This document shows, one piece after another, positions 1 through 64,000 of a stretch of DNA of 64,000 nt. The DNA comes from Alloactinosynnema sp. L-07. Lineage in GTDB: Bacteria; Actinomycetota; Actinomycetes; Mycobacteriales; Pseudonocardiaceae. How positions within the stretch are numbered: position 1 is the first letter of the stretch; every line of letters begins with the position of its first letter. The translations under genes were made by a program, and so were the position numbers. Under the pieces are notes generated by a model. It saw only the letters and a list, made by a program, of their open reading frames with translations, ran no database searches and was not told where the DNA came from. The stretch is taken from positions 310,001 through 374,000 of the forward strand of contig NZ_LN850107.1 of NCBI RefSeq assembly GCF_900070365.1. The letters run 5' to 3'.

Positions 1-1029
1 GAAGCGCTGACCACCAAGGAAGGCTGGCGTCGGTTCGTCGACCGTCAGCCGAGCCCGCCGCACCCTTTCGCCCCGACGGAACCACCGGCACTGCCCGACG
101 TCGAGCAGGCCCGCCTGGATCAGGCACGACGGGATTACCACGCCCAGCTGCCGCTCGCGCACACCCCCGTGATCCGGCAGGTGATGTCGACCGGGCGGCT
201 GCTGGTCCAGCTCAACCGCAACCAGGTCTCCGCCCGCCGGGGCCTGATCGTCTCCGGGGCCTCGGGCACGGGCAAGACCACCGCGCTGACCCAACTCGGC
301 CGCACGCACGAGTTGGCGGTCCGCCGCCGGCATCCCGGCCCTGAGGGGCGAAACCGGTTGCCGGTCCTCTACGTCACCGTCCCGCCCGCAGCCACGCCCA
401 AGATGCTCGCGGTCGAGTTCGCCCGCTTCCTCGGGCTGGAGTTGAGCAGCCGGGCGAACCTGCCCGAGATCGTCAACGCGGTCTGCACGACCGCGGCGGC
501 CACCAGGGCCGAACTCGTGCTGGTGGACGAGATCCACAACCTCAACCTGGCCACCCGTTCCGGGGCCGAGGTCTCCGACCAGCTCAAATACTTCGCCGAA
601 CGGCTGCCCGCCACCTTCGCCTACGCCGGGGTCGAGGTCGAGAGCCAGGGCCTGTTCGCCGGCGTCAGGGGAAGGCAGATCGCCGGACGGTTCACCCTGA
701 TCAACTCGGCACCGTTCGACCACGGCACCGCCGAACAGCGCGAGACCTGGCACGGGCTGATCGCGACCCTGGAGTCGATGCTGCGCCTGCACCACCACAA
801 CCCCGGTTCGCTCGCAACCCTGGCTGAATACCTGTTCCAACGCACCGGCGGCATGATCGGCAGCCTTTCCCAGCTCATCCGGGGCGGCGCGATCCTGGCG
901 ATCGAGGACGGCAGCGAGCAGATCACGCGCGGGTTGCTGGACCTGGTCCCGGTCGACTTCGCCGCCGAGCGTTCCGCTCCGGCACGCCGTCCCCGTTCCC
1001 GCGCGGCGAGCAAGCGGGCCAGCGCCTGA
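1..1029 (+). CDS. TniB-type transposition ATPase, 5' end outside window
   Basis: AAA+ ATPase of the TniB family, which links target DNA to a TniA/TnsB-type DDE transposase. The frame is already open at base 1, with a TKEGWRRFVDR segment typical of the TniB N-terminus, so the GTG at 169 is probably internal and the true start lies left of the window. Walker A is GASGTGKTT (bases 256-282) and Walker B is LVLVDEIHNL (about 514-543). The stop overlaps the next start by one base (TGATG), so it is translationally coupled to the TniQ gene. The transposase itself is not visible and is expected upstream. IstB of IS21 is a related alternative, but the TniQ partner argues against it. Confidence 0.85.
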   Translation, partial: EALTTKEGWRRFVDRQPSPPHPFAPTEPPALPDVEQARLDQARRDYHAQLPLAHTPVIRQVMSTGRLLVQLNRNQVSARRGLIVSGASGTGKTTALTQLGRTHELAVRRRHPGPEGRNRLPVLYVTVPPAATPKMLAVEFARFLGLELSSRANLPEIVNAVCTTAAATRAELVLVDEIHNLNLATRSGAEVSDQLKYFAERLPATFAYAGVEVESQGLFAGVRGRQIAGRFTLINSAPFDHGTAEQRETWHGLIATLESMLRLHHHNPGSLATLAEYLFQRTGGMIGSLSQLIRGGAILAIEDGSEQITRGLLDLVPVDFAAERSAPARRPRSRAASKRASA

Positions 1030-2249
1030 TGGGCTCCCGCCTCCCGATCCACCTGCGCCCCGCGGACAGCGAACTGACCGCCTCCTACCTCACCCGACTG
1101 GCCTCGATGCACGGCCTGCCCTTCTCCGAACTCTGGTCCCAGGTCAGTTCACGGCACCGCCTCTACGGCAACATCGCGTCGCTGGACGGAGAACTGCTCG
1201 TCGCGGTCACCGGCCAAACCCGTGACCGGCTCTCCCGCGCGCTGGTCGAGTTGCGCGGGCGACGGACCGACTGGCGCGCTCTGCGCCACGAACCCCAGCC
1301 GGGCTGCCATCGCTGCAACGCCCGCCACCTGGGCGGAACCGTGATCCAACTGCTCGGCCACCACGACTACGCCTGCACCCGGCACCGGGTCTGGATCGGC
1401 CCACCGGACCTTCCCGACCATCCACAACCCCGGCTGGAGCAACTGCCCGAGGTCGTCGCCGCCCAGCACACCCATCGACGGCTGCTGCGCCGGCTCGGCC
1501 CGGCCGCCACCTACGACGCGGTGCTGACCGGTTTCCTGATCTGCGCACGACGCTGGGAGGCCGTCGCCGACTCCCACAAACCCGGCCCGGACGACGCCTG
1601 GCACCACTGGACACGCCGCAGTGACCTGCTGATCCCACCCGGCACCGAGGAGACGACCTTCAGCGCGTCCCGTCTGTTCGCCGCGGTCTATCCCGAGACG
1701 ATCGCCATCTCCGCGCTGATCGGCTCGCTGCACTGGCGCCGCCTGGCCGCAGGCAAACCGACCGACCGGCACCGCTTCGCCACAGAGATCGGCCGACGCC
1801 TCGGACAGCCGGACTACCAGCCACAACAGTCGAATGACCCGATCGCGCAGTGGATCGAGCAAACCTGCTGGCGTCCTCCGAGCCAGCCCGGCATCCACTT
1901 CCGCATGGACCGGACCTTCGGCGGCAACTCCTACCGCAAGCCCGACAAGCGCGGGATCGCCTCGAACCTCTTCCGCGCACAGCAGTTCGCCGGCGACCGG
2001 AACAGGCCTACCTCACTGATCTATCACCGCACCCTGGCCACGGTCCGGCTCGACATCCGCGACCACCGCCGCGAGACCACGGCCGCCAAACTCAACGGAC
2101 ACCAACCCCACAACACAAACGACGACTCAACCTTCTGGGACACCGCAACCGAGCCCATCGACTGGCCACCACGCCCTCGGCAGAGCACCCGCTCCCGCCC
2201 CGGCCCATGGCCCCGCGACGACGCCACACCCCAGCAATCCGCAAACTAA
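1029..2249 (+). CDS. TniQ-family transposition accessory protein
   Basis: A 406-residue TniQ-like protein, the target-site adaptor of Tn5053/Tn402- and Tn7-type transposons. The N-terminus (PADSELTASYLTRLA, residues 11-25) matches the opening of the family. A zinc-finger-like set is visible: C93-x2-C96 followed by C116-x2-H119. The ATG overlaps the stop of the ATPase gene by one base. The C-terminal ~100 residues are Arg/Pro/Thr-rich and low in complexity. No transposon end and no CRISPR effector can be seen near it, so target choice by guide RNA is not supported here. Confidence 0.82.
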   Translation: MGSRLPIHLRPADSELTASYLTRLASMHGLPFSELWSQVSSRHRLYGNIASLDGELLVAVTGQTRDRLSRALVELRGRRTDWRALRHEPQPGCHRCNARHLGGTVIQLLGHHDYACTRHRVWIGPPDLPDHPQPRLEQLPEVVAAQHTHRRLLRRLGPAATYDAVLTGFLICARRWEAVADSHKPGPDDAWHHWTRRSDLLIPPGTEETTFSASRLFAAVYPETIAISALIGSLHWRRLAAGKPTDRHRFATEIGRRLGQPDYQPQQSNDPIAQWIEQTCWRPPSQPGIHFRMDRTFGGNSYRKPDKRGIASNLFRAQQFAGDRNRPTSLIYHRTLATVRLDIRDHRRETTAAKLNGHQPHNTNDDSTFWDTATEPIDWPPRPRQSTRSRPGPWPRDDATPQQSAN

Positions 2250-2324
2250 CCCTGAACACTTGACGGGCAAACCGTTCGGGGCAACCTTGCGGGCAGCAGG
2301 TCAACGGCCTGCGCCCCGCAAACT

Positions 2325-4335
2325 TCAACCGGACAGGACAGCGGACAGCAGGTCAGCAGCAAGTCCGGCCGCCAAGCTGAAGCGGAACGGACAGCCGAGC
2401 ACGGTGCGCAGGTCGGCCAAGTAGCCGACCGAGCCGTAGTCGCGCACGGCCTGCTCGATCGCGGCCAGCTCGGACAGCGCCTCGGCGGCGTGCCCGCTTA
2501 GCGTCAGGGCCCGCGCCAGGTGCAAAACGGTGCGAGTGTGGCCGATGTCATCGCCGATGCCGGCGAACATGCTCGCCGGCAGCCGCAGGTGGTGGGCCGG
2601 GAGCTGGGCGTCGGCGATCTTGGGGTGCAGGGCGGTTTCGCCGAGGCGGCGGTGCCGCAGCGCGATGCTGCGGGCGTCGTTCATCTCCTCGGCGATGTTC
2701 AAAGACTGTTGCAGGTCCGGCAGGGCGGCGTGCGGGTCATCGGCCTTGAGGTGGGCGCGGGCGCGGGTGGACAGCGCGCCGGACTGCAGCCACGGGTCGC
2801 CGACTTCGTCGGCGCGCTCGACGGCGATGGTGCAGATGGCGACGGCGGCCTCGGGGTGGCCGAGGTTGGTCTCGCCGAAGCCCTGACGGGTGCGGCAGAC
2901 GACCTCCAAGATATGTCCGGCGTCGGCGGCGGCGTTGGCCCCGAGAAACTGCGAGCGCACCAGCTCACCGGCGGTGTAGTTGGGGCGCAGCGGGTTCCAC
3001 AGGATCTCGCCGAACTGGTACACCAGCTCCGTCCAGCCCTGGTCGGCGGCGACCTGCTGCGCGGCGAGAAGGTTGGCCCGCTCGGTGTCGGCCCAGCCCA
3101 AGGCGGCCCTCGCGTCGTCGAACACACCCGTGTCTAGGTCGGCGTAGACGGAGCTGAACCGGCGGGGGAAGGTTGATGACCTCGTCGGCCGCCGCCGCTC
3201 GCCACAGGTACCACTCGATCACCCGGCGACGGACCGTCAGCCGCTCGCCCTGGTCGCCCTGGTCAGCGAGGGCTTGCACGTGCTCGCGCAGGACGTCGTG
3301 CAGCCGGTAGCGCTCGTCGCCGGTCTCCGTGACGAGGTTCGCCTCCACCAGCCGCCCGAGTCCGCGGTCGACCGCACTGATCAACACGTCGAGCCCGGCA
3401 GCGACCGGCCCGGCGGTGAACTCGACGCCGGGATGTTCGGCCAGGCCGCGGTAGAGCCGGGCGGTGGTGGCGTCAAGGTCCTCGTAGCTCATCTGCAGCA
3501 CTCCTTCAACGGACAGCTCATGCGGGTCCAAGGCGGCGGACGCCTCGGCGAGGCGAGTCAGGCGGGTGATCAGGCCGCCGGGTCGCGCCGGGGATGCGCG
3601 GCGAGGTGGGCCCCGGCGATGGTCAGGGCGAGCGGGTGCCCGTGACAGCGGGTGGCCAGGGCGTGCAGCAGGTCCTCACCGAGAGGTTGCCGGGCCTCAT
3701 CGAGCAGGCCGGCCAGGAGCGCGGCGCCGGTGGCGGCGGGGAAGCAGTCGAGGTCGAGGTGACGGAATCCTGCGAGGGCCAGTCCGGCGAGGCGGTGGCG
3801 GCTGGTGACCAGGATCGTGCCGCGCGCGGTAGCGGGTACCAGGGGCTGCACCTGCTCGGCGGAACGGGCGTTGTCGACCAGCACGGCCACTGCCTTGTCC
3901 GAGGTGACCGTCCTGTACAACGCGATCAGCTCCGCCACCTCGCCTGGCAGGTCGTCGGCGGCGACACCGAGCGCACGGAGCCATCCGGCGAGGACCTGCG
4001 GTGTGGCCGGTGGCCGATGGCCGCTCCAGCCGTTGAGGTCGACGTGCAGCACGCTGTCGAGGTGGCGCTCGTGGTGCGCGTCGAGCCAGCGCACCGCCAA
4101 GCCGGTCTTGCCGACCCCACCCAGGCCGGTCACCACCACGCGGGTCGGGCCCGCTGTGATGAGCAGACGGTCCAGCCGCTCCAGTTCCTCTGCGCGGTCG
4201 ACCCAGGTGCGCGCGGGCGGCGGAAGCTGCCGGGGCACCGGCACCCGGTGCTCGGGAGCGTGCAGGACGATGGTGTCGGCGGTGACCGTGCGGGCTCATG
4301 CCCCACTCGTGCGCAGCCTCCTGCGTCGTCATCAC
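2325..4335 (-). pseudogene. NB-ARC/TPR regulatory ATPase, disrupted by three frame shifts
   Basis: Pieces of one STAND-type protein are spread over two frames. The order is a short N-terminal segment (TTQEAAHEWGMSP, starting at 4335), an NB-ARC domain with P-loop GLGGVGKT, a winged-helix part (about 3531-3180, LSVEGVLQMSYEDLD), then TPR repeats to 2325. Continuity breaks near 4290 (two bases apparently lost), near 3572 (one C apparently lost, giving an immediate TGA) and in a five-C run at 3164-3168 (one C too many). Repairing these three sites restores one continuous protein by eye. Such proteins are SARP/AfsR-like regulators or defence-type ATPases. One indel could be a sequencing error, but three favour real decay. 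Confidence 0.8.
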
Positions 4336-4812
4336 TGTGCCGTTCTCCCCGCCCGGCTCGTCATCACGAGCCCGACTCGCTGCGCACCCTGGCCGACCTC
4401 CGACAGGTTGACCGGTAGCGGTTCGTCCGCTTTGCCCAGACTCGACCGGGTCGATTGGTGTCGGCGATTAGACCGGCGGCAGGAAGATCCGAACCAGAGC
4501 GAGACCAGGGCGCTCATGAGGCGCTGGTGGGGCGGCACTCCGCCTGAGCACCCCTTCTACCTCGGCCATGATCACTCGCACGGGTGGCGCCGAGCGCGGC
4601 AGAGTCGAGCTGGCGGGTCAGTTCTCGTCGAACTACGCCTCGGCGGCGCGGCGGGTCTGGGCGAGTCTGTTGGCGAGCGGACCCGGCTCGGGGCATACCG
4701 CCCTTGACCAGCGGCGCGGTAACCGGGCGCATACAGGGATGACTTGCGCCGCGTCACAAGTCATACGGTTTTTCCATACGGTTCGCGCACCGGATGAATT
4801 TAAGGTCAAGCC
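4336..4812. other. gene-free stretch with a dyad
   Basis: I see no convincing gene here; the short ORFs have no recognisable protein pattern. The right end (from about 4740) is more AT-rich and holds an inverted repeat and two copies of CATACGGTT (4762-4770 and 4775-4783). It may be the decayed promoter of the pseudogene that follows. Confidence 0.5.
4739..4764. repeat. inverted repeat, possible operator
   Basis: Perfect 8-base arms, ATGACTTG and CAAGTCAT, separated by 10 bases. It lies about 50 bp before the ATG at 4813. No T-run follows, so an operator is more likely than a terminator. The binding protein is unknown. Confidence 0.45.
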
Positions 4813-5527
4813 ATGCCCAAGCCTGTCTTCGCCGACGACGACTTCGTCAACCCTGACGCGCCCAAAGGTGAGCGTCGCCTCAAGCCGGACACTGGGAAGT
4901 GCGTGACCTCTCTTACGACATCAGCCGCACGCGCCAGCAGCTTGACCTCATGAAGCAGTCCATCATTATGCGTGCGATGGACCCCTGGGAGGCGTACCCC
5001 GGCCCAGGCGAGGTGCCCGAGGATGCGATCCCAGCCCATCCTTCGAGCTGTTCGTCAAAGAACGGTCACGTGGTCCGGGCTACGTCGCCGACTTCCCCTA
5101 CCACAGCCACGATCTCCCCGTGTCGGTCTACGGGATCCTCGTTAACTCCGGCTCCGGCCTCGAAATCGCCGAACTCGAACTGTGGCAACCACGTTGGGGC
5201 TACTGGGACGAATGGGACAAGCTCCAGCACGCCAAAAGGGACGGCAACGATGCCCCTTCGCGCTCACGTCGCATCGGTATCACCAGCGACGTTCTCCGGC
5301 GAGTCCCCATAGGCGAGATCATCGCCCACGCCCAGCGCGAACTAGCCGACCGATCCTGGGAGGCAGAGGGCATCCGTTCCCTCCCAGGGCCACTCCTCGA
5401 CGTCGACCAGTTTCCCGACGCCACCCGCCAGGCACTTGAGACCGCCAACACGCTCGCAGAGCAACCGCAACGAGGCCGGCCGCCGCTCGATGACGAGCTA
5501 CTCCAGAACCTCGCCCACCGTCGTGCC
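4813..5527 (+). pseudogene. decayed gene of unknown function
   Basis: A protein can be followed through three frames. ATG 4813 starts MPKPVFADDDFVNPDAPKGE. The next part, RDLSYDISRTRQQLDLM, is in another frame from about 4899. The last part, FELFVKERSRGPGYVADF and onward, is in a third frame from about 5045. It ends in RGRPPLDDELLQNLA, a segment that in actinobacterial mobile-element proteins usually leads into a further C-terminal part. Here the reading runs straight into DNA of the antisense aminotransferase gene at about 5527, so the 3' end is lost. I do not recognise the family. Confidence 0.6.
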
Positions 5528-6454
5528 CGAGTGAACCCTCGACCGGATGTCGTCAGCCGGATACGTCTCGTCACCGAAGCAGGGGTCGACGTCACCCAGG
5601 CGTTCGGACCGGATGTAGAGGAAACCCGTGTCCAGGGGCGCGTGCGTCCACTTGTGCAGGCAGCACGCGACGAAATCGGCACCCAGGTCGGGCAGGCGGA
5701 AGTCCAGCTGGCCGAAGGAGTGGCAGGCGTCCACGATGACGTCGACCGAGCGCCTGCGCGCCAGATCGACCAGCGCGGCCACCGGGCTCACCAGGCCCGT
5801 CCGGTTGTTCATGTGAGTCAGCAGCAACAACTCGACCGTCGGGTGGTTGCGCAGCTGCCGGGCGTAGTGGTCGAGGATCGCCTGCTCGGTGTGCGGCTCG
5901 GGCAGGTCGATCGCCACCACGTCGACGCCGCGTCTGCCTTTGAGCCAGTTCATCGCGTAGATGGCGCTGTGGTAGTCGAGGCGGCAGTACATCACGGCGT
6001 CGCCCGGTCGGAGGCGGTTGTAGCCGGCGATGAGGTTTTGCAGCGCCTCGGTGCCGCAGCGGGTCAGCGCCACCTCGTCCGGGGCCACGCCCGCCACCTC
6101 GGCCACCCTGGCGCGGGCACGTGGGTACTCGACCGTCTTGTACGCGCCGCGCAGCAGGTGGGAGTTCTCCTCGTTGAGCCGACGGCTCTGCCGTTCGTAC
6201 TCGCGCAGGACCGGCAACGGCATGATCCCGTAGTAGCCGTTCTCCAGGTTGGTGAACTCCGGGCTCACCCGGAACTGGGCCGCCACCCGTCCCCAGAAGC
6301 TCTCGTCGCGGGCCAGTCGTCGCGGGTCCGCACCCGGCGGCGCGCTCGGTGACGGCTCGCCGTCATCACCGGCGGACGCGCCCGCGCGCGGCGACAGCCC
6401 GCCCGATCCCGCGACCGCCAAACCCGTGAAGACCGCGCGTCGGTTCAGCGCCAT
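5498..6454 (-). pseudogene. class V aminotransferase (isopenicillin N epimerase-like), 3'-truncated
   Basis: PLP-dependent aminotransferase fold resembling isopenicillin N epimerase. The N-terminus [16 protein letters not shown] looks like a Tat signal (RR then a hydrophobic stretch), as in some exported members of this family. The PLP lysine is in CCLHKWTHAP (about residue 268). The frame follows the family to RVHSGTT and then continues VGEVLE-stop, which is foreign sequence from the neighbouring pseudogene. Members are usually around 400-430 residues, so about 100 C-terminal residues are missing and activity is doubtful. Its ATG overlaps the stop of the MFS gene (TGATG), making it the last gene of a three-gene operon. 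Confidence 0.72.
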
Positions 6455-7830
6455 CAGGACGTCCTTCCCCGGTCGGCACCAGCAGGAGCCGGACCGGTGA
6501 TCGGAGTGGACGCGGCGCCGTCACGGCCTTCGGTGGTGACGGGCCGCTCCACCGCCTCGGCGACGTGTGCCGGGCCGAGGTGGCGCCCACGGTCCAGCAC
6601 CACCAGGCCTGCGGCGCTCGCCGCGGCCACCGCGATCAGCACCAGCCACGGCAGGGCCGCGATCCCGGTGTCGCGGGCCACGTCGAGCACGCCGCCCACG
6701 CCGAGGTTCCCGGCCGCGATGCCGATGCCCGCCACCGTGTTGTAGAAGCCGTAGTGGGTGGCGACGAGCGTGCCACCGGACAGGCCGACGACGGTGTCCA
6801 TCTCGAACGGGTAGAGCACGGTGGTCCCGGCGGTGAGCAGGGCCGCGCCGATCACGGCCGGCGCGAACGCCCCGACCTGGCCGATCCACCCGTCCGCCGG
6901 CGCGGGCGGCTGGAGCAGGGCGGTCAGTGCGGTGGGCAGGAACGCGGATCCCATCAGCACCGCGCCCAGTACCATTGTCCGCGCGGGCCGCAGACGCCGT
7001 TTGCACCACGCGGTCAGCCGGACCTGGCCGAGGACGGCCACGAGGCCCGAGGCGACGAAGAGCGCCGCGGTGCCGACGACCCCTGCCTGCTCGCTGCCGG
7101 CGACCCTCCTGATCTCCAGGGGGAGCGCCAGGTAGACCTGGAAGGACAGCACCGAGGTGCCGATCATGGTCAGGGAGAACAGCCGGAACGCGCGGTTGCC
7201 GACCACGCGCCGCCAGTCCGCCAGGACGGACCTGGAGCCGGCCGAGCGGTCCTCGGGTGGCCGCGCCGGCAGCGCGCGCCACTGCAACACCGTCAGGCAC
7301 GCGAACACCGCCGCGGCGACCCCGGCGGCCAGGCGGAAGTCCACCGCTACCAACGCCAGGCCCAGCAGCGGCCCCACCAGCACACCCGCCTGGTAGAAGA
7401 CGTTGAACAACGCGAACGCCTCGACCCGGCGCCCGCCCGCGTCCAGGGCGAGGTAGGCGCGGGCGGCCGGGTTGAACAAGGCCCCGGCGAACCCCGTCGC
7501 CGCCGACGCGACGATCAGCGCCGGGGTGGAGTGGACCGCGGCGAGCAGTGCGAACCCCACCGTGCGCAGGGCGCAGCCCGCCACGATCATCCGCTTGACG
7601 CCGAAGCGGTCGGCCAGGGTGCCGCCGACCAGGAACATGCCCTGCTGGGCCAGGTTGCGCACGCCGAGCACGAGGCCGACGAGCCACACCGCCATCCCGA
7701 GGTCGACGGCCAGGTGGTCGGCCAGGTAGGGCATGAGCAGGTAGAAGCCGGTGTTGATGCCCAACTGGTTGACGCAGAGCAGCCGAACCGGCCTGCCGAA
7801 GGACCGGTACTGCCTCGTCACGGCCCTCAC
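6454..7830 (-). CDS. MFS drug/metabolite exporter
   Basis: A major facilitator protein of 458 residues with about 12 hydrophobic segments. The loop between helices 2 and 3 reads [13 protein letters not shown], the usual MFS motif A position. I chose GTG 7830 because it forms a GTGA overlap with the stop of the upstream cysteine-synthase-like gene; the open frame extends much further upstream only as a shadow. The C-terminal tail is hydrophilic. Wedged between two PLP enzymes, it most likely exports the small amino-acid-derived product of the operon or gives self-resistance. The substrate cannot be read from the sequence. Confidence 0.85.
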
Positions 7831-8966
7831 GCCACGACCGCCACGGTCGGCGCCACCACGCGTGTACAGCGGGCCCAACCAGTTACCTCCTCGGCCGCGG
7901 GGTCGCGGAGTTCGATGGGCGTGGTGGGCAGGGGCACGTCGAGCAGACCGTTCGCCGCGCAGTACCGGTCGTCGTAGATGCTGTCGAGATAGCGGTGGGG
8001 CCCGTCGGGGAAGACGGCGGCGATACGCGTCTCCGCCGGGCAGGTCCGCGCCATCCACCCCGCGACCCGCGCCACGGCGCCCACACTCCACCCGCCCGTG
8101 GTGTAGTGGCCCGCAGCCAACTGCCGGCAGCCGTGGACGGCCTCGGCCGGAGCGACCCAGTGCACCTCGCTGAACGCGTCGTAGGCGACGTTGCCGGGGT
8201 GGATGCTGCTGCCCAGCCCTCGCATCAACCGGGGTCGGGCGGGCTGACCGAAGATGGTGGAGCCCACCGCGTCGACACCCACCAGCCGCACGTGGGGGAA
8301 GAACGTGCGGAGCACCGCGTGGATACCGGCGGAATGACCACCGGTCCCCACGCTGCACACCAGGACGTCGATCCGCCCCAGCTGTGCCACCAGCTCCATC
8401 GCCAAGCCCGCGTACGCGTCGACGTTGTCGGGGTTGCGGTACTGGTCGGGGCACCACGAGCCGGGTTGCTCGGCGACCAGCTCGGCCACGCGGTCGCACC
8501 GCGCCCGCTGCCAGCCGCCGACCGGGTGCGGCCGGTCGACCCGGTGCACCCGGGCCCCGCGTGCGGCCAGCAGCCGCTCCACCGCGGGTTCGAGCCCGGG
8601 GTCGGTGACCAGCGTCAGCGGGTGCCCGTAGGTCATCGCGGCCAGCGCCAGCCCCAGGCCGAGCGTGCCGCTGGTGGACTCGACGATCCCGCCCCCTGGG
8701 CGCAGGTCACCGCGCTCGCGGGCACGACGCACCATGTGCAGGGCGGGGCGGTCCTTCATCCCTCCCGGGTTGGAGCCCTCCAGCTTGGCCCAGAAACCCC
8801 GACCCTCGGGCGCGAACGGCGCGTCGATCCACTGCACAGGGGTGTTGCCGACCAGACCGGCCGGTGTGGTGCTCGTCGACCACGGCGCGGGCAGCAGTTG
8901 CCCCACCGCGGGGACGCGGCGCTGGGCATGGTGCAGCGCCGCGAGAGTGCTCGCGTTGGTGTTCAC
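7827..8966 (-). CDS. cysteine synthase-family PLP enzyme
   Basis: Fold-type II PLP enzyme of 379 residues. The Schiff-base lysine is K71 in [10 protein letters not shown], and the substrate loop reads STSGTLG, where plain cysteine synthases have TSGNTG. The glycine-rich phosphate loop is GTGGHSAG. The start is GTG 8966 behind GAGAAGGA. It is the first gene of an operon with an MFS exporter and a class V aminotransferase. Such enzymes outside cysteine biosynthesis often make non-protein amino acids by beta-replacement, so a role in a small natural product pathway is inferred. The altered TSGTLG loop supports a substrate other than O-acetylserine. Confidence 0.82.
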
Positions 8967-9087
8967 GGTCCTTCTCGGTGGCTTCAGGCGTCGACCACTC
9001 GACGCGACCAGAGCGTGCGCCGGACGCCGGGGCCACTTCGAACGACGTGCTTTGCACGCGTCGGGCCCTACCGGCGTAACCGTGCCG

Positions 9088-9468
9088 TCAGATCAACCAG
9101 GCGCACGCGCGGGTCAACACGTCACGACCGGTCGGCGACCGTGGAGCGGAGCCGAGCGGGACCATGGCGGGGTGTGCCTGCCACGGCGCTTGGACAGCGG
9201 GCGCGTCCCCATCTTGGGCGACGGGCGCGGGGAAGTTCTCCGGCAGCACCGCCGCAGAGGGCTGACACCCCGCATGGGCATCGGTTCGGGCCGGTACGCC
9301 CACGCGGACCTCGCCGACCGTCCGACCGAGGTCACCGCCATCGAGCCGGGAAGCGTCGGCGGCCACCACCGCGACGGGCCGGGACGTCGCCAGTGGACCG
9401 ACCATCGAATCGGACAGGCAGCCCACGACGTGCAGGACGAGCAGGACGATAAGCGCTCCAGCCCGCAC
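9088..9468 (-). CDS. small secreted protein, possible lipoprotein
   Basis: 126 residues from GTG 9468, preceded by a G-rich ribosome site (GGGGGTGG). The N-terminus [16 protein letters not shown] is a signal-peptide-like hydrophobic stretch ending in VVGC, which fits a lipobox. The rest is hydrophilic, ends in LTRACAWLI and shows no domain I recognise. A partly symmetric sequence lies just upstream (9528-9545). It could be a small DUF6153-like envelope protein, but that is only an impression. Confidence 0.4.
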
Positions 9469-9527
9469 GATCCACCCCCCGACATCGGCAACACGATCCG
9501 CACTCGTCCCCACACTCTGCGTCAATA

Positions 9528-9545
9528 CTAGACCAAATGGCCTAG
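9528..9545. promoter_or_regulatory. imperfect palindrome, possible operator
   Basis: An 18-base near-palindrome, CTAG-ACC-AAAT-GGC-CTAG, with 14 of 18 positions symmetric. It sits about 60 bp upstream of the GTG at 9468 and is a plausible operator for that gene. No other copy was noticed. Confidence 0.4.
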
Positions 9546-9736
9546 CTCGACGCGCATAGAGCGGGTACCGATCGTGTGGTTCCGTCCGTGGCCGCGACCG
9601 CATTGCTCCGAGTCGCGCTGTCCAGGAGGGGTGCGCCTTGTGTGTGGGACGCGCTGGCCGGTGGCGTTTCACTCGTTGAAGTGCGGGCGCGGCCCAGTGG
9701 AGTTGCCGCGGTTGCGCACGGTCGCGATCACCTGGC

Positions 9737-10237
9737 TCACCTCGACGCACCGCCCGTGCGCACCGCGCAGGTGCCGATGTGGTCGTAGACGGTGGGAATC
9801 GCGTCGTCGTGCCGGATGGCCGACGGCGCTTCCGCGCCGATCCGTTCCGCCAGCACGGTCTGCAAGCGCGGACATCGCGCGATGTCATCGTGGTCGCAGC
9901 CCAGCGCGGCGTCGATGAGCTCGAGCGAGCCCTGCATCTTGGCGATCCGCCGTGTGAGTTCGGCGCGGCGTCGTTGCAAGAGCTTCTGCCGCGACGTCGG
10001 GTCGCGAGTGGTGATCATGTCGCGGATGTCCTCCAGCCCGAAACCGGCCTCTTTGGCGTGCAGGATTGCCGCGACGCGGTAGAGATCTGCCGAGCTGTAA
10101 TGGCGCCGAGCGCCCTCCGCGCGGACCGGCGCGAGGAGTCCCATCGTCTCCCAGTGCCGCAGGACGTGGGTGGCCAGGCCGAAACGCCGTGCGACATCGC
10201 CGATGCCCAACCTTGGGCCAGCTTCGCTTGACTTCAT
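9737..10237 (-). CDS. MerR-family transcriptional regulator
   Basis: 166 residues from ATG 10237. The N-terminal winged helix LGIGDVARRFGLATHVLRHWE (about residues 9-29) and the wing RRHYSSADLYRVA are typical of MerR. A coiled dimerisation helix follows (RQKLLQRRRAELTRRIAKM). The C-terminal part has three cysteines (one in GCDHDDIARCP, another in GTCAV), so thiol or metal sensing is possible, but no classical MerR Cys set is seen. It is divergent from a methyltransferase gene, and an 18-bp dyad overlaps its start codon, suggesting autoregulation and a leaderless transcript. The ORF stays open upstream of 10237, but that part has no family similarity. Confidence 0.85.
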   Translation of the reverse strand: MKSSEAGPRLGIGDVARRFGLATHVLRHWETMGLLAPVRAEGARRHYSSADLYRVAAILHAKEAGFGLEDIRDMITTRDPTSRQKLLQRRRAELTRRIAKMQGSLELIDAALGCDHDDIARCPRLQTVLAERIGAEAPSAIRHDDAIPTVYDHIGTCAVRTGGASR

Positions 10238-10249
10238 GTCGACATTAAG
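10232..10249. promoter_or_regulatory. dyad operator between the merR-type gene and a methyltransferase gene
   Basis: An 18-bp near-perfect dyad, CTTC-ATGTCGACAT-TAAG; the central 10 bases are a perfect palindrome and 16 of 18 positions are symmetric. It covers the ATG of the minus-strand MerR gene (10235-10237) and ends 16 bp before the ATG of the methyltransferase gene. It is the obvious MerR binding site for both genes. Confidence 0.6.
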
Positions 10250-10265
10250 TCGCAGGATCGCAGTC

Positions 10266-11030
10266 ATGTCCAATGACACGACAACAGGGGAAGCCGAGAA
10301 CGCTGCGCGTGTCGCGCTGCTCGATCGAGCCGACAGCCTCCCCGGCACCGTCGCACTCCGCGCCCGGTCCTACGAACTGCTCGCTCTCCACCGCGCTGAC
10401 CTGGTGGTCGACGTGGGCTGTGGCACCGGTCGAGCCGTCGCGGAAATGGCCGAACGAGGGGCCACGGCGGTCGGCGTCGACGTGAGCGAGCACATGATCG
10501 ATGTCGCACGGGCCCGCTGGCCGCACCTACGGTTCCACCTCGCCGGCGCCGAGGGCTTGCCGTTCAGCGATGGCGAGGTCAGCGCGTACCGGGCGGACAA
10601 GGTCTTCCATGAACTCGACGACCCGGCCCGTGCGTTGAGTGAAGCCCGCCGGGTCCTCGTCCCTGGCGGACGGGTGGTGCTGATCGGCCAGGACTGGGAC
10701 ACCTTCGTCATCGACTCCGACCACGCGGACCTCACCCGCGCCATTGTGCGGGCGCGCGCCGACGCCCTCCCCGCTCCGCGTGCCGCACGCGGCTATCGGA
10801 ATATGTTGCTCGGGACGGGTTTCGTCGACGTCACCGTCGAGGTGTACACCGGTGTCTTCACGGACACGATGATGCTGCCCGCGCTCAGCGGTCTGGCCCA
10901 CGTCGCTCGCGCTGCCGAGGCCGTCACCGAGTCCCAAGCCGACCTGTGGATCGCCGAGCAAACCGAACGCGCTCGTGCCGGGCGGATGTTCTTCGCACTG
11001 CCGTTGTTCGTCGCGACCGCACGCCGCTGA
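10266..11030 (+). CDS. class I SAM-dependent methyltransferase
   Basis: 254 residues from ATG 10266, behind AGGATC. Motif I is VVDVGCGTGRAVAEMA, and the acidic loop is AVGVDVSEHMI. The late motif VLVPGGRVVLIGQDWDT is typical of small-molecule methyltransferases of the UbiE/Methyltransf_11 kind. It is divergent from a MerR regulator with a shared dyad, so its expression is probably set by that regulator's ligand. The substrate is unknown. The gene starts at 10266, not at the earlier open codon, because the upstream codons lie over the MerR gene and operator. Confidence 0.83.
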   Translation: MSNDTTTGEAENAARVALLDRADSLPGTVALRARSYELLALHRADLVVDVGCGTGRAVAEMAERGATAVGVDVSEHMIDVARARWPHLRFHLAGAEGLPFSDGEVSAYRADKVFHELDDPARALSEARRVLVPGGRVVLIGQDWDTFVIDSDHADLTRAIVRARADALPAPRAARGYRNMLLGTGFVDVTVEVYTGVFTDTMMLPALSGLAHVARAAEAVTESQADLWIAEQTERARAGRMFFALPLFVATARR

Positions 11031-11216
11031 CCCTGCGCCGTCGGGCAACGGAGACGGTCATGGCCGTGCCGGTCCTGTGCCTCCGGCCACTGGCAAGCGC
11101 GGCGGGAGACGACCTGCGCGGGAAGTTCCCCCGGACGCGGGGGTCGACTTCCAGATCACGGCCTCCACCCGGGAAGTCACGTGGTATTGCCGACGTTCGC
11201 CGTTGCGACGAGCAGG

Positions 11217-12155
11217 TCAACCGATCCCCGCGTACGAGTGCAGCCCGGCGATCACCAGGTTGATGAAGAAGAGATTGAAGACTGTCACGACGAACCCGAC
11301 GACGTTGATCCATGCGGCGGACCTGCCGCGCCAGCCGGCCGTGGCGCGCGCGTGCAGGTACGCCGCGTAGAGCACCCACGATACGAACGCGACAGTCTCC
11401 TTCGGATCCCAGCCCCAGAACCGACCCCACGCGGCCTCGGCCCAGATCGCGCCGCAGATGACGCCGATGGTGAACAGCGGAAACGCGAACACCGTGCTGC
11501 GGTAGGCGATTCGGTCCAGCACGTCGGCCTCGGGCAGGTTCGCGAACCGCGCGCGGCCGGAGGACTTCAGCAGGTACAGCACGCTGGCCACGCCGGGAAC
11601 GAGCAGGATGCCGCTGGACACCGAGATCACCGACACGTGCACCACGAGCCAGTACGACTGCAGCGCCGGCTGCACGGGCGCCGCGTCGGTATAGAGGGAA
11701 GTGCCGCCCACGAAGAGCAGGATGATGACCGGGATCAGGACGAAGCCGCCGAGCCTGCGCACCGGGTGCTTCCGGGTCAACACCAGCCACGTCACCACCG
11801 CGGCCAGCGTGAGCAGCGACCCGTACTCGTACATGTTGCCCCACGGCGCGCGACCGGTCGCCACACCGCGCAGGACCAGCGAAGCCGCCTGCAACAGCGA
11901 CGCCAGGACGGTCAACGCCACCCCGGCCCGCCCGACGCGTTCCACGAGGGGACGGCGGCCGGAGGCCACGAGGCCCGGTGTCCACGTGCCGTCGGCGCGG
12001 GTGCCTGCCGTCACCACCAGTTCCCGCTTCGCCGCCCTCACGGTCCGTGTGAACGCCATTTCACCGAGGTACAGCACGGTGGCGATGAAGTAGACGGCCA
12101 CCGACGCCGCGTAGGTCCAGTCGCTGTAAGCCGCCAGGGCCACGTTCACCGGCAC
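11217..12155 (-). CDS. ccsB: cytochrome c biogenesis protein CcsB
   Basis: Integral membrane subunit of the System II cytochrome c synthetase, which moves haem across the membrane and works with ResB. 312 residues with about eight hydrophobic segments. The haem-handling WWD signature WGRFWGWDPKET is present near residue 240, and conserved histidines occur in LVVHVSVISV and GLHSYAG. In core actinobacterial genomes ccsB normally follows ccdA and resB. Here it stands alone, about 10 kb from resB and 24 kb from ccdA, within accessory DNA. It may be a second copy in this genome. Confidence 0.93.
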   Translation of the reverse strand: MPVNVALAAYSDWTYAASVAVYFIATVLYLGEMAFTRTVRAAKRELVVTAGTRADGTWTPGLVASGRRPLVERVGRAGVALTVLASLLQAASLVLRGVATGRAPWGNMYEYGSLLTLAAVVTWLVLTRKHPVRRLGGFVLIPVIILLFVGGTSLYTDAAPVQPALQSYWLVVHVSVISVSSGILLVPGVASVLYLLKSSGRARFANLPEADVLDRIAYRSTVFAFPLFTIGVICGAIWAEAAWGRFWGWDPKETVAFVSWVLYAAYLHARATAGWRGRSAAWINVVGFVVTVFNLFFINLVIAGLHSYAGIG

Positions 12156-12272
12156 CGGATCTCCTCGCCTTCACCGTGCGGTCCCGAGCGCTGACCACAC
12201 GCCCTTGACGCACCCCTGGGTTTACGACTGGAAATAGTAGACGCCTGTCTTTCCGCGGTCCTCGGCGAGCCC

Positions 12273-12298
12273 GTGGTGTCGGCATGTGCCGACACCAC
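12273..12298. terminator. perfect 26-bp dyad, terminator or operator
   Basis: Perfect 12-base arms GTGGTGTCGGCA / TGCCGACACCAC with a 2-base centre. It lies between the end of the MMPL gene (12457) and the start of ccsB (12155), both minus strand, within a stretch of about 300 bp that holds no other feature I can support. No T-run follows. The very short loop favours a protein-binding dyad, possibly for ccsB, but a terminator for the MMPL transcript is also possible. Confidence 0.45.
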
Positions 12299-12456
12299 CG
12301 CAGCGGGCCTGTCGGACCGCGCGGCTGACGCGTGCGGTCGCGACGCCGACTGTGGCGTGTCGTCGAGTGCGCGCCCCCAGGTCGCTCGACTTCGTGGGTG
12401 TGGCGGCGGTGGATTGGGCGCCGCGCAAGGTGGCAGCGGTGTTCTGCGGCGTGTGG

Positions 12457-14733
12457 TCAGTCGGATAGGCCGATCTTCTGGTGCAGGCGCCGCAGCGGCG
12501 CGGGGGCCCACCAGTTCGCCCTGCCGGCCAGGCGCATGACCCCGGGGACGAGGATGCCGCGGACCAGGGTGGCGTCCATGATCACGGCGAGCGCGAGGCC
12601 GACGCCGAGCAGTTTCAGCGGGGTGAGGCCGGAGGTGGCGAAGGCGAGCAGGATGACCGCGACCAGGACCGCGGCGGCGGTGACCAGGCGGCCGGTGCGC
12701 TGCAGGCCCCAGGCGACGGCGGCGGTGTTGTCGCCGGTGCGGTGGTACTCCTCCTTGATGCGGGAGAGCAGGAACACCTCGTAGTCCATCGACAGGCCGA
12801 ACGCGACGCAGAACATCAGCACCGGGGTGTCGATGTCGATCAGCCCGGTGACGGTGAAGTCGCCCAGCAGCCACCGCAAGTGCCCTTCCTGGAACACCCA
12901 GACCATCGCGCCGAAGGTGGCGGTGAGGCTGAGCAGGTTGAGCAGGATCGCCTTGAGCGGGATGAGCAGGCTGCCGGTGAACAGGAAGAGCAGCACCATC
13001 GTGGAGGCGGCGATGATGGCCAGTGCCCAGGGCAGCTTGTCGCCCAGGGTGTTCTTCGCGTCGACGAGCACCGCCGCTTGGCCGCCGATCAGCGTCGGCG
13101 CGGGCGCGGGCACCTCTCGGACGGTGCCCACCAGGTCCATGCCGAGCTCGGAGTAGGGCTCGGTGTCGGAGATGACCGACAGGACGGTGCCTGCGTCGGC
13201 GGTCAGCCGCTGCGCCGCCGGACCGGGTGGGGCCACGAGCCCGCCGTCGACGTAGGAGCCGGTCGCGGCGTCCACCCTGGTGACGGAGGGCAGCCGGGAA
13301 AGGCGGGTGGCGTAGTCGCCGATCTCGGCGGCTTTGGTGTCGGGATCGACGTCGGGCAGGACGACGGAGATCGGCGAGCCCTCCTGGCTGTCGAACTGGT
13401 CGCGCAGCATCTGGGCCGCCACGTGGGACGGGGAGTCCGGCGGTAGCACCCGGTCGTCGCTGTCGCCGAACTCCACCCGAAGGAACGGGATGCCCAACGT
13501 GATCAGCAGACCGGCGACGGCCAGCGTGAACGGCACCGGCCGGCGCATCACCGCGGAGGCCAGTCGGTGCCAGAACCCGGCCCGGCCCGCCGTGTCGGGA
13601 GAGGTGGCGGGAGGCTTGCGGCGGAACAGGCGCCTGACATCGAGCGCGTCGACGCGACGGCCCAGCAGCGCCAGCAACGCGGGCAGCACCACGATCGAGC
13701 CCACGGCGGCCAGGACCACCACGGCGATGCCGGAGTAGGCGAACGACCGCAGGTGGTACATCGGGAACACCAGCATCGCCGACAACGACAGCGCCACGGT
13801 GAGCGCGGAGAAGATCACGGTGCGGCCCGCGGTGCGCAGGGTCGCGCCGATGGCCTCGGCGACCGTGCGTCCCTTGCCGAGTTCCTCGCGGTAGCGCGTG
13901 ACGATGAACAGGCTGTAGTCGATGGCCAGGCCGAGGCCGAGGGCCGTGGTGATGTTGACCGAGAAGACCGATACCGGCACCAGCATGTCCAGCAGGCGCA
14001 GGACGACGAACGAACCGATCACCGCCAGCGCTCCGACGACCAGCGGCAAACTGGCCGCCACGACGCTGCCAAACACCAGCAACAGGATGATCAGCGTCAG
14101 CGGCGCGGCAAGCAGTTCGGCCTTGGTCAGGTCCTGCGCGCTCTGACTTTCGATCTCCACCCGGACCTGGGTGGAGCCGGTCACCCGCACGGTCAGTCCT
14201 TCGCGCTCGCCGACGTAGGCCGGCACAATCCGCTTGGCCGCCTTGCGCACCGCGTCCTCATCGCCGCCGAGCCGCACCATGATCAGCGCGGAGCGGGCGT
14301 CGGCGGACCGCAGCGGCTCGGCGCGCTGCAAGGACCAGTACGACACGGCCTGCACCACACCCGGCTCGCCGGCCAGCCGTTCCGTCATCCGCTCGCCCCG
14401 CTCCGTCACGGCCGGCGTGTCGACGTCGTCCGAGGCGGACACGACGAACACCAGGTGCGGTGCGCCGGACTTGAACTCCTCGTCGAGCAGCTTCTCGGCG
14501 CGGGCGGACTCCGAGTCCGGCGCGGTGATGCCGCCCTCGGACAACCTGCTCTCCACGTCGGCGCCGAACGGGATGGCCAGTCCGATCACGACCGCGGTCA
14601 CCAGCAGCACCCACAGCCTGCGCCGCGCGAGCAGGCGGCCGAGGCCCGACAGCGCCGAGCGGTCCGGGAGCGGTGGTGGATCGGGTGCGGGGTGCCGAGT
14701 GACCGGGGTCTCCGGCGCTTTGTTGTGGCTCAC
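12457..14733 (-). CDS. MMPL/RND-family membrane transporter
   Basis: 758 residues in the two-fold MMPL layout: two halves, each with one leading transmembrane helix, an extracytoplasmic domain and five further helices. The proton-relay region of half one reads GLAIDYSLFIVTRY, and of half two GLSMDYEVFLLSR. I chose GTG 14733 because GGAGGA lies 6 bases upstream; the ORF extends 12 codons further without a ribosome site. MMPL proteins export lipids, siderophores or toxic hydrophobics. A perfect 12-bp-arm dyad upstream carries the same core as the sites near cmtR, so metal or thiol control is inferred. Confidence 0.9.
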   Translation of the reverse strand: MSHNKAPETPVTRHPAPDPPPLPDRSALSGLGRLLARRRLWVLLVTAVVIGLAIPFGADVESRLSEGGITAPDSESARAEKLLDEEFKSGAPHLVFVVSASDDVDTPAVTERGERMTERLAGEPGVVQAVSYWSLQRAEPLRSADARSALIMVRLGGDEDAVRKAAKRIVPAYVGEREGLTVRVTGSTQVRVEIESQSAQDLTKAELLAAPLTLIILLLVFGSVVAASLPLVVGALAVIGSFVVLRLLDMLVPVSVFSVNITTALGLGLAIDYSLFIVTRYREELGKGRTVAEAIGATLRTAGRTVIFSALTVALSLSAMLVFPMYHLRSFAYSGIAVVVLAAVGSIVVLPALLALLGRRVDALDVRRLFRRKPPATSPDTAGRAGFWHRLASAVMRRPVPFTLAVAGLLITLGIPFLRVEFGDSDDRVLPPDSPSHVAAQMLRDQFDSQEGSPISVVLPDVDPDTKAAEIGDYATRLSRLPSVTRVDAATGSYVDGGLVAPPGPAAQRLTADAGTVLSVISDTEPYSELGMDLVGTVREVPAPAPTLIGGQAAVLVDAKNTLGDKLPWALAIIAASTMVLLFLFTGSLLIPLKAILLNLLSLTATFGAMVWVFQEGHLRWLLGDFTVTGLIDIDTPVLMFCVAFGLSMDYEVFLLSRIKEEYHRTGDNTAAVAWGLQRTGRLVTAAAVLVAVILLAFATSGLTPLKLLGVGLALAVIMDATLVRGILVPGVMRLAGRANWWAPAPLRRLHQKIGLSD

Positions 14734-14824
14734 GGCCAGTCCTCCATGATCGGGCGGCGGGGGTTCCAACCCTGAATCCCCTGTCGCTGCGGGCTCACCG
14801 CCTCGCAGCGAGATCGATCATATT

Positions 14825-14854
14825 CGATTACATCGCTACTTGGCGATGTAATCG
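14825..14854. promoter_or_regulatory. operator dyad of the ATCGY-N6-RCGAT family (site 1)
   Basis: Perfect 12-base arms, CGATTACATCGC and GCGATGTAATCG, around a 6-base centre. The core CATCGC-N6-GCGATG has the same letters and spacing as the site over the cmtR start (25692-25709). It lies about 90 bp upstream of the MMPL start. It is the longest and most symmetric of the four sites seen. Confidence 0.7.
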
Positions 14855-14986
14855 CTGAATTTTGCTGATTGAGCCGATCAGGGAGACCCGCCGGTGGTCG
14901 TGTCCGAGGCCGGCATGACGGCGCGTGGCGCTACTCGGGGGCTAGGCGGCGACCGGTGCGAACCGCGCGGCGTCCTCGGGGCGTCG

Positions 14987-16456
14987 TCAGCGTGCGTCGA
15001 CGGTGATCGTGTGGTGTCCGGTCGCGCCGGTGGGGAACGGTTCCCGGGCCAGGGCGTCCTGGATGCGCCCGTCCGTGGTCACGCATCGCACCCGGATGCG
15101 GTGGGGGCCGGGTGGGAGGTCGGCCCGGTGGCGCCAGCGCCGCCAGGAGGACGGGGCCAGTTCGGCGGCGAGTTCGGCCGGTGTCCACTCGCCGTCGTCC
15201 ACCGCCACGTGGACCTCGCGGACGCCGCTGGGCGGGGCCCATGCCACACCGGTCACGTCGACTGCGCCGGTCGGGACCCGCGCGCCGTGGGTGGGGTGGT
15301 CGATCCGGGACAGGGGGCGCACGCGCAGGGGTCCGCGCGTCCATCCCCTGCTCAGCCAGTAGTCGGGGTTCGGGCCGGACTGGACCCTCAGTTCCGTCAG
15401 CCACTTCGCGCCGGTGTACTGCCCGTAGATCCCGGGCACCACCACGCGCGCCGGGAAGCCGTGCGCCGCGGTCAACGGCCGCCCGTTCATGCCGACCACG
15501 ACGTACCCACCCGACTCGTCCAGGTCGCGCAGCGGCAGCGTGCACTCCCAGCCGTCGACCGCCCGGGTCACCAGGTTCGCCCGACGTGACACCGGTGCCG
15601 CCCGGTCGAACAGCGACTTCAGGGGCACGCCGAGCCACCGGGCGTTGCCCAACCGGCCCCAGCCCAGCCGGTTGTGAACGCACACCAGGACGGCGTCGAA
15701 CTCGACCGGGCCGAGGTCGAGCAGGTCGTCGTAGCCGAGCGACAGTTCCGTGCCGACCTCGCCGGTGACGGTCAACCGCCACCGCGCCAGGTCCACCACC
15801 GGCGGGCGCATGTTCACGTCGGTGACGTAGAACTCGCCCACCGGAGTGATCAGCGGCGAGACCCCGGGCCAGTGCTCGCCGCCGTCGACGGCGGGCGGCA
15901 GCGGGTCGAGGGCGCGAGGCGTCCTGGCGGCCGACGGCAACTGCGTGCGGCGGCGCCCCTGGGCCGCGGTGGCCGCGCCGAGAGCGAGCGCGCCGAGTGC
16001 CGTGAGCACCGCGTTCGACGGACGCCTGGTGTTCAAGGCCGCGACGGTCGCCGCCGCGCCTGCCAACGCCGCGGCCAGGTTCGCAGCCATCGGACCGTCG
16101 GTGGCCACCGCGCGGCGGCGCGTCAACGCCGTCGCGGCGCCGGCCGCACCACCGGCCACCAACATGTCGCGAAGCGGGCGGCGGCGAGTCCGGCCGAGCA
16201 TGCCTCCCGCGGCGAGCACGGCCGCGGCGGCCGATGCCCGGATCACCGGCTTGTCCGCTTCCTTCAGCAAACGGACCACGACCTCCACCAAGGCTCGCGG
16301 TCCGATGTCGGCGGCCAGCTGGCCCGCCGCGTCGAGCGGGGAGCGCGACCTCGACAGCACAGCCGTCGCCTCCGCCACCCCGAGTCCGACCAGACCGGCC
16401 GCGACTCCGCGCCGCCAGCCCGTCCCACCACCCCTGGTTGTACTCGCATGTTTCAT
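14987..16456 (-). CDS. membrane-anchored molybdopterin-dependent oxidoreductase (sulfite oxidase fold)
   Basis: 489 residues. Residues 1-160 are Ala/Arg-rich with several hydrophobic segments, suggesting a membrane anchor. They are followed by the oxidoreductase molybdopterin domain: PLITPVGEFYVTDVN opens it, the Mo-ligand cysteine is in VLVCVHNRLGWG, and FPARVVVPGIYGQYTGAKW is the cofactor/active-site stretch. A C-terminal dimerisation domain follows (RIDHPTHGARVPTG onward). The start is ATG 16456, inside the palindrome shared with the divergent tetR-type gene. The substrate is unknown; sulfite oxidase or a methionine-sulfoxide-reductase-like role is possible. Confidence 0.85.
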   Translation of the reverse strand: MKHASTTRGGGTGWRRGVAAGLVGLGVAEATAVLSRSRSPLDAAGQLAADIGPRALVEVVVRLLKEADKPVIRASAAAAVLAAGGMLGRTRRRPLRDMLVAGGAAGAATALTRRRAVATDGPMAANLAAALAGAAATVAALNTRRPSNAVLTALGALALGAATAAQGRRRTQLPSAARTPRALDPLPPAVDGGEHWPGVSPLITPVGEFYVTDVNMRPPVVDLARWRLTVTGEVGTELSLGYDDLLDLGPVEFDAVLVCVHNRLGWGRLGNARWLGVPLKSLFDRAAPVSRRANLVTRAVDGWECTLPLRDLDESGGYVVVGMNGRPLTAAHGFPARVVVPGIYGQYTGAKWLTELRVQSGPNPDYWLSRGWTRGPLRVRPLSRIDHPTHGARVPTGAVDVTGVAWAPPSGVREVHVAVDDGEWTPAELAAELAPSSWRRWRHRADLPPGPHRIRVRCVTTDGRIQDALAREPFPTGATGHHTITVDAR

Positions 16457-16480
16457 ATGTGCACTATATGTGTTGCACAT
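16457..16480. promoter_or_regulatory. operator dyad between oxidoreductase and tetR-type genes
   Basis: Inverted repeat ATGTGCA-N10-TGCACAT. It lies in the 43-bp gap between the divergent oxidoreductase start (16456) and the TetR start (16500), and directly abuts the oxidoreductase ATG. Its position makes it the likely TetR operator controlling both directions. Confidence 0.6.
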
Positions 16481-16499
16481 CAGGAGGGTCGACGGAAGC

Positions 16500-17099
16500 A
16501 TGAACGACAAGAGACCGTTGCTCGATGATGCCGTTCTGGCGGCTGCGGCCCAGGTGATCGCCGAGCACGGTTGGCACGAGTTCACGCTGGAACGGGTCGC
16601 CCAGGCCGCCGGGATCTCCCGGGTCACCCTCTACCGGCGCGGTGCCACCCGTGAGCAGTTGGTCGAAGCCCTGGTCGTCGGCGCCGCACAGGCGTGGCAG
16701 GCGAGCCTGTGGCCCGCCCTGACCGGGCCGGGCACCGCGCCCGAGCGGCTGCGCGCGGCCTTGCACGCCTGCTGCGACGTCGTCGAGGAGCACCTGGCGC
16801 TGCTGACGGGTCTCAGCTCGGCGCCGGACCCCATATTCCACCTGGACGGGGAGTCCTCCGACGGCACGGACACCCGGCACGTCTACGTGGCGCCGTTCGA
16901 ACGGCTGCTGCGCGACGGCATCAGCGAAGGCTCCTTCCGCGGCGATCTCGACCCGGAGGAGACCGCGGTGCTGCTGTTCAACATCGTGCCCCGCACCTAC
17001 CTGCACCTGCGCGGCGCCCACCAGTGGGACGCGGCGAGAACGGCGGAGTCCCTGATCGCCCTGCTCATGCCCGGCCTGCTGGCCGAGCCGAAACGCTGA
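16500..17099 (+). CDS. TetR-family transcriptional regulator
   Basis: 199 residues from ATG 16500, with AGGAGG upstream. The N-terminal helix-turn-helix spans about residues 9-50 (AAAQVIAEHGWHEFTLERVA, then GISRVTLYRRG). A variable ligand-binding helical domain follows. It is divergent from the molybdopterin oxidoreductase across a palindromic 43-bp gap and is followed 28 bp later by an alpha/beta hydrolase, so it probably represses both. The much longer upstream open frame is a shadow of the oxidoreductase gene. Confidence 0.88.
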   Translation: MNDKRPLLDDAVLAAAAQVIAEHGWHEFTLERVAQAAGISRVTLYRRGATREQLVEALVVGAAQAWQASLWPALTGPGTAPERLRAALHACCDVVEEHLALLTGLSSAPDPIFHLDGESSDGTDTRHVYVAPFERLLRDGISEGSFRGDLDPEETAVLLFNIVPRTYLHLRGAHQWDAARTAESLIALLMPGLLAEPKR

Positions 17100-17127
17100 A
17101 CCGTCCCGAACCGCAGAGGAGTCCCAC

Positions 17128-18003
17128 ATGGCCGTCAGCGTCGAATCCCTGGGCCCCACCCGAGAAGTGGAACTGCCGGAGGGCCCGATCCGGTTCCACG
17201 AGCGGGGCGAAGGGCCGCCGCTGGTCTTCGTCCACGGCATCATCGCCAACGCCGACGTGTGGCGGCACGTCGTTCCCCGGCTGGCCGAGCACTACCGCTG
17301 CATCACCCCCGACTGGCCGCTGGGCGGCCACGAGCTGCCCCTGCGCGAGGGCGCCGACTTCTCCCTGTTCGGCCTCGCCGACCTGGTCGACCGCACCCTC
17401 GCCGCCCTCGACCTGGACGAGGTGACGTTGATCGGCAACGACACCGGCGGCGCCATCTGCCAGGCCGTCGCGGCCAACCACCCGGACCGGTTGTCGCGCC
17501 TGGTGCTCACCCCGTGCGACGCGTTCGACAACTTCCTGCCGCTGCCGATCAAGCACCTCCAGCTGTTCGGCCGCACCACCGCGGGGCTCAAGGTCCTCGC
17601 CGAGTCGCTGCGGTACCGGCCCGTGCAGCGCCTGCCCATCGCGTTCGGACTACTGACCCGCCGACCGATCCCGGCCAACATCATGCGCAGCTACACCGCC
17701 CCGCTGCGCGAACGCGCCGACGTGCGCCGGAACTTCGCCCACCTCGTGCGCGCGATCTCCACGCGCTACACCCTGGAGGCGGCCGAGACCCTGTCCCGGT
17801 TCCCGCGTCCGGTGCTGCTGGCCTGGGCGCGGCAGAACTTCTTCCCTCTCGACCACGCGGAACGGCTCGCCGGCCGGCTCCCGGATGCCCGGCTGCGGAT
17901 CATCGAGGACTCCGGTCCGTTCGTCACGGAGGACCAGCCGCGTCGGGTGGCCGCTCTCATCCAGGAGTTCCTGTCCACCACCGGAGACCGCGCCGCCCGT
18001 TGA
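17128..18003 (+). CDS. alpha/beta hydrolase, haloalkane dehalogenase-like
   Basis: 291 residues; ATG 17128 lies behind AGAGGAG. The oxyanion loop is FVHGIIANADVW, and the nucleophile elbow GNDTGGA carries Asp, as in haloalkane dehalogenases. A lid region follows (residues ~145-210). Where the catalytic His usually sits, near the C-terminus in DSGHF-type motifs, the sequence reads EDSGPFVTEDQP, so the His is replaced by Pro. Activity as a classical hydrolase is therefore uncertain. It is probably co-transcribed with the TetR regulator. A truncated paralogue lies at 22069-22548. Confidence 0.85.
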   Translation: MAVSVESLGPTREVELPEGPIRFHERGEGPPLVFVHGIIANADVWRHVVPRLAEHYRCITPDWPLGGHELPLREGADFSLFGLADLVDRTLAALDLDEVTLIGNDTGGAICQAVAANHPDRLSRLVLTPCDAFDNFLPLPIKHLQLFGRTTAGLKVLAESLRYRPVQRLPIAFGLLTRRPIPANIMRSYTAPLRERADVRRNFAHLVRAISTRYTLEAAETLSRFPRPVLLAWARQNFFPLDHAERLAGRLPDARLRIIEDSGPFVTEDQPRRVAALIQEFLSTTGDRAAR

Positions 18004-18031
18004 CCGACACGAGGGTCACCGTGGTCCGCCG

Positions 18032-18630
18032 GTCTCACGTCGTCAGCTGGTCAAGTACGCCGGTGTCGGGGCGACGTTCGTCGCTTCCGGTCCGCTGGCG
18101 GCAGGTGGCAGTGCCTGGGCGCAGGGTGCCCCCGAAACGCAGGGGCGTGGCGATGGCCGGCATCGGGCGTGGCGGGCCGGCGACCACCATGTCCACTCCG
18201 AGTACCGCGGAGAGTTCGACACGTCGGTCACCCCGCCGAGGTTCAGCAAGGGCGCGGACGCGGTGTACCCGGTCGTCACCAACGCGATCATGGCCAAGCA
18301 CTTCGGCCTGACCTGGGCGATGTGCACCGACCACGGCGGACCGACGCACTCGAAGGTCAACCTGGAGCTGGCCTACCCGGCCCCGGCTCCAACCTCGACG
18401 CCGACACCAACCCGACCACCAAGGTCGTCGCCCGGTTCGGCCCGAGCGACTGGCACCGGCAGGGATCCGAGTACGTCATCCGGCACACGCCGCGCAACAT
18501 CGAGACCGACCTCTGCGCGCGGGTGCGCGGCACGAACACCGACGAAGCCGAGCCGCTGCCCGACGGCAAGGAGAACCCCTGGACCGACCTGTGGTTCTAC
18601 TCGAACCCGGTGTTCGTGCGCCACGTGTAG
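18032..18630 (+). pseudogene. Tat-exported PHP-domain protein, internally deleted
   Basis: The N-terminal part reads SRRQLVKYAGVGATF (Tat-type signal), then the metal-binding motif GDHHVHSEYRGEFD and TWAMCTDHGGP, the first half of a PHP phosphoesterase domain. After LELAYP (about 18375) the similarity jumps to another frame, which carries a distinct C-terminal module (GSNLDADTNPTTKVVARFG to DLWFYSNPVFVRHV). The middle of the protein is missing. No proper start codon is seen before the signal. The remnant covers about 200 codons, where intact relatives are several hundred residues long. Confidence 0.7.
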
Positions 18631-18673
18631 TCACGTCAGCGGGGTGATCGTCGGTCGCTGACGGCCACCCCGC

Positions 18674-19951
18674 TCACGGCCGTTCGCGCGGGCCGACCGA
18701 GAAGGTCAGGCCGAAGTTGCCGAGGGTGAACGGCAGTGGTGCGGCCGGGCTCAAGGGTTGATCGGAGGTGAGCCGGAACTCGCGGTCGGCCAGCAGGGAG
18801 GCGAGCAGCGTGCTGGTCACCGTCAGGACCAGGTTGCGGGCCGGGCATTCGGCCTGCCCCGCGCTGAACGGCACCAGCGCCGGTTGTTCGTGCGCGCGTC
18901 CGTCCAGCCAGATCTCCGGCGAGAAGCTGTGCGCGTACGGCAGATGCTGGTCGTCGCGGTGGAAGAACGGCGCGAAGATCAGCAGCCCGGTGCCCGCGGG
19001 CAGGCCGTCAACCTCCTTCGTGGTGTCCCGCAGGATGGCCGGCGTGGTCGGCCACAACCGGACGGTGTCGAGCGCGCAGGCGCGCAGGAACGGCAGGTTT
19101 GGCGCGTCCGGCGCCTCCGCCAACGCTCGTTGTCGATGGGCCGGGTGCGTCGCGAGCAGCGCCAGCGCCCGAAACGTCACCATGCCGGCCGCGTCGAAGG
19201 CGAACAGCCAGTGCCCCACCTGGCTGACCGCGTCCGGGTCCGGGTGCTGTGCGATCACACCGGCCAGGCTGTCCGGTTCCGCGCGGTCGAGGTGCGTCTG
19301 CAGCCGTCCCAGTGCCCTGGCGCGCAGCGTCCGGCGTCGTGGGGCGGCGAAGGACCAGTTCGCCGCCTGCCGCAACCGGCCGAACAGGTCGGTGGTGGTT
19401 CGGTCGTCGCGAGCAGCGTCGCCGAGCGTGATGCGGCGCACGATCCGCCACCACACCGGCGCGAACCCGTCCCAGTCCAGCGTCCCCGACGAGGGCAGCG
19501 CCGCGGTCTCCTCGCGGATCTTCGCCAGCATCACCGGCAGCAGGTGGTGCACCGGCCGCGCGGTCTCCAGGACCGTCTCGTTGAACTCCCGCCGCTGTCG
19601 CCGCGCCGCGCCCTCGGAGATGAGCACGCCGTGCGGCTGGAACTGACGGAGCGCGGCCTTCTTCTCCCTGCTCGCCGGGTTGAACGGCTCCGGCGCCTCG
19701 GCCAGCACACGCCCGGCATCCGTGGCGGACAGCACCAGTGCGAACGACCGGCCCGGCAGCGCCAGCCGCAGCAGACCGTCGCCATAGCGGGCGCGCAGGT
19801 CCTGCAGGACCCGCACGGCACCGCGGTCCGCCTGCACCTTCTCCAACAGGCCGGTGACGCGCGGTCGCCGCTTGATGACACCGCCGGCGACGGTGGGCGC
19901 GATGACCGCGGAGATCACTTTGAGGGTGTCGATCGGAGTGGCTGTCGTCAC
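18674..19951 (-). CDS. cytochrome P450
   Basis: 425 residues from GTG 19951. The haem-ligand loop is PFSAGQAECPARN, with Cys in the FxxGxxxCxxR pattern. The K-helix reads ALDTVRLWPTTP, so the normally invariant Glu of ExxR is Asp. The I-helix region FAFDAAGMVTFRALA lacks the usual AGxxTT block but is similar to other actinobacterial P450s of this sub-group. The N-terminus has no clear membrane anchor. No ferredoxin or reductase gene is adjacent, and the substrate is unknown. Confidence 0.88.
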   Translation of the reverse strand: MTTATPIDTLKVISAVIAPTVAGGVIKRRPRVTGLLEKVQADRGAVRVLQDLRARYGDGLLRLALPGRSFALVLSATDAGRVLAEAPEPFNPASREKKAALRQFQPHGVLISEGAARRQRREFNETVLETARPVHHLLPVMLAKIREETAALPSSGTLDWDGFAPVWWRIVRRITLGDAARDDRTTTDLFGRLRQAANWSFAAPRRRTLRARALGRLQTHLDRAEPDSLAGVIAQHPDPDAVSQVGHWLFAFDAAGMVTFRALALLATHPAHRQRALAEAPDAPNLPFLRACALDTVRLWPTTPAILRDTTKEVDGLPAGTGLLIFAPFFHRDDQHLPYAHSFSPEIWLDGRAHEQPALVPFSAGQAECPARNLVLTVTSTLLASLLADREFRLTSDQPLSPAAPLPFTLGNFGLTFSVGPRERP

Positions 19952-19999
19952 GGGCTCGGGCTACCCGAACGTTCGCCGGGCAAACCGCCGCCGGCGGAG

Positions 20000-20028
20000 G
20001 ACGCGGCCCGTGCGGGACGGGCCGCGTC
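20000..20028. terminator. strong hairpin, copy 1 of a repeated terminator-like element
   Basis: Perfect 12-base arms GACGCGGCCCGT / ACGGGCCGCGTC with a 5-base loop. It stands directly after the stop of the first antiporter fragment (minus strand). A related hairpin at 21655-21681 stands in the same place after the second fragment. The differing base in the arms is compensated (T:A against C:G), so pairing has been conserved. Confidence 0.65.
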
Positions 20029-20036
20029 CATGAAGG

Positions 20037-20281
20037 TCAGGCGATGTCGGAGCGCTCGCCTTGGAGGGGCGGCCGGTGAGCCCGTCTCGCAGCGTCACCC
20101 ACATCGCCCTGCGGTTGCGGACGAGCAGCACTGCGGCGAGCAGCAGGTAGAGCGCGCCGAGTCCGATGCGTTCGGCCGGCGGCCAGGTCCGGCGGTAGCG
20201 TCCAGGCCAGTGCGAACTGGGCCAGGAACAGTCCGAGCAGTGCCCACGCGCCGCGCCGGGTCAGCGCACCGGCGGCGACCG
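20037..20281 (-). pseudogene. 3' fragment (1) of a CaCA antiporter gene
   Basis: About 245 bp matching, by eye, the last ~80 codons of the intact antiporter gene at 24199-25482 on the same strand. It includes the stretch coding the family's C-terminal RNRRAM-type segment and ends with a stop at the equivalent place. Small indels break the frame in the upstream half. The 5' part is replaced by the upstream region of the ACR3-like gene. It is non-functional and is evidence for segmental duplication. Confidence 0.75.
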
Positions 20282-20349
20282 TGACTGGCCTGTGCGAGGG
20301 ATGTGAGGATGGACCAGCAGGTCTGTGTCGAGGGAGAGGAGCGGGCAGG

Positions 20350-21342
20350 GTGACACGGCAGTCGCAGGGTGTGGTCGAGCGGATGGAGCACCACCAGATC
20401 GCGATCTACCTCGCGGCGATGGCGGCAGGCGGATTGCTCGGCTGGGTACTGCCCGCCGCCGGGCCGGGTCTGGAGCACGTCATCTACCCGGTGCTGGGCG
20501 CCCTGCTCTACGTCACTTTCCTGCAAGTGCCCGCTGCCGAGCTGGTGCGGTCGCTGCGCGACGGGCGGTTCCTGTCGGCGACGCTGGTGGTGAACTTCCT
20601 CGTCGTCCCGGCCGTGGTCGCCGGGATCTTCGTGTTGCTGCCCGCCGATCAGGCCGTGCGGATCGGGGTGCTGCTGGTGTTGCTCACCCCGTGCGTGGAT
20701 TACGTCATCGTCTTCAGCGGCCTCGCCGGTGGCAGCAATCGCCGCCTGCTGGCCGCCACCCCGCTGCTGCTGGTCGCCCAGATGCTGCTGCTGCCGGTGT
20801 TCCTGTACCTGTTCCTGGGATCGGAGCTGGCCGACATCGTCGAGGTAGGACCGTTCGTTGAGGCGTTCGTCGTGCTGATCGCGATCCCGCTGGCGCTGGC
20901 CTGGGCAACTCAGGCCTGGGCTGCTCGCACGGCAGCGGGCCGGGTGGTGTCCGCGGCGGCCAACACCACGATGGTGCCGCTGATGGCCGCCACGCTGCTC
21001 GTCGTCGTCGCCTCCCAGATTCCCAAGCTGGGCGGCAACCTCGCCGACGTGGCTGCCGTCATCCCCTTCTACGTGGCGTTTCTGGTGGTCATGGCCTACG
21101 CCGGGCGGGCGGTGAGCCGCGTGTTCCGCCTCGACGTCGCGGCCTCGCGAGCGGTGGTGTTCACCGGAGCCACCCGCAACTCCCTGGTCGTGCTCCCGCT
21201 TGCCCTCGCGCTGCCCGACCGGCTGGCGCTGGCCGCGGCCATTGTCGTCGCCCAGACCCTGGTCGAGGTGCTCGGCATGGTCGCCTACGTCCGCGCCGTG
21301 CCGCGGCTGGTTCCTGAACACACGGTCAACACCGCGTCCTGA
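20350..21342 (+). CDS. ACR3/bile-acid:sodium symporter-family transporter
   Basis: 330 residues with about 10 hydrophobic segments. LLTPCVDYVIVFSGLAGG contains the conserved Cys region of ACR3 arsenite exporters, and FTGATRNSLVVLPLALALP is the second conserved helix. I chose GTG 20350 behind GGGAGAGGA; the ORF also extends 23 codons upstream. No arsR, arsC or arsM neighbours are visible, so arsenite export is likely by family but not confirmed by context. It sits between two fragments of the antiporter gene, suggesting it came in with a rearrangement. Confidence 0.82.
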   Translation: MTRQSQGVVERMEHHQIAIYLAAMAAGGLLGWVLPAAGPGLEHVIYPVLGALLYVTFLQVPAAELVRSLRDGRFLSATLVVNFLVVPAVVAGIFVLLPADQAVRIGVLLVLLTPCVDYVIVFSGLAGGSNRRLLAATPLLLVAQMLLLPVFLYLFLGSELADIVEVGPFVEAFVVLIAIPLALAWATQAWAARTAAGRVVSAAANTTMVPLMAATLLVVVASQIPKLGGNLADVAAVIPFYVAFLVVMAYAGRAVSRVFRLDVAASRAVVFTGATRNSLVVLPLALALPDRLALAAAIVVAQTLVEVLGMVAYVRAVPRLVPEHTVNTAS

Positions 21343-21654
21343 CCAAGCATGGTGGCCGAGGTCAGGATCCTGGGAACCAGGGCTGCCGACTAGTGAGGAC
21401 GTGATCAGACCTGGTCTGCCTACTGGACTGGCTCGGTGGCGATGTCGAGGTAGGTCATGTCGTCGGCTGAGTTCGCCCAGGGTGCTCGTTGCGCAACAGA
21501 GCGTTGACCTGGGTGACGGTGAGGTGCCGGACATCGCGCAGCCGCGTGCCCATGTCGCTGGTGACGAACTTGCGCGGGTTGACCGCAGTGAGTGGTCGGA
21601 ACGACGGGCTCCGTCTACGCGAGCGTTCATCCGGGCAACCGCCGTCGGCGAAGA
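21343..21654. other. gene-free stretch, probable remnant
   Basis: Between the ACR3-like gene and the second hairpin I see no intact gene. On the minus strand a short segment reads VNPRKFVTSDMGTRLRDV and LTVTQVNALL, which looks like the end of a real protein but matches no family I know. It may be a remnant from the same rearrangements that made the antiporter fragments. Confidence 0.35.
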
Positions 21655-21681
21655 ACGCGGCCCGCGCGAGGCGGGCCGCGT
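21655..21681. terminator. strong hairpin, copy 2 of the repeated element
   Basis: Perfect 11-base arms ACGCGGCCCGC / GCGGGCCGCGT with loop GCGAG. The flank TCCATGAAGGTCAG follows it, as it follows copy 1 (20000-20028). It lies just beyond the stop of antiporter fragment 2. Confidence 0.65.
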
Positions 21682-21690
21682 CCATGAAGG

Positions 21691-22057
21691 TCAGGCCGTC
21701 TCCGAGCGCTCGGCTTGGAGGGCGCGGCCGGTGAGCCCGTCGCGCGGTGTCATCCACATCGCTCTGCGGTTGCGGATCAGCAGGATCGCGGCGAGCAGCA
21801 GGTAGAGCGCGCCGAGTCCGACGCGTTCGATCTGGGCCAGGTCCGGCGGTAGCGTCCAGGCCAGCGCGAACTGGGCCAGGACGCGAACTGGGCCAGGAAC
21901 AGTCCGAGCAGTGCCCACGCGCCGCGCCGGGACAGCGCTCCGGCGGCGACCAGGGACACGGCGAACATCGACTGGGCCGCGGTGAGGAACAGTTCCTCGC
22001 GCTGCAACGGGTCGATCGGCAAACCGGTCAGCGACCCGGCCGAAATCGCGAAAACCA
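21691..22057 (-). pseudogene. 3' fragment (2) of a CaCA antiporter gene
   Basis: About 367 bp closely matching the end of the intact gene at 24199-25482: stop codon, QAERSET, ALYLLLAAILLIRNRRAM, then upstream to the LQREELFLTAAQSMF region. A 16-base segment, GCGAACTGGGCCAGGA, is duplicated in tandem near 21872-21900 and shifts the frame. The similarity ends near 22057, where the 5' end of a truncated hydrolase gene begins on the other strand. Confidence 0.78.
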
Positions 22058-22068
22058 AAGGAGCACCG

Positions 22069-22548
22069 ATGGCCACCAGCGTCGAACTGCTCGGTCCGAT
22101 CCGCGAGGTCGGACTTCCCGAGGGGCGCATCCGCTACCACGAGCGCGGCGAAGGCCCGCCCATCGTGTTCGTCCACGGCATCATCGCCAACGCCGACGTC
22201 TGGCGGCACATCGTCCCCGCACTCGCGCAGCGGTACCGGTGCATCACGCCGGACTGGCCCCTGGGCGAACATGTGCTCCCCATGCGGGTAGGCACCGACT
22301 TCTCGCTGTTCGGCCTGGCCGACCTGGTGGACCGCATGCTCGCCGCACTGGTCCTGAATGAAGTCACGATGGTCGGGAACGACACCGGTGGCGCGATCTG
22401 CCAGGCCGTCGCCGCTTTGCACCCGAAGCGTCTGGCGCGCTTGGTGCTCACTCCGTGCGAGGCGTTCGACAACTTCCTCCCCCTGCCCATCAAGCACCTC
22501 CAGATGTTCGGCCGGACGCCGGCCGGGTTGATGGGCGCTTCGCGTTGA
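22069..22548 (+). pseudogene. alpha/beta hydrolase, truncated paralogue of 17128-18003
   Basis: 159 codons from ATG 22069, with AAAGGAG 6 bases upstream. The sequence runs parallel to the full hydrolase, with HGIIANADVWRHIVP and the GNDTGGA nucleophile elbow, up to HLQMFGRTPAGLM. It then ends GASR-stop, losing the lid and C-terminal half (about 130 residues). The first half keeps strong similarity, so the duplication or transfer is fairly recent. It cannot fold as a complete hydrolase. It directly abuts resB and the second antiporter fragment. Confidence 0.78.
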
Positions 22549-22554
22549 TCGGTG

Positions 22555-24099
22555 TCAGCTCTTCTTCCGTCCGGTCAACAGGTCGTGAGACAGGCCGCCG
22601 AACTCCTCGCCGTACCCGGCCTGGTCGGTGCGCGCGAGACCGCCGACTTCGACCGCCGTGCGTCCGTCCTCTCGCGGGGTGGCCCTGACCCACACGCGGC
22701 GGCGCTTGATGCTCAATGACAGTAGCAGTCCCATGACGATCAGGACCGAGAACACGAGCACCCAGACCTGGGTGGGGTCGTGCGAGATTTGTAGAGACAC
22801 CCAGTCCCGCACGCCGTCGAAGCGGATCACGGTGCCGTCGTCGAGCCGCAGTTCCTGGCCGATCCGCAGGTTCTGTCGGGCCACCTTCATGAGCCCGCCA
22901 GCCTGCACCATTCTCTCGTCGATGGAGAAAATGGACTGCCCACGGCCCGCGTCGATGCCTAGGTCGCCGCGGTAGACGTCGATTGCGACGGCCGGGTCGT
23001 ACGGCGCAGGAAACGCCGAGTCGAGCAACTCCCCTCGGAAAGCGGCGGTGGGCGCGAGCAGGCCGGTGATGGCGAGCTGGTTCCTGCGGCGCTGCTCGGG
23101 ATCAGTGGCGTCGGGCGGATCGAATTTCGTCGCGCCCTCGGATGCCAGCGTCACCTGGTCGACCGGACGCCACTGCACCGCACCGACCCGCTGGGTCCCG
23201 TCGGGGAACGTGACGGTGAACAGCGGTGTGTAGCCGTGGCCGAGCAGATAGACGCGATCACCGGCAGTGCGCAGCGGATTGTTGACCTCCAGCGCGTAGG
23301 GCCGCCAGGTGCCGGTCTCCAGATCCGTTCCGGACTGATAGCCGATGTCGGCGCGGAAACTCTCGGGTTGGCCGTTGGGTAGGTAGGTGGCTGTGAAGCC
23401 GTCGACCTTCACGCAGAACGGGGTGAGGTTCGAGCCGTCCACGCGCAGGCCGGGTCGGAACGTGTCGTAGTTGTAGACGCCTGCGTTGCAGAACTGGCCG
23501 CCGTTGGCCTGGACAATGACCTGACCCTCGTAGTTCACCATCTTGCCCAGTGCGAAGGCGATCAGCAGGCCGAGCAGCGAGAAGTGGAACACCAGGTTGC
23601 CTGTCTCACGCAGGTAGCCACGCTCGGCGCTGACCGTTCGGATGCCATCGGGTTCCTCCCGGATGATGCGACGCCAGCCCTTGAGGCGACGCTCGACATG
23701 CGCGATGACCTCCTCGGGCGTCGCGTCGACCTCAGCGCTGGCATGGTGCGGCATCCGGGCAAGGTTGCGCGGGGTGAGCACGGGCCGGGCCCGCGTCTGC
23801 TGGAAGTACGCCCAGGTACGCGGCAGCAGGCAGCCCACTAGGGAGACGAACAGCAGCAGGTAAACCGCAGAGAACCAGACGCTCGCGTAGACGTCGTAGA
23901 ACTGGAGGTCGTCGAGGAACCTGCCCCACCAGCCATTCTCGGCGATGAACTCATCAACCTTGCCGGCGTTGAGGGAGCGCTGCGGCAGCAGGGCACCCGG
24001 CATCGCGCCCAGGGCGAGAAGGAACAGCAAAGTCAACGCGGTCCGCATAGCCGTGAGGCCGCGCCACGTGTTGCGCAAGAGCGCGAAAGTTCCCCGCAC
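22555..24099 (-). CDS. resB: cytochrome c biogenesis protein ResB
   Basis: 514 residues with the ResB plan: three N-terminal transmembrane helices (about 16-36, 73-92, 167-185), a large extracytoplasmic domain with the FCNAGVYNYDTFRPG segment, and a final helix (QVWVLVFSVLIVMGLLLSL). It partners CcsB in System II haem attachment to apocytochrome c. It starts at 24099, about 100 bp beyond the end of the antiporter gene, with which it shares strand. The separation from ccdA and ccsB is unusual for actinobacteria, where resA-ccdA-resB-ccsB normally form one operon. Confidence 0.93.
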   Translation of the reverse strand: MRGTFALLRNTWRGLTAMRTALTLLFLLALGAMPGALLPQRSLNAGKVDEFIAENGWWGRFLDDLQFYDVYASVWFSAVYLLLFVSLVGCLLPRTWAYFQQTRARPVLTPRNLARMPHHASAEVDATPEEVIAHVERRLKGWRRIIREEPDGIRTVSAERGYLRETGNLVFHFSLLGLLIAFALGKMVNYEGQVIVQANGGQFCNAGVYNYDTFRPGLRVDGSNLTPFCVKVDGFTATYLPNGQPESFRADIGYQSGTDLETGTWRPYALEVNNPLRTAGDRVYLLGHGYTPLFTVTFPDGTQRVGAVQWRPVDQVTLASEGATKFDPPDATDPEQRRRNQLAITGLLAPTAAFRGELLDSAFPAPYDPAVAIDVYRGDLGIDAGRGQSIFSIDERMVQAGGLMKVARQNLRIGQELRLDDGTVIRFDGVRDWVSLQISHDPTQVWVLVFSVLIVMGLLLSLSIKRRRVWVRATPREDGRTAVEVGGLARTDQAGYGEEFGGLSHDLLTGRKKS

Positions 24100-24198
24100 T
24101 ATCCGATTTCCCCTTGTCGACCATGTCCGCGCTGTTCGCTGACTCGCACAGTATTCCGCCTCCAGCAGCGGCTGCCGACGCAGGGCGATTCACGCAGG

Positions 24199-25482
24199 TC
24201 ACCCTGTCTCGGAGCGCTCGGCTTGGAGGGCGCGGCCGGTGAGCCCGTCGCGCAGTGTCATCCACATCGCTCTGCGGTTGCGGATCAGCAGGATCGCGGC
24301 GAGCAGCAGGTAGAGCGCGCCGAGTCCGACGCGTTCGATCTGGGCTAGGTCCGGCGTCAGTGTCCACGCCAGCGCGAACTGGGCCAGGAACAGTCCGAGC
24401 AGAGCCCACGCCCCGCGCCGGGACAGTGCGCCGGCGGCGACAAGGGACACGGCGAACATCGACTGGGCCGCGGTGAGGAACAACTCCTCGCGCTGCAACG
24501 GGTCGATCGGCAAACCGGCCAGCGACCCGGCCGAGGTCGCGAAGACCAGCGGCAGGATGCCGACCAGCAGCGTCCACTGGTTGATCTTCGAGGAGATCAG
24601 CGCGCCCAGCGCGGCGGCGCCGCGCAGCTTCCAGGCCAGCAGCAGCACGGCGATGAATTCCGGGGTCTCCGACGCCAGTGGCGCCACCCATTGGACCAGC
24701 AGGAACTGGCTGACCCCCAGCTCGGTGCCGGTCTCGACCAGGCCGTCGGCGAACGGCTCCGCCACGGCCAGGATCACCGCGGCGGCGAACACCAGCATGC
24801 CGACCGCGGCCCAGCGGCGGGTCCGGGCCGGTCCGGTCGCGATTCGCGCGGCTGGCCCGATCAGCTCGCCGACCTCTTCGTCGTCGTCATCGTCCACCCG
24901 GCTGACCCGCACCAGGTACAGCGCGAAGATCCCGAACAGGACGACCGCGTCCAGCAGGTTGAGGGTGTCGCGCAGCGCGAAGGTGAGCGCGTACAGGCTG
25001 GCCACCGCCAGGTAGGCGATCTCCACGGTCTGCACCGGTTCCAGACGCACGGCCGAGCGGTCCTCCGGGCGGGTGTCGGGTGCGCGGCGACGCCGCGCGG
25101 CCAGTGCCGCGAGCACGACCAGCGACCAGCCCACGCCGATCAGCAACCGGTTGGCCCCGGTCATGTTGGCCAGTGCCAGCGGGGCGTAGGTCTCGGGGTC
25201 CTGGCCGGCCTTCCAGGCGAACACCACGTCCACCGCGTACTCCGGCAGCACCGCGATCAGCGCCAACAGCGCCAGCGCGAGCCCCTGCCCGATGTCCCGC
25301 TCCGCCAGCTCGGTGCCCCAGCTGAGGAAGAACGCCGCTCCCACCACGGCCGCGCCCAGCACCAGCACCGCGAGCACCGCCGGCGTCGGCGCCCCGCCGA
25401 AGCGCAGCACCAGTCCGGGGATCGCGGCCACCACCGGCAGCGCCAGCGGCCAATTCCGTCGAACGCCCGCGGTCGCGGTCAC
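24199..25482 (-). CDS. sodium/calcium exchanger-family (CaCA) antiporter
   Basis: 427 residues with about 11 hydrophobic segments and an acidic central loop (RVDDDDDEEVGEL). The two alpha repeats are visible: LPEYAVDVVFAW in the first half and SETPEFIAVLLLAWK in the second, each with the conserved acidic residue used for cation binding. It starts with an ATG at 25482. It is divergent from cmtR across 218 bp containing two ATCGY-N6-RCGAT dyads, so metal-responsive control is likely. Fragments of its 3' end recur at 20037 and 21691. Confidence 0.88.
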   Translation of the reverse strand: MTATAGVRRNWPLALPVVAAIPGLVLRFGGAPTPAVLAVLVLGAAVVGAAFFLSWGTELAERDIGQGLALALLALIAVLPEYAVDVVFAWKAGQDPETYAPLALANMTGANRLLIGVGWSLVVLAALAARRRRAPDTRPEDRSAVRLEPVQTVEIAYLAVASLYALTFALRDTLNLLDAVVLFGIFALYLVRVSRVDDDDDEEVGELIGPAARIATGPARTRRWAAVGMLVFAAAVILAVAEPFADGLVETGTELGVSQFLLVQWVAPLASETPEFIAVLLLAWKLRGAAALGALISSKINQWTLLVGILPLVFATSAGSLAGLPIDPLQREELFLTAAQSMFAVSLVAAGALSRRGAWALLGLFLAQFALAWTLTPDLAQIERVGLGALYLLLAAILLIRNRRAMWMTLRDGLTGRALQAERSETG

Positions 25483-25583
25483 CTCCGCGCCTCCGAGTTG
25501 CGCTGTCCCGAGCCGACCCCGAGGCTCTGCCTGCCGGCCATCACCGCTCCTCTCCTCGACAAGGATCGTCGTTGGACGATTAA

Positions 25584-25599
25584 ATCGTTATCTGACGAT
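25584..25599. promoter_or_regulatory. operator dyad of the ATCGY-N6-RCGAT family (site 2)
   Basis: ATCGT-TATCTG-ACGAT, about 100 bp upstream of the antiporter start and 100 bp upstream of cmtR. An overlapping ACGATTAAATCGT (25576-25588) makes the region doubly symmetric. It matches the core and spacing of the sites at 14832, 25693 and 38698. Confidence 0.65.
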
Positions 25600-25691
25600 G
25601 GGTACCAAGCGGCGTCCGGGTTGCGCAACCGGAGCCCTCGATCCCGTGAGCGATTGCATAGCCGGCCGATTACACCCAGCCAAGGCGCTAT

Positions 25692-25709
25692 CATCGCTTC
25701 ATGGCGATG
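25692..25709. promoter_or_regulatory. operator dyad of the ATCGY-N6-RCGAT family (site 3) over the cmtR start
   Basis: CATCGC-TTCATG-GCGATG, with the cmtR ATG (25701-25703) inside the spacer. It shares CATCGC-N6-GCGATG with the MMPL site. Binding here would block autogenous transcription. The absence of a ribosome site before the ATG suggests a leaderless cmtR mRNA starting at or near the ATG. Confidence 0.68.
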
Positions 25710-26117
25710 AACCGAGCGGAGCAGTGTCTCGCCCCGGACGCCGAGGTGTCCGGGTTGGATGCAGCTGTGGCGTTGTTCCACAGCCTGTCCGACGGAACGC
25801 GGTTGACGATCGTGCAGCGGCTGGCCCGTGGTGAGACCCGGGTGGCGGACCTGGTGGAGCAGTTGGGCTTGGCCCAGTCGACGGTGTCGGCGCACATGGC
25901 CTGCCTGCGTGACTGCGGCCTGGTGGTCGGCAGGCCGCAGGGGCGTCAGGTGTTCTACAGCCTGGCCCGGCCTGAGTTGATGGACTTGCTGGCTGCGGCG
26001 GAGACGCTGCTGGCCGCGACGGGCAACGCGGTGGCGCTGTGCCCCAACTACGGCACCGACGTCGGTGTCACGGATGAGAACGACTTGATGGACGAGATGA
26101 AGGAGACCGTGTCATGA
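25701..26117 (+). CDS. cmtR: ArsR/SmtB-family metal sensor, CmtR-like
   Basis: 138 residues. The winged-helix domain is ArsR-type: ALFHSLSDGTRLTIVQRLA, then LAQSTVSAHMACLRDCGLV. C68 and C72 in CLRDC correspond to the Cys pair of the mycobacterial Cd/Pb sensor CmtR, and C114 in ALCPNYG to its C-terminal ligand. It is therefore expected to release DNA on binding Cd(II) or Pb(II). ATG 25701 is used, although ATG 25707 is possible. The gene overlaps cadA by 4 bases (ATGA). A dyad covers its own start, indicating autoregulation. Confidence 0.88.
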   Translation: MAMNRAEQCLAPDAEVSGLDAAVALFHSLSDGTRLTIVQRLARGETRVADLVEQLGLAQSTVSAHMACLRDCGLVVGRPQGRQVFYSLARPELMDLLAAAETLLAATGNAVALCPNYGTDVGVTDENDLMDEMKETVS

Positions 26118-28090
26118 GCGACGCCTGCGGGTGTGGCGACGACGAGCCCCGCGCCGTCGGCGAGGAGGCCGAGGAGGAGCACGAGCCGGAGCGGCTGTGG
26201 GAGGTGCGCGAACTTCAGTTCGCCGCGATCTCCGGCGTGTTCCTGCTCGTGGCCCTGATCACCGGGTGGGCGGGCGGTGCCGACATCGTCGTGACCGTGG
26301 CGGAGTGGCTGGCGCTGCTGGCGGGCGCGTACACCTTCGTCCCGTCCACGGTGAAGCGGCTGGTCAAGGGCAAGATCGGTGTCGGCACGCTGATGACGAT
26401 CGCCGCGGTCGGCGCCGTGCTGTTGGGCGAGGTGGGCGAGGCCGCGATGCTGGCCTTCCTGTTCTCCATCAGCGAGGGTCTGGAGGAGTACTCCCTGGCG
26501 CGTACCCGCCGTGGGCTGCGCGCGCTGCTGTCGCTGGTGCCCGACCAGGCCACCGTGCTGCGCGACGGCGCCGAGGTGGTCGTGGAGCCCGGTGAGCTGC
26601 GGGTCGGGGACCTGATGCTGGTCAAGCCGGGTGAGCGGCTGGCCACCGACGGCGTCATCCGGGAGGGGCGCACCGCGCTGGACGTCTCGGCGATCACCGG
26701 CGAGTCCGTTCCGGTCGAGGCCGGTCCCGGCGGCGACGTGTTCGCCGGGTCGATCAACGGCACCGGGGTGCTCACCGTCGAGGTGACCACGACCGCCGAG
26801 GACAACTCGCTGGCCCGGATCGTGAAGATCGTCGAGGCCGAGCAGTCCCGCAAGGGTGCCGCCCAGCGCCTGGCGGACCGCATCGCCAAGCCGCTGGTGC
26901 CCGGCGTGATGGTCGCCGCGGCGCTCATCGCCGCGGTCGGCAGCCTGCTGGGCGACCCGCTGGTGTGGATCGAGCGTGCGCTGGTCGTGCTGGTGGCGGC
27001 GTCGCCGTGCGCGCTGGCCATCTCCGTGCCCGTGACGGTCGTGGCGGCGATCGGCGCCTCGTCCAAGCTCGGTGTGCTGGTCAAGGGCGGCGCCGCGCTG
27101 GAAGCCCTGGGCCGGGTGCGCGGGGTCGCGTTGGACAAGACCGGCACCCTGACCGCGAACCGGCCCGCCGTGATCGACGTCGCCACCACCGGAGGTGCCA
27201 GCCGGGAGCAGGTGCTGGACGTGGCCGCCGCGCTGGAGTCCCGCAGCGAACACCCCCTCGCCCGCGCCATCCTCGCCGCCGTCGACAAGGTGGACCCGGC
27301 TTCCGACGTGGAGGCGGTGACCGGCGCCGGACTCACCGGCCGCTACGAGGGGCGTCCCGTCCGGCTCGGCCGGCCGGGCTGGCTCGAAGCCGGTCCGCTG
27401 GCCGCGGACGTGGCCCGGATGCAGTCCGCCGGGGCGACCGCCGTGCTGGTCGAACAGGACGGGCAGGTGATCGGCGCGATCGCCGTGCGGGACGAGCTGC
27501 GCCCCGAGGCCGCCGAGGTCGTCGCCCAGTTGCGCCGTGACGGCTACCACGTCGCGATGCTCACCGGCGACAACCACGCCACCGCGACCGCCCTGGCCAA
27601 GGACGTGGGCATCGACGCGGTCCACGCCGAACTGCGCCCGGAGGACAAGGCCGCCCTCGTCAAGCAACTGAGTGCACAGCGGTCCACCGCGATGGTCGGC
27701 GACGGCGTCAACGACGCACCCGCCCTGGCCACCGCCGACCTCGGCATCGCGATGGGCGCGATGGGCACCGACGTGGCCATTGAAACCGCCGACGTCGCGC
27801 TCATGGGTGAGGATCTGCGGCACCTGCCGCAGGCGTTCACCCACGCCCGCCGCGCCCGGTCGATCATGCTCCAGAACGTCGGCCTCTCCCTGGCCATCGT
27901 GGTCGGCCTGATGCCGCTGGCGCTGTTCGGGGTGCTCGGTCTGGCGGCCGTGGTGCTCGTGCACGAGGTGGCCGAGATCGTCGTCATCGCCAACGGCGTC
28001 CGCGCCGGCCGCGCCAAGCCACTCGCACTCACCCCTGGCGACCGGCCGGCACCGCGGACGCAGCCCGCGACGGTGGGGGCGTCCTCGTGA
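26114..28090 (+). CDS. cadA: heavy-metal translocating P-type ATPase (CadA-like)
   Basis: P1B-type ATPase of 658 residues exporting soft divalent metals. Motifs in order: TGES in the actuator domain, SPCALAIS (the transmembrane CPC-type metal site, about residue 297), phosphorylation motif DKTGTLT (about 341), SEHPLAR, and MVGDGVNDAPAL (about 528). The usual N-terminal HMA domain is absent; instead a short cysteine- and acid-rich tail, ACGCGDDEP, begins the protein. It is coupled to cmtR upstream (ATGA) and lspA downstream (GTGA). Cd, Pb or Zn specificity is inferred from the CmtR-like sensor. Confidence 0.92.
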   Translation: MSDACGCGDDEPRAVGEEAEEEHEPERLWEVRELQFAAISGVFLLVALITGWAGGADIVVTVAEWLALLAGAYTFVPSTVKRLVKGKIGVGTLMTIAAVGAVLLGEVGEAAMLAFLFSISEGLEEYSLARTRRGLRALLSLVPDQATVLRDGAEVVVEPGELRVGDLMLVKPGERLATDGVIREGRTALDVSAITGESVPVEAGPGGDVFAGSINGTGVLTVEVTTTAEDNSLARIVKIVEAEQSRKGAAQRLADRIAKPLVPGVMVAAALIAAVGSLLGDPLVWIERALVVLVAASPCALAISVPVTVVAAIGASSKLGVLVKGGAALEALGRVRGVALDKTGTLTANRPAVIDVATTGGASREQVLDVAAALESRSEHPLARAILAAVDKVDPASDVEAVTGAGLTGRYEGRPVRLGRPGWLEAGPLAADVARMQSAGATAVLVEQDGQVIGAIAVRDELRPEAAEVVAQLRRDGYHVAMLTGDNHATATALAKDVGIDAVHAELRPEDKAALVKQLSAQRSTAMVGDGVNDAPALATADLGIAMGAMGTDVAIETADVALMGEDLRHLPQAFTHARRARSIMLQNVGLSLAIVVGLMPLALFGVLGLAAVVLVHEVAEIVVIANGVRAGRAKPLALTPGDRPAPRTQPATVGASS

Positions 28091-28596
28091 CCGCACCCGG
28101 CCACACCGCCACGGTGGCGCGCGCACGGCTGGTCATGGCGGCCGTCGCGCTGGGGCTGGCCGCGCTCGACCTGGGCCTGAAGGCCTGGGCCGAGCGCGGC
28201 CTCGCCGCCGGCGACACCGTCGACCTGGGCGTGATCCAGCTGCGGCTGGCGTTCAACCCCGGCGTGGCGTTCAGCCTCGGCGACACGCTGCCCGCCGGGG
28301 TCCTGCTCGCCGTCACCGGCCTGATCATCACCGCGCTGGCCGTCTACACCTGGCGCTCAGCCCGCACCGGCACGCTGCCCATGCGGCTGGCGCTGGCCGT
28401 GGTACTGGCCGGCGCGGTCGCCAACTTCGTCGACCGCGCCGTCGACGGGGTCGTCACCGACTACCTGCACACCGGCTGGTTCCCCACCTTCAACGGAGCC
28501 GACGTGTTCATCACCCTCGGTGCCGCCGCCCTGATCCTGGCCACCCTGCACGCCGACCACCGCGCCAAGGACCGCACCGAGGGAGGAGCGCAGTGA
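28087..28596 (+). CDS. lspA: lipoprotein signal peptidase II
   Basis: 169 residues with four hydrophobic segments. The two catalytic aspartates are in NFVDRAVDGVVTDYLH and FNGADVFI, and the conserved FNPGVAFSL is present near residue 56. The enzyme cleaves prolipoproteins before the lipidated cysteine. The GTG overlaps the cadA stop by four bases. Genomes usually carry a housekeeping lspA elsewhere, so this is probably an accessory copy. LspA genes next to cadmium ATPases recur in Gram-positive metal-resistance loci, and a partner Lnt is encoded at 33079-34674. Confidence 0.92.
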   Translation: MTAPGHTATVARARLVMAAVALGLAALDLGLKAWAERGLAAGDTVDLGVIQLRLAFNPGVAFSLGDTLPAGVLLAVTGLIITALAVYTWRSARTGTLPMRLALAVVLAGAVANFVDRAVDGVVTDYLHTGWFPTFNGADVFITLGAAALILATLHADHRAKDRTEGGAQ

Positions 28597-29213
28597 CGGC
28601 GCAGGGTGAAGACCGACTCGTCCGGCGCGGGCTGGCGCTGGCCTGGTTCATCGTCGTCTGGGACCTCGTCGAAGGCGTCGTCGCCGTCACCGCCGGACTG
28701 GTCGCCGGCTCCATCGCCCTGGTCGGGTTCGGCATCGACTCGGCCATCGAGGTCTTCGCCGCCTCGGTGGTCATCTGGCAACTCCGCGGCGGCGCCCACG
28801 CCCGGCAGCGACCCGCGCTGCGCATGATCGCGATCACCTTCTACGTGCTCGCGGCCTACGTCGCGTTCGAGGCCGTGCGCGACCTGATCACCCAGGACAA
28901 GGCCGGCGAGTCGCTGGTCGGCATCGTGCTCAACGTGGTCGCGCTGATCGTGATGATCCCGGTCGGCCTCGCCCAGCGCCGCACCGGCCGGGCACTGCGC
29001 AACCCCGTGCTGGTGGCCCAGTCGACCGAAACCTGGATGTCCAACGCCCTGTCCGTCTCCGTACTGGCCGGCCTCGGACTCAACGCCGCCCTCGGCTGGT
29101 GGTGGGCCGACCCGGCCGCCGCCCTCGTGGTCGCCGCCCTCGCCGCCTGGTCCGGCCGCGAAGCCTGGGAGGAAGCCGGAGACCACGAACATCAACACCT
29201 CACGGAGCCGTGA
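28593..29213 (+). CDS. cation diffusion facilitator-like transporter
   Basis: 206 residues with about six hydrophobic segments. The first conserved helix reads ALVGFGIDSAIEVFAA, and the matching site in helix five is QSTETWMSNALSVSV. The protein lacks the C-terminal cytoplasmic domain of full CDF exporters, so it is a minimal form. It overlaps lspA upstream (GTGA type) and the PaaK-like gene downstream (TGATG). Its place in the cmtR operon suggests export of the same metals as CadA. Confidence 0.85.
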   Translation: MTAQGEDRLVRRGLALAWFIVVWDLVEGVVAVTAGLVAGSIALVGFGIDSAIEVFAASVVIWQLRGGAHARQRPALRMIAITFYVLAAYVAFEAVRDLITQDKAGESLVGIVLNVVALIVMIPVGLAQRRTGRALRNPVLVAQSTETWMSNALSVSVLAGLGLNAALGWWWADPAAALVVAALAAWSGREAWEEAGDHEHQHLTEP

Positions 29214-30586
29214 TGAAAACGCTGCGTCTGCTGCTCGACGCGCGCCGCGCACACAAGCACGGTGGTGAGGCTCTGCTGCGACGGCAACAGGAGCGCCTGG
29301 CCGAGATCGTCGCCCACGCACGCCGACGGTCGGCCTACTACCGTGAGCTCTACCACGGACTGCCCGATCGGGTCACCGACCCGACCTTGCTGCCGGTCAC
29401 CAGCAAGAAACAGCTGATGCCCCGGTTCGACGACTGGGTCACCGACCCCGCGGTCACGCTCACGCAAGCCCAGGCGTTCGTCGACGACCCCGCCCGGATC
29501 GGGGAGAAGTTCCTCGGCCGCTACACCCTGCTCACGACCTCGGGCACCACCGGCACCCGCGGTCTGTTCCTGCTCGACCAACGCTCCCTGGCCGTGACCA
29601 CCGCGCTGGGCGCCCGGATGCTCGGCGCCTGGCTCAGCCCCGCGGACGTGGTCCGGATCGCCGCCCGTGGTGGGCGTATCGCCATGGTCAACGCCACCGG
29701 CGGCCACTTCGCCTCCGCCGTGGCCGCGGCCGGGCTGCGCCGCAATCCGTTGCGGCGCCGTCGTATCGGCGTGTTCCCGGTCCAACTGCCCCTGCCGGAG
29801 CTGGTGGCCCGGCTCAACGCCTTCCGGCCCGCCATCCTCGCGCCCTACGCCGGCACCGGCGCGCTGCTGGCCGGAGAACAGCAGGCAGGACGCCTGCACA
29901 TCGACCCCGTACTGGTCGCCCTGTCGGCCGAAGGCCTTCCCACCACGGAGTACGACCGCATCGCCACCGCGTTCGGCGCGATCGTCCGGCAGGGCTACGC
30001 CGCCACCGAATGCCCGTTCCTGACCTACAGCTGCCGCGAGAACTGGCTGCACGTCAACAGCGACTGGGCCATCCTCGAACCGGTCGACGCCGACCACCAG
30101 CCCGTCCCGCCCGGCCGGCGGTCCCACACCACCCTGCTGACCAACCTCGCCAACCGGGCCCAGCCCATCCTGCGCTACGACCTCGGCGACGCCGTCCTCC
30201 TCCGGCCCGGCCCCTGCCCGTGCGGCGACCCGCTGCCCGCCATCCGCGTCCAGGGCCGCGCCGCCGACCTGCTCACCTTCCCCACCCAAGACGGCGAACC
30301 GGTCACTCTCACCCCGCTGACCCTCAGTGCCCTGCTCGACCACATTCCCGGCATCGAATTGGCCCAGATCGTGCACACCGCGCAGGACAGCCTGAGCATT
30401 CGGCTGCGACTGACCACCGGCGCCGATCCCGACACGGTCTGGCGCGCCGTCCACACCGGGATCACCCGTCTGCTCACCGACCACGGGCTCGACCACGTCA
30501 GCGTCACCCGCGCCGCCGAGCCGCCGCAGCAGACCGCCGGGGGCAAGTACCGCACGGTCATCCCGCACACCCAGGCAAGGAGCTGA
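29213..30586 (+). CDS. PaaK-like adenylate-forming enzyme
   Basis: 457 residues of the phenylacetate-CoA ligase/CapK group. The nucleotide loop is TTSGTTGTRG (about residue 105), the later core QGYAATECPFLTYSC, and the adenylate-binding aspartate region ILRYDLGDAVLL. CPCGDPLP adds a Cys pair that is common in this group. A C-terminal domain ends GGKYRTVIPH, with the conserved Lys after Gly-Gly. ATG 29213 overlaps the CDF stop. Such enzymes activate a carboxylate as an acyl-AMP or CoA thioester. Its presence inside a metal-resistance operon is unexpected and the substrate is unknown. Confidence 0.85.
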   Translation: MKTLRLLLDARRAHKHGGEALLRRQQERLAEIVAHARRRSAYYRELYHGLPDRVTDPTLLPVTSKKQLMPRFDDWVTDPAVTLTQAQAFVDDPARIGEKFLGRYTLLTTSGTTGTRGLFLLDQRSLAVTTALGARMLGAWLSPADVVRIAARGGRIAMVNATGGHFASAVAAAGLRRNPLRRRRIGVFPVQLPLPELVARLNAFRPAILAPYAGTGALLAGEQQAGRLHIDPVLVALSAEGLPTTEYDRIATAFGAIVRQGYAATECPFLTYSCRENWLHVNSDWAILEPVDADHQPVPPGRRSHTTLLTNLANRAQPILRYDLGDAVLLRPGPCPCGDPLPAIRVQGRAADLLTFPTQDGEPVTLTPLTLSALLDHIPGIELAQIVHTAQDSLSIRLRLTTGADPDTVWRAVHTGITRLLTDHGLDHVSVTRAAEPPQQTAGGKYRTVIPHTQARS

Positions 30587-30659
30587 GCGTTGATCGTCGC
30601 ATCGCAGGGCCGCGCGCCGTCGAACCCGGGCTGGACTGGAGCAGCACGATGCGGGGAGA

Positions 30660-31190
30660 ATGACGGGCGTGGACAAGTCGGCCGTTCACGCCGAGCTGGA
30701 GCAGGCCAGAGCAGGCTTCCACCAGCTGCTCGACAGCGCGAGTGAACAGGACCTGCATCGACCGTCGAACGGCACCCGCTGGACCAACGAACAGCTGCTG
30801 TTCCACATGCTCCTCGGATACCTGATCATGCGGGCGCTGCTGCTCCTGATGAGGGCGTTCGCCCGGCTGCCGGCCGGTGCCGGCCGGGCCTTCGCCCGGC
30901 TGCTCAACGCAGCGACCGCACCGTTCGACGTGGTCAACTACGCCGCCTCCAGGCTCGGCGGAACAGTGCTCGGGCGCGAACGCATGGCAGGGATGTTCGA
31001 CCGGGTGATCGCCAAGACGCACCGCAGACTGGATGCCGAAACCGAGGCCGACCTCGCTCGCGGCATGCACTACCCGACCCGCTGGGATCCGTTCTTCCAG
31101 GACTTCATGACCCGGGCCGACCTCTACCGCTTCCCCACGCAGCATTTCCACTTCCACCGGCAGCAGCTCACCCTGCACACACCTCGGTGA
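30660..31190 (+). CDS. DinB-like four-helix protein
   Basis: 176 residues from ATG 30660, behind GGGGAGA. The N-terminal helix LEQARAGFHQLLDSASEQDL, the WTNEQLLFHMLLGY segment and a C-terminal HFHFHRQQL give the three-histidine pattern of the DinB/DfsB metal-binding superfamily, whose members include thiol-dependent transferases (mycothiol and bacillithiol enzymes). The middle segment is hydrophobic and longer than usual. It follows the PaaK-like gene after 73 bp on the same strand. A mycothiol-linked detoxification role is a guess. Confidence 0.72.
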   Translation: MTGVDKSAVHAELEQARAGFHQLLDSASEQDLHRPSNGTRWTNEQLLFHMLLGYLIMRALLLLMRAFARLPAGAGRAFARLLNAATAPFDVVNYAASRLGGTVLGRERMAGMFDRVIAKTHRRLDAETEADLARGMHYPTRWDPFFQDFMTRADLYRFPTQHFHFHRQQLTLHTPR

Positions 31191-31269
31191 ACACGGATCC
31201 GACGACCTGTCGCAGTGGTGAGGTCCGGCGACGCGCCGCCCCGTGCGGTGAACCCTCGACTGGGCGAGG

Positions 31270-33036
31270 ATGAGAGTCATGCCTGTCTTGCGGATCGGAC
31301 TCGCCCAGGTCAACTCGACCGTGGGTGACCTGGACGGCAATGCCCGGCTGATCGTCGACTGGACGCGGCGCGCCGCCCGTGACGGGGCGCAGGTGGTCGT
31401 GTTTCCGGAGATGATGCTGACCGGCTATCCGGTGGAGGACCTGTGCTTGCGCCGCTCGTTCGCCCGAGCGTCGCAGAAGGCCGTCGACGGGCTGGCGGGC
31501 CGGCTGGCCGACGCCGGCTGTGGCGGGGTGCTCGTGTACGTCGGCTACCTGGACCGTGATGAGGAGGGGCCGCGCAACGCTGTTGCGGCGTTGTTCGGTG
31601 GCGTGGTGGTGGCCCGGCAGTTCAAGCACCACCTGCCCAACTTCGGCGTGTTCGACGAGCACCGCCACTTCCAGCCCGGTCGCACGCTGGAAGTGCTGCG
31701 CCTGCACGGCGTGGACATCGGCCTGGCCGTGTGCCAGGATCTGTGGGAGGACGGCGGCCCGGTCGCGGCCCTCGGCCAGGCCGGTGTGGACGTGGTTGTC
31801 TCGCCGAACGCCTCGCCCTACGAACGGTCCAAAGACGACGTCCGCCTGCCGCTCGTGACCCGGCGCGCTGCCGAGGCCGGTGCTCCGCTGGTCTACGTCA
31901 ACCAGGTCGGCGGCCAGGACGACCTGGTGTTCGACGGCGACTCCTTCGTCGTCACGCCGGACGGTGTCCTGCGTGCCCGCGCCCAACAGTTCGTCGAGGA
32001 CCTGCTGCTGGTCGATCTCGATCTGCCCGTGGGAGTGCACGACGCTCAGGGCGAGTTCCACGGACTGCGGCTACGGCGACAGGTCCTGAGCAGCGGGCCG
32101 CCACCGCGGTCCGAGCCGCCGACCGGGCCGGTCATCAGCGAACCGTTGTCCGACGAGGCCGAGATGTGGGCCGCGCTGGTCGTGGGCCTGCGCGACTACG
32201 TGGTCAAGAACGGATTCTCCTCGGTGGTGCTGGGCCTGTCCGGAGGCATCGACTCGGCGGTGACCGCGGCCATCGCGGTGGACGCGCTCGGCCCCGACGC
32301 GGTATTCGGGGTCTCGATGCCGTCGGCGTACTCCTCGACCCACTCCCGGTCGGACGCGGAGGAGCTGGCCCGCAGGCTCGGCTGCCACTTCCGGACCGAG
32401 CCGATCGCCGACCCGGTGCGCGTCTACGTCGACCAGCTCGGCCTGACCGGAGTCGCGGAGGAGAACGTGCAGGCCCGTGTGCGAGGCATGCTGCTCATGG
32501 CCTTGTCCAATCAAGATGGTCACCTCGTGTTGGCCACCGGCAACAAGACCGAACTCGCCGTCGGCTACTCCACCCTCTACGGCGACGCGGTCGGCGGCTT
32601 CGCGCCGATCAAGGACGTGTTCAAGACCGAGGTGTGGCGGCTGGCCCGGTGGCGCAACGCCGAAGCCGAGAAGCACGGCCACACCCCACCCATCCCCGAG
32701 AACTCCATCACCAAGCCGCCGTCGGCCGAACTGCGCCCCGACCAGCTGGACACCGACTCGCTGCCCGACTACCAGGTGCTGGACGACATCCTGGAGCACT
32801 ACGTCCACCGCGACCGCGACCGCGACCGCGCCGACCTGCTCGCCGCGGGCTTCGACCACGCGGTGGTCGACCAGGTGATGCGCATGGTGGACCGCGCCGA
32901 GTACAAGCGCCGTCAGTACCCGCCCGGTACCAAGATCACCGGGAAGGCGTTCGGGCGTGACCGCAGACTGCCCATCACCAACGACTGGGCAACGCCCGGA
33001 CGGCGATCCGGCCATCAGGCCGAGCACATCGCGTGA
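31270..33036 (+). CDS. nadE: glutamine-dependent NAD+ synthetase
   Basis: 588 residues in two domains. The N-terminal nitrilase-type glutaminase has Glu in VFPEMMLTGYP, Lys in RQFKHHLPNFG and Cys in LAVCQDLWED. The C-terminal synthetase domain carries the P-loop LSGGIDSAVTAA and the LATGNKTELAVGY and SITKPPSAEL segments. It makes NAD+ from deamido-NAD+ using glutamine-derived ammonia. It lies 79 bp after the DinB-like gene. NadE is normally a single housekeeping gene, so a copy inside accessory DNA may be a second one. Confidence 0.93.
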   Translation: MRVMPVLRIGLAQVNSTVGDLDGNARLIVDWTRRAARDGAQVVVFPEMMLTGYPVEDLCLRRSFARASQKAVDGLAGRLADAGCGGVLVYVGYLDRDEEGPRNAVAALFGGVVVARQFKHHLPNFGVFDEHRHFQPGRTLEVLRLHGVDIGLAVCQDLWEDGGPVAALGQAGVDVVVSPNASPYERSKDDVRLPLVTRRAAEAGAPLVYVNQVGGQDDLVFDGDSFVVTPDGVLRARAQQFVEDLLLVDLDLPVGVHDAQGEFHGLRLRRQVLSSGPPPRSEPPTGPVISEPLSDEAEMWAALVVGLRDYVVKNGFSSVVLGLSGGIDSAVTAAIAVDALGPDAVFGVSMPSAYSSTHSRSDAEELARRLGCHFRTEPIADPVRVYVDQLGLTGVAEENVQARVRGMLLMALSNQDGHLVLATGNKTELAVGYSTLYGDAVGGFAPIKDVFKTEVWRLARWRNAEAEKHGHTPPIPENSITKPPSAELRPDQLDTDSLPDYQVLDDILEHYVHRDRDRDRADLLAAGFDHAVVDQVMRMVDRAEYKRRQYPPGTKITGKAFGRDRRLPITNDWATPGRRSGHQAEHIA

Positions 33037-33078
33037 TCCGCACCGGGCGATCGATCACCGTCACGGGCCCGGCGGCGG

Positions 33079-34674
33079 CTACACGGGCGCCTGCCGCCGC
33101 CGTCTCGACCAGGCGCCGGCCAGCCCGGCCATCCCCGCGACGACCATGATCCATTCCGGAAGAGCCCCCAATCGGTCGGCGACCGTGACGCTGGTGCGCA
33201 GCGGCACCGTCTCGACCAGCGCGGCCGGGGTGAACAGCGAGGTGCGTTGCGCGACGGTGCCGTCGGGCCGGATGATCGCGCTGACGCCGCTCGTGGTTGC
33301 CACGACCACCGCGCGGCCGTGCTCGACCGCGCGCAGGCGGTCCATGGCGAGCTGCTGGTAGGTCATCTCGGTGAACCCGAACGTGGCGTTGTTGCTGGGC
33401 ACCGCGAGCAGCGTGGCCCCGGCCGTCACCGAGTCGCGGACGGCCGCGTCGAAGGCGACCTCGTAGCACATCGCGATCCCCACCCGCGCTTTGGACATGG
33501 CGAACACGCGCGGATCCGTGCCGGGGACGAACCGCCCGGCCCGGTCGACCTTGTCGCTGAAGATCCGGAAGAACGACCGCAGCGGCATGGTCTCGCCGAA
33601 GGGCTGCAACCGGCGCTTGGTGTACTCCTCGATCGGTCCGCGCTGCGGATCCCACAGGATCGCGGTGTTGCGTGGCCGGTCGGTGTCCCCGCCGAGCACC
33701 GCGCCGACGGCGATCGGCGCGCCGATGGCCTTGGCCGCGCGGTCGATCGCGGCGAAGGCGTCGGGGTTGCGGTAGGGGTCGATGTCGGAGGAGTTCTCCG
33801 GCCAGATCACCAGGTCCGGCCGACGCACCTGGCCCGCCCGCACCTCCTCGGCGAGTTCGACGGTGCGCCGGACGTGGTTGTCCAGCACCGCGCGGCGCTG
33901 GGCGTTGAAGTCCAGCCCGGCCCTGGGCACATTGCCCTGCACCACCGCGACCGTCACCTCACCGGCCTCGGGCGCTACACCCACCAGCGGGCCCACCGCC
34001 CAGCCCGCCGTGAGCGGGACCACCGCGGCCAGCAGCGGCACGGCGAGCCGGGCCGGGCGCCGGTCCCGTCCTGCCACGCACCGGCGCGCCAGTTGCGCGG
34101 CGCCGAACCCGGTCACCGACACCGCGAAGGCGACCAGCGGGGTGCCGCCCAGCGCGGCCAACGACAGGTATCCGCCCTCCGGCTGGCTGAACGCGATCTT
34201 CGCCCAGGGAAACCCTCCGAACGGCACCAGCGCCCGCAGCGTCTCGCCCGCCACCCACAGCAGCGCCGCCCACACCGGCGCGGCCGGCAGCCGTGTCACC
34301 ACCGCGATGCCCGCCGTCGCCACGCCGACCAGCGCGGCCTGCAGCACCGCGAGCGGGATCGCGGCGATCGGACCGACGAACTCGCCCGTCCACCACAGCA
34401 GCGGCACCATCCAGCCCAGCCCGGCGAGCAACCCGTAGCCGAAACCCGCCCGCGCACCACGCCCGGACAGCACCCAGAACAGCCCGGCGAACCCCAGCGG
34501 CGCGAGCCACCACAACGGCCGGGGCTGGAAACTCAGGTAGAGCAGCACTCCCGACGCCACGGCGAGCACCACACGCGCAAGCACCGCACCACGCCGCCGT
34601 CGGCGCGCCGCGGTACGAACGTCGACCGGCGTCTCCTCGGCGTGGCTCATGTGGGTGGACATCGGCGCGGTCAC
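33079..34674 (-). CDS. lnt: apolipoprotein N-acyltransferase
   Basis: 531 residues. The N-terminal half has about seven membrane segments, and the C-terminal half is a carbon-nitrogen-hydrolase domain with Glu (VIWPENSSDID), Lys (YTKRRLQPFGE) and Cys (GIAMCYEVAF) in Lnt order. It adds the third acyl chain to the lipoprotein N-terminal cysteine. It is the last gene of a six-gene run with GTGA/ATGA overlaps. Combined with the accessory lspA in the convergent operon, the island encodes two of the three lipoprotein maturation steps; lgt is not seen. Confidence 0.92.
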   Translation of the reverse strand: MTAPMSTHMSHAEETPVDVRTAARRRRRGAVLARVVLAVASGVLLYLSFQPRPLWWLAPLGFAGLFWVLSGRGARAGFGYGLLAGLGWMVPLLWWTGEFVGPIAAIPLAVLQAALVGVATAGIAVVTRLPAAPVWAALLWVAGETLRALVPFGGFPWAKIAFSQPEGGYLSLAALGGTPLVAFAVSVTGFGAAQLARRCVAGRDRRPARLAVPLLAAVVPLTAGWAVGPLVGVAPEAGEVTVAVVQGNVPRAGLDFNAQRRAVLDNHVRRTVELAEEVRAGQVRRPDLVIWPENSSDIDPYRNPDAFAAIDRAAKAIGAPIAVGAVLGGDTDRPRNTAILWDPQRGPIEEYTKRRLQPFGETMPLRSFFRIFSDKVDRAGRFVPGTDPRVFAMSKARVGIAMCYEVAFDAAVRDSVTAGATLLAVPSNNATFGFTEMTYQQLAMDRLRAVEHGRAVVVATTSGVSAIIRPDGTVAQRTSLFTPAALVETVPLRTSVTVADRLGALPEWIMVVAGMAGLAGAWSRRRRQAPV

Positions 34675-35300
34675 GCTCCTGTGCTCAGATAACGGTCCAC
34701 CGTGTCGCGAACCTGCTCGACGGTGCGGAACGGTGTGGGCGGCTCGACCCGGTGGACCGTGCCGTCCGGCAGTACCACGTAGCTGACGGGCAGGTAGGCG
34801 GGCAGCCGCAGAGCCGCGGCCACGGCGCCGGTGGTGTCGTGCACCGACGCCACCCGCACACCGAGGCCGGCGAGCATGTCCAGGCCGTCGGCGGAATCAC
34901 TGCGCACCTGCACCCCCAGCACGCTCACGGCACCGGCCGAGGCCGCGTACGCCTCCAGCACCGGCAGTTCCTCCCGGCACGGCTGACACCACGTCGCCCA
35001 CACGTTGACCAACGCCGGACGGCCCGCCAGCGTCGAGCCGAGGTCGATGTCCGTGCCGTCGCCCAGGCACGTGGCGCGCACATTGGTCAACGGTCCCGAC
35101 ACCGCGCCACCGGTAGCGGACGCGGGACACGGCCGCAGGCCCGCTGCGGCCCGTGCGGCAGCCAGATCACGACCCACACCGTCGCGCGCGGCTGTCGGGA
35201 CGTGCTGCGCAGGCTCGGTGCCCTGGCGCGGCCACACGGCGACCACGACGGCGACGACCAACACGACCAGCCCGATCACCCACCGACGTGCGGTTGTCAT
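34671..35300 (-). CDS. TlpA-like membrane-anchored thioredoxin
   Basis: 209 residues. One N-terminal anchor helix (residues 8-23) precedes an extracytoplasmic thioredoxin fold with active site WCQPC (C105, C108) and the cis-Pro region at YLPVSYVV. GGGAAGG lies before ATG 35300, and the stop overlaps lnt by four bases. Two further cysteines (C58, C78) in the linker could form a second disulfide. It is probably a reductant or oxidant partner for CcdA or DsbA in the same operon. Confidence 0.87.
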   Translation of the reverse strand: MTTARRWVIGLVVLVVAVVVAVWPRQGTEPAQHVPTAARDGVGRDLAAARAAAGLRPCPASATGGAVSGPLTNVRATCLGDGTDIDLGSTLAGRPALVNVWATWCQPCREELPVLEAYAASAGAVSVLGVQVRSDSADGLDMLAGLGVRVASVHDTTGAVAAALRLPAYLPVSYVVLPDGTVHRVEPPTPFRTVEQVRDTVDRYLSTGA

Positions 35301-35318
35301 TCGTTTGCCTTCCCCTGC

Positions 35319-35933
35319 CTAGATCACGGTGAGCCAGTAGTCCCAGAACGCCTGGAGCACGGCCAGACCGATCAGCAGATACCACAGGATGAGCACCACC
35401 GTGTGATATCCGGCCAGCACGGCGACCACGCGACGCGGGGCCGGCAGGTGACCGTCGCGCAGGTTGTGCACGGTGGTGTACCAGAAGATCGGGATCACGA
35501 CCGCCCACACGGCCATGCAGTACGGGCACAGCGCGCCGATGACGTACAGGCTCTGGTAGACCAGCCAGTGCACGAACACCACGCCGAACAACGTGCCGGC
35601 CTGCAGACCGAGCCAGAACCACCCCGGTAGCCGTGCCCCGGCGAACAGCACCACCCCGACCGTGACGACCACGGCGAACCCGGCGATACCCAACAGCGGA
35701 TTGGGAAAGCCGAACACCTCCGCCTGACCGGTGCGCATGATCGAGCCACAGCTCAGGATCGGGTCGATGCTGCACGAGGGCACGTAGTCGGGCGTGGTGA
35801 GCAGGGCGATCTTCTCGACCGTGAGCACCAGCGCGGCAGCCAGGCCGACGGCACCGCCGATCGTCAGGATCCAGGGCAGCAGTCGTGTGGTGAACACGGC
35901 CGCCTGTGGCTGTGGCTCGATGGTGGTGCTCAC
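35319..35933 (-). CDS. vitamin K epoxide reductase-family protein
   Basis: 204 residues, five hydrophobic segments. The quinone-linked CxxC is CPYC (C136-C139) and the loop cysteines are C54 and C62 (PSCSIDPILSCG), the full VKOR set. Bacterial VKOR reoxidises DsbA, passing electrons to menaquinone. Its GTG overlaps the dsbA stop (GTGA), which matches the expected VKOR-DsbA functional pair. Confidence 0.92.
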   Translation of the reverse strand: MSTTIEPQPQAAVFTTRLLPWILTIGGAVGLAAALVLTVEKIALLTTPDYVPSCSIDPILSCGSIMRTGQAEVFGFPNPLLGIAGFAVVVTVGVVLFAGARLPGWFWLGLQAGTLFGVVFVHWLVYQSLYVIGALCPYCMAVWAVVIPIFWYTTVHNLRDGHLPAPRRVVAVLAGYHTVVLILWYLLIGLAVLQAFWDYWLTVI

Positions 35934-36634
35934 TTCTTCGCCAGTTGCCGTTCGATCGCGGCCTTGAGCGCCTCGTAGGTGGGCGCGCCCGGGAACTTGA
36001 CGCCGTTGACGAAAAACGTCGGCGTGCCCCGCACGCCGAGAGTGGTGCCGTCGTCGCGGTCCTTGCGCACCCGCGCGATCGTGGCGGGGTCGTCCAGGGC
36101 GGCCTCGAACCGCGGCAGGTCCAGACCCAGTTCGCGGGCGAACCCGAGGAAGGTGTCCCGATGAGAGACCTGCTGGTCACCCCACTGCGGCTGGTTCTCG
36201 TACATCAGCCGGTACATCGGTTCCAGCTTGCCCTGCTGCCCTGCGGCCTCCACCGCGCGGGCGGCCAGCTCCGCGTTGCGGTGACTGGGAATCGGGAAGT
36301 ACCGCATCACGAACGTGACCCGGTCGCCGTACTCGGCGCGCAGCCTCTCCACACCGGGAAAGGCCGCGCCGCACGCCTCGCACTCCAGATCCAGGAACTC
36401 CACAATGGTGACCTTGCCGTCGGTCGCCTCGGACAGCTTGTGACTGTCCGGACGGACCAGCACCGAGGCCGGAGCGGTCGGCGGCGCCGCACCGGCCTCC
36501 TCGGGCGAGTACCCGCGTTCCGGGCGATTGAGCAGAAGCAGTGCTCCGACCACCGCCACTACGACGGCGACGACGGTCACCGAGACTTTCGCATTCCGCG
36601 TCACAGGTTGAACCTCCGCATCGGATCGGGTCAC
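35930..36634 (-). CDS. DsbA-family thiol-disulfide oxidoreductase
   Basis: 234 residues, membrane-anchored by residues 17-36. The DsbA fold has active site CEAC (C85-C88) in FLDLECEACGA and the cis-Pro loop VRGTPTFFVNG. It introduces disulfides into exported proteins, with VKOR as its recycler. The start GTG 36634 overlaps the ccdA stop and the stop overlaps VKOR. The family often has CPYC or CPFC, so CEAC suggests altered redox potential. Confidence 0.92.
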   Translation of the reverse strand: MTRSDAEVQPVTRNAKVSVTVVAVVVAVVGALLLLNRPERGYSPEEAGAAPPTAPASVLVRPDSHKLSEATDGKVTIVEFLDLECEACGAAFPGVERLRAEYGDRVTFVMRYFPIPSHRNAELAARAVEAAGQQGKLEPMYRLMYENQPQWGDQQVSHRDTFLGFARELGLDLPRFEAALDDPATIARVRKDRDDGTTLGVRGTPTFFVNGVKFPGAPTYEALKAAIERQLAKK

Positions 36635-37413
36635 AGGGGCGTGGTGAAGCCGGCGATGGGCCCACGCAGCAGGGCGACGAGCTCACCCCACAAGCCGGTC
36701 ACCAGCAGCGCCCCGACGGCCAGCAGCAGCACGCCGCCGGTGAGCTGTACCGCCCGGGTGTGCCGACGCAGCCAGCCGGCGGTGGTGACCGCCCATCGGG
36801 CGCTGACGGCGAGCAGCACGAACGGCAGCCCGAGCCCGACGCAGTAGGCCAGCACCAGCAGCACACCGCGCCACACCGTCGGCCCCGCCTGCGTGCCGCT
36901 GGCCAGCGCGATCACTCCGGCCAGCGTCGGCCCCAGGCACGGTGTCCAGCCCAGCCCGAACACCGCGCCGAGCACCGGTGCACCCCACAGCCCCCGTCGC
37001 GGCCGATGCTTGAGCCGCACCTCGCGTTGCAGCGCGGGAATGAACCCGAGGAACGCCAGCCCCATCGCGATGGTGACGACGCCACCGATGCGTTGCAGCA
37101 GTTGCTCGTTGGCCAGCAACGCGTCCGACACGCCCAGCACGCTGAGCACCGCCGCGCCGAACACCACGGTGAACCCGAGCACGAACAGCAGCGCCGCCCC
37201 GGCCACCCGCCACCGGTCCGTGCGGCGCCCGGCCGATGTCTCGTCGCCGTCGACAGCCGGGGCGTCCGCGCCGACCAACCCGGCCAGATACGCCAGGTAG
37301 CCGGGCACCAGCGGGATGCAGCACGGGGAGGCGAAGGAGATGGTGCCGGCGGCGAGCGCCACGACCGCGGCCAGCAGCAGCGGCCCGGAGATCGCCAGAT
37401 CGGTCGGGTTCAC
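36631..37413 (-). CDS. ccdA: cytochrome c biogenesis protein CcdA
   Basis: 260 residues, six or more hydrophobic segments in two repeats. The paired redox motifs are SPCCIPLVPGY (C31) and TPCLGPTLAG (about residue 157). CcdA carries electrons from cytoplasmic thioredoxin across the membrane to ResA and other exported thioredoxins. It is coupled by four-base overlaps to resA upstream and dsbA downstream. Confidence 0.93.
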   Translation of the reverse strand: MNPTDLAISGPLLLAAVVALAAGTISFASPCCIPLVPGYLAYLAGLVGADAPAVDGDETSAGRRTDRWRVAGAALLFVLGFTVVFGAAVLSVLGVSDALLANEQLLQRIGGVVTIAMGLAFLGFIPALQREVRLKHRPRRGLWGAPVLGAVFGLGWTPCLGPTLAGVIALASGTQAGPTVWRGVLLVLAYCVGLGLPFVLLAVSARWAVTTAGWLRRHTRAVQLTGGVLLLAVGALLVTGLWGELVALLRGPIAGFTTPL

Positions 37414-38090
37414 GCCCCACCCCCCGCCTGGGAGGGCTCGGCGGCGATCCGCTCGACGACCGGCAGCAGGTCACTGTCCAGCAATGCGATCAGGAACACC
37501 GCCGCCACCCGGTGCTGCCGGTCCAGAATGATCGTGGAGGGCACCACGCTGCGAGGGAAGCCCTTGAGCGCCAGCATGGTGCGACCCGACGGGTCATAGA
37601 ACGACGGGTAGCCGACCTGGAAGTTGGTCACGAAATCCTGCGCCGCACTGCGGTCGTCGCGCGCGTTGACACCGAGGAACTGCACGCCGGACTCCTTGGT
37701 CTGGGCGTACACCCGTTCCAAGTCGTCGGCCTCCGCCCGGCACGGGCCGCACCACGAGGCCCAGACGTTGAGGACCACCACCTCGCCGGCGTAGTCGGAC
37801 AGCTTCAGCTCGCGGCCGGGCTCAGCGAGGTTGTCGCCGACCATCTCCGCGATCTTCCCGCGCTGCTCGGGCGGGTCGTAGAAGATCTTGGTCTGTCCGC
37901 CGGGGGCGACGAACTCGAAGCTACTGCCGGTGACCACAGCGTCCTTACCGGAACTGCACGCGGTCACCGCCAGCATCAGTAGCGAAACGACCGCGGCGAG
38001 CACTCCACGGCCCGGCCTGCGCAGCGTTGCGGCGCGGTGCCTGCGGAAGGCGGCAGCACGCGAGGCAACGCGAGTGAACCCTTGTCGCAC
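37410..38090 (-). CDS. resA: ResA/TlpA-like lipoprotein thioredoxin
   Basis: 226 residues. A long basic N-terminus is followed by a signal ending in LAVTAC (lipobox, C45). The thioredoxin domain has WASWCGPCRAE (C114, C117) and the cis-Pro region VVPSTIILD. ResA reduces apocytochrome c cysteines before haem attachment by ResB-CcsB. It is a predicted lipoprotein substrate of the LspA and Lnt enzymes encoded in the same island. An internal start nearer the signal is possible, since about 25 residues precede the hydrophobic segment. Confidence 0.88.
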   Translation of the reverse strand: MRQGFTRVASRAAAFRRHRAATLRRPGRGVLAAVVSLLMLAVTACSSGKDAVVTGSSFEFVAPGGQTKIFYDPPEQRGKIAEMVGDNLAEPGRELKLSDYAGEVVVLNVWASWCGPCRAEADDLERVYAQTKESGVQFLGVNARDDRSAAQDFVTNFQVGYPSFYDPSGRTMLALKGFPRSVVPSTIILDRQHRVAAVFLIALLDSDLLPVVERIAAEPSQAGGGA

Positions 38091-38201
38091 AGAACTTTCT
38101 CCATCGAGTCGGCGAACGCGGCAGTGATCGGGGCCGGGACCAGCGGCGGGAGTGGCACGCCCGAAGCGTGCCAGTCGCGCGCGGCCTGGCTGGGGATCCA
38201 G

Positions 38202-38615
38202 CTACGCCCGCAACACGCAGAGTTGTTCGAGCCGAGGAGTCCGTCGGCATGTGCGCCGGGCCCACCTCACCCGCTGCGCCCGAGTCGGATGGCCCGTACG
38301 CGACTCAGACCGCCGCAGCGCGGCTGCGGCGAGGAGAACGGCCAACACGACCAGCAGGCACACACCAAGCACGCCATCGAAACCACCGGGTATGTCCGGC
38401 ATCGCGTCGACCAGCACACTTGGAACGCCCGGTTCCACCGGCACGTCTACCGACATCAGCGAAACCGAATCATCGGATGGCAAGCACAACGCCGTCGGCC
38501 CCGCTACACAGAGTGAGCCCTGCAGAAGAGCCAGACCCGCGATAAGCGTGAGCGCAGCGACAAGCCGCACGAGACCTGCTCGTGCGGCACTACGTGTCGT
38601 CACGGGGCCAGTCAC
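38202..38615 (-). CDS. small membrane protein of unknown function
   Basis: 137 residues if GTG 38615 is used; GTG 38603 is an alternative. It has two hydrophobic segments: LVAALTLIAGLALLQGSLCV near the start and GVLGVCLLVVLAVLLAAAAL near residue 100, with a cysteine-containing periplasmic loop between. It could belong with DUF6153-like proteins of metal operons, but I am not sure. It lies 111 bp upstream of resA on the same strand and just downstream of operator site 4, so it is probably the first gene of the redox operon. Confidence 0.55.
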   Translation of the reverse strand: MTGPVTTRSAARAGLVRLVAALTLIAGLALLQGSLCVAGPTALCLPSDDSVSLMSVDVPVEPGVPSVLVDAMPDIPGGFDGVLGVCLLVVLAVLLAAAALRRSESRTGHPTRAQRVRWARRTCRRTPRLEQLCVLRA

Positions 38616-38697
38616 GTCGACAAGGTTAACCTCGTGGGCCGCCGCGCCCTCCGGACACCCCTGAGCGCTCGCCACCGCACATACAATGATGGTATCA

Positions 38698-38713
38698 ATC
38701 GTAGTATCACGAT
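38698..38713. promoter_or_regulatory. operator dyad of the ATCGY-N6-RCGAT family (site 4)
   Basis: ATCGT-AGTATC-ACGAT inside a wider AT-rich symmetric stretch (TATCA...GATGATA). It lies between the minus-strand redox operon and the plus-strand methyltransferase at 38749, about 36 bp before the latter. Core and spacing match the cmtR-proximal sites, linking this operon to the metal sensor. Confidence 0.66.
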
Positions 38714-38748
38714 GATAGCGTCTCTGTGCGATGGAATAGGGGTACGCG

Positions 38749-39365
38749 ATGTTGATGAACAAGGCGGAGACCGCGCTGGTGAACTCGCCGCCCCGGCGCT
38801 GGCTGCAGCGCTTCTATGAAATCCAGGTGCTGTTGCGGTTCGGCGGCCGGTTGCCCCCAGGGGCGCGGGCGCTGGAGATCGGCTGCGGCTCGCAGCTGGT
38901 GTTGGAGCGGTTCGGCGCGGCCAGCGTGGACGCCGTGGACCTCGACCCTGCCATGATCGAACGCGCTGGCGGGCGTCTCGCTCGCTACGGAGACCGGGTG
39001 CGGCTGGCGCAAGGCAGCGCGACCGATCTGCGTGCGGCGCTGGACGCCGAGGACGGCGGCTATGACGCGGTGTTCGACTTCGGGATCGTCCACCACATCC
39101 CGGACTGGCGCGCGGCCATTGCCGAGGTCGCCAGGGTCCTCACGCCGGGCGGCCGGTTCTACTTCGAGGAGGTCACGGCCCACGCCCTGGCCCGGCCTAT
39201 CTACCAGCGGCTGTTCGAGCACCCGGCTGAGGACCGGTTCAGCGCCGAGCAGTTCCTCGACGAACTGGCCCGCCACGGGCTCGTGGTGCTCGGGTCGACC
39301 ACTCGGATCTCCGGCGACTACCTGCTCGGCGTGGCCGCCAAACCCCTGCCGGGCAGGAGCGACGG

Positions 39366-39369
<4 letters not shown>
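38749..39369 (+). CDS. class I SAM-dependent methyltransferase
   Basis: 206 residues. Motif I is [16 protein letters not shown], the acidic loop [12 protein letters not shown], and motif [17 protein letters not shown]. It starts at ATG 38749, just after operator site 4. It overlaps the next gene by the GTGA pattern, so the two are co-translated. Pairs of a soluble methyltransferase with an isoprenylcysteine-methyltransferase-like protein occur near metal or metalloid genes in actinobacteria. Metal or lipid methylation is an inference. Confidence 0.82.
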
Positions 39370-40557
<1,188 letters not shown>

Positions 40558-40613
40558 TAGCGGGTCGTACCTACCCCCGACAGGAACCCCACCTACCAAA
40601 CCGCACAACGTGA

Positions 40614-40668
40614 ACTGGCCGGTTGGCACTCACACCGTGTAGGTGTCTTCGAGTGTCAACCGGCCGGT
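40614..40668. terminator. long hairpin downstream of tRNA-Arg
   Basis: Outer arms of 18 bases (40614-40631 with 40651-40668) pair at 16 positions, and an inner ACACC/GGTGT stem closes the loop. It lies just beyond the 3' end of the minus-strand tRNA gene, so it is probably its transcription terminator. No T-run is obvious. Confidence 0.6.
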
Positions 40669-40692
40669 TGTTGATGTTGCCCATGTTTTCGG

Positions 40693-40765
40693 TGCCCCCG
40701 GCAGGACTCGAACCTGCGGCCAAGAGCTTAGAAGGCTCCTGCTCTATCCGCTGAGCTACAGGGGC
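40693..40765 (-). tRNA. tRNA-Arg (anticodon TCT)
   Basis: A 73-nt cloverleaf read on the minus strand. The acceptor GCCCCTG pairs with CGGGGGC; the D arm is GCTC/GAGC; the anticodon stem GGAGC/GCTCT encloses CTTCTAA with anticodon TCT (AGA codons); the T arm GCAGG-TTCGAGT-CCTGC is standard. CCA is not encoded in full (ACC follows the acceptor). Its 3' end faces the accessory DNA, the usual orientation for integration of genomic islands into tRNA genes. Confidence 0.95.
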
Positions 40766-40877
40766 GTGGGGCGGCGCCTGCCGGAGCAGGTTAACCGTCC
40801 CGATTGATCTGATCGTTCCGACGGCCTCGACTGTTTCCCAATCGCACCGGTCGAGTGACGAAGAGAACGCGACCGGG

Positions 40878-41930
40878 TCACACCGGTGCCGTCGACGACC
40901 TCTCGATCAGGGTGACGGGGAGGGTCCGGGCTGGTCCCGGTCTCGACCCGTCGAGCAGGCTCAAGGCCAGCTCAGCGGCGGTGCGGCCCTTCTCGGTGAG
41001 GTCTTGGCGAACCGTGGTGAGGGGTGGGTCGGCCCAGTGCGCGGCCGGGGTGTCGTCGAAGCCGACGATGGACACGTCGGACGGGACGCGCAGGCCCAGG
41101 TCGGTCGCCGCGCGGATGGCGCCCATGGCCAGTTCGTCCGAAAGGCACAGCAGTGCGGTCGGGCGGGGGTCGCGGGTCAGCAGCCAGCGGGCGCCTTCGC
41201 GGCCGTGGTCGCGCGCGCTGCACGGGGCTTCCCAGATGGGGACGTCCTGGCCGAGTTCGCCTCGGTAGCCGCGGATCCGGTCGCGGGTCACCCGGAATCG
41301 CGCCGCGCGCCATCGGTCCGGTGACACAGGGCCACGGTGGCCATCGGTGTCCAGCGCGAAACTCAGGATCGCGACGCGGCGGTGGCCGAGGTCGCGTACG
41401 TGTCGGGCGGCCATGGCCGCGCCCGCCTCGTCGGCGATGTCCACTCTGGCCGTCGCGGGCAGGGCGGGCTGGTCGATCACCACCAGCGGCAGCGATCGCG
41501 CCGACACCTGGGCCAGCGCGGGGGAATCGTCCGGAAGGGAGTACGCGATCGCGATGTCGGCCTGGGCCCGCGCGACGCTGTCCGGGTTGGGGCCCGCGCC
41601 GGTGCCGGGCAGCAGCAGTAGCGCGCGCTCGCGGTCCAACGTGGAGGTCAGGCTGTCGAGCACGATCGACAGGGCCGGGTCGGTGAACGCCGCGGACAGG
41701 CCGCCGCCGAGCATGACCACCACCGCGCCGCTCTGCCGGGTCGCCAACGAGCGGGCGACCGGGTCGGGTCCCGCGTAGCCCAGCTCCGACGCCGTCGAGA
41801 TGATCCGCTCGCGCAGTGCGGCGGACAGCTGGTCGGGCCGGTTGTAGGCGTTCGACACCGTCGCCCGGGACACTCCGACCGCGGTGGCGACGGTGTCCAG
41901 GGTCGGTCGACGGACCGGCTGCTGACTCAC
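40878..41930 (-). CDS. LacI-family transcriptional regulator
   Basis: 350 residues. The N-terminal HTH PTLDTVATAVGVSRATVSNA with hinge helix DPVARSLATRQSG (residues ~9-68) is followed by a periplasmic-binding-protein fold with PSDVSIVGFDDTPAAHW near the end. It probably controls the divergent MFS gene; an AAGCGCTT palindrome typical of LacI sites lies 50 bp upstream. The effector is unknown, perhaps a sugar or nucleoside given the family. Confidence 0.9.
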   Translation of the reverse strand: MSQQPVRRPTLDTVATAVGVSRATVSNAYNRPDQLSAALRERIISTASELGYAGPDPVARSLATRQSGAVVVMLGGGLSAAFTDPALSIVLDSLTSTLDRERALLLLPGTGAGPNPDSVARAQADIAIAYSLPDDSPALAQVSARSLPLVVIDQPALPATARVDIADEAGAAMAARHVRDLGHRRVAILSFALDTDGHRGPVSPDRWRAARFRVTRDRIRGYRGELGQDVPIWEAPCSARDHGREGARWLLTRDPRPTALLCLSDELAMGAIRAATDLGLRVPSDVSIVGFDDTPAAHWADPPLTTVRQDLTEKGRTAAELALSLLDGSRPGPARTLPVTLIERSSTAPV

Positions 41931-41979
41931 GGCTACAGCGTAGTCCGCACCACTTTCCTCGCGTGCGCGTAGCGATCAC

Positions 41980-41991
41980 TGAAGCGCTTAA
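41980..41991. promoter_or_regulatory. putative LacI-type operator
   Basis: TGAAGCGCTTAA, with the perfect palindrome AAGCGCTT at 41982-41989. The central CG and flanking symmetry fit LacI/GalR family sites. It lies 50 bp upstream of the lacI-type gene and would allow autoregulation. Confidence 0.5.
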
Positions 41992-42008
41992 GTATGGTGG
42001 GAGTCGCC

Positions 42009-42175
42009 TAGTGGGCACGACCGGAAGTTCGTCGGGGGTATCGGCGGATCCAAGGTTTCCGCTGGGCGTGCGGGCGGAAGGTCCTCGTACTGGTTGTCCG
42101 TGGGCCTTTCGGCCGTGCGGCCAGCGGGAAGCTGGGCCGTCGAGACCCCCGACGAACTTCCGGTCGTGACCACTA
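42009..42175. repeat. large inverted repeat upstream of the MFS gene
   Basis: Two arms of 35 bases (42009-42043 and 42141-42175) match in inverted orientation with two mismatches, around a 97-base centre. The centre, read on the minus strand, resembles the 3' tail of the MFS gene (43340-43440), including GGACAACCAGTACG. The right arm reaches to the MFS start region. It could form a long hairpin in the leader, or be the scar of an inverted duplication. Confidence 0.75.
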
Positions 42176-42192
42176 ATCCTCAGGGGAGTGCC

Positions 42193-43461
42193 GTGCGGTC
42201 CGTGCTTGTCGTCTTCGCCATGAACGGGGTGGTCTTCGGGTCGTGGGCCTCGCGTATCCCCGCCCTCGCCGCCCAGGTCGACGCCGCTGAGGGGACCCTC
42301 GGCCTGGCCTTGCTCGGCGCCAGCGTCGGCATGATCCTGGTCGCCTCGCTGACCGGGCGGCTCTGCGCGCGCTACGGCGCCCGCGTACTCGTCGGCGCGT
42401 CGGGCCTGGCATCGTGCCTGGTCATCCCGTTCCTCGGCCTCGCGTCGAACCCGCTGACGCTGGGTCTGACCCTGGTCGCGCTCGGCGCGAGCGTGGGCAT
42501 GCTCGACGTCGCGATGAACATCGCCGCCGTGACTGTCACCCGCCGGGCCGAGCGGGCGCTGATGCCGATCTTCCACGCGGGCTTCAGCTTCGGCGGACTC
42601 ATCGGCGCGGCCGGTGCCGCGCTCGCCGCCGCCGTTGGCTGGTCACCGCTGCCGCACCTGACCGCGGTCGCCGTCGTCGTGGCTCTCGTCCTCGTCGCGG
42701 TCGTGCGGGAAGTGCCCAACGAGCGAGCCGCACAGCCCGACGCGACCCCTGGACCAGCACCGACGCGTCGCCCCGTGCTCTGGCTGCTGGCCGCGGTGGC
42801 ACTGTGCTCCGCGGTCGCGGAAGGGGCGAGCGCCGACTGGTCGGCACTCTTCGCCGCCGACTACCGCGGCCTCGGCGAGTCGTCCGCGGCGTTCGTCTAC
42901 GGCACCTTCTCCGTCGCCATGGCGGTCACCCGGCTCCTCGGCGAACGCGCGGAACGCCGCTTCGGCCCGTACCGCCTGCTCGTCGCGGGCGCCGTGGTCG
43001 GGGGCTCGGGCCTGCTGCTGGCCACGACCGTCCCGTCCCCGGTCGCCACGTTCGCCGGGTTCGGCCTGGCCGGGGTCGGTCTGGCCTACGCGTTCCCGGT
43101 GGCGCTGGCCCTCACGGGCGCCGCGGGCCGCCGCGCGGACGGCACGGGCGGCGAACGCGAGATCGGGTTCGTCACGGCGATCGCCTATACGGGCTTCCTC
43201 GCCGGTCCGCCGCTGATCGGCGGCATCGCGCACCTGAGCGACCTCGCCCTCGCGCTCTCCTTCGCCGGGATAGTCGCGGCCCTCATCGCCCCCCTAGGGC
43301 ATGTCCTGCGGATCATGGCGGGCGGTATCCGCGCCCGCTCGGCCCCTGGCCGCACCGCGGGAACGGCCACGGACAACCAGTACGCGACCGTCCCCGCGGC
43401 ACGCCCAGGAACCAAGCGGATCACGGATCCCACCCACCAAGATCCACAGGACACCCCCTAG
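42193..43461 (+). CDS. MFS transporter (YbjJ/FucP-like)
   Basis: 422 residues if GTG 42193 (GGGGAG four bases upstream) is used; GTG 42166 inside the inverted repeat is an alternative adding nine residues. About 12 hydrophobic segments, opening with FAMNGVVFGSWASRIP, typical of a sugar/drug MFS subgroup. TGRLCARYGARVL lies at the helix 2-3 loop. The C-terminal tail (APGRTAGTATDNQYATVPAA) is hydrophilic, and part of its coding DNA recurs inverted upstream. It is probably controlled by the divergent LacI regulator. Confidence 0.86.
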   Translation: MRSVLVVFAMNGVVFGSWASRIPALAAQVDAAEGTLGLALLGASVGMILVASLTGRLCARYGARVLVGASGLASCLVIPFLGLASNPLTLGLTLVALGASVGMLDVAMNIAAVTVTRRAERALMPIFHAGFSFGGLIGAAGAALAAAVGWSPLPHLTAVAVVVALVLVAVVREVPNERAAQPDATPGPAPTRRPVLWLLAAVALCSAVAEGASADWSALFAADYRGLGESSAAFVYGTFSVAMAVTRLLGERAERRFGPYRLLVAGAVVGGSGLLLATTVPSPVATFAGFGLAGVGLAYAFPVALALTGAAGRRADGTGGEREIGFVTAIAYTGFLAGPPLIGGIAHLSDLALALSFAGIVAALIAPLGHVLRIMAGGIRARSAPGRTAGTATDNQYATVPAARPGTKRITDPTHQDPQDTP

Positions 43462-43545
43462 CCATGGCGTCGAGAGAGAGGGCGGTTGACGATCGGGAAA
43501 TCCCGGTCTCGCCAACCGTGAAATAGGGCCGACTAGGCTTATCCC

Positions 43546-45555
43546 GTGTCAGTGGACAGCCCGCCGGAAAACAAGGCCGCCCCCACGCGCGGTGCGGGTC
43601 TCGCGCCGCTGCTGGTGGTCGGCACCCTGCTCGCCGCCCTGGTCGCCGCGGTCCTGGTGATGCTGTCCGGAGGTGACCGGTACGCCATTCTCGGGCTGCC
43701 GACCCCGGACGCGTTCACCGAGCACGGCCTGACGGTCGTGCGGGTGCTCGCCGAGGTCGGCGCGGTCATCACCGTGGGCTCACTGCTGTTCGCGGTGTTC
43801 CTCGCGCCGCCGCGGTCGGACGGCGTGCTCGACGTCGGCGGATACGCCGCGCTGCGCACCGCGGCCTGGGGCGCGGCGGCCTGGTTCGTCGGCGCCCTGC
43901 TGTCGGCCCCGTTCACCGCGGCCGACGCCGTGGGCAGGCCGATCTCCGACATCCTGCCCGCCGACATCCTGGTCAACCTGGTCGGCTCGCTCTCGCAGGC
44001 GAAGTCCTGGCTGTTCACCGCGGCCATCGCACTGCTTGTGCTGGTCGGCACCCGCATCGTCCTCACCTGGGGCTGGACCACGGCTCTCTTCGGCGTCGCC
44101 CTGTTCGGGCTCATGCCGGTCGCGGTCACCGGGCACTCGTCCAGCGGCGGACAGCACGACATGGCGACCAACAGCCTGCTGCTGCACCTGGTCGCCGCGG
44201 CCCTGTGGGTCGGCGGGCTGATCGCGCTGCTCGCCCACGGCCGCCGCCAGGGCGCACACCTGGGCCTCGCGGCGTCCCGGTTCTCCCGGATCGCGCTGGT
44301 CTGCTGGATCGTGATGGCCGGGTCCGGCGTGGTCAACGCGCTGGTGCGGCTCCCGCTCAGCGACCTGTTCACCACGTCGTACGGCCTGCTCGTGCTGGCC
44401 AAGGTCGCCGCGCTGCTCGTTCTCGGCGTCTTCGGCTACCTGCAGCGCGAACGCGGCGTGAAGGGCATCGTCGAACGCGGCTCCGGCGCGACGCTGCTGC
44501 GGCTGGCCGCCGCCGAGGTGCTGATCATGCTCGTCACCTTCGGTATCGCGGCGGGCCTGGCCAGGACGCCGCCGCCACGTACCGCGTATGTCGAGCCCGG
44601 CCGGGTCGAACTCCAGCTCGGCTACCCGCTCGACCACGCCCCGACGACACTGCGGCTGCTGTTCGACGTCCGTTTCGACCTGATCTTCGGCACCCTGGCC
44701 CTCGTGCTGGCCGCGTTCTACCTGCGCGGCGTCTTCCGACTCCGGCGCGAGGGCGTCGCGTGGCCGGTCGGGCGCACGATCGCCTGGCTGCTGGGCTGTT
44801 TCGTGATCCTGTTCGCCACGTCGTCCGGCTTCGGCCGCTACGCCCCGGCGATGTTCAGCGTCCACATGCAGACCCACATGATGCTGAGCATGCTCGCCCC
44901 GATCCTGCTGGTCCTGGGCGCGCCGATGACCTTGGCCCTGCGCGCGATCAAGCCCGCGGGCAAGGATGCCCCACCCGGACCGCGCGAGTGGATCCTGGCG
45001 TTCGTCCACTCGCCGGTGTCGCGGGCCCTGACGAACCCGGTCGTCGCGCTGGTGCTGTTCGTCGGCTCGTTCTACGGGCTGTACTTGTCCGGGCTGTTCG
45101 ACTCAGCGCTCCCAGAACACTGGGCGCACCTGCTGATGAACGCGCACTTCCTGCTGGTCGGCTACCTGTTCTACTGGCCGGTGATCTCCATCGACCCGGC
45201 CCCGCGCAAGCTGCCCCACCTGGCCCGGCTCGGCCTGGTCTTCGCGTCCATGCCATTCCACGCGTTCTTCGGCGTGATCCTGATGAGCATGCAGACGGTC
45301 GTGGGGGAGCAGTTCTACCGCGGCCTGGCCCTGCCGTGGAACACCGATCTCCTCGCCGACCAGCGCCTCGGCGGCGGCATCGCCTGGGCGTCCGGGGAGA
45401 TCCCGCTGCTGGTCGTCCTGATCGCACTGCTCGTGCAATGGGCTCGCGCCGACGACCGCGAGGCCCGCCGCACCGACCGCCGCGTCGACTCAGGCGACAG
45501 CGACGACCTCGACGCCTACAACGAGATGCTCAAGCAGATGGCCAAGGAGAAGTAG
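43546..45555 (+). CDS. CopD-CtaG fusion membrane protein
   Basis: 669 residues with about 16 hydrophobic segments. The first half is a copper-resistance D (CopD) domain with VAVTGHSSSGGQHD and LLLHLVAAALWVGG. The second half is a cytochrome c oxidase assembly factor (CtaG/caa3) domain with FSVHMQTHMMLSMLAP and histidines in NAHFLLVGYLFYW and MPFHAFFG. Fusions of this kind are common in actinobacteria and supply copper to terminal oxidases. It stands alone, in core-like context next to ssb. Confidence 0.9.
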   Translation: MSVDSPPENKAAPTRGAGLAPLLVVGTLLAALVAAVLVMLSGGDRYAILGLPTPDAFTEHGLTVVRVLAEVGAVITVGSLLFAVFLAPPRSDGVLDVGGYAALRTAAWGAAAWFVGALLSAPFTAADAVGRPISDILPADILVNLVGSLSQAKSWLFTAAIALLVLVGTRIVLTWGWTTALFGVALFGLMPVAVTGHSSSGGQHDMATNSLLLHLVAAALWVGGLIALLAHGRRQGAHLGLAASRFSRIALVCWIVMAGSGVVNALVRLPLSDLFTTSYGLLVLAKVAALLVLGVFGYLQRERGVKGIVERGSGATLLRLAAAEVLIMLVTFGIAAGLARTPPPRTAYVEPGRVELQLGYPLDHAPTTLRLLFDVRFDLIFGTLALVLAAFYLRGVFRLRREGVAWPVGRTIAWLLGCFVILFATSSGFGRYAPAMFSVHMQTHMMLSMLAPILLVLGAPMTLALRAIKPAGKDAPPGPREWILAFVHSPVSRALTNPVVALVLFVGSFYGLYLSGLFDSALPEHWAHLLMNAHFLLVGYLFYWPVISIDPAPRKLPHLARLGLVFASMPFHAFFGVILMSMQTVVGEQFYRGLALPWNTDLLADQRLGGGIAWASGEIPLLVVLIALLVQWARADDREARRTDRRVDSGDSDDLDAYNEMLKQMAKEK

Positions 45556-45612
45556 GCCCACTACCGCATAGGCCCGACAATCCGCGCTGTGTCGCGCCTT
45601 CGTGGCCTGGGG

Positions 45613-45621
45613 TTATCCACA
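45613..45621 (+). promoter_or_regulatory. DnaA-box consensus match upstream of ssb
   Basis: TTATCCACA, an exact match to the consensus DnaA box, lies about 100 bp before the ssb start, with a weaker CATCCACA 11 bp further on. A single box does not make an origin. DnaA control of this ssb gene is a possibility. Confidence 0.4.
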
Positions 45622-45719
45622 ATCCCTGAACCATCCACAGCTCACGGACGCCCTCTGGTCGCCGTCCTCCCGCTCCGGGAACGTTGGGGTCACAAGAACC
45701 CACGAGGAGAGGACGGACT

Positions 45720-46256
45720 GTGTACGAGACCGTGGTGACGATGGTCGGCATGGTGGCGGGCGAGATCACCAAGAGGCGCACCGGCGACAACGTTCCGGTG
45801 ATGAGCTTCCGCCTGCTGACCACCGAACGCCGCTACAACAGCGACACCGGACACTGGAAAGACGGCGACAGGATGTTCGTCTCCGTGCACTGCTGGCGTG
45901 ACCTGGGAGTCAACGTCGCCGCGTCCTTGCGCCGCGGCGACAAGGTGATCGTCACCGGCAGGCTCTATCACCGCGAGTACCTGACCGACAGCCACCGCCG
46001 CCTGAGCGTCGACCTCGACGCCAGATCGGTAGGCCCCGACTTGTCCCGCTGCCAGGTCAAGATCGACCGCGACACCGTCCACGCGGTGAAACACCCAGCA
46101 TCCGCTCCAGCCCAACCGCAGCTGGCCCTCGAATCGCCACCGACGACTCCCGCGTTGTCCGCGGACCCCGAACCGTCCCTGCCCGGCGGCGAGAGCTCGC
46201 AGCCCTCACCTGACCTGGTCGATGAAAACGACGCCGGGGATCAGGTCGCCGCGTGA
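45720..46256 (+). CDS. ssb: single-stranded DNA-binding protein
   Basis: 178 residues; the start GTG 45720 follows GAGGAGAGG. The OB fold covers residues 1-105 (TMVGMVAGEITKR, then VSVHCWRDLGVNVAASLRRG and VIVTGRLYHREY). The C-terminal half is Pro/Ser-rich and acidic but does not end in the DDIPF-type tip of housekeeping SSB. It is therefore probably an SsbB-type paralogue used in development or recombination. Confidence 0.88.
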   Translation: MYETVVTMVGMVAGEITKRRTGDNVPVMSFRLLTTERRYNSDTGHWKDGDRMFVSVHCWRDLGVNVAASLRRGDKVIVTGRLYHREYLTDSHRRLSVDLDARSVGPDLSRCQVKIDRDTVHAVKHPASAPAQPQLALESPPTTPALSADPEPSLPGGESSQPSPDLVDENDAGDQVAA

Positions 46257-46285
46257 TGCGCGCGAGTCCCCACATCCACCAGCGG

Positions 46286-46543
46286 TCAATGGTCGCGAAG
46301 CGCTTCCATCGGTTCCTTCTTGCTCATCGACGACCGCCTGTCGATCCCGATCTCCGCCGCCCGCTTGCGCGGCCGCTCGATCGTCCAGTCCGCATACGAT
46401 CCAGACTTTCCACCCCGCGCCGACACCGTCGAGTGCCCCTTGGCCGCGACCGCGTTCGAGATGCGTGCCGTCTTCTCCTTGGACTCGCCGTCCTGGCGCG
46501 GTTCGCGATACATGCGTTCGTTCTTGATGCTCGGGTTCGGCGT
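46286..46543 (-). pseudogene. DUF7218-like small protein, apparently decaying
   Basis: 85 codons clearly of the DUF7218 kind: TPNPSIKNERMYRE, then SKEKTARISNAVAAKG, ARGGKSGSYADWT and GIDRRSSMSKKE. The codon where relatives start (MPNPSIKNE) reads ACG (46541-46543), behind a good GGGAGGAG. Three positions where relatives have Leu in helices are Pro (REPR, RPRK, KKEPM), each explicable by CTG to CCG. No other start codon is close in frame. Either the gene starts at ACG or it is dead; I favour decay. Confidence 0.65.
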
Positions 46544-46782
46544 GTTATCGCTCCTCCCACGGCCCGTTTGCGGGATGCCCGCGCTCTCCACCGGACCAAC
46601 CTGAGACGACACGACCGTGCTGACTCCTTGCGTTCGCCACCTGTTCGCTGCGACATCAGTGCTGGTCGGGCGCGGAAACCCGCCGCGCGAGGTCCCCCGA
46701 ACGGCGGTTCCGGCGGGCCGTGGGCCGGGCAACCGGGCGACCGCGATCAGCGGCCGTGGCGGACCGCTCTACGATCGCGAGC

Positions 46783-48459
<1,677 letters not shown>

Positions 48460-48476
48460 ACGGGAGACCGGCGAAA

Positions 48477-51400
48477 GTGGCGGCCTGGAACGAGTTACCC
48501 GCGGCAGGCGGCACGTCAGAGTGCGACGCACTCGTGGACGTCGCCGCCCGCCTGCGGTGGAGCGCTCCCGAACTGTCCGCGCAGTTCGCCACGCGCGCAC
48601 TCGGTGCCGCCGACCAGGCGACCAGGACCAGGGCCCAGGCCCTGCTGGCCGCCGCGCTGGTCACCCTCGGTCGACACGCCGAAGCCGTCGAACCCGGCCT
48701 GGCCGCCCTGCACGCCACCACGGCGGGCGGCCAGGTCGACCGGTCCGCGCGGATCCGGGTCGTCCTCGCCGCGTGCGCCCGCGCGCTCGGCGAACCTCTC
48801 ACCGGGTGTGAAGTGCTGCGCCCGGTTCTGCAGACGAAGACGGCCAAGCCCGCCGTGCGCGCCATCGCGCTCGGTCAGTTCGTCACCTGCGCCGCCCATG
48901 TCGGCGGCCGCGACGACCTGGAGGACGCCCTCGCCGAAGCCGAGCGCCTGCTCGCCGCCGACGAGACCCTCACCCAGGACGCCCGTCGCGTCGAAACCGC
49001 GCTGCTCAACGTCCGCGCAGCCTCCTACCACCGCCGCCACGGCGACACCGAGGCCGCGGCCGACATGGCCCGAGCGGGCTTGGCCCAGGTCCACCGCCTG
49101 CACCACCCGGCGAGCGAGGGCGGTCGGGCCCGCGCCCGCCTCACCCTCGAACTGGTCTGCGCCCTCCTCGACGACGGCCATCAAGACGAGGCGGTCGAAG
49201 CCGCCGAACCCGCGCTGACCACCCCCACCCGCGCCGCGTCGGCACCGGCGCTGGGCAGGCTGCGCCTGGCTCTCGCCACCCGGGTCCACATCCCGGCGGG
49301 CCGCACCGACCTCGGCCGCGCCCTGATCGCCGAGGTCGTCCAAACCGCCGAGCGCCACCTGCTCGACTCACTGCTGGCCGACGCCTGGACCTTCCTCGCC
49401 CACGCCGACGAGGAATCCCACCGCCCCGCCGACGCCCTCCACGCCCTGCGCTCCGCTCGCGCCGCCGAGTACCGCCACGTGCGGGCGGTCGACCTGGCCC
49501 GCCACCGCCTGAGCACCGAGTTCGGCCTGGAAACCCGCGCCGACCGAGCCGTCGCCCAACTGCGCGCCCTCGCCCGAACCGGCACGCCGCGCACGCACCC
49601 GACGCCGACGTCCATCCCGCTTCCGGACCAGTCGTCCCGCCGTCCCACGACTCCCGCCCGCGCCACCCGAGCCGCCCGCTCCGAGATCACCAAGATCAGC
49701 GGCTCGCACTCGGGCGAGGTCCCGTCCCACGACACCGCGTCGACTCACAGTCCCGGCGCGAGCACCCGCACGCCCGCGCATCCCGCGACTTCCGCGGTTC
49801 CCGACCTCGACTTCGACCTTGGCCCGGCCGCCGCGGACCCCGCCGGTCCCACCGGGATGCTCGACGCGGGTGCTCACGAAACGCCTGGCGAGGACCTTGC
49901 CGCCACCAGACGGGCCCTCGGCGCCTACCTCGATCAAACCGAGGACAACTCCCGCGTCCCGGCAGGTAAAGCCGACACCGACGCGCACGCCCCTGACCAC
50001 CTGGGCGAGGAGCGAACGCGCGGTGGTTCGGAGTCCTCCGCGGGTGCGGGGTCGGCTCTGGCTGAATCAGCCCTCGCAGCCCTGATCGCGAGCCTGCCCA
50101 ACCCGCCCCTCCCCAACCGCGAGTCCACCGGGCGACGCGCCAAACCCGTGTTCCCCTCAGGCGCGGTGTTCTCCCTGGTCTTGGTGCACGTGGCGCCGGT
50201 CGGCACCGTGCAGGCGACCGAGCCGATCGAGCCGCCCGTCCCCGTCGGCGGCGACGTCGCGCTGAACGCGCTGGCCTCCCACGTGCGGGACCTGGCCCCC
50301 GCCGACGCGGAACTGGTCCGGACCGACCTGGGGGAGTTCGCGGTCCTGCTCCCCGGCACCGATCATGCCGACGCACTCCACCTGGCCACCACCATCCGCG
50401 ACCGCGCCACCGAATCCGCCTGGCTCGTCGACGACCAGGGCCGCGACCTGGCCATCCGCACCGGTGTGGCCACCCACCCCGCCGCAGGAGACTCTCCCCG
50501 AGACGGCGTCGACCCCCTCCTGTCCGCCGCGCGGGCGGTGCTGTCCCCACCCGCCGCCCCACGCAACGACATCACCCACCTCGACGCGGCCCCACTCGAT
50601 CCGGCGGTCACATCGGACCGGCCGCTCGCAGGCGGAATGGGAAGCCGCCCGGACACGCGGTCAGCGCTCGCCGACGTCGAAGCCGCAAGCCAGTTGACGC
50701 CTGCGCTCGGGAACGCTGCGAGCACGGCAAGCGGCATGACGCCCGCACCTGCTACGACCATCTCGACGGAGCCGCCGCCACTGGAGCTCCCGACGACGGA
50801 AGCCTGGTCAGCAGGTGCACGGGCAGGATCTACCGGAGCATGGTCGCCAGAGGCGGTGTCCGCGGACGCCCAGCCGACAGGGGAGCGACCGGCGGATGCC
50901 GGGCAGGCAGACGAGCAACCGTTGGACGTCGGGTCGGCGAGGGCATCGGCAGGGGCTGACGGGGCCGGGTCCGAGGGGGCTCGGTCTGTGGAAGGGGCTC
51001 GCTCGGAGGTCGGGTCGACAGAGGCTTGGTCGGCGGAGGTCGGGTCGGCAGAGGGTTGGTCGGCGAAGACTGAAGCTGAGGGTGCGGCGCGGGCAGGTGG
51101 TCGGTCAGCCGAGATCGGGTCGACTGGGGCTTGGTCCACAGGGGACCGGTCTATGGATGTTCGGTCGACGGAGGCTCCGTCGACAGCGGCTTTGTCGGCG
51201 GCGGCCACGTCCGCCTCGGAGGCGGACGCCGCCTTCTCTGCCGCGGCCGGGTCGGCGACGACAGGCGACGACACAGTGTCTTCCGACGGCGCGGCGCCTC
51301 TTGCTCGTCGGGATCGGCGGCCCCCGAGGACGAGGCCACGTCCGACGCCCAGGCCCTGCTCAGCCGGTTCGGCATCGAGCCGCGTCGAGGTGGTCGCAGG

Positions 51401-53164
51401 CGGGCGCCGGAGGATGACTTTCCCTTCGATCTGTTGCCCGCTCCGCCGATGATGCCGGGCTCGTTCGAGCCCGTCGCGTCCATGCCGGTGGAGCGCGAAC
51501 CCGATGAGATCCCGCGGCCTCCGACCCGCCCTGACTTCCCTACGCCCCCGGATCCCAGGCCGTTGCCCGGCCCCGATCCCAGCCCGATCCCAGGTCCTGG
51601 CCCGGATCCGCGCCCGATTCCGGGACCTGACCCGGATCCGCGCCCGGGCCCTGACCCGCGCCCAGGACCTAATCCCGATCCGATTCCGGACCCGGATCCG
51701 CGCCCGGGCCCTGGCCCCGACCCGCGCCCAGGACCTAATCCCGATCCGATTCCGGGTCCTGGCCCGGATCCGCGCCCGATTCCGGGACCTGGCCCCAATC
51801 CGCGCCCGGGACCCGGCCCCGACCCGCGCCCAGATCCCGTTCCGGGCCCGGGCCCGGGCCCTGGACCGATGCCGATGCCTGGCCCTGGGCCGAGCCCTCT
51901 ACCGACGCCAAGCCCTCTACCGACGCCGAGCCCGTTGCCTATCCCGCACCCGGTGCCGGAGCCGAGCCCACCCCTGGGCCCCAGACCAGATTGGGACCCA
52001 AGCCCAGGCCCGACACCGGGCGACGTTCCTCGCCCGAAGCCCATGCCGAGTGAGCCAACCCAAGGCCCGAGCCCGTCACCCAGCCCGATCCCGAGTCCCA
52101 CGCCGAGCCCGACATTCAGCCCGAGCCCGTCACCCAGCCCGAACCTGAGTCCCACGCCGAGCCCGACACCAAGCTCGATCCCGAGTCCCATGCCAACCCC
52201 GAGCCCGATGACGGACCCGACTCCGGGCCAGTCTCCCGACGGCGTGTCCCCGGTTGAGCCTGAGATGGACGTCGAGCCGCCGCCCTCCGCGGCGGAGATG
52301 TTGGCTCGGTTGAGTGCTTTGCTCGCGGTGCCGCCGACGTCGAGTGACACCACCTTGGAAACACTCATCGAGATAGCCGTCAATCCGGACCACCCCGACC
52401 CGGATCACCACACCAACCTGGATCAGCACGCCAACCCGGACCAACGCGCCGAGGCGGAAGCCTCGCAGGCACCGAATGTCGGGCAAGCGCAACCGCTGCC
52501 CATCGACAGCAGGCTCTCCTTCGATGAGGACGAGTCCGGAATCGCCACGTTTCCCGGTTCGTACGACGCGGTCCTCGAAGCCCCCCCGCCCGCGGACTCC
52601 GACATCGCGGGTGACCCCGCCGCCGTCGACCATGGGAGCGTCCAGGCAGGCCAGGCGTCAGCGGCTGTCGCCGACACCCCAGACGCCGGTCCCGCCGAAG
52701 ACCCCGTCGACCCCGGCCAGGTCCCTTCACCCGCCACCGCCGGGGCGGGTGGTGATGGTCCGCCTCCCGCTGCCGATGAGGCGGCCGCCGCTGCCGCCGA
52801 TCCGGCCGTTGCGGATACCGGAGTGACCGAGCCCGCCCCGCCGACGTCGGCGCGGTCGGCGGCGGCTGCGGCGTGGGCTCGGCGGACGGCGGGTAACGAC
52901 ACGCCCAGGCTTGCGGGGCGGCGGGAGCGGACGTCCTCCAGTGGGCTCGCCGAGCTACTCGCCGAGGCGATGGTGGCCTTCCAGGAGACCCAGCCTCAGC
53001 GCGACCTGGAGACCGCGGGTGCCTGGGCCGCCGACGCGCGGGCCGTGGATCCCGTGGCTGAGCCCGAGTCCAGTGGCAGGCGGCGGGCCGCCGAGCCGGA
53101 CAATCCGCTCAAGGGCAGGCACCGCTCGTCGGAGTGGGCGCCCGCGGACATCGACTCCGGCTGA
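48477..53164 (+). CDS. TPR, degenerate GGDEF and Pro-rich giant protein, with an apparent frameshift
   Basis: One protein of about 1560 residues seems split over two frames. The first runs from GTG 48477: helical TPR-like repeats (residues ~1-370), a linker, then a GGDEF-like domain (FSLVLVHVAPVG to ARAVLSPP, ~560-690) in which GGDEF reads TDLGEF, so cyclase activity is unlikely. Ser/Thr/Glu-rich low complexity follows. The second frame continues from about 51322 with PEDEATSDAQALLSRFGIEP, then a long Pro-rich region and the C-terminus LAELLAEAMVAFQETQ. Restoring one C in the CCCCC run near 51322 joins them. It may be sequencing error or real. A role is unknown; it is co-directional with ettA. 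Confidence 0.7.
51537..52240 (+). repeat. tandem-repeat coding region (Pro-Gly-Pro-Asp/Asn, then Pro-Ser)
   Basis: About 700 bp of imperfect tandem repeats encoding PGPDPRPGPNPDPIP-type and then PSPSPIPSPTPSP-type units. Repeat units share 20-50 bp blocks, as expected for slippage expansion. The encoded region should be an extended polyproline-II spacer. Such sequence is prone to length change and to assembly error, which bears on the frameshift 200 bp upstream. Confidence 0.85.
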
Positions 53165-53404
53165 GGCGTCGGATGAGGCTTCGGCTGGGGCTCCGTCGGA
53201 ACGCGCGGCCGAGTCCAGCCGAAGAATTGGACGTTCCGAGCCGAAGTCCGCACGGTCCGAGTCCCAACCGGACGCACGCCACGTCAACATTCCGTTACCG
53301 GGATACGACCTGACCCGGTGCGCCCCAGACCGTCACGTCGCGGCACTAGTGTGTGAGCTGCATGTGGCACACCGGCGTGCCGCCTAGCGTGGAGTCGCCT
53401 GAAA

Positions 53405-56400
53405 ATGACCTCGACTGGAATTCGCACCGCTAGAGCCGTCAACGTCGACGGTTCCGACGACGGACGCCCGGTCAGCCGCAGTCCCGAGCAAACCCGAGAC
53501 GAGCTCATCGAGTCGGCCGCCGAGCAGGCGTCCGACATCGCGGATCTGATCCGCCTCTACTACCGCTACATCCCCCCGGAGGAAATCCTCGACGACGACC
53601 CCGTGGATCTCGTCGGCGCCGTGCGGTCGCACGCCGAGCTGGCGCGACGCAGGGTGAAGGGCCGCCCGGCGGTCCGGATGGTGAACCCGAGTTCCGGCCA
53701 GGACGGCTGGAGCGCCCCCGGTTCGGTCGTCCAACTCGTCACCGACGACATGCCCTACCTGGTCGAGTCCGTCTCCGCCGAGCTGGTGCGCAGCGGCGTT
53801 CAGGTGCAGCGCGTGGTCCACCCGATCGTGGTGGTCCACCGCGACGTCACCGGCAACCTGCGCGAGGTCCTGCCGACCGCCGACCCGGACGACCCGCCGA
53901 CCGGCGCGTTCGCCGAGTCGTGGATGTACATCGAGGTCGACCTCGTCAGCGACGGCGAGCGGGCCCGCGAGATCGAGACCAGCCTGCTGTCCGTGCTCAC
54001 CGACGTCCGCGAGGTCGTCGAGGACACCAAGCGCATGGTCAGCACCGCCAAGTCCCTGGCCGACCAGCTGACGACCGCCCCGCCGCCGCTGGACGCCGAG
54101 CAGGTCACCGACGGCGCCGCCCTGTTGCGTTGGCTGGCCGGGGGCCACTTCACGTTCCTCGGCTACCGCCACTACGAGCTGGTCCGCGGTGACGAGCCCG
54201 CCCTGCGCGCGGTCCTGGCGACCGGTCTGGGCGTCCTGCGCCAGGACAGCCTCGCCTCGCGCAGCCTCACCGCGGGCCCCGACTCGGCCACCCACGCGCT
54301 GTCGTCGAACCTGCTCGTCCTCACCGAGGCCAGCGCCCCATCGACGGTCCACCGCTCGACCTACCCGTACTACGTGGGCGTCAAGACCTTCGACGCCGAG
54401 GGCAACGCCACCGGCGAGCACCGCTTCCTGGGTGTGTTCACCACGACCGCGCTGCACGAGGACGTCCTCGACATCCCTGTTGTGGAGCGCCGGGTGCGCG
54501 AGGTCATCCACCGCGCGGGCTTCCCGATGGAGTCCTACTCGGGCCAGCGCATGCTTGAGGTCATCCAGAACTGGCCGCGCGCCGAGCTGTTCTCCACCAC
54601 GTCCGACTCGCTCTACACCACCGCCACCGGTGTCATCGCGCTCGCCGACCGCCGCCGTCTGCGGCTGTTCCTGCGCCAGGACCCGTTCGGCCGGTTCTTC
54701 TCCTGCCTGGTCTTCCTCCCGCGCGACCGCTACACCACCACGACCCGCATCGCGATGCAGGAAGTCCTGCTCGACGAGCTGGCGGGCACCAACCTGGAGT
54801 TCAGCACCCGGGTCGGGGAGACCCCGCTGGCCCAGGTCTATTTCATCGTCCACACCGACCCGGGCAGCGACATCGAGCCCGACGTCAGCCGGATCCAGGA
54901 ACGCCTCACCGAGGCCGTCCGCTCCTGGGACGACCGCATGGTCGAGGCGGTCATCGGCGAGGGCCGCGAAGAGACCGGCGAGTCGCCCACCGAACAGGGC
55001 CAGCGCTTCGCCAGCGTGTTCCCCGAGGCGTACAAGGAAGACTTCTCCGCCGCCGACGCCCTGGCCGACCTGCGCAAACTCCAGGGCCTGCGAGCCGACG
55101 ACGACCTGGACATGTCGTTCTACATGCCCGAGGACGCCGCGCCCGGCGAGCGCCGCTTCAAGCTCTACCTGGCGGGCGAGGGCGTCACCCTGTCGAAGAT
55201 CCTGCCGGTGCTGCAGCAGATGGGCGTCGAGGTCGTCGACGAGCGCCCGTACGAGCTGCTCCGCGACGACGGCACCACCTGGTGGATCTACGACTTCGGC
55301 CTGCGCATCGACCCGGTCGTGCTCGACCACATCGACCCCGAGCGGATCGACGCGGTCAGGGTCTGCTTCCAGGAGGCGTTCGCCGCGGCCTGGAAGGGCG
55401 ACGCGGAGTCCGACAACTTCAACGCGCTGGTCCTGCGCGGCGGCCTGACCTGGCGCCAGGCGTCGGTGCTGCGGGCCTACTCGCGCTACCTGCGCCAGGC
55501 GGGCACCCCGTACAGCCAGGAGTACATCGAGGACGCCGTCCTCGCCCACACCGCCATCGCCACGGCGCTGGTCGAGCTGTTCGAGGCGTGCTTCAACCCG
55601 GCCTCCCCGGAGGTCGAGCGCCGCGCCCAGGCCCAGGCCCGCATCGCCGAGATCACCACCATGATCGACGGCGTCACCAGCCTCGACGAGGACCGCATCC
55701 TGCGCAGCCTGCTCACCCTCATCCGGGCGACGCTGCGCACGAACTACTTCGTCCGCGACGAGGCGGGCAACCCGCGCTCCTACCTGGCGGTCAAGCTGGA
55801 GCCACGCGCGGTGCCGGATCTGCCGGAGCCGCGGCCGCGGTTCGAGATCTTCGTGTGCTCGCCGCGGGTCGAGGGCGTGCACCTGCGGTTCGGTTCGGTG
55901 GCGCGCGGCGGCCTGCGCTGGTCCGACCGGCGGGAGGACTTCCGCACCGAGGTGCTGGGCCTGGTCAAGGCGCAGGCGGTGAAGAACGCGGTGATCGTCC
56001 CGGTCGGGGCGAAGGGCGGGTTCTTCGTCAAGAAGCCCGCCACCCCGACCGGCGACCCGGCGCTGGACCGCGAGGCGTTCATGGCCGAGGGCATCGCGTG
56101 CTATCGCATGTTCATCAGCGGCCTGCTCGACCTGACCGACAACCTGCAGGCTGGCGAGGTCATCCCGGCCAAGGACGTGGTCCGCTACGACGCCGACGAC
56201 ACCTACCTGGTCGTCGCCGCCGACAAGGGCACCGCGACGTTCTCCGACATCGCCAACGCGGTCGCCAAGAGCTACGGCTTCTGGCTGGGCGACGCGTTCG
56301 CCTCCGGCGGCTCGGTCGGCTACGACCACAAGGCGATGGGCATCACCGCCAAGGGCGCGTGGGAGAGCGTCAAGCGGCACTTCCGCGAGTTGGGCGTCGA

Positions 56401-58354
56401 CACCCAGACCCAGGACTTCACCGTGGTCGGCGTCGGCGACATGTCCGGCGACGTGTTCGGCAACGGCATGCTGCTCTCCGAGCACATCCGCCTGGTCGCC
56501 GCGTTCGACCACCGGCACATCTTCATCGACCCGGACCCGGTCGCGGCCACGACCTTCGCCGAGCGCAAGCGGCTCTTCGAGCTGCCCCGCTCATCGTGGG
56601 ACGACTACAACCGCGACCTGATCAGCGAGGGCGGCGGCGTGTGGCCGCGCACCCTCAAGGCGATCCCGATCAGCCCGCAGGCGGCGCGCGCGCTGAGCCT
56701 GCCCGAGGGCGTCGACAAGCTGTCCCCCCAGGAGCTGATGAACGCGATCCTGCTCGCGCGGGTCGACCTGCTCTGGAACGGCGGCATCGGCACCTACGTC
56801 AAGGCCACCACCGAGAACCACGTCGACGTCGGCGACAAGGCCAACGACGCGGTCCGGGTCGACGGTGCCGCGCTGCGGGTCAAGGTCGTCGGTGAGGGCG
56901 GCAACCTGGGCCTGACCCAGCGCGGTCGCATCGAGTTCGCCCGCGTCGGCGGCCCGGACAGCACCGGCGGCAAGATCAACACCGACGCGCTGGACAACTC
57001 GGCGGGCGTGGACTGCTCCGACCACGAGGTCAACATCAAGATCCTGCTGGACGAGCTGTGCCGCCGGGGTGAACTCGACGAGGAAGGCCGCAACGCCGTC
57101 CTGGCCGAGATGACCGACGAGGTCGGTGAGCTGGTCCTGGCCGACAACTACCGGCAGAACGCCGTCCTGGGGGTCAGCCGGGCGCACGCCGCGCCGATGC
57201 TGTCGGTGCACGCGCGGCTGGTCGAGGCGCTGGAGCGCAACGGTATGGACCGCAAGCTGGAGGCGCTGCCGACCAAGTCGCAGTTCGCGGCCATGGACAA
57301 GGCGGGCGACGCGCTGTCCTCGCCGGAGCTGGCCACGCTGCTCGCGCACGTGAAGCTCTCGCTCAAGGAGACGGTGCTCGCCAGCGAGCTGCCCGACCAG
57401 GACGTGTTCGCCCGCAGGCTCCCGGAGTACTTCCCGAGCCAGCTGCGCGAGCGCTTCGCCAAGGCCATCCCCGAGCACCCGCTGCACCGGCAGATCACCA
57501 CGACGCTGCTGGTCAACGAGGTCGTCGACGGCGCGGGCATCTCGTTCGCCTTCCGCCTGGCCGAGGAGATCAGCGCGACGGCGACCGACGCCGTGCGCGC
57601 CTTCGCCGTGGCGACCAGGGTCTACGACCTGCCGTCGGTGTGGGCCGAGATCGCCGCGCTGGACAACGTGATCCCGACCGACATCGCCGACCAGATGGTG
57701 CTCGCCACCCGCCGCCTGCTCGACCGGGCGTCGCGCTGGCTGCTCACCAACCGCCCGCAGCCGCTGGCGGTGGGCGCGGAGATCAGCCGTTTCCGCGACG
57801 CCGTGCGGACGCTGGCGCCGACGGTCAGAGGGATGCTGCGGGGCAGCGCCCGCGAGGAGGCCGAGACCGAGGCCGCACAGATGATCGCCGGGGGAGCCCC
57901 CGCCGACCTGGCCAACCGGATCTCGGCGATGCTCGACTGGTACTGCCTGCTCGACATCATCGAGGTCGCCGAGCTGGCCGAGCGCGACGAGGGCTACGAC
58001 GACCGCAGCGCGGTCGAGGCCGCCGAGCTGTACTTCGCCCTGGCCGACCACCTCAATGTCGATCAGATGCTGACGGCGGTCAGTGCCCTGGAGCGCGGCA
58101 ACCGCTGGCACGCGCTGGCCCGTCTGGCGCTGCGCGACGACTTCTACGGCTCGCTGCGCGCGATCACCGTGGACGTCCTGCGCCAGACCGACCCGGGCGA
58201 CTCGGCCGACGAGAAGATCGCCGCGTGGGAGAGCCACAACGCCTCCCGGCTCAACCGGGCCCGGTCGTCCCTCGCCGAGATCCACGGCTCGGGAGTGTTC
58301 GACCTGGCCACGCTGTCGGTGGCGGCCCGCCAGATCCGCAGCATGGTCCGATAG
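53405..58354 (+). CDS. gdh: NAD-specific glutamate dehydrogenase, large (GDH-180 type)
   Basis: 1649 residues, the size of the actinobacterial L_180 GDH. It has N-terminal ACT-like and regulatory regions (~1-680). The catalytic domain has RGGLRWSDRREDFRTEVLG, VPVGAKGGFFVKK with the substrate lysine, VVGVGDMSGDVFGNGM for NAD binding, and KVVGEGGNLGLTQRGRIE. It converts glutamate to 2-oxoglutarate and ammonia and is a PknG/GarA target in relatives. ATG 53405 follows GTGGAGTC, and a strong terminator stands after the stop. Confidence 0.95.
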   Translation: MTSTGIRTARAVNVDGSDDGRPVSRSPEQTRDELIESAAEQASDIADLIRLYYRYIPPEEILDDDPVDLVGAVRSHAELARRRVKGRPAVRMVNPSSGQDGWSAPGSVVQLVTDDMPYLVESVSAELVRSGVQVQRVVHPIVVVHRDVTGNLREVLPTADPDDPPTGAFAESWMYIEVDLVSDGERAREIETSLLSVLTDVREVVEDTKRMVSTAKSLADQLTTAPPPLDAEQVTDGAALLRWLAGGHFTFLGYRHYELVRGDEPALRAVLATGLGVLRQDSLASRSLTAGPDSATHALSSNLLVLTEASAPSTVHRSTYPYYVGVKTFDAEGNATGEHRFLGVFTTTALHEDVLDIPVVERRVREVIHRAGFPMESYSGQRMLEVIQNWPRAELFSTTSDSLYTTATGVIALADRRRLRLFLRQDPFGRFFSCLVFLPRDRYTTTTRIAMQEVLLDELAGTNLEFSTRVGETPLAQVYFIVHTDPGSDIEPDVSRIQERLTEAVRSWDDRMVEAVIGEGREETGESPTEQGQRFASVFPEAYKEDFSAADALADLRKLQGLRADDDLDMSFYMPEDAAPGERRFKLYLAGEGVTLSKILPVLQQMGVEVVDERPYELLRDDGTTWWIYDFGLRIDPVVLDHIDPERIDAVRVCFQEAFAAAWKGDAESDNFNALVLRGGLTWRQASVLRAYSRYLRQAGTPYSQEYIEDAVLAHTAIATALVELFEACFNPASPEVERRAQAQARIAEITTMIDGVTSLDEDRILRSLLTLIRATLRTNYFVRDEAGNPRSYLAVKLEPRAVPDLPEPRPRFEIFVCSPRVEGVHLRFGSVARGGLRWSDRREDFRTEVLGLVKAQAVKNAVIVPVGAKGGFFVKKPATPTGDPALDREAFMAEGIACYRMFISGLLDLTDNLQAGEVIPAKDVVRYDADDTYLVVAADKGTATFSDIANAVAKSYGFWLGDAFASGGSVGYDHKAMGITAKGAWESVKRHFRELGVDTQTQDFTVVGVGDMSGDVFGNGMLLSEHIRLVAAFDHRHIFIDPDPVAATTFAERKRLFELPRSSWDDYNRDLISEGGGVWPRTLKAIPISPQAARALSLPEGVDKLSPQELMNAILLARVDLLWNGGIGTYVKATTENHVDVGDKANDAVRVDGAALRVKVVGEGGNLGLTQRGRIEFARVGGPDSTGGKINTDALDNSAGVDCSDHEVNIKILLDELCRRGELDEEGRNAVLAEMTDEVGELVLADNYRQNAVLGVSRAHAAPMLSVHARLVEALERNGMDRKLEALPTKSQFAAMDKAGDALSSPELATLLAHVKLSLKETVLASELPDQDVFARRLPEYFPSQLRERFAKAIPEHPLHRQITTTLLVNEVVDGAGISFAFRLAEEISATATDAVRAFAVATRVYDLPSVWAEIAALDNVIPTDIADQMVLATRRLLDRASRWLLTNRPQPLAVGAEISRFRDAVRTLAPTVRGMLRGSAREEAETEAAQMIAGGAPADLANRISAMLDWYCLLDIIEVAELAERDEGYDDRSAVEAAELYFALADHLNVDQMLTAVSALERGNRWHALARLALRDDFYGSLRAITVDVLRQTDPGDSADEKIAAWESHNASRLNRARSSLAEIHGSGVFDLATLSVAARQIRSMVR

Positions 58355-58364
58355 TTCGCTGCCT

Positions 58365-58395
58365 CCCTCCCAGCACGGTCGGCGTGCTGGGAGGG
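58365..58395. terminator. hairpin terminator after gdh
   Basis: Perfect 13-base arms CCCTCCCAGCACG / CGTGCTGGGAGGG with loop GTCGG, 10 bases after the gdh stop. No T-run follows, as is common for actinobacterial terminators. Confidence 0.75.
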
Positions 58396-58439
58396 GCGGG
58401 TAGGGTTTGGGGACGGAACGCTGGGCGGAGGGTGAGTCT

Positions 58440-58883
58440 GTGGGTGTTTTCGTTTCCGAGGTGCGGCCACGCTGGTCGGACATGGACGCGTACGGGCACG
58501 TCAACCATGCGAACACGGTGACGCTGCTCGAAGAGGCCCGGGTCGACCTGCTCTTCAATGAGGCCAAGCTGCGCGGCGTCATCGACCTGGCCCAGGGCGT
58601 GGTCATCGCGAAGCTCTCGGTGGAATACCACTTACCCCTGTTCGCCACCGGCGGCGCGGTCCGCATCGCGGTGTCGGTCCGCGAGATCCGCGGCGCCTAC
58701 TTCATCCTGGACTACACGGTTCACAACGGCACCAAGGAATCCGACCCTGTCGCCGTCACCGCGACGACCACCCTGGCGCCGTACGACTTGGTCAACAGCA
58801 AGCCCCGCCGGATCACCGACTCGGAACGGGACTTCCTGGCCGCCTGGCACAACGGCGGGAACGGCGGTGTCCTCCGTGCCTGA
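58440..58883 (+). CDS. acyl-CoA thioesterase (4HBT hotdog fold)
   Basis: 147 residues. RWSDMDAYGHVNHANTV is the hotdog catalytic helix region with the Asp of the 4-hydroxybenzoyl-CoA thioesterase group. I chose GTG 58440 behind GGAGGGTGA; the frame extends 11 codons upstream. Single-domain thioesterases of this type often follow gdh in actinobacteria. It overlaps the next gene by 17 bases. Confidence 0.88.
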   Translation: MGVFVSEVRPRWSDMDAYGHVNHANTVTLLEEARVDLLFNEAKLRGVIDLAQGVVIAKLSVEYHLPLFATGGAVRIAVSVREIRGAYFILDYTVHNGTKESDPVAVTATTTLAPYDLVNSKPRRITDSERDFLAAWHNGGNGGVLRA

Positions 58884-59508
58884 ACTGACTTTCGCCGACC
58901 CCTCCGAGCGCGACGACCTCGGCGCGTTCGTCGCCCGCGCGGTCCGGTTGGACCAGCAGGCCGTGGTCCGCCTGCGCGGCCGAGAGGGCGGCCTGATCGA
59001 CGCGTGGGTCGCCACCCCGTTCGACGTGCTCGCGACCCGCACCGCGCGCGGATCGGTCGAGCCCAACGACATCACGGTCTTCGGCAACGAACTGCTGGCG
59101 GGCCTGGCCGTGGTCCGCAGCGAAAGATTCGATCCCGGCCCCTCCCGCGACATGCAGTGGCGCTCGGCCCTGCCGCCGACGCAGCACTGGCAGATGGTCG
59201 ACTCGATCCCGGCCCGCGCGGTGTCCGAGCTGACGGACAAGGGTTTGGCGGTCGCGCGGGAGAACGTCGGCCCGCAAGGGAATCCGCCCGCGTCGCTGCT
59301 GGACCAGTCGGTCTTGACGGTGACCGGCGACGGACTGGAGATCAAGGTGCCGCTGCGGTGCCTGTTCGCCTTGTCCGGTATGGGTTTCCTGACCGACGGC
59401 GACGACGAGAACATCCGCGTCACGGCGACGGACTCCTGGATGCGCCTGGACGCCCGCTACGGCGCCGTCGTCCGCCGCCGACACGCTCTGTTGCCGCTGC
59501 TGGTCTAG
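58867..59508 (+). CDS. conserved hypothetical protein of actinobacteria
   Basis: 213 residues from GTG 58867; GTG 58876 is also possible. No catalytic motif is recognised. It is soluble, mixed alpha/beta, with IDAWVATPFDVLATRTARG and QHWQMVDSIPARAV as distinctive blocks. Proteins like this seem to accompany the thioesterase downstream of gdh. The start overlaps the thioesterase gene, so the two are co-translated. Confidence 0.78.
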   Translation: MSSVPELTFADPSERDDLGAFVARAVRLDQQAVVRLRGREGGLIDAWVATPFDVLATRTARGSVEPNDITVFGNELLAGLAVVRSERFDPGPSRDMQWRSALPPTQHWQMVDSIPARAVSELTDKGLAVARENVGPQGNPPASLLDQSVLTVTGDGLEIKVPLRCLFALSGMGFLTDGDDENIRVTATDSWMRLDARYGAVVRRRHALLPLLV

Positions 59509-59575
59509 CGGGTGTGTTCCCACCCGGGGAAAAGGACCGGTCGCTGGTGACGGTGGGTGCTGGTCCAATCACCGC

Positions 59576-60421
59576 ATGACGAAATACGGCAACGCCCGCA
59601 ACCGCGGACTAGCGGCGGAACTGAAGAACCTCCGCAAGGACGCGGGCCTCACCCTTCGGCAGGTCGAGCGGAAAGTGGGGATCTCCATCGCGAGTCTCAG
59701 CCGCATGGAGAGTGGGCTGCGCCCGATCACGGCGGTGACCGCGTCCGCCCTGCTCGCGACCTATGAGGTCATCGGCCCTGTACGCGCGAGAATCCTTGTC
59801 CTGGCAAAGGAGGTCAACCTCTCAGGGTGGCACGAAACCGATGGCGAGGGCCTGCCCCTACATCTGGGCGCCCTGACCGGTTTCGAGGCTGAGGCCACCC
59901 TCATCGTGCACGCGGCGATGCTGCGCATACCTGGCCTGCTGCAAACAGCGGACTACATCCGTACCACCCTGACCGCGCTCGGCTTCCCGGCACAGAAGCG
60001 CGCGGAGGTGGTAGCTGCCCGACTGGAGCGGCAGAAGGTACTTCTGGGGCCGAATCCGCCGCGATACCTTACGTTCATCGATGAAGCCGTACTTCGCAGG
60101 CCGACTGGCAGTCGGGCGCTGATGGCTGCCCAGTGTCAGCACATGGCCGACATGGCCGAGCTTCCCCACGTGGAGATCCGAGTCATCCCGTTCGAGTGCG
60201 GAACACATGCTGGTCTCGACGGGAGCTATACCTGGATGGAGTTCGCCAAGAACCCGCCTATCGTCTACCTCGAGCTGACGCAGTCATCAATGTTCCGGGA
60301 TGCCGAACACGAGATCCGGCCATACCGCGAGACCACGGATAAGCTGATGGCTGCGGCCCTTTGTTCAGCCGAATCGGTGAAGTTCCTCCGCCGCTTCGTT
60401 TCAACTTTTGGCAAGGAGTGA
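59576..60421 (+). CDS. XRE-family regulator with DUF5753 domain
   Basis: 281 residues. The N-terminal HTH (NLRKDAGLTLRQVERKVGIS, with SLSRMESG; residues ~17-53) is followed by the DUF5753 domain (EATLIVHAAMLRIPGLLQTADY, RYLTFIDEAVLRRPTGS, VEIRVIPFECGTHAG). This family is found in many copies in filamentous actinomycetes, each paired with a small DUF397 protein, forming WhiJ/BldB-linked developmental modules. A DUF397 gene follows after six bases. Confidence 0.93.
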   Translation: MTKYGNARNRGLAAELKNLRKDAGLTLRQVERKVGISIASLSRMESGLRPITAVTASALLATYEVIGPVRARILVLAKEVNLSGWHETDGEGLPLHLGALTGFEAEATLIVHAAMLRIPGLLQTADYIRTTLTALGFPAQKRAEVVAARLERQKVLLGPNPPRYLTFIDEAVLRRPTGSRALMAAQCQHMADMAELPHVEIRVIPFECGTHAGLDGSYTWMEFAKNPPIVYLELTQSSMFRDAEHEIRPYRETTDKLMAAALCSAESVKFLRRFVSTFGKE

Positions 60422-60427
60422 AACAAG

Positions 60428-60622
60428 ATGGAGCTTGGCCAAGCCCGATGGAGGAAGTCCACCTTCAGCGGGGGTGAGGATTGCGTCGAGCTCGCGCGGT
60501 TCCCCGACATGATCGCCGTCCGTGACTCCAAGCATCCCGCCGGGGGCATCCTCACCTTCCCCGCCCTACCCAGCCAGCTGATCCTGTTCCACCGCCCGCA
60601 GCCCGACCTTCCCCGTCCGTAG
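60428..60622 (+). CDS. DUF397 protein, C-terminus unusual
   Basis: 64 residues. RWRKSTFSGGEDCVELARF and VRDSKHPAGGILTFP are the DUF397 hallmarks. After LTFP the family continues with a W/F-containing end; here it reads ALPSQLILFHRPQPDLPRP, and these codons overlap the 3' end of the convergent P450 gene by 57 bp. A frame change or replaced 3' end is likely. Partner of the XRE regulator six bases upstream. Confidence 0.8.
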   Translation: MELGQARWRKSTFSGGEDCVELARFPDMIAVRDSKHPAGGILTFPALPSQLILFHRPQPDLPRP

Positions 60623-61891
60623 GGGCAGGTGTCGGTAGCCGCGCAGGACTCGGGTGCCGCCACGGACCGGCGTGCCCGCCGCGGCCAGGTTCGGGAATCG
60701 TTCGAACAGGGCGCGCAGCGCGATCACTGTTTCCATGCGCGCGAGTTGGGCGCCGAGGCAGTAGTGCACTCCGGCTGAGAACGCCAGGTGTTCGCGCGCG
60801 TTGGCCCTGGTGATGTCGAATCGGTGCGGGTCGTCGAATACCGCCGGGTCCCGGTTGGCGCCGCCGAGTAGGACGATCAAGGACTGGCCTGCCGGGACGT
60901 GTTCTGTGTCCGTGTGAGCTGTCCGCAGCGTCATCTGGACCGGGGTGTCGAACCGCAGGACCTCCTCCACCGCTTTGTCCCAGCCCGACGCGTCGGCCAG
61001 CAGCGCGCCGAGTTGATCCGGGTGGCGAAGCAGCAACGCCACCGCGTTGCCGATCAGCTTGACCGTGGTCTCGAAGCCCGCGCCCAGCAGCAACTGGGCC
61101 GTGGACTTCAGTTCGACGTCGGTCAGCTCGTCCAGCCGCACCAGCCTGCTGAGCATGTCCGGGCCAGGGTCGCGGCGCAGGTCGGCGATGTGGGTGCCTA
61201 GCCACGTGTGGATGTCGCGGATCGCGCGGTCGGCGACGCGGTACTCACGCCAGGTCATGCCTGGGTCGAGGGACATCGCGGCTTTGGCGCCCCAGTCGAG
61301 GAACTGAGCGCGGTTGGTGACCGGGACGCCGATGATCTCCGCGATCACGGTGACCGGCAGCAGCGCCGCGTAGGTGTCGATCAGGTCGAATGTCGCCGGT
61401 CCGCGCGCTATGTCGTCGAGCAGTTCGTCGGCGATCTCGCGGATCCGCTCGGAGTACGCCGCCACCGCGCGCGGGGTGAAGGCGCGGGAGACCAGGCCGC
61501 GCAGGCGGGTGTGCTGGGGCGGGTGGATGGCCAGTAGCGACGGCGGTTCGCCGGGGCCGAGAGCCGCCGGGTCGACCGCGGCCGCCGCCACCCGGCTCAG
61601 CCAGTTCGTCGGCGCCGGGGTCGGGCCCGCGAGGAAATGCTCGTCGCGCAGCACGGAGTTCACCACGGCGTGGCTGGCGGTCGCGCTGACCATCCGGTTC
61701 GCCACGACCGGACCTCGGGCGCGGAGCCGGTCGTAGGCGGCGAACGGGTCCGCCAGCACCTCGGGGTCCGCGATCACCTTCGCCACGGGGTCCCCGCGCC
61801 GGGCGGCGTAGCGGATGGCGGCGCCGGGTAGTCCGTAGCGGATGCCCCAGACCAGGGCCGACCGTGCCGGACGCGACGGGTTCCAGTTCAT
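60566..61891 (-). CDS. cytochrome P450
   Basis: 441 residues from ATG 61891, with GGAGGGG upstream. The I-helix is LLLGAGFETTVKL, the K-helix EEVLRFDTPVQ gives ExxR, the PERF-like stretch is DPHRFDITRANA, and the haem loop AFSAGVHYCLGAQLAR carries the axial Cys. This is a soluble actinobacterial class I P450. It follows a 98-residue unknown gene on the same strand after 22 bp. No redox partner is adjacent. Confidence 0.93.
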   Translation of the reverse strand: MNWNPSRPARSALVWGIRYGLPGAAIRYAARRGDPVAKVIADPEVLADPFAAYDRLRARGPVVANRMVSATASHAVVNSVLRDEHFLAGPTPAPTNWLSRVAAAAVDPAALGPGEPPSLLAIHPPQHTRLRGLVSRAFTPRAVAAYSERIREIADELLDDIARGPATFDLIDTYAALLPVTVIAEIIGVPVTNRAQFLDWGAKAAMSLDPGMTWREYRVADRAIRDIHTWLGTHIADLRRDPGPDMLSRLVRLDELTDVELKSTAQLLLGAGFETTVKLIGNAVALLLRHPDQLGALLADASGWDKAVEEVLRFDTPVQMTLRTAHTDTEHVPAGQSLIVLLGGANRDPAVFDDPHRFDITRANAREHLAFSAGVHYCLGAQLARMETVIALRALFERFPNLAAAGTPVRGGTRVLRGYRHLPLRTGKVGLRAVEQDQLAG

Positions 61892-61913
61892 GCGCTGCCC
61901 CTCCGTTGTCGTT

Positions 61914-62210
61914 TCAGGCGCCCACCGGCAGGTGGACCACGCCGCCCAAGGTCGCCAGCAGGCCCGGGTGTTGGGCGGCGAGCGCGCGCAGTTCGGCACT
62001 CGGGCGGCCATTCCGGTCGACCGGCCACTCGACCTGGGCCTGCACCATGACCACCCACCGGCGGCGCAAGGCCAGCAGGAGACCCTCCCGGTCGCCGAAG
62101 ATCTCGGCGAACCCCGGCCGCCACGGCACCACGCCGTCGCGGGTGCGCTCCAGGTCGGCGGCCACCGACCGCAGTGTCGAGTAGTAGCTGTTGGTCTCGC
62201 TCCAGGTCAT
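61914..62210 (-). CDS. small conserved hypothetical protein
   Basis: 98 residues from ATG 62210, with AAGGCGG upstream. Soluble; the visible pattern is VPWRPGFAEIFGDREGLLLALRRRWVVMVQAQ and a C-terminal LRALAAQHPGLLATL. Similar small proteins are found beside actinobacterial P450 genes. It is probably co-transcribed with the P450 downstream. Function unknown. Confidence 0.72.
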   Translation of the reverse strand: MTWSETNSYYSTLRSVAADLERTRDGVVPWRPGFAEIFGDREGLLLALRRRWVVMVQAQVEWPVDRNGRPSAELRALAAQHPGLLATLGGVVHLPVGA

Positions 62211-62377
62211 GGGGCACCGCCTTGGCTGGGTCCTGCCGTTCTTGTCAAAACGGTAGGCGCCGGACCGGGTCGAGCGCGTCGGTCCGTGGGACCCGCCGCG
62301 GCCTCCTTCCGTGGGCGGAGACCGACCCCCGCCCGTCGACGGATGGCGCCATCCCGGGGCGTACCTATCCTGGCTTC

Positions 62378-63571
62378 ATGCTGGTGCTGCTGGAGCGAAC
62401 CAAGGCCCGGATCGAGGAGGGCTGCGCGCGGGCGGGCGTGCCGTACCCGTGGTGGATCCCGCTGTTCTCGACGGTGTCGGTCGCCCTGATCACCCTCGGT
62501 GCCCTGGTCCAGCGTGACGCGCTGCTGCCGCCGACCTGGCTCGCAGTGGCCGGTCTGCTGGCGATCAGCCCGCTGCTGATGTGGTCGGTCGGGGGACGGC
62601 TGGTCCCGCCGATGGCCGAGTCGGTCCTCACCACCCTGGCGGTCGGCGTCCTGCTGCTCCAGCCCGTCGAGGCCGACTTCGCGCCGCTGCTGATGCCGGT
62701 CCTGGCCGCCGAGATGGCCGCCATGTACCGGCTGACCACCGCCGTGGCGGTGTCCGGGCCAGGGGTTGCGCTGTTGGTAGTCGCAGGCATCCGCGGCAGC
62801 CTGGACGCGGTACCGCTCTACATCGTGATCGTCGCGCTCGGCCTCTACGTCGGGGTCAGCCTGCGCTGGCAGATGCGGGCACTGGACGCCGAGCGGCTCA
62901 ACCACGCCGCCGAGCAGGATCAGGCGGTGGCCGCCGAGCGCCAGCGCATCGCCCGCGAGGTGCACGACGTCGTCGGCCACTCGCTGAGCATCACCCTGCT
63001 GCACGTGACCGGCGCCCGGCACGCGCTGCAGCACGACTGCGACATCGCCGAGGCGGTGGAGGCGCTGACCGAGGCCGAACAGGTCGGCCGGGCCGCCATG
63101 CGCGACATCCGCCAGTCGGTCGGATTGCTCGGCGCCGACCGGTTCGGCACCGCGCCGCTGCCGGGCGCCGACCGGATCGCCGACCTGGTCGACAGCACCC
63201 GCGCGGCGGGGGTGGACGTGCGCTACCACGAGTCCGGCGATCTGTCCACAGTGGACGCCACGCGCGGCGCCGGGCTCTACCGGATCGCGCAGGAATCCCT
63301 TGCCAACATCGCCAAGCACGCCCCGTCCGCGTCGGCTTCGGTGCACCTCGCCACTGGGCCGGACCAGACCCGACTGACTATTCGCAACACCCTCCCGACC
63401 GCCGTGCCGCGCACTTCGCGCGGTGCCGGACTCAGCGGCATGCGGACCCGAGCGGAGCAGCTCGGCGCGGTGCTGCACGCGGGGCCGCGGGAAGGGTGTT
63501 GGATCGTCGAGGTGACCGTGTCCGATCCCGCTCCGTCGCCGTCCTGCCCGCTGCGGCAGGTCGCCCCGTGA
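62378..63571 (+). CDS. NarL-type sensor histidine kinase
   Basis: 397 residues. The N-terminal half has about five membrane helices (residues ~24-160). The HisKA_3 domain carries the phospho-His in QRIAREVHDVVGHSLS. The HATPase domain has the N box ESLANIAKHA and the G box GAGLSGMRTRAEQLGA. I chose ATG 62378, since upstream codons lie in the gap before the gene. The GTGA overlap with the response regulator indicates a classic two-component pair. The signal is unknown. Confidence 0.92.
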   Translation: MLVLLERTKARIEEGCARAGVPYPWWIPLFSTVSVALITLGALVQRDALLPPTWLAVAGLLAISPLLMWSVGGRLVPPMAESVLTTLAVGVLLLQPVEADFAPLLMPVLAAEMAAMYRLTTAVAVSGPGVALLVVAGIRGSLDAVPLYIVIVALGLYVGVSLRWQMRALDAERLNHAAEQDQAVAAERQRIAREVHDVVGHSLSITLLHVTGARHALQHDCDIAEAVEALTEAEQVGRAAMRDIRQSVGLLGADRFGTAPLPGADRIADLVDSTRAAGVDVRYHESGDLSTVDATRGAGLYRIAQESLANIAKHAPSASASVHLATGPDQTRLTIRNTLPTAVPRTSRGAGLSGMRTRAEQLGAVLHAGPREGCWIVEVTVSDPAPSPSCPLRQVAP

Positions 63572-64000
63572 CCGACGACCTCGTACGGGTCCTGCTCGTC
63601 GACGACCAGGAGCTGGTCCGCTCCGGCCTGCGCCGAATCCTGCGCCGCCGCGCGGGTTTCGCCATCGTCGCCGAGTGCGGCGACGGCGACGGCGTGCCCG
63701 CCGCGGTGGCCGCGCACGACATCGACGTGATAGTGATGGACCTGCGCATGAAGAACATCGACGGCATCGAGGCGACCCGGCGCCTCGGCGAGTCGGATCC
63801 GCCGGTCCTGGCGCTGACGACCTTCGATGACGACGACCTGCTGTCGGGCGTGCTGCGGGCGGGCGCCGCGGGGTTCATCCTCAAGGACTCCCCGGCCGAG
63901 GACCTGATCCGCGCCGTGCGCACGGTCGCGGCGGGGGAGAGCTGGCTCGATCCGACCGTCACCTCCCGGGTCCTCACCACGTACCGCAAGGCCGTGGCGC
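63568..64000 (+). CDS. NarL-family response regulator, 3' end outside window
   Basis: The first 144 codons are visible. The receiver domain is VRVLLVDDQELVRSGLRRIL, phospho-Asp in VIVMDLRMKNIDG, Thr in LALTTFDDDD and Lys in GFILKDSP. The LuxR-type HTH expected at the C-terminus lies beyond base 64000. GTG 63568 overlaps the kinase stop. Confidence 0.93.
   Translation, partial: MTDDLVRVLLVDDQELVRSGLRRILRRRAGFAIVAECGDGDGVPAAVAAHDIDVIVMDLRMKNIDGIEATRRLGESDPPVLALTTFDDDDLLSGVLRAGAAGFILKDSPAEDLIRAVRTVAAGESWLDPTVTSRVLTTYRKAVA

Follow-up and report, generated by a model that had tools for sequence, protein, structure and literature searches.

The CmtR of Mycobacterium tuberculosis (Rv1994c) is reported to control an operon with a P-type ATPase (PMC13043812), and the title of Chauhan 2009, as cited in reference lists, speaks of multiple operator sites for this regulator. 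In M. bovis a wider effect of CmtR, exerted via Zur and esx-3, has been reported as the CmtR-Zur-ESX3 pathway (PMC7863910). In the pbr lead-resistance operon of Cupriavidus metallidurans a P-type ATPase occurs together with the signal peptidase PbrC/LspA (PMC4531530), and in Rubrivivax cadmium lowers the respiratory haem complexes (PMC7283390). In the literature searched, the coverage of which did not extend to the operator literature of M. tuberculosis CmtR, no description of the operator or the regulon discussed below was found.

Here, we consider a stretch of 64,000 nucleotides of Alloactinosynnema sp. L-07 (the window; contig NZ_LN850107.1, positions 310,001 to 374,000), where a first-pass annotation had noticed one dyad, ATCGY-N6-RCGAT, in front of four separate transcription units. 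We propose, and consider likely on comparative grounds, that a two-sensor CmtR-like regulon couples metal efflux to envelope redox repair. The dyad appears to switch on pumps together with spare cytochrome and disulfide genes in a mobile-looking island, the features of which are collected in Table 1.

Table 1. Dyads and genes of the proposed regulon, in positions of the window
Feature	Position	Strand	Basis or remark
CcsB/CcsA-type cytochrome c maturation protein	11217..12155	-	TIGR03144 235 bits (cut-off 187.6), PF01578
MMPL transporter	12457..14769	-	PF03176 267 bits
Weaker core site ATCG-N8-CGAT	14813..14828		19 bp from 14832, over -10-like hexamer
Dyad ATCGC-N6-GCGAT before MMPL	14832..14847		flank score 12.4
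ResB, cytochrome c maturation	22555..24099	-	PF05140 500 bits
Na/Ca-exchanger-type antiporter	24199..25482	-	PF01699 77.6 bits
20-codon leader ORF	25479..25541	-	stop overlapping antiporter GTG
Antiporter promoter dyad 1	25565..25580		flank score 5.7
Antiporter promoter dyad 2	25584..25599		flank score 8.3; 19 bp from dyad 1
Dyad over sensor-gene -10 and start codon	25693..25708		TATCAT(25689-25694)-N6-ATG(25701)
CmtR1, CmtR-like ArsR/SmtB repressor	25701..26117	+	PF01022, NF033788; leaderless by sequence
CadA-type heavy-metal P1B-ATPase	26114..28090	+	TIGR01512 520 bits (cut-off 313.5)
LspA, signal peptidase II	28087..28596	+	TIGR00077 88.3 bits (cut-off 73.95)
Small cation-efflux protein	28593..29213	+	PF01545 35.7 bits; CDF superfamily 64.4, below cut-off 82.35
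Lnt, apolipoprotein N-acyltransferase	33079..34674	-	TIGR00546 282 bits
Redoxin	34671..35300	-	PF00578 41 bits
VKOR	35319..35933	-	PF07884 151 bits
DsbA-like oxidoreductase	35930..36634	-	PF13462, PF01323
CcdA/DsbD transmembrane protein	36631..37413	-	PF02683 32.2 bits
TlpA/ResA-type thiol-disulfide oxidoreductase	37410..38090	-	PF08534 76.9 bits
Hypothetical, membrane-protein-like, first gene of disulfide operon	38202..38616	-	no family match
Dyad between disulfide operon (-) and MT gene (+)	38698..38713		flank score 9.1
Class I SAM methyltransferase (MT)	38749..39369	+	PF08241 63.6 bits
PEMT/ICMT-type membrane methyltransferase	39366..40001	+	PF04191 52.9 bits

All four dyads that had been named are present, two of the earlier positions (14831 and 25692) including one extra C, and the list was incomplete, the copy at 25565 having been overlooked. 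The exact dyad occurs at five places in the window (14832, 25565, 25584, 25693 and 38698), a count reached in none of 100 dinucleotide shuffles of the window (mean 0.34, largest 2), while the looser core ATCG-N8-CGAT, which adds only the weaker site at 14813, gives six sites as compared with a mean of 1.08 and a largest value of 5 in 100 Markov-1 simulations. That the sites lie in promoter regions is borne out, all being intergenic according to the gene calls used with the sole exception of 25693, which covers the cmtR start. In the genome-wide scan suggested with the first-pass annotation, which had regarded many copies inside genes or at unrelated promoters as evidence against its proposal, the exact dyad was found 20 times in 7.4 Mb, with six copies clustered in 43 kb (genome 305424-348713), the sixth of these lying to the left of the window between a second CmtR-like gene and a second methyltransferase gene. 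By a weight matrix that was built from the sites of other species and that scores only flanks and spacer, all six clustered sites score from 5.7 to 14.4, as compared with a 99.9th percentile of 3.3 at random window positions, and 12 of the 14 sites outside the cluster score -3.4 or less, so that the copy number and these flanks do not count against the proposal. The two exceptions are 3038384 (1.8), upstream of what we take to be a universal-stress-like gene, and 6751397 (6.6), the only site in the genome besides the six clustered ones with clearly operator-like flanks. The latter lies at the start of what is presumably an antitoxin-like gene followed by a Doc/Fic-like toxin gene, with a separate palindrome adjoining, and is therefore taken as a chance occurrence rather than as an additional regulon member. 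The remaining 12 exact sites, with their background-like flanks, are likewise rejected as members outside the island. With a relaxed 22-bp pattern allowing up to 3 mismatches there are 147 places in the genome, and the island holds three of the four places with 0-1 mismatch and two of the ten with 2 mismatches. Five other carrier genomes have 11 to 17 exact sites each; in two of them four exact sites lie close together at cmtR-like or MT genes (4 of 13 in 11 kb and 4 of 12 in 9 kb, respectively), and in the other three just one or two sites are at such genes. In the genome G482 one additional exact site adjoins a distant CmtR-like gene.

The suggestion that the CmtR-like sensor reads the dyads gains support from comparison of its relatives, as the exact dyad is located within -200..+60 of the start of the regulator match in 74 of 80 loci (the best 80 of 182 relatives, 72-89% identity) and 96 of the 102 exact dyads across 1.18 Mb of these loci fall within that range. 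When the spacer is varied over 15 lengths (0-14), sites at the regulator start appear at a length of 6 and at none of the others (0-5 and 7-14). Moreover, the core is fused to a leaderless-type promoter and the regulator start in 79 of the 80 relatives as well as in CmtR1 and CmtR2, the product of the second CmtR-like gene. In a thinned set of 25 upstream regions less than 70% identical to one another, the core at -8 is kept in 24, and its columns carry 1.76-2.0 bits, as compared with an average of 0.22 for positions -80..-21. Codon 2 ends in G in all 25, and in 24 of them it is an NCG codon, four-fold degenerate at that base. By contrast, at the 13 loci in the genus that hold distant CmtR-like relatives (34-47% identity) the exact dyad is absent. 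The predicted operator in full is about GCTATCATCGY-N6-RCGATGATAGC, for a clade of CmtR-like ArsR/SmtB repressors that extends over many actinobacterial genera and also plasmids.

CmtR1 is above the cut-offs of the ArsR helix-turn-helix profiles (53.6 vs 22 bits for PF01022 and 90.7 vs 55 for NF033788), and both CmtR1 (67.4 bits) and CmtR2 (60.6) miss the cut-off of 150 bits of the CmtR equivalog NF047906. The best solved relative of CmtR1 is the CmtR structure 2jsc, in which C57 and C61, the residues that we take to be the cysteine pair of the metal site, align with C68 and C72 of CmtR1; the third, C-terminal cysteine ligand of CmtR is presumably C102. Residues Q59, S60, T61, S63 and H65 of the recognition helix are invariant in 81 of 81 sequences, as are C68, C72 and C114, but C114 is outside the alignment of CmtR1 with 2jsc. 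That CmtR1 responds to Cd/Pb is inferred solely from its conserved cysteines and from the pump encoded next to it. The CmtR2 gene (near genome position 305432, a short way left of the window), which precedes a CDF pump instead of CadA, carries the same operator-start fusion, and its recognition helix is identical to that of CmtR1.

For the remaining units the evidence is of different strength, and the wider regulon of the first-pass annotation is supported through relatives more firmly for the MT gene than for the MMPL, antiporter and redox genes. The MT is a frequent partner of the CmtR-like sensor, 11 of its 12 matches outside this genome adjoining cmtR. Among its 32 full-length relatives, 29 carry a core site in the 400 bp before the gene (19 exact; the three without are L251, L260 and L267), as compared with 2 of 96 control stretches; these 29 include 9 of the 12 relatives in which cmtR is not divergently adjacent. 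The site at 38698 lies 51 bp before the MT gene, as compared with 52-57 bp in the MT/cmtR divergons of relatives in the family. As to the function of the MT, the annotation search gave generic SAM-methyltransferase terms only.

The dyad before MMPL is the core of a near-perfect palindrome of 13 pairs (14825-14854), which on the minus strand covers a -35-like TCGCCA (from 14846) and half of an 18-bp spacer, the -10-like TATGAT ending at 14817; the likelier start of MMPL, as read from the sequence, is the GTG at 14733 after GGAGG. The CcsB gene is about 300 bp behind MMPL, with no terminator-like site in the gap, and the two are probably co-transcribed. MMPL is divergent to cmtR in 19 of the best 80 of 182 loci, with at least two core sites, including that of the cmtR start, between the two genes in 18 of these 19 divergons. 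MMPL and antiporter matches are present in 132 and 53 of 150 genomes, respectively, and among 29 loci of each examined for dyads in the family, the exact dyad is found at none of the MMPL homologues and at one antiporter homologue, where its flanks are GC-rich and unlike the operator. In Lentzea, however, a 91% identical antiporter gene has an exact dyad upstream (L028:7854), with the same leader-ORF layout, and in L294 a 46% identical relative is within a cmtR operon behind a dyad. ResB is 100 bp behind the antiporter gene, again with no terminator-like site in the gap, and is probably co-transcribed with it. A sigma-70-like promoter was found neither before the antiporter nor at 38698.

In a System II cytochrome c maturation set, ResB and CcsB/CcsA are joined by CcdA and a protein of the TlpA/ResA type, and all of these are predicted in the island by family profiles. 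This second set is divided among three dyad-headed promoters, and the housekeeping TlpA-CcdA-ResB-CcsA cluster of the same genome has no core site within 16 kb. Elsewhere, cadA-lspA is followed in the same orientation by TlpA-CcdA-Lnt in L238-L240 (a single module, seen in three genomes that belong to one genus), the dyad separates TlpA from ResB-CcsB on pSI-1, a TlpA-family redoxin and Lnt are divergent to cmtR across the dyad on an M. rufum plasmid, and DsbA/VKOR are divergent beside a dyad in L072. The exact dyad is at none of 29 TlpA homologue loci outside this genome, examined within 3.5-3.7 kb each, and three of these loci (L209-L211) belong to cmtR runs when a longer stretch is considered. 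Any of eight redox families is present in the examined flanks of just 11 of the 80 cmtR loci. Among six plasmid regions with ResB or CcdA (L271-L276, from 94 and 186 records) the exact dyad is absent and the core occurs once, and therefore the redox and metal genes also move jointly without the operator. Like the island, plasmid modules (pBD2, pNF1, R. fascians PBTS 2) hold TlpA, CcdA, ResB, CcsB, Lnt and DsbA-like/VKOR, with metal transporters close by in most of the six regions; three of the six have an ArsR-type gene in the stretch considered, the two found with CmtR1 as the query being about 45% identical.

Based on our model, CmtR2 probably shares the dyad sites with CmtR1, so that the two sensors of identical recognition helix would act at all six clustered sites. 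Without metal, the repressor dimer would cover the promoters: at the regulator genes it would lie over the -10 and over the very beginning of a transcript whose inferred start makes it leaderless, and at MMPL over the -35 and the spacer. When metal is held by the conserved cysteines, the repressor would leave the DNA, inducing cmtR-cadA-lspA with the cation-efflux gene, the antiporter (probably with ResB), MMPL (probably with CcsB), the TlpA-CcdA-DsbA-VKOR-redoxin-Lnt operon, and the MT and PEMT/ICMT-type methyltransferases, while the genes for a further methyltransferase, a CDF pump and an LspA would also be induced at the second locus. The likely purpose would be to pump out the metal while supplying the envelope with a new, second complement of maturation proteins for thiols, cytochrome c and lipoproteins.

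It is unlikely, to our judgement, that the dyad is a CmtR operator at the regulator and MT genes only, with the MMPL, antiporter and disulfide copies being non-controlling left-overs of rearrangement. Such an origin would fit the lack of operator-like dyads at the MMPL and antiporter homologues examined in the family, the resemblance of 38698 to a transplanted MT/cmtR divergon, and the duplicated antiporter gene fragments, which indicate that the region has been rearranged; it is opposed by the 13-pair MMPL palindrome over a promoter-like pair, the 18 MMPL-cmtR divergons with at least two sites, the antiporter sites (two here, one in Lentzea, and the operon arrangement of L294) and the dyad between TlpA and ResB on pSI-1. 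Somewhat more weight, still on the improbable side, is given to a real sensor whose main signal is not Cd/Pb but, e.g., Zn, Hg or a separate metal for each paralogue, which is compatible with the proposed regulon. The missed CmtR equivalog cut-off and the CDF pump behind CmtR2 point to such a signal, against which stand the aligned cysteine pair and the cadmium-family P-type ATPase of the operon.

A reader of the dyad other than the CmtR-like protein, for which a LacI-type regulator at 40878-41930 would be at hand, is very improbable, as the dyads follow the CmtR clade across many genera, are absent at the 13 distant loci in the genus and are fused to the start of the second regulator gene as well. 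Hardly any weight is left for chance repeats or terminator hairpins: although 14825-14854 is also scored as a plus-strand terminator-like stem, this reading is rejected because no called plus-strand gene ends there and the minus-strand tail is not T-rich, and chance is rejected on the shuffles, the Markov-1 runs, the genome clustering, the flank scores and the conservation, at the DNA level, of the gene starts in the thinned set.

With the two-sensor regulon, the metal-sensor clade gains a precise putative operator with a defined position in a leaderless-type promoter, together with a list of genes, and disulfide formation and the maturation of cytochrome c would be linked to the sensor. Cadmium damage to respiratory haem complexes would have a testable answer in a spare assembly line induced by metal, and the generically annotated methyltransferase associated with the sensor becomes a clear target for study. 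More tentatively, as a possibility to which we give rather less credence than to the regulon itself, the island may be a mobile stress regulon, read by both sensors, by which metal stress brings a complete second cytochrome c, disulfide and lipoprotein set, spread across at least three promoters, together with efflux and two methyltransferases. If this is true, the cell would not just export the metal but temporarily swap its metal-poisoned envelope assembly line, and the methyltransferases may modify the lipids of the membrane or else the metal.

Finally, we compare the locus with the known systems. Like the pbr operon, the cmtR operon has a P-type ATPase plus LspA; the pbr regulator is of the MerR type, whereas that found here is of the ArsR type, and a pbr-type PAP2 phosphatase (PbrB) is absent among the 17 ORFs Pfam-scanned between 22555 and 40001. 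CmtR1 has the CxxxC cysteine pair in the same place as M. tuberculosis CmtR (Rv1994c, 2jsc) and also a P-type ATPase operon, but 33 of 79 aligned residues are identical and it falls below the NCBI CmtR cut-off. As in the CmtR-Zur-ESX3 pathway of M. bovis, a CmtR protein is proposed to act outside its own operon; unlike in that pathway, it would do so here through a single conserved putative operator shared by the efflux, redox and methyltransferase genes.

The dyad ATCGY-N6-RCGAT, which the first-pass annotation had described as one operator in front of four separate transcription units, is present in the window sequence at all the places named there, and a pattern scan of the window adds two more: 25565, which is exact, and 14813, which is weaker and retains only the core (ATCG-N8-CGAT). 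The 64-kb window thus holds 5 exact dyads versus a shuffle mean of 0.34, with none of 100 shuffles reaching five. The complete 7.4-Mb genome holds 20 exact copies, 6 of them within 305424-348713 (genome position 310001 being the left edge of the window), versus 0.08 predicted there by simple arithmetic from the rest-of-genome density, this stretch having been picked after the sites were known. With a weight matrix derived from other species (69 distinct sites), in which only spacer and flanks, neither used for site finding, are scored, the six clustered sites score 5.7 to 14.4 and 12 of the 14 other copies score -3.4 and lower. The two exceptions are 6751397 (6.6) and 3038384 (1.8). The former has operator-like flanks and lies where a small antitoxin-like gene begins, ahead of a Doc/Fic-like toxin gene; the match may arise because the antitoxin-like gene begins ATGGCGATG. 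The latter is intergenic and ahead of a universal-stress-like gene, and is possibly a further regulon member.

Coordinates of the sites and genes (window positions unless stated otherwise)
Feature	Position	Strand	Remark
Exact dyad	14832		MMPL on one side, sulfite-dehydrogenase-like gene on the other
Exact dyad	25565		before antiporter gene
Exact dyad	25584		before antiporter gene
Exact dyad	25693		cmtR start
Exact dyad	38698		between disulfide operon and MT gene
Exact dyad	305424 (genome)		sixth clustered site
Exact dyad	6751397 (genome)		L019
Exact dyad	3038384 (genome)		L022:2001-2016
Molybdopterin oxidoreductase gene, sulfite-dehydrogenase-like	14987-16627
Leader ORF, 20 codons	25479-25541
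Antiporter-like fragments and ORF 23954-24691-like pieces	21697-22082; 20070-20277
TniQ-like / Mu-type transposase genes	genome C1 303-310 kb		L016:8095-9693 and 12917-14938
CDF-type cation pump, then LspA			downstream of CmtR2 gene
ATCGA-N6-TCGAT copies	L027:5176-5252; L200:603-677; L201:457-531		near metal-transport genes

It is noted that the same dyad marks the regulator genes of the CmtR-like clade. Among the best 80 of 182 relatives from the genome-collection scan, all 80 of which were examined, 74 have an exact dyad in the stretch from -200 to +60 relative to the regulator match start, where 96 of the 102 exact dyads in these loci fall and where 14 alternative spacer lengths gave no dyad; of the six remaining loci five retain the core and L064 is one core base off. 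In 79 of the 80 the start codon is reached precisely 8 bases into the core, with a -10 element of TATCAT in 62 of these and a close variant in 17, and a Shine-Dalgarno-like sequence is absent from 78 of them. Judged by its sequence, this arrangement is a leaderless promoter layout with the putative operator superposed. Kinship among the relatives does not explain the conserved core, because in a thinned set of 25 upstream regions (<70% mutual identity) the core is kept in 24 and codon 2 always ends in G, a position that is free in 24 of the 25; the core columns carry 1.76 to 2.0 bits versus a mean of 0.22 further upstream. The five tested recognition-helix residues and C68, C72 and C114 are invariant in 81 of 81 proteins, and A64 is K in 10. 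The exact dyad was not found at 13 loci of more distant CmtR-like proteins of the genus (34-47% identity), and CmtR1, the sensor at 25701, and its paralogue CmtR2 both miss the NCBI CmtR cut-off, by which the name CmtR is not supported. A different dyad, ATCGA-N6-TCGAT, occurs in three tandem copies near metal-transport genes and is perhaps a candidate operator of another ArsR clade.

The sixth site, just outside the window, separates a second copy of the methyltransferase (MT) gene from the gene of CmtR2, which is 75% identical to CmtR1; GCTATCATCGC is common to this site and the CmtR1 gene promoter. With CmtR1 as query, only CmtR1 and CmtR2 are found in the genome at E 1e-10, and the sensor was not found in any of the 15 other genomes of the genus (best match 47% identity). 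Also bearing on mobility, the second locus lies between a TniQ-like gene (25.2 bits, slightly under the cut-off of 27) and a gene for a Mu-type transposase, perhaps a Tn7- or Tn402-like element.

The MT gene, in the sequences compared, appears as the constant companion of cmtR. In 150 Pseudonocardiaceae genomes, 11 of 12 MT matches outside the own genome are divergent to cmtR-cadA, and the gene also occurs on 18 plasmids of six genera. Among 32 loci (33 outside the own genome less one partial, 8 opened plasmids of the 18 included), a core site lies ≤400 bp upstream of MT in 29, as an exact dyad in 19, and was not found in 3, versus 2 of 96 control stretches; where cmtR is not divergently adjacent, 9 of 12 loci still have it.

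For the MMPL and antiporter genes the comparison is more mixed. MMPL is divergent to cmtR in 19 of the 80 loci, with at least two core sites between them in 18, one being the cmtR-start site; these proteins are only 29-39% identical to the window MMPL over the matched part, and MMPL may therefore have been recruited on more than one occasion. The antiporter gene has two dyads in the window and one in Lentzea (protein 91% identical), and at L294, a relative's locus, a 46% antiporter relative lies downstream of a dyad within a cmtR-lspA-antiporter-cadA run. The exact dyad was found at none of 29 fetched loci of family MMPL homologues and at one of 29 of family antiporter homologues, where it is not operator-like, and simple promoter scans gave nothing at the antiporter gene or at 38698. 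The leader ORF also precedes the antiporter gene of Lentzea (L028), with similar residues in both species, and its TGA stop overlaps the antiporter GTG start, which suggests translational coupling. Downstream of the antiporter gene lie fragments 88-97% identical to its C-terminus and pieces 71-80% identical to ORF 23954-24691, which overlaps that gene; by their sequence these are taken as duplication remnants.

The island's second cytochrome c maturation set is split, with TlpA-CcdA at 38698, ResB behind the antiporter and CcsB behind MMPL. Of the arguments for a common purpose, the strongest is that all three groups are headed by one operator. ResB would be transcribed from the antiporter promoter and CcsB from the MMPL promoter, the basis being strand and spacing (100 bp and ~300 bp). 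Three genomes of one genus have TlpA, CcdA and Lnt downstream of cadA-lspA, in the same orientation and behind the dyad, with a gap of ~1.3 kb from the cation-efflux piece to TlpA; on the plasmid pSI-1 TlpA and ResB-CcsB have an exact dyad between them, and on a Mycolicibacterium rufum plasmid a dyad stands between cmtR-cadA-lspA and a TlpA-family redoxin plus Lnt. The genome's own housekeeping TlpA-CcdA-ResB-CcsA cluster (~5.356-5.360 Mb) has no core site in 16 kb, operator-like dyads were not found at 29 fetched TlpA loci, and six opened plasmid redox modules have no exact dyad. Redox genes occur in the fetched flanks of only 11 of the 80 cmtR loci and of none of the control loci, a smaller set with less sequence per locus (58 loci, 272 kb versus 1178 kb). 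These six modules (L271-L276), from plasmids of Rhodococcus, Nocardia, Mycobacterium, Mycolicibacterium and Pseudonocardia, contain additional cytochrome c maturation genes; in several of them metal ATPases or cytochrome oxidase genes are present as well, and in part they adjoin other ArsR-type regulators.

Generally, ArsR/SmtB repressors bind DNA as the apo-dimer and are released by metal. The apo-dimer of the CmtR-like protein would then be expected to occupy the operator and to leave it on binding metal. Core sites also occur as tandems whose spacings recur, including 19, 37-38 and 77 bp, and cooperative binding at such predicted sites is possible. PMC10961391 likewise describes ArsR/SmtB repressors with the apo-form on the operator and release by metal. 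Since cadmium harms haem complexes in another bacterium, as stated in PMC7283390, a metal-inducible spare envelope assembly line would be a plausible purpose of the arrangement.
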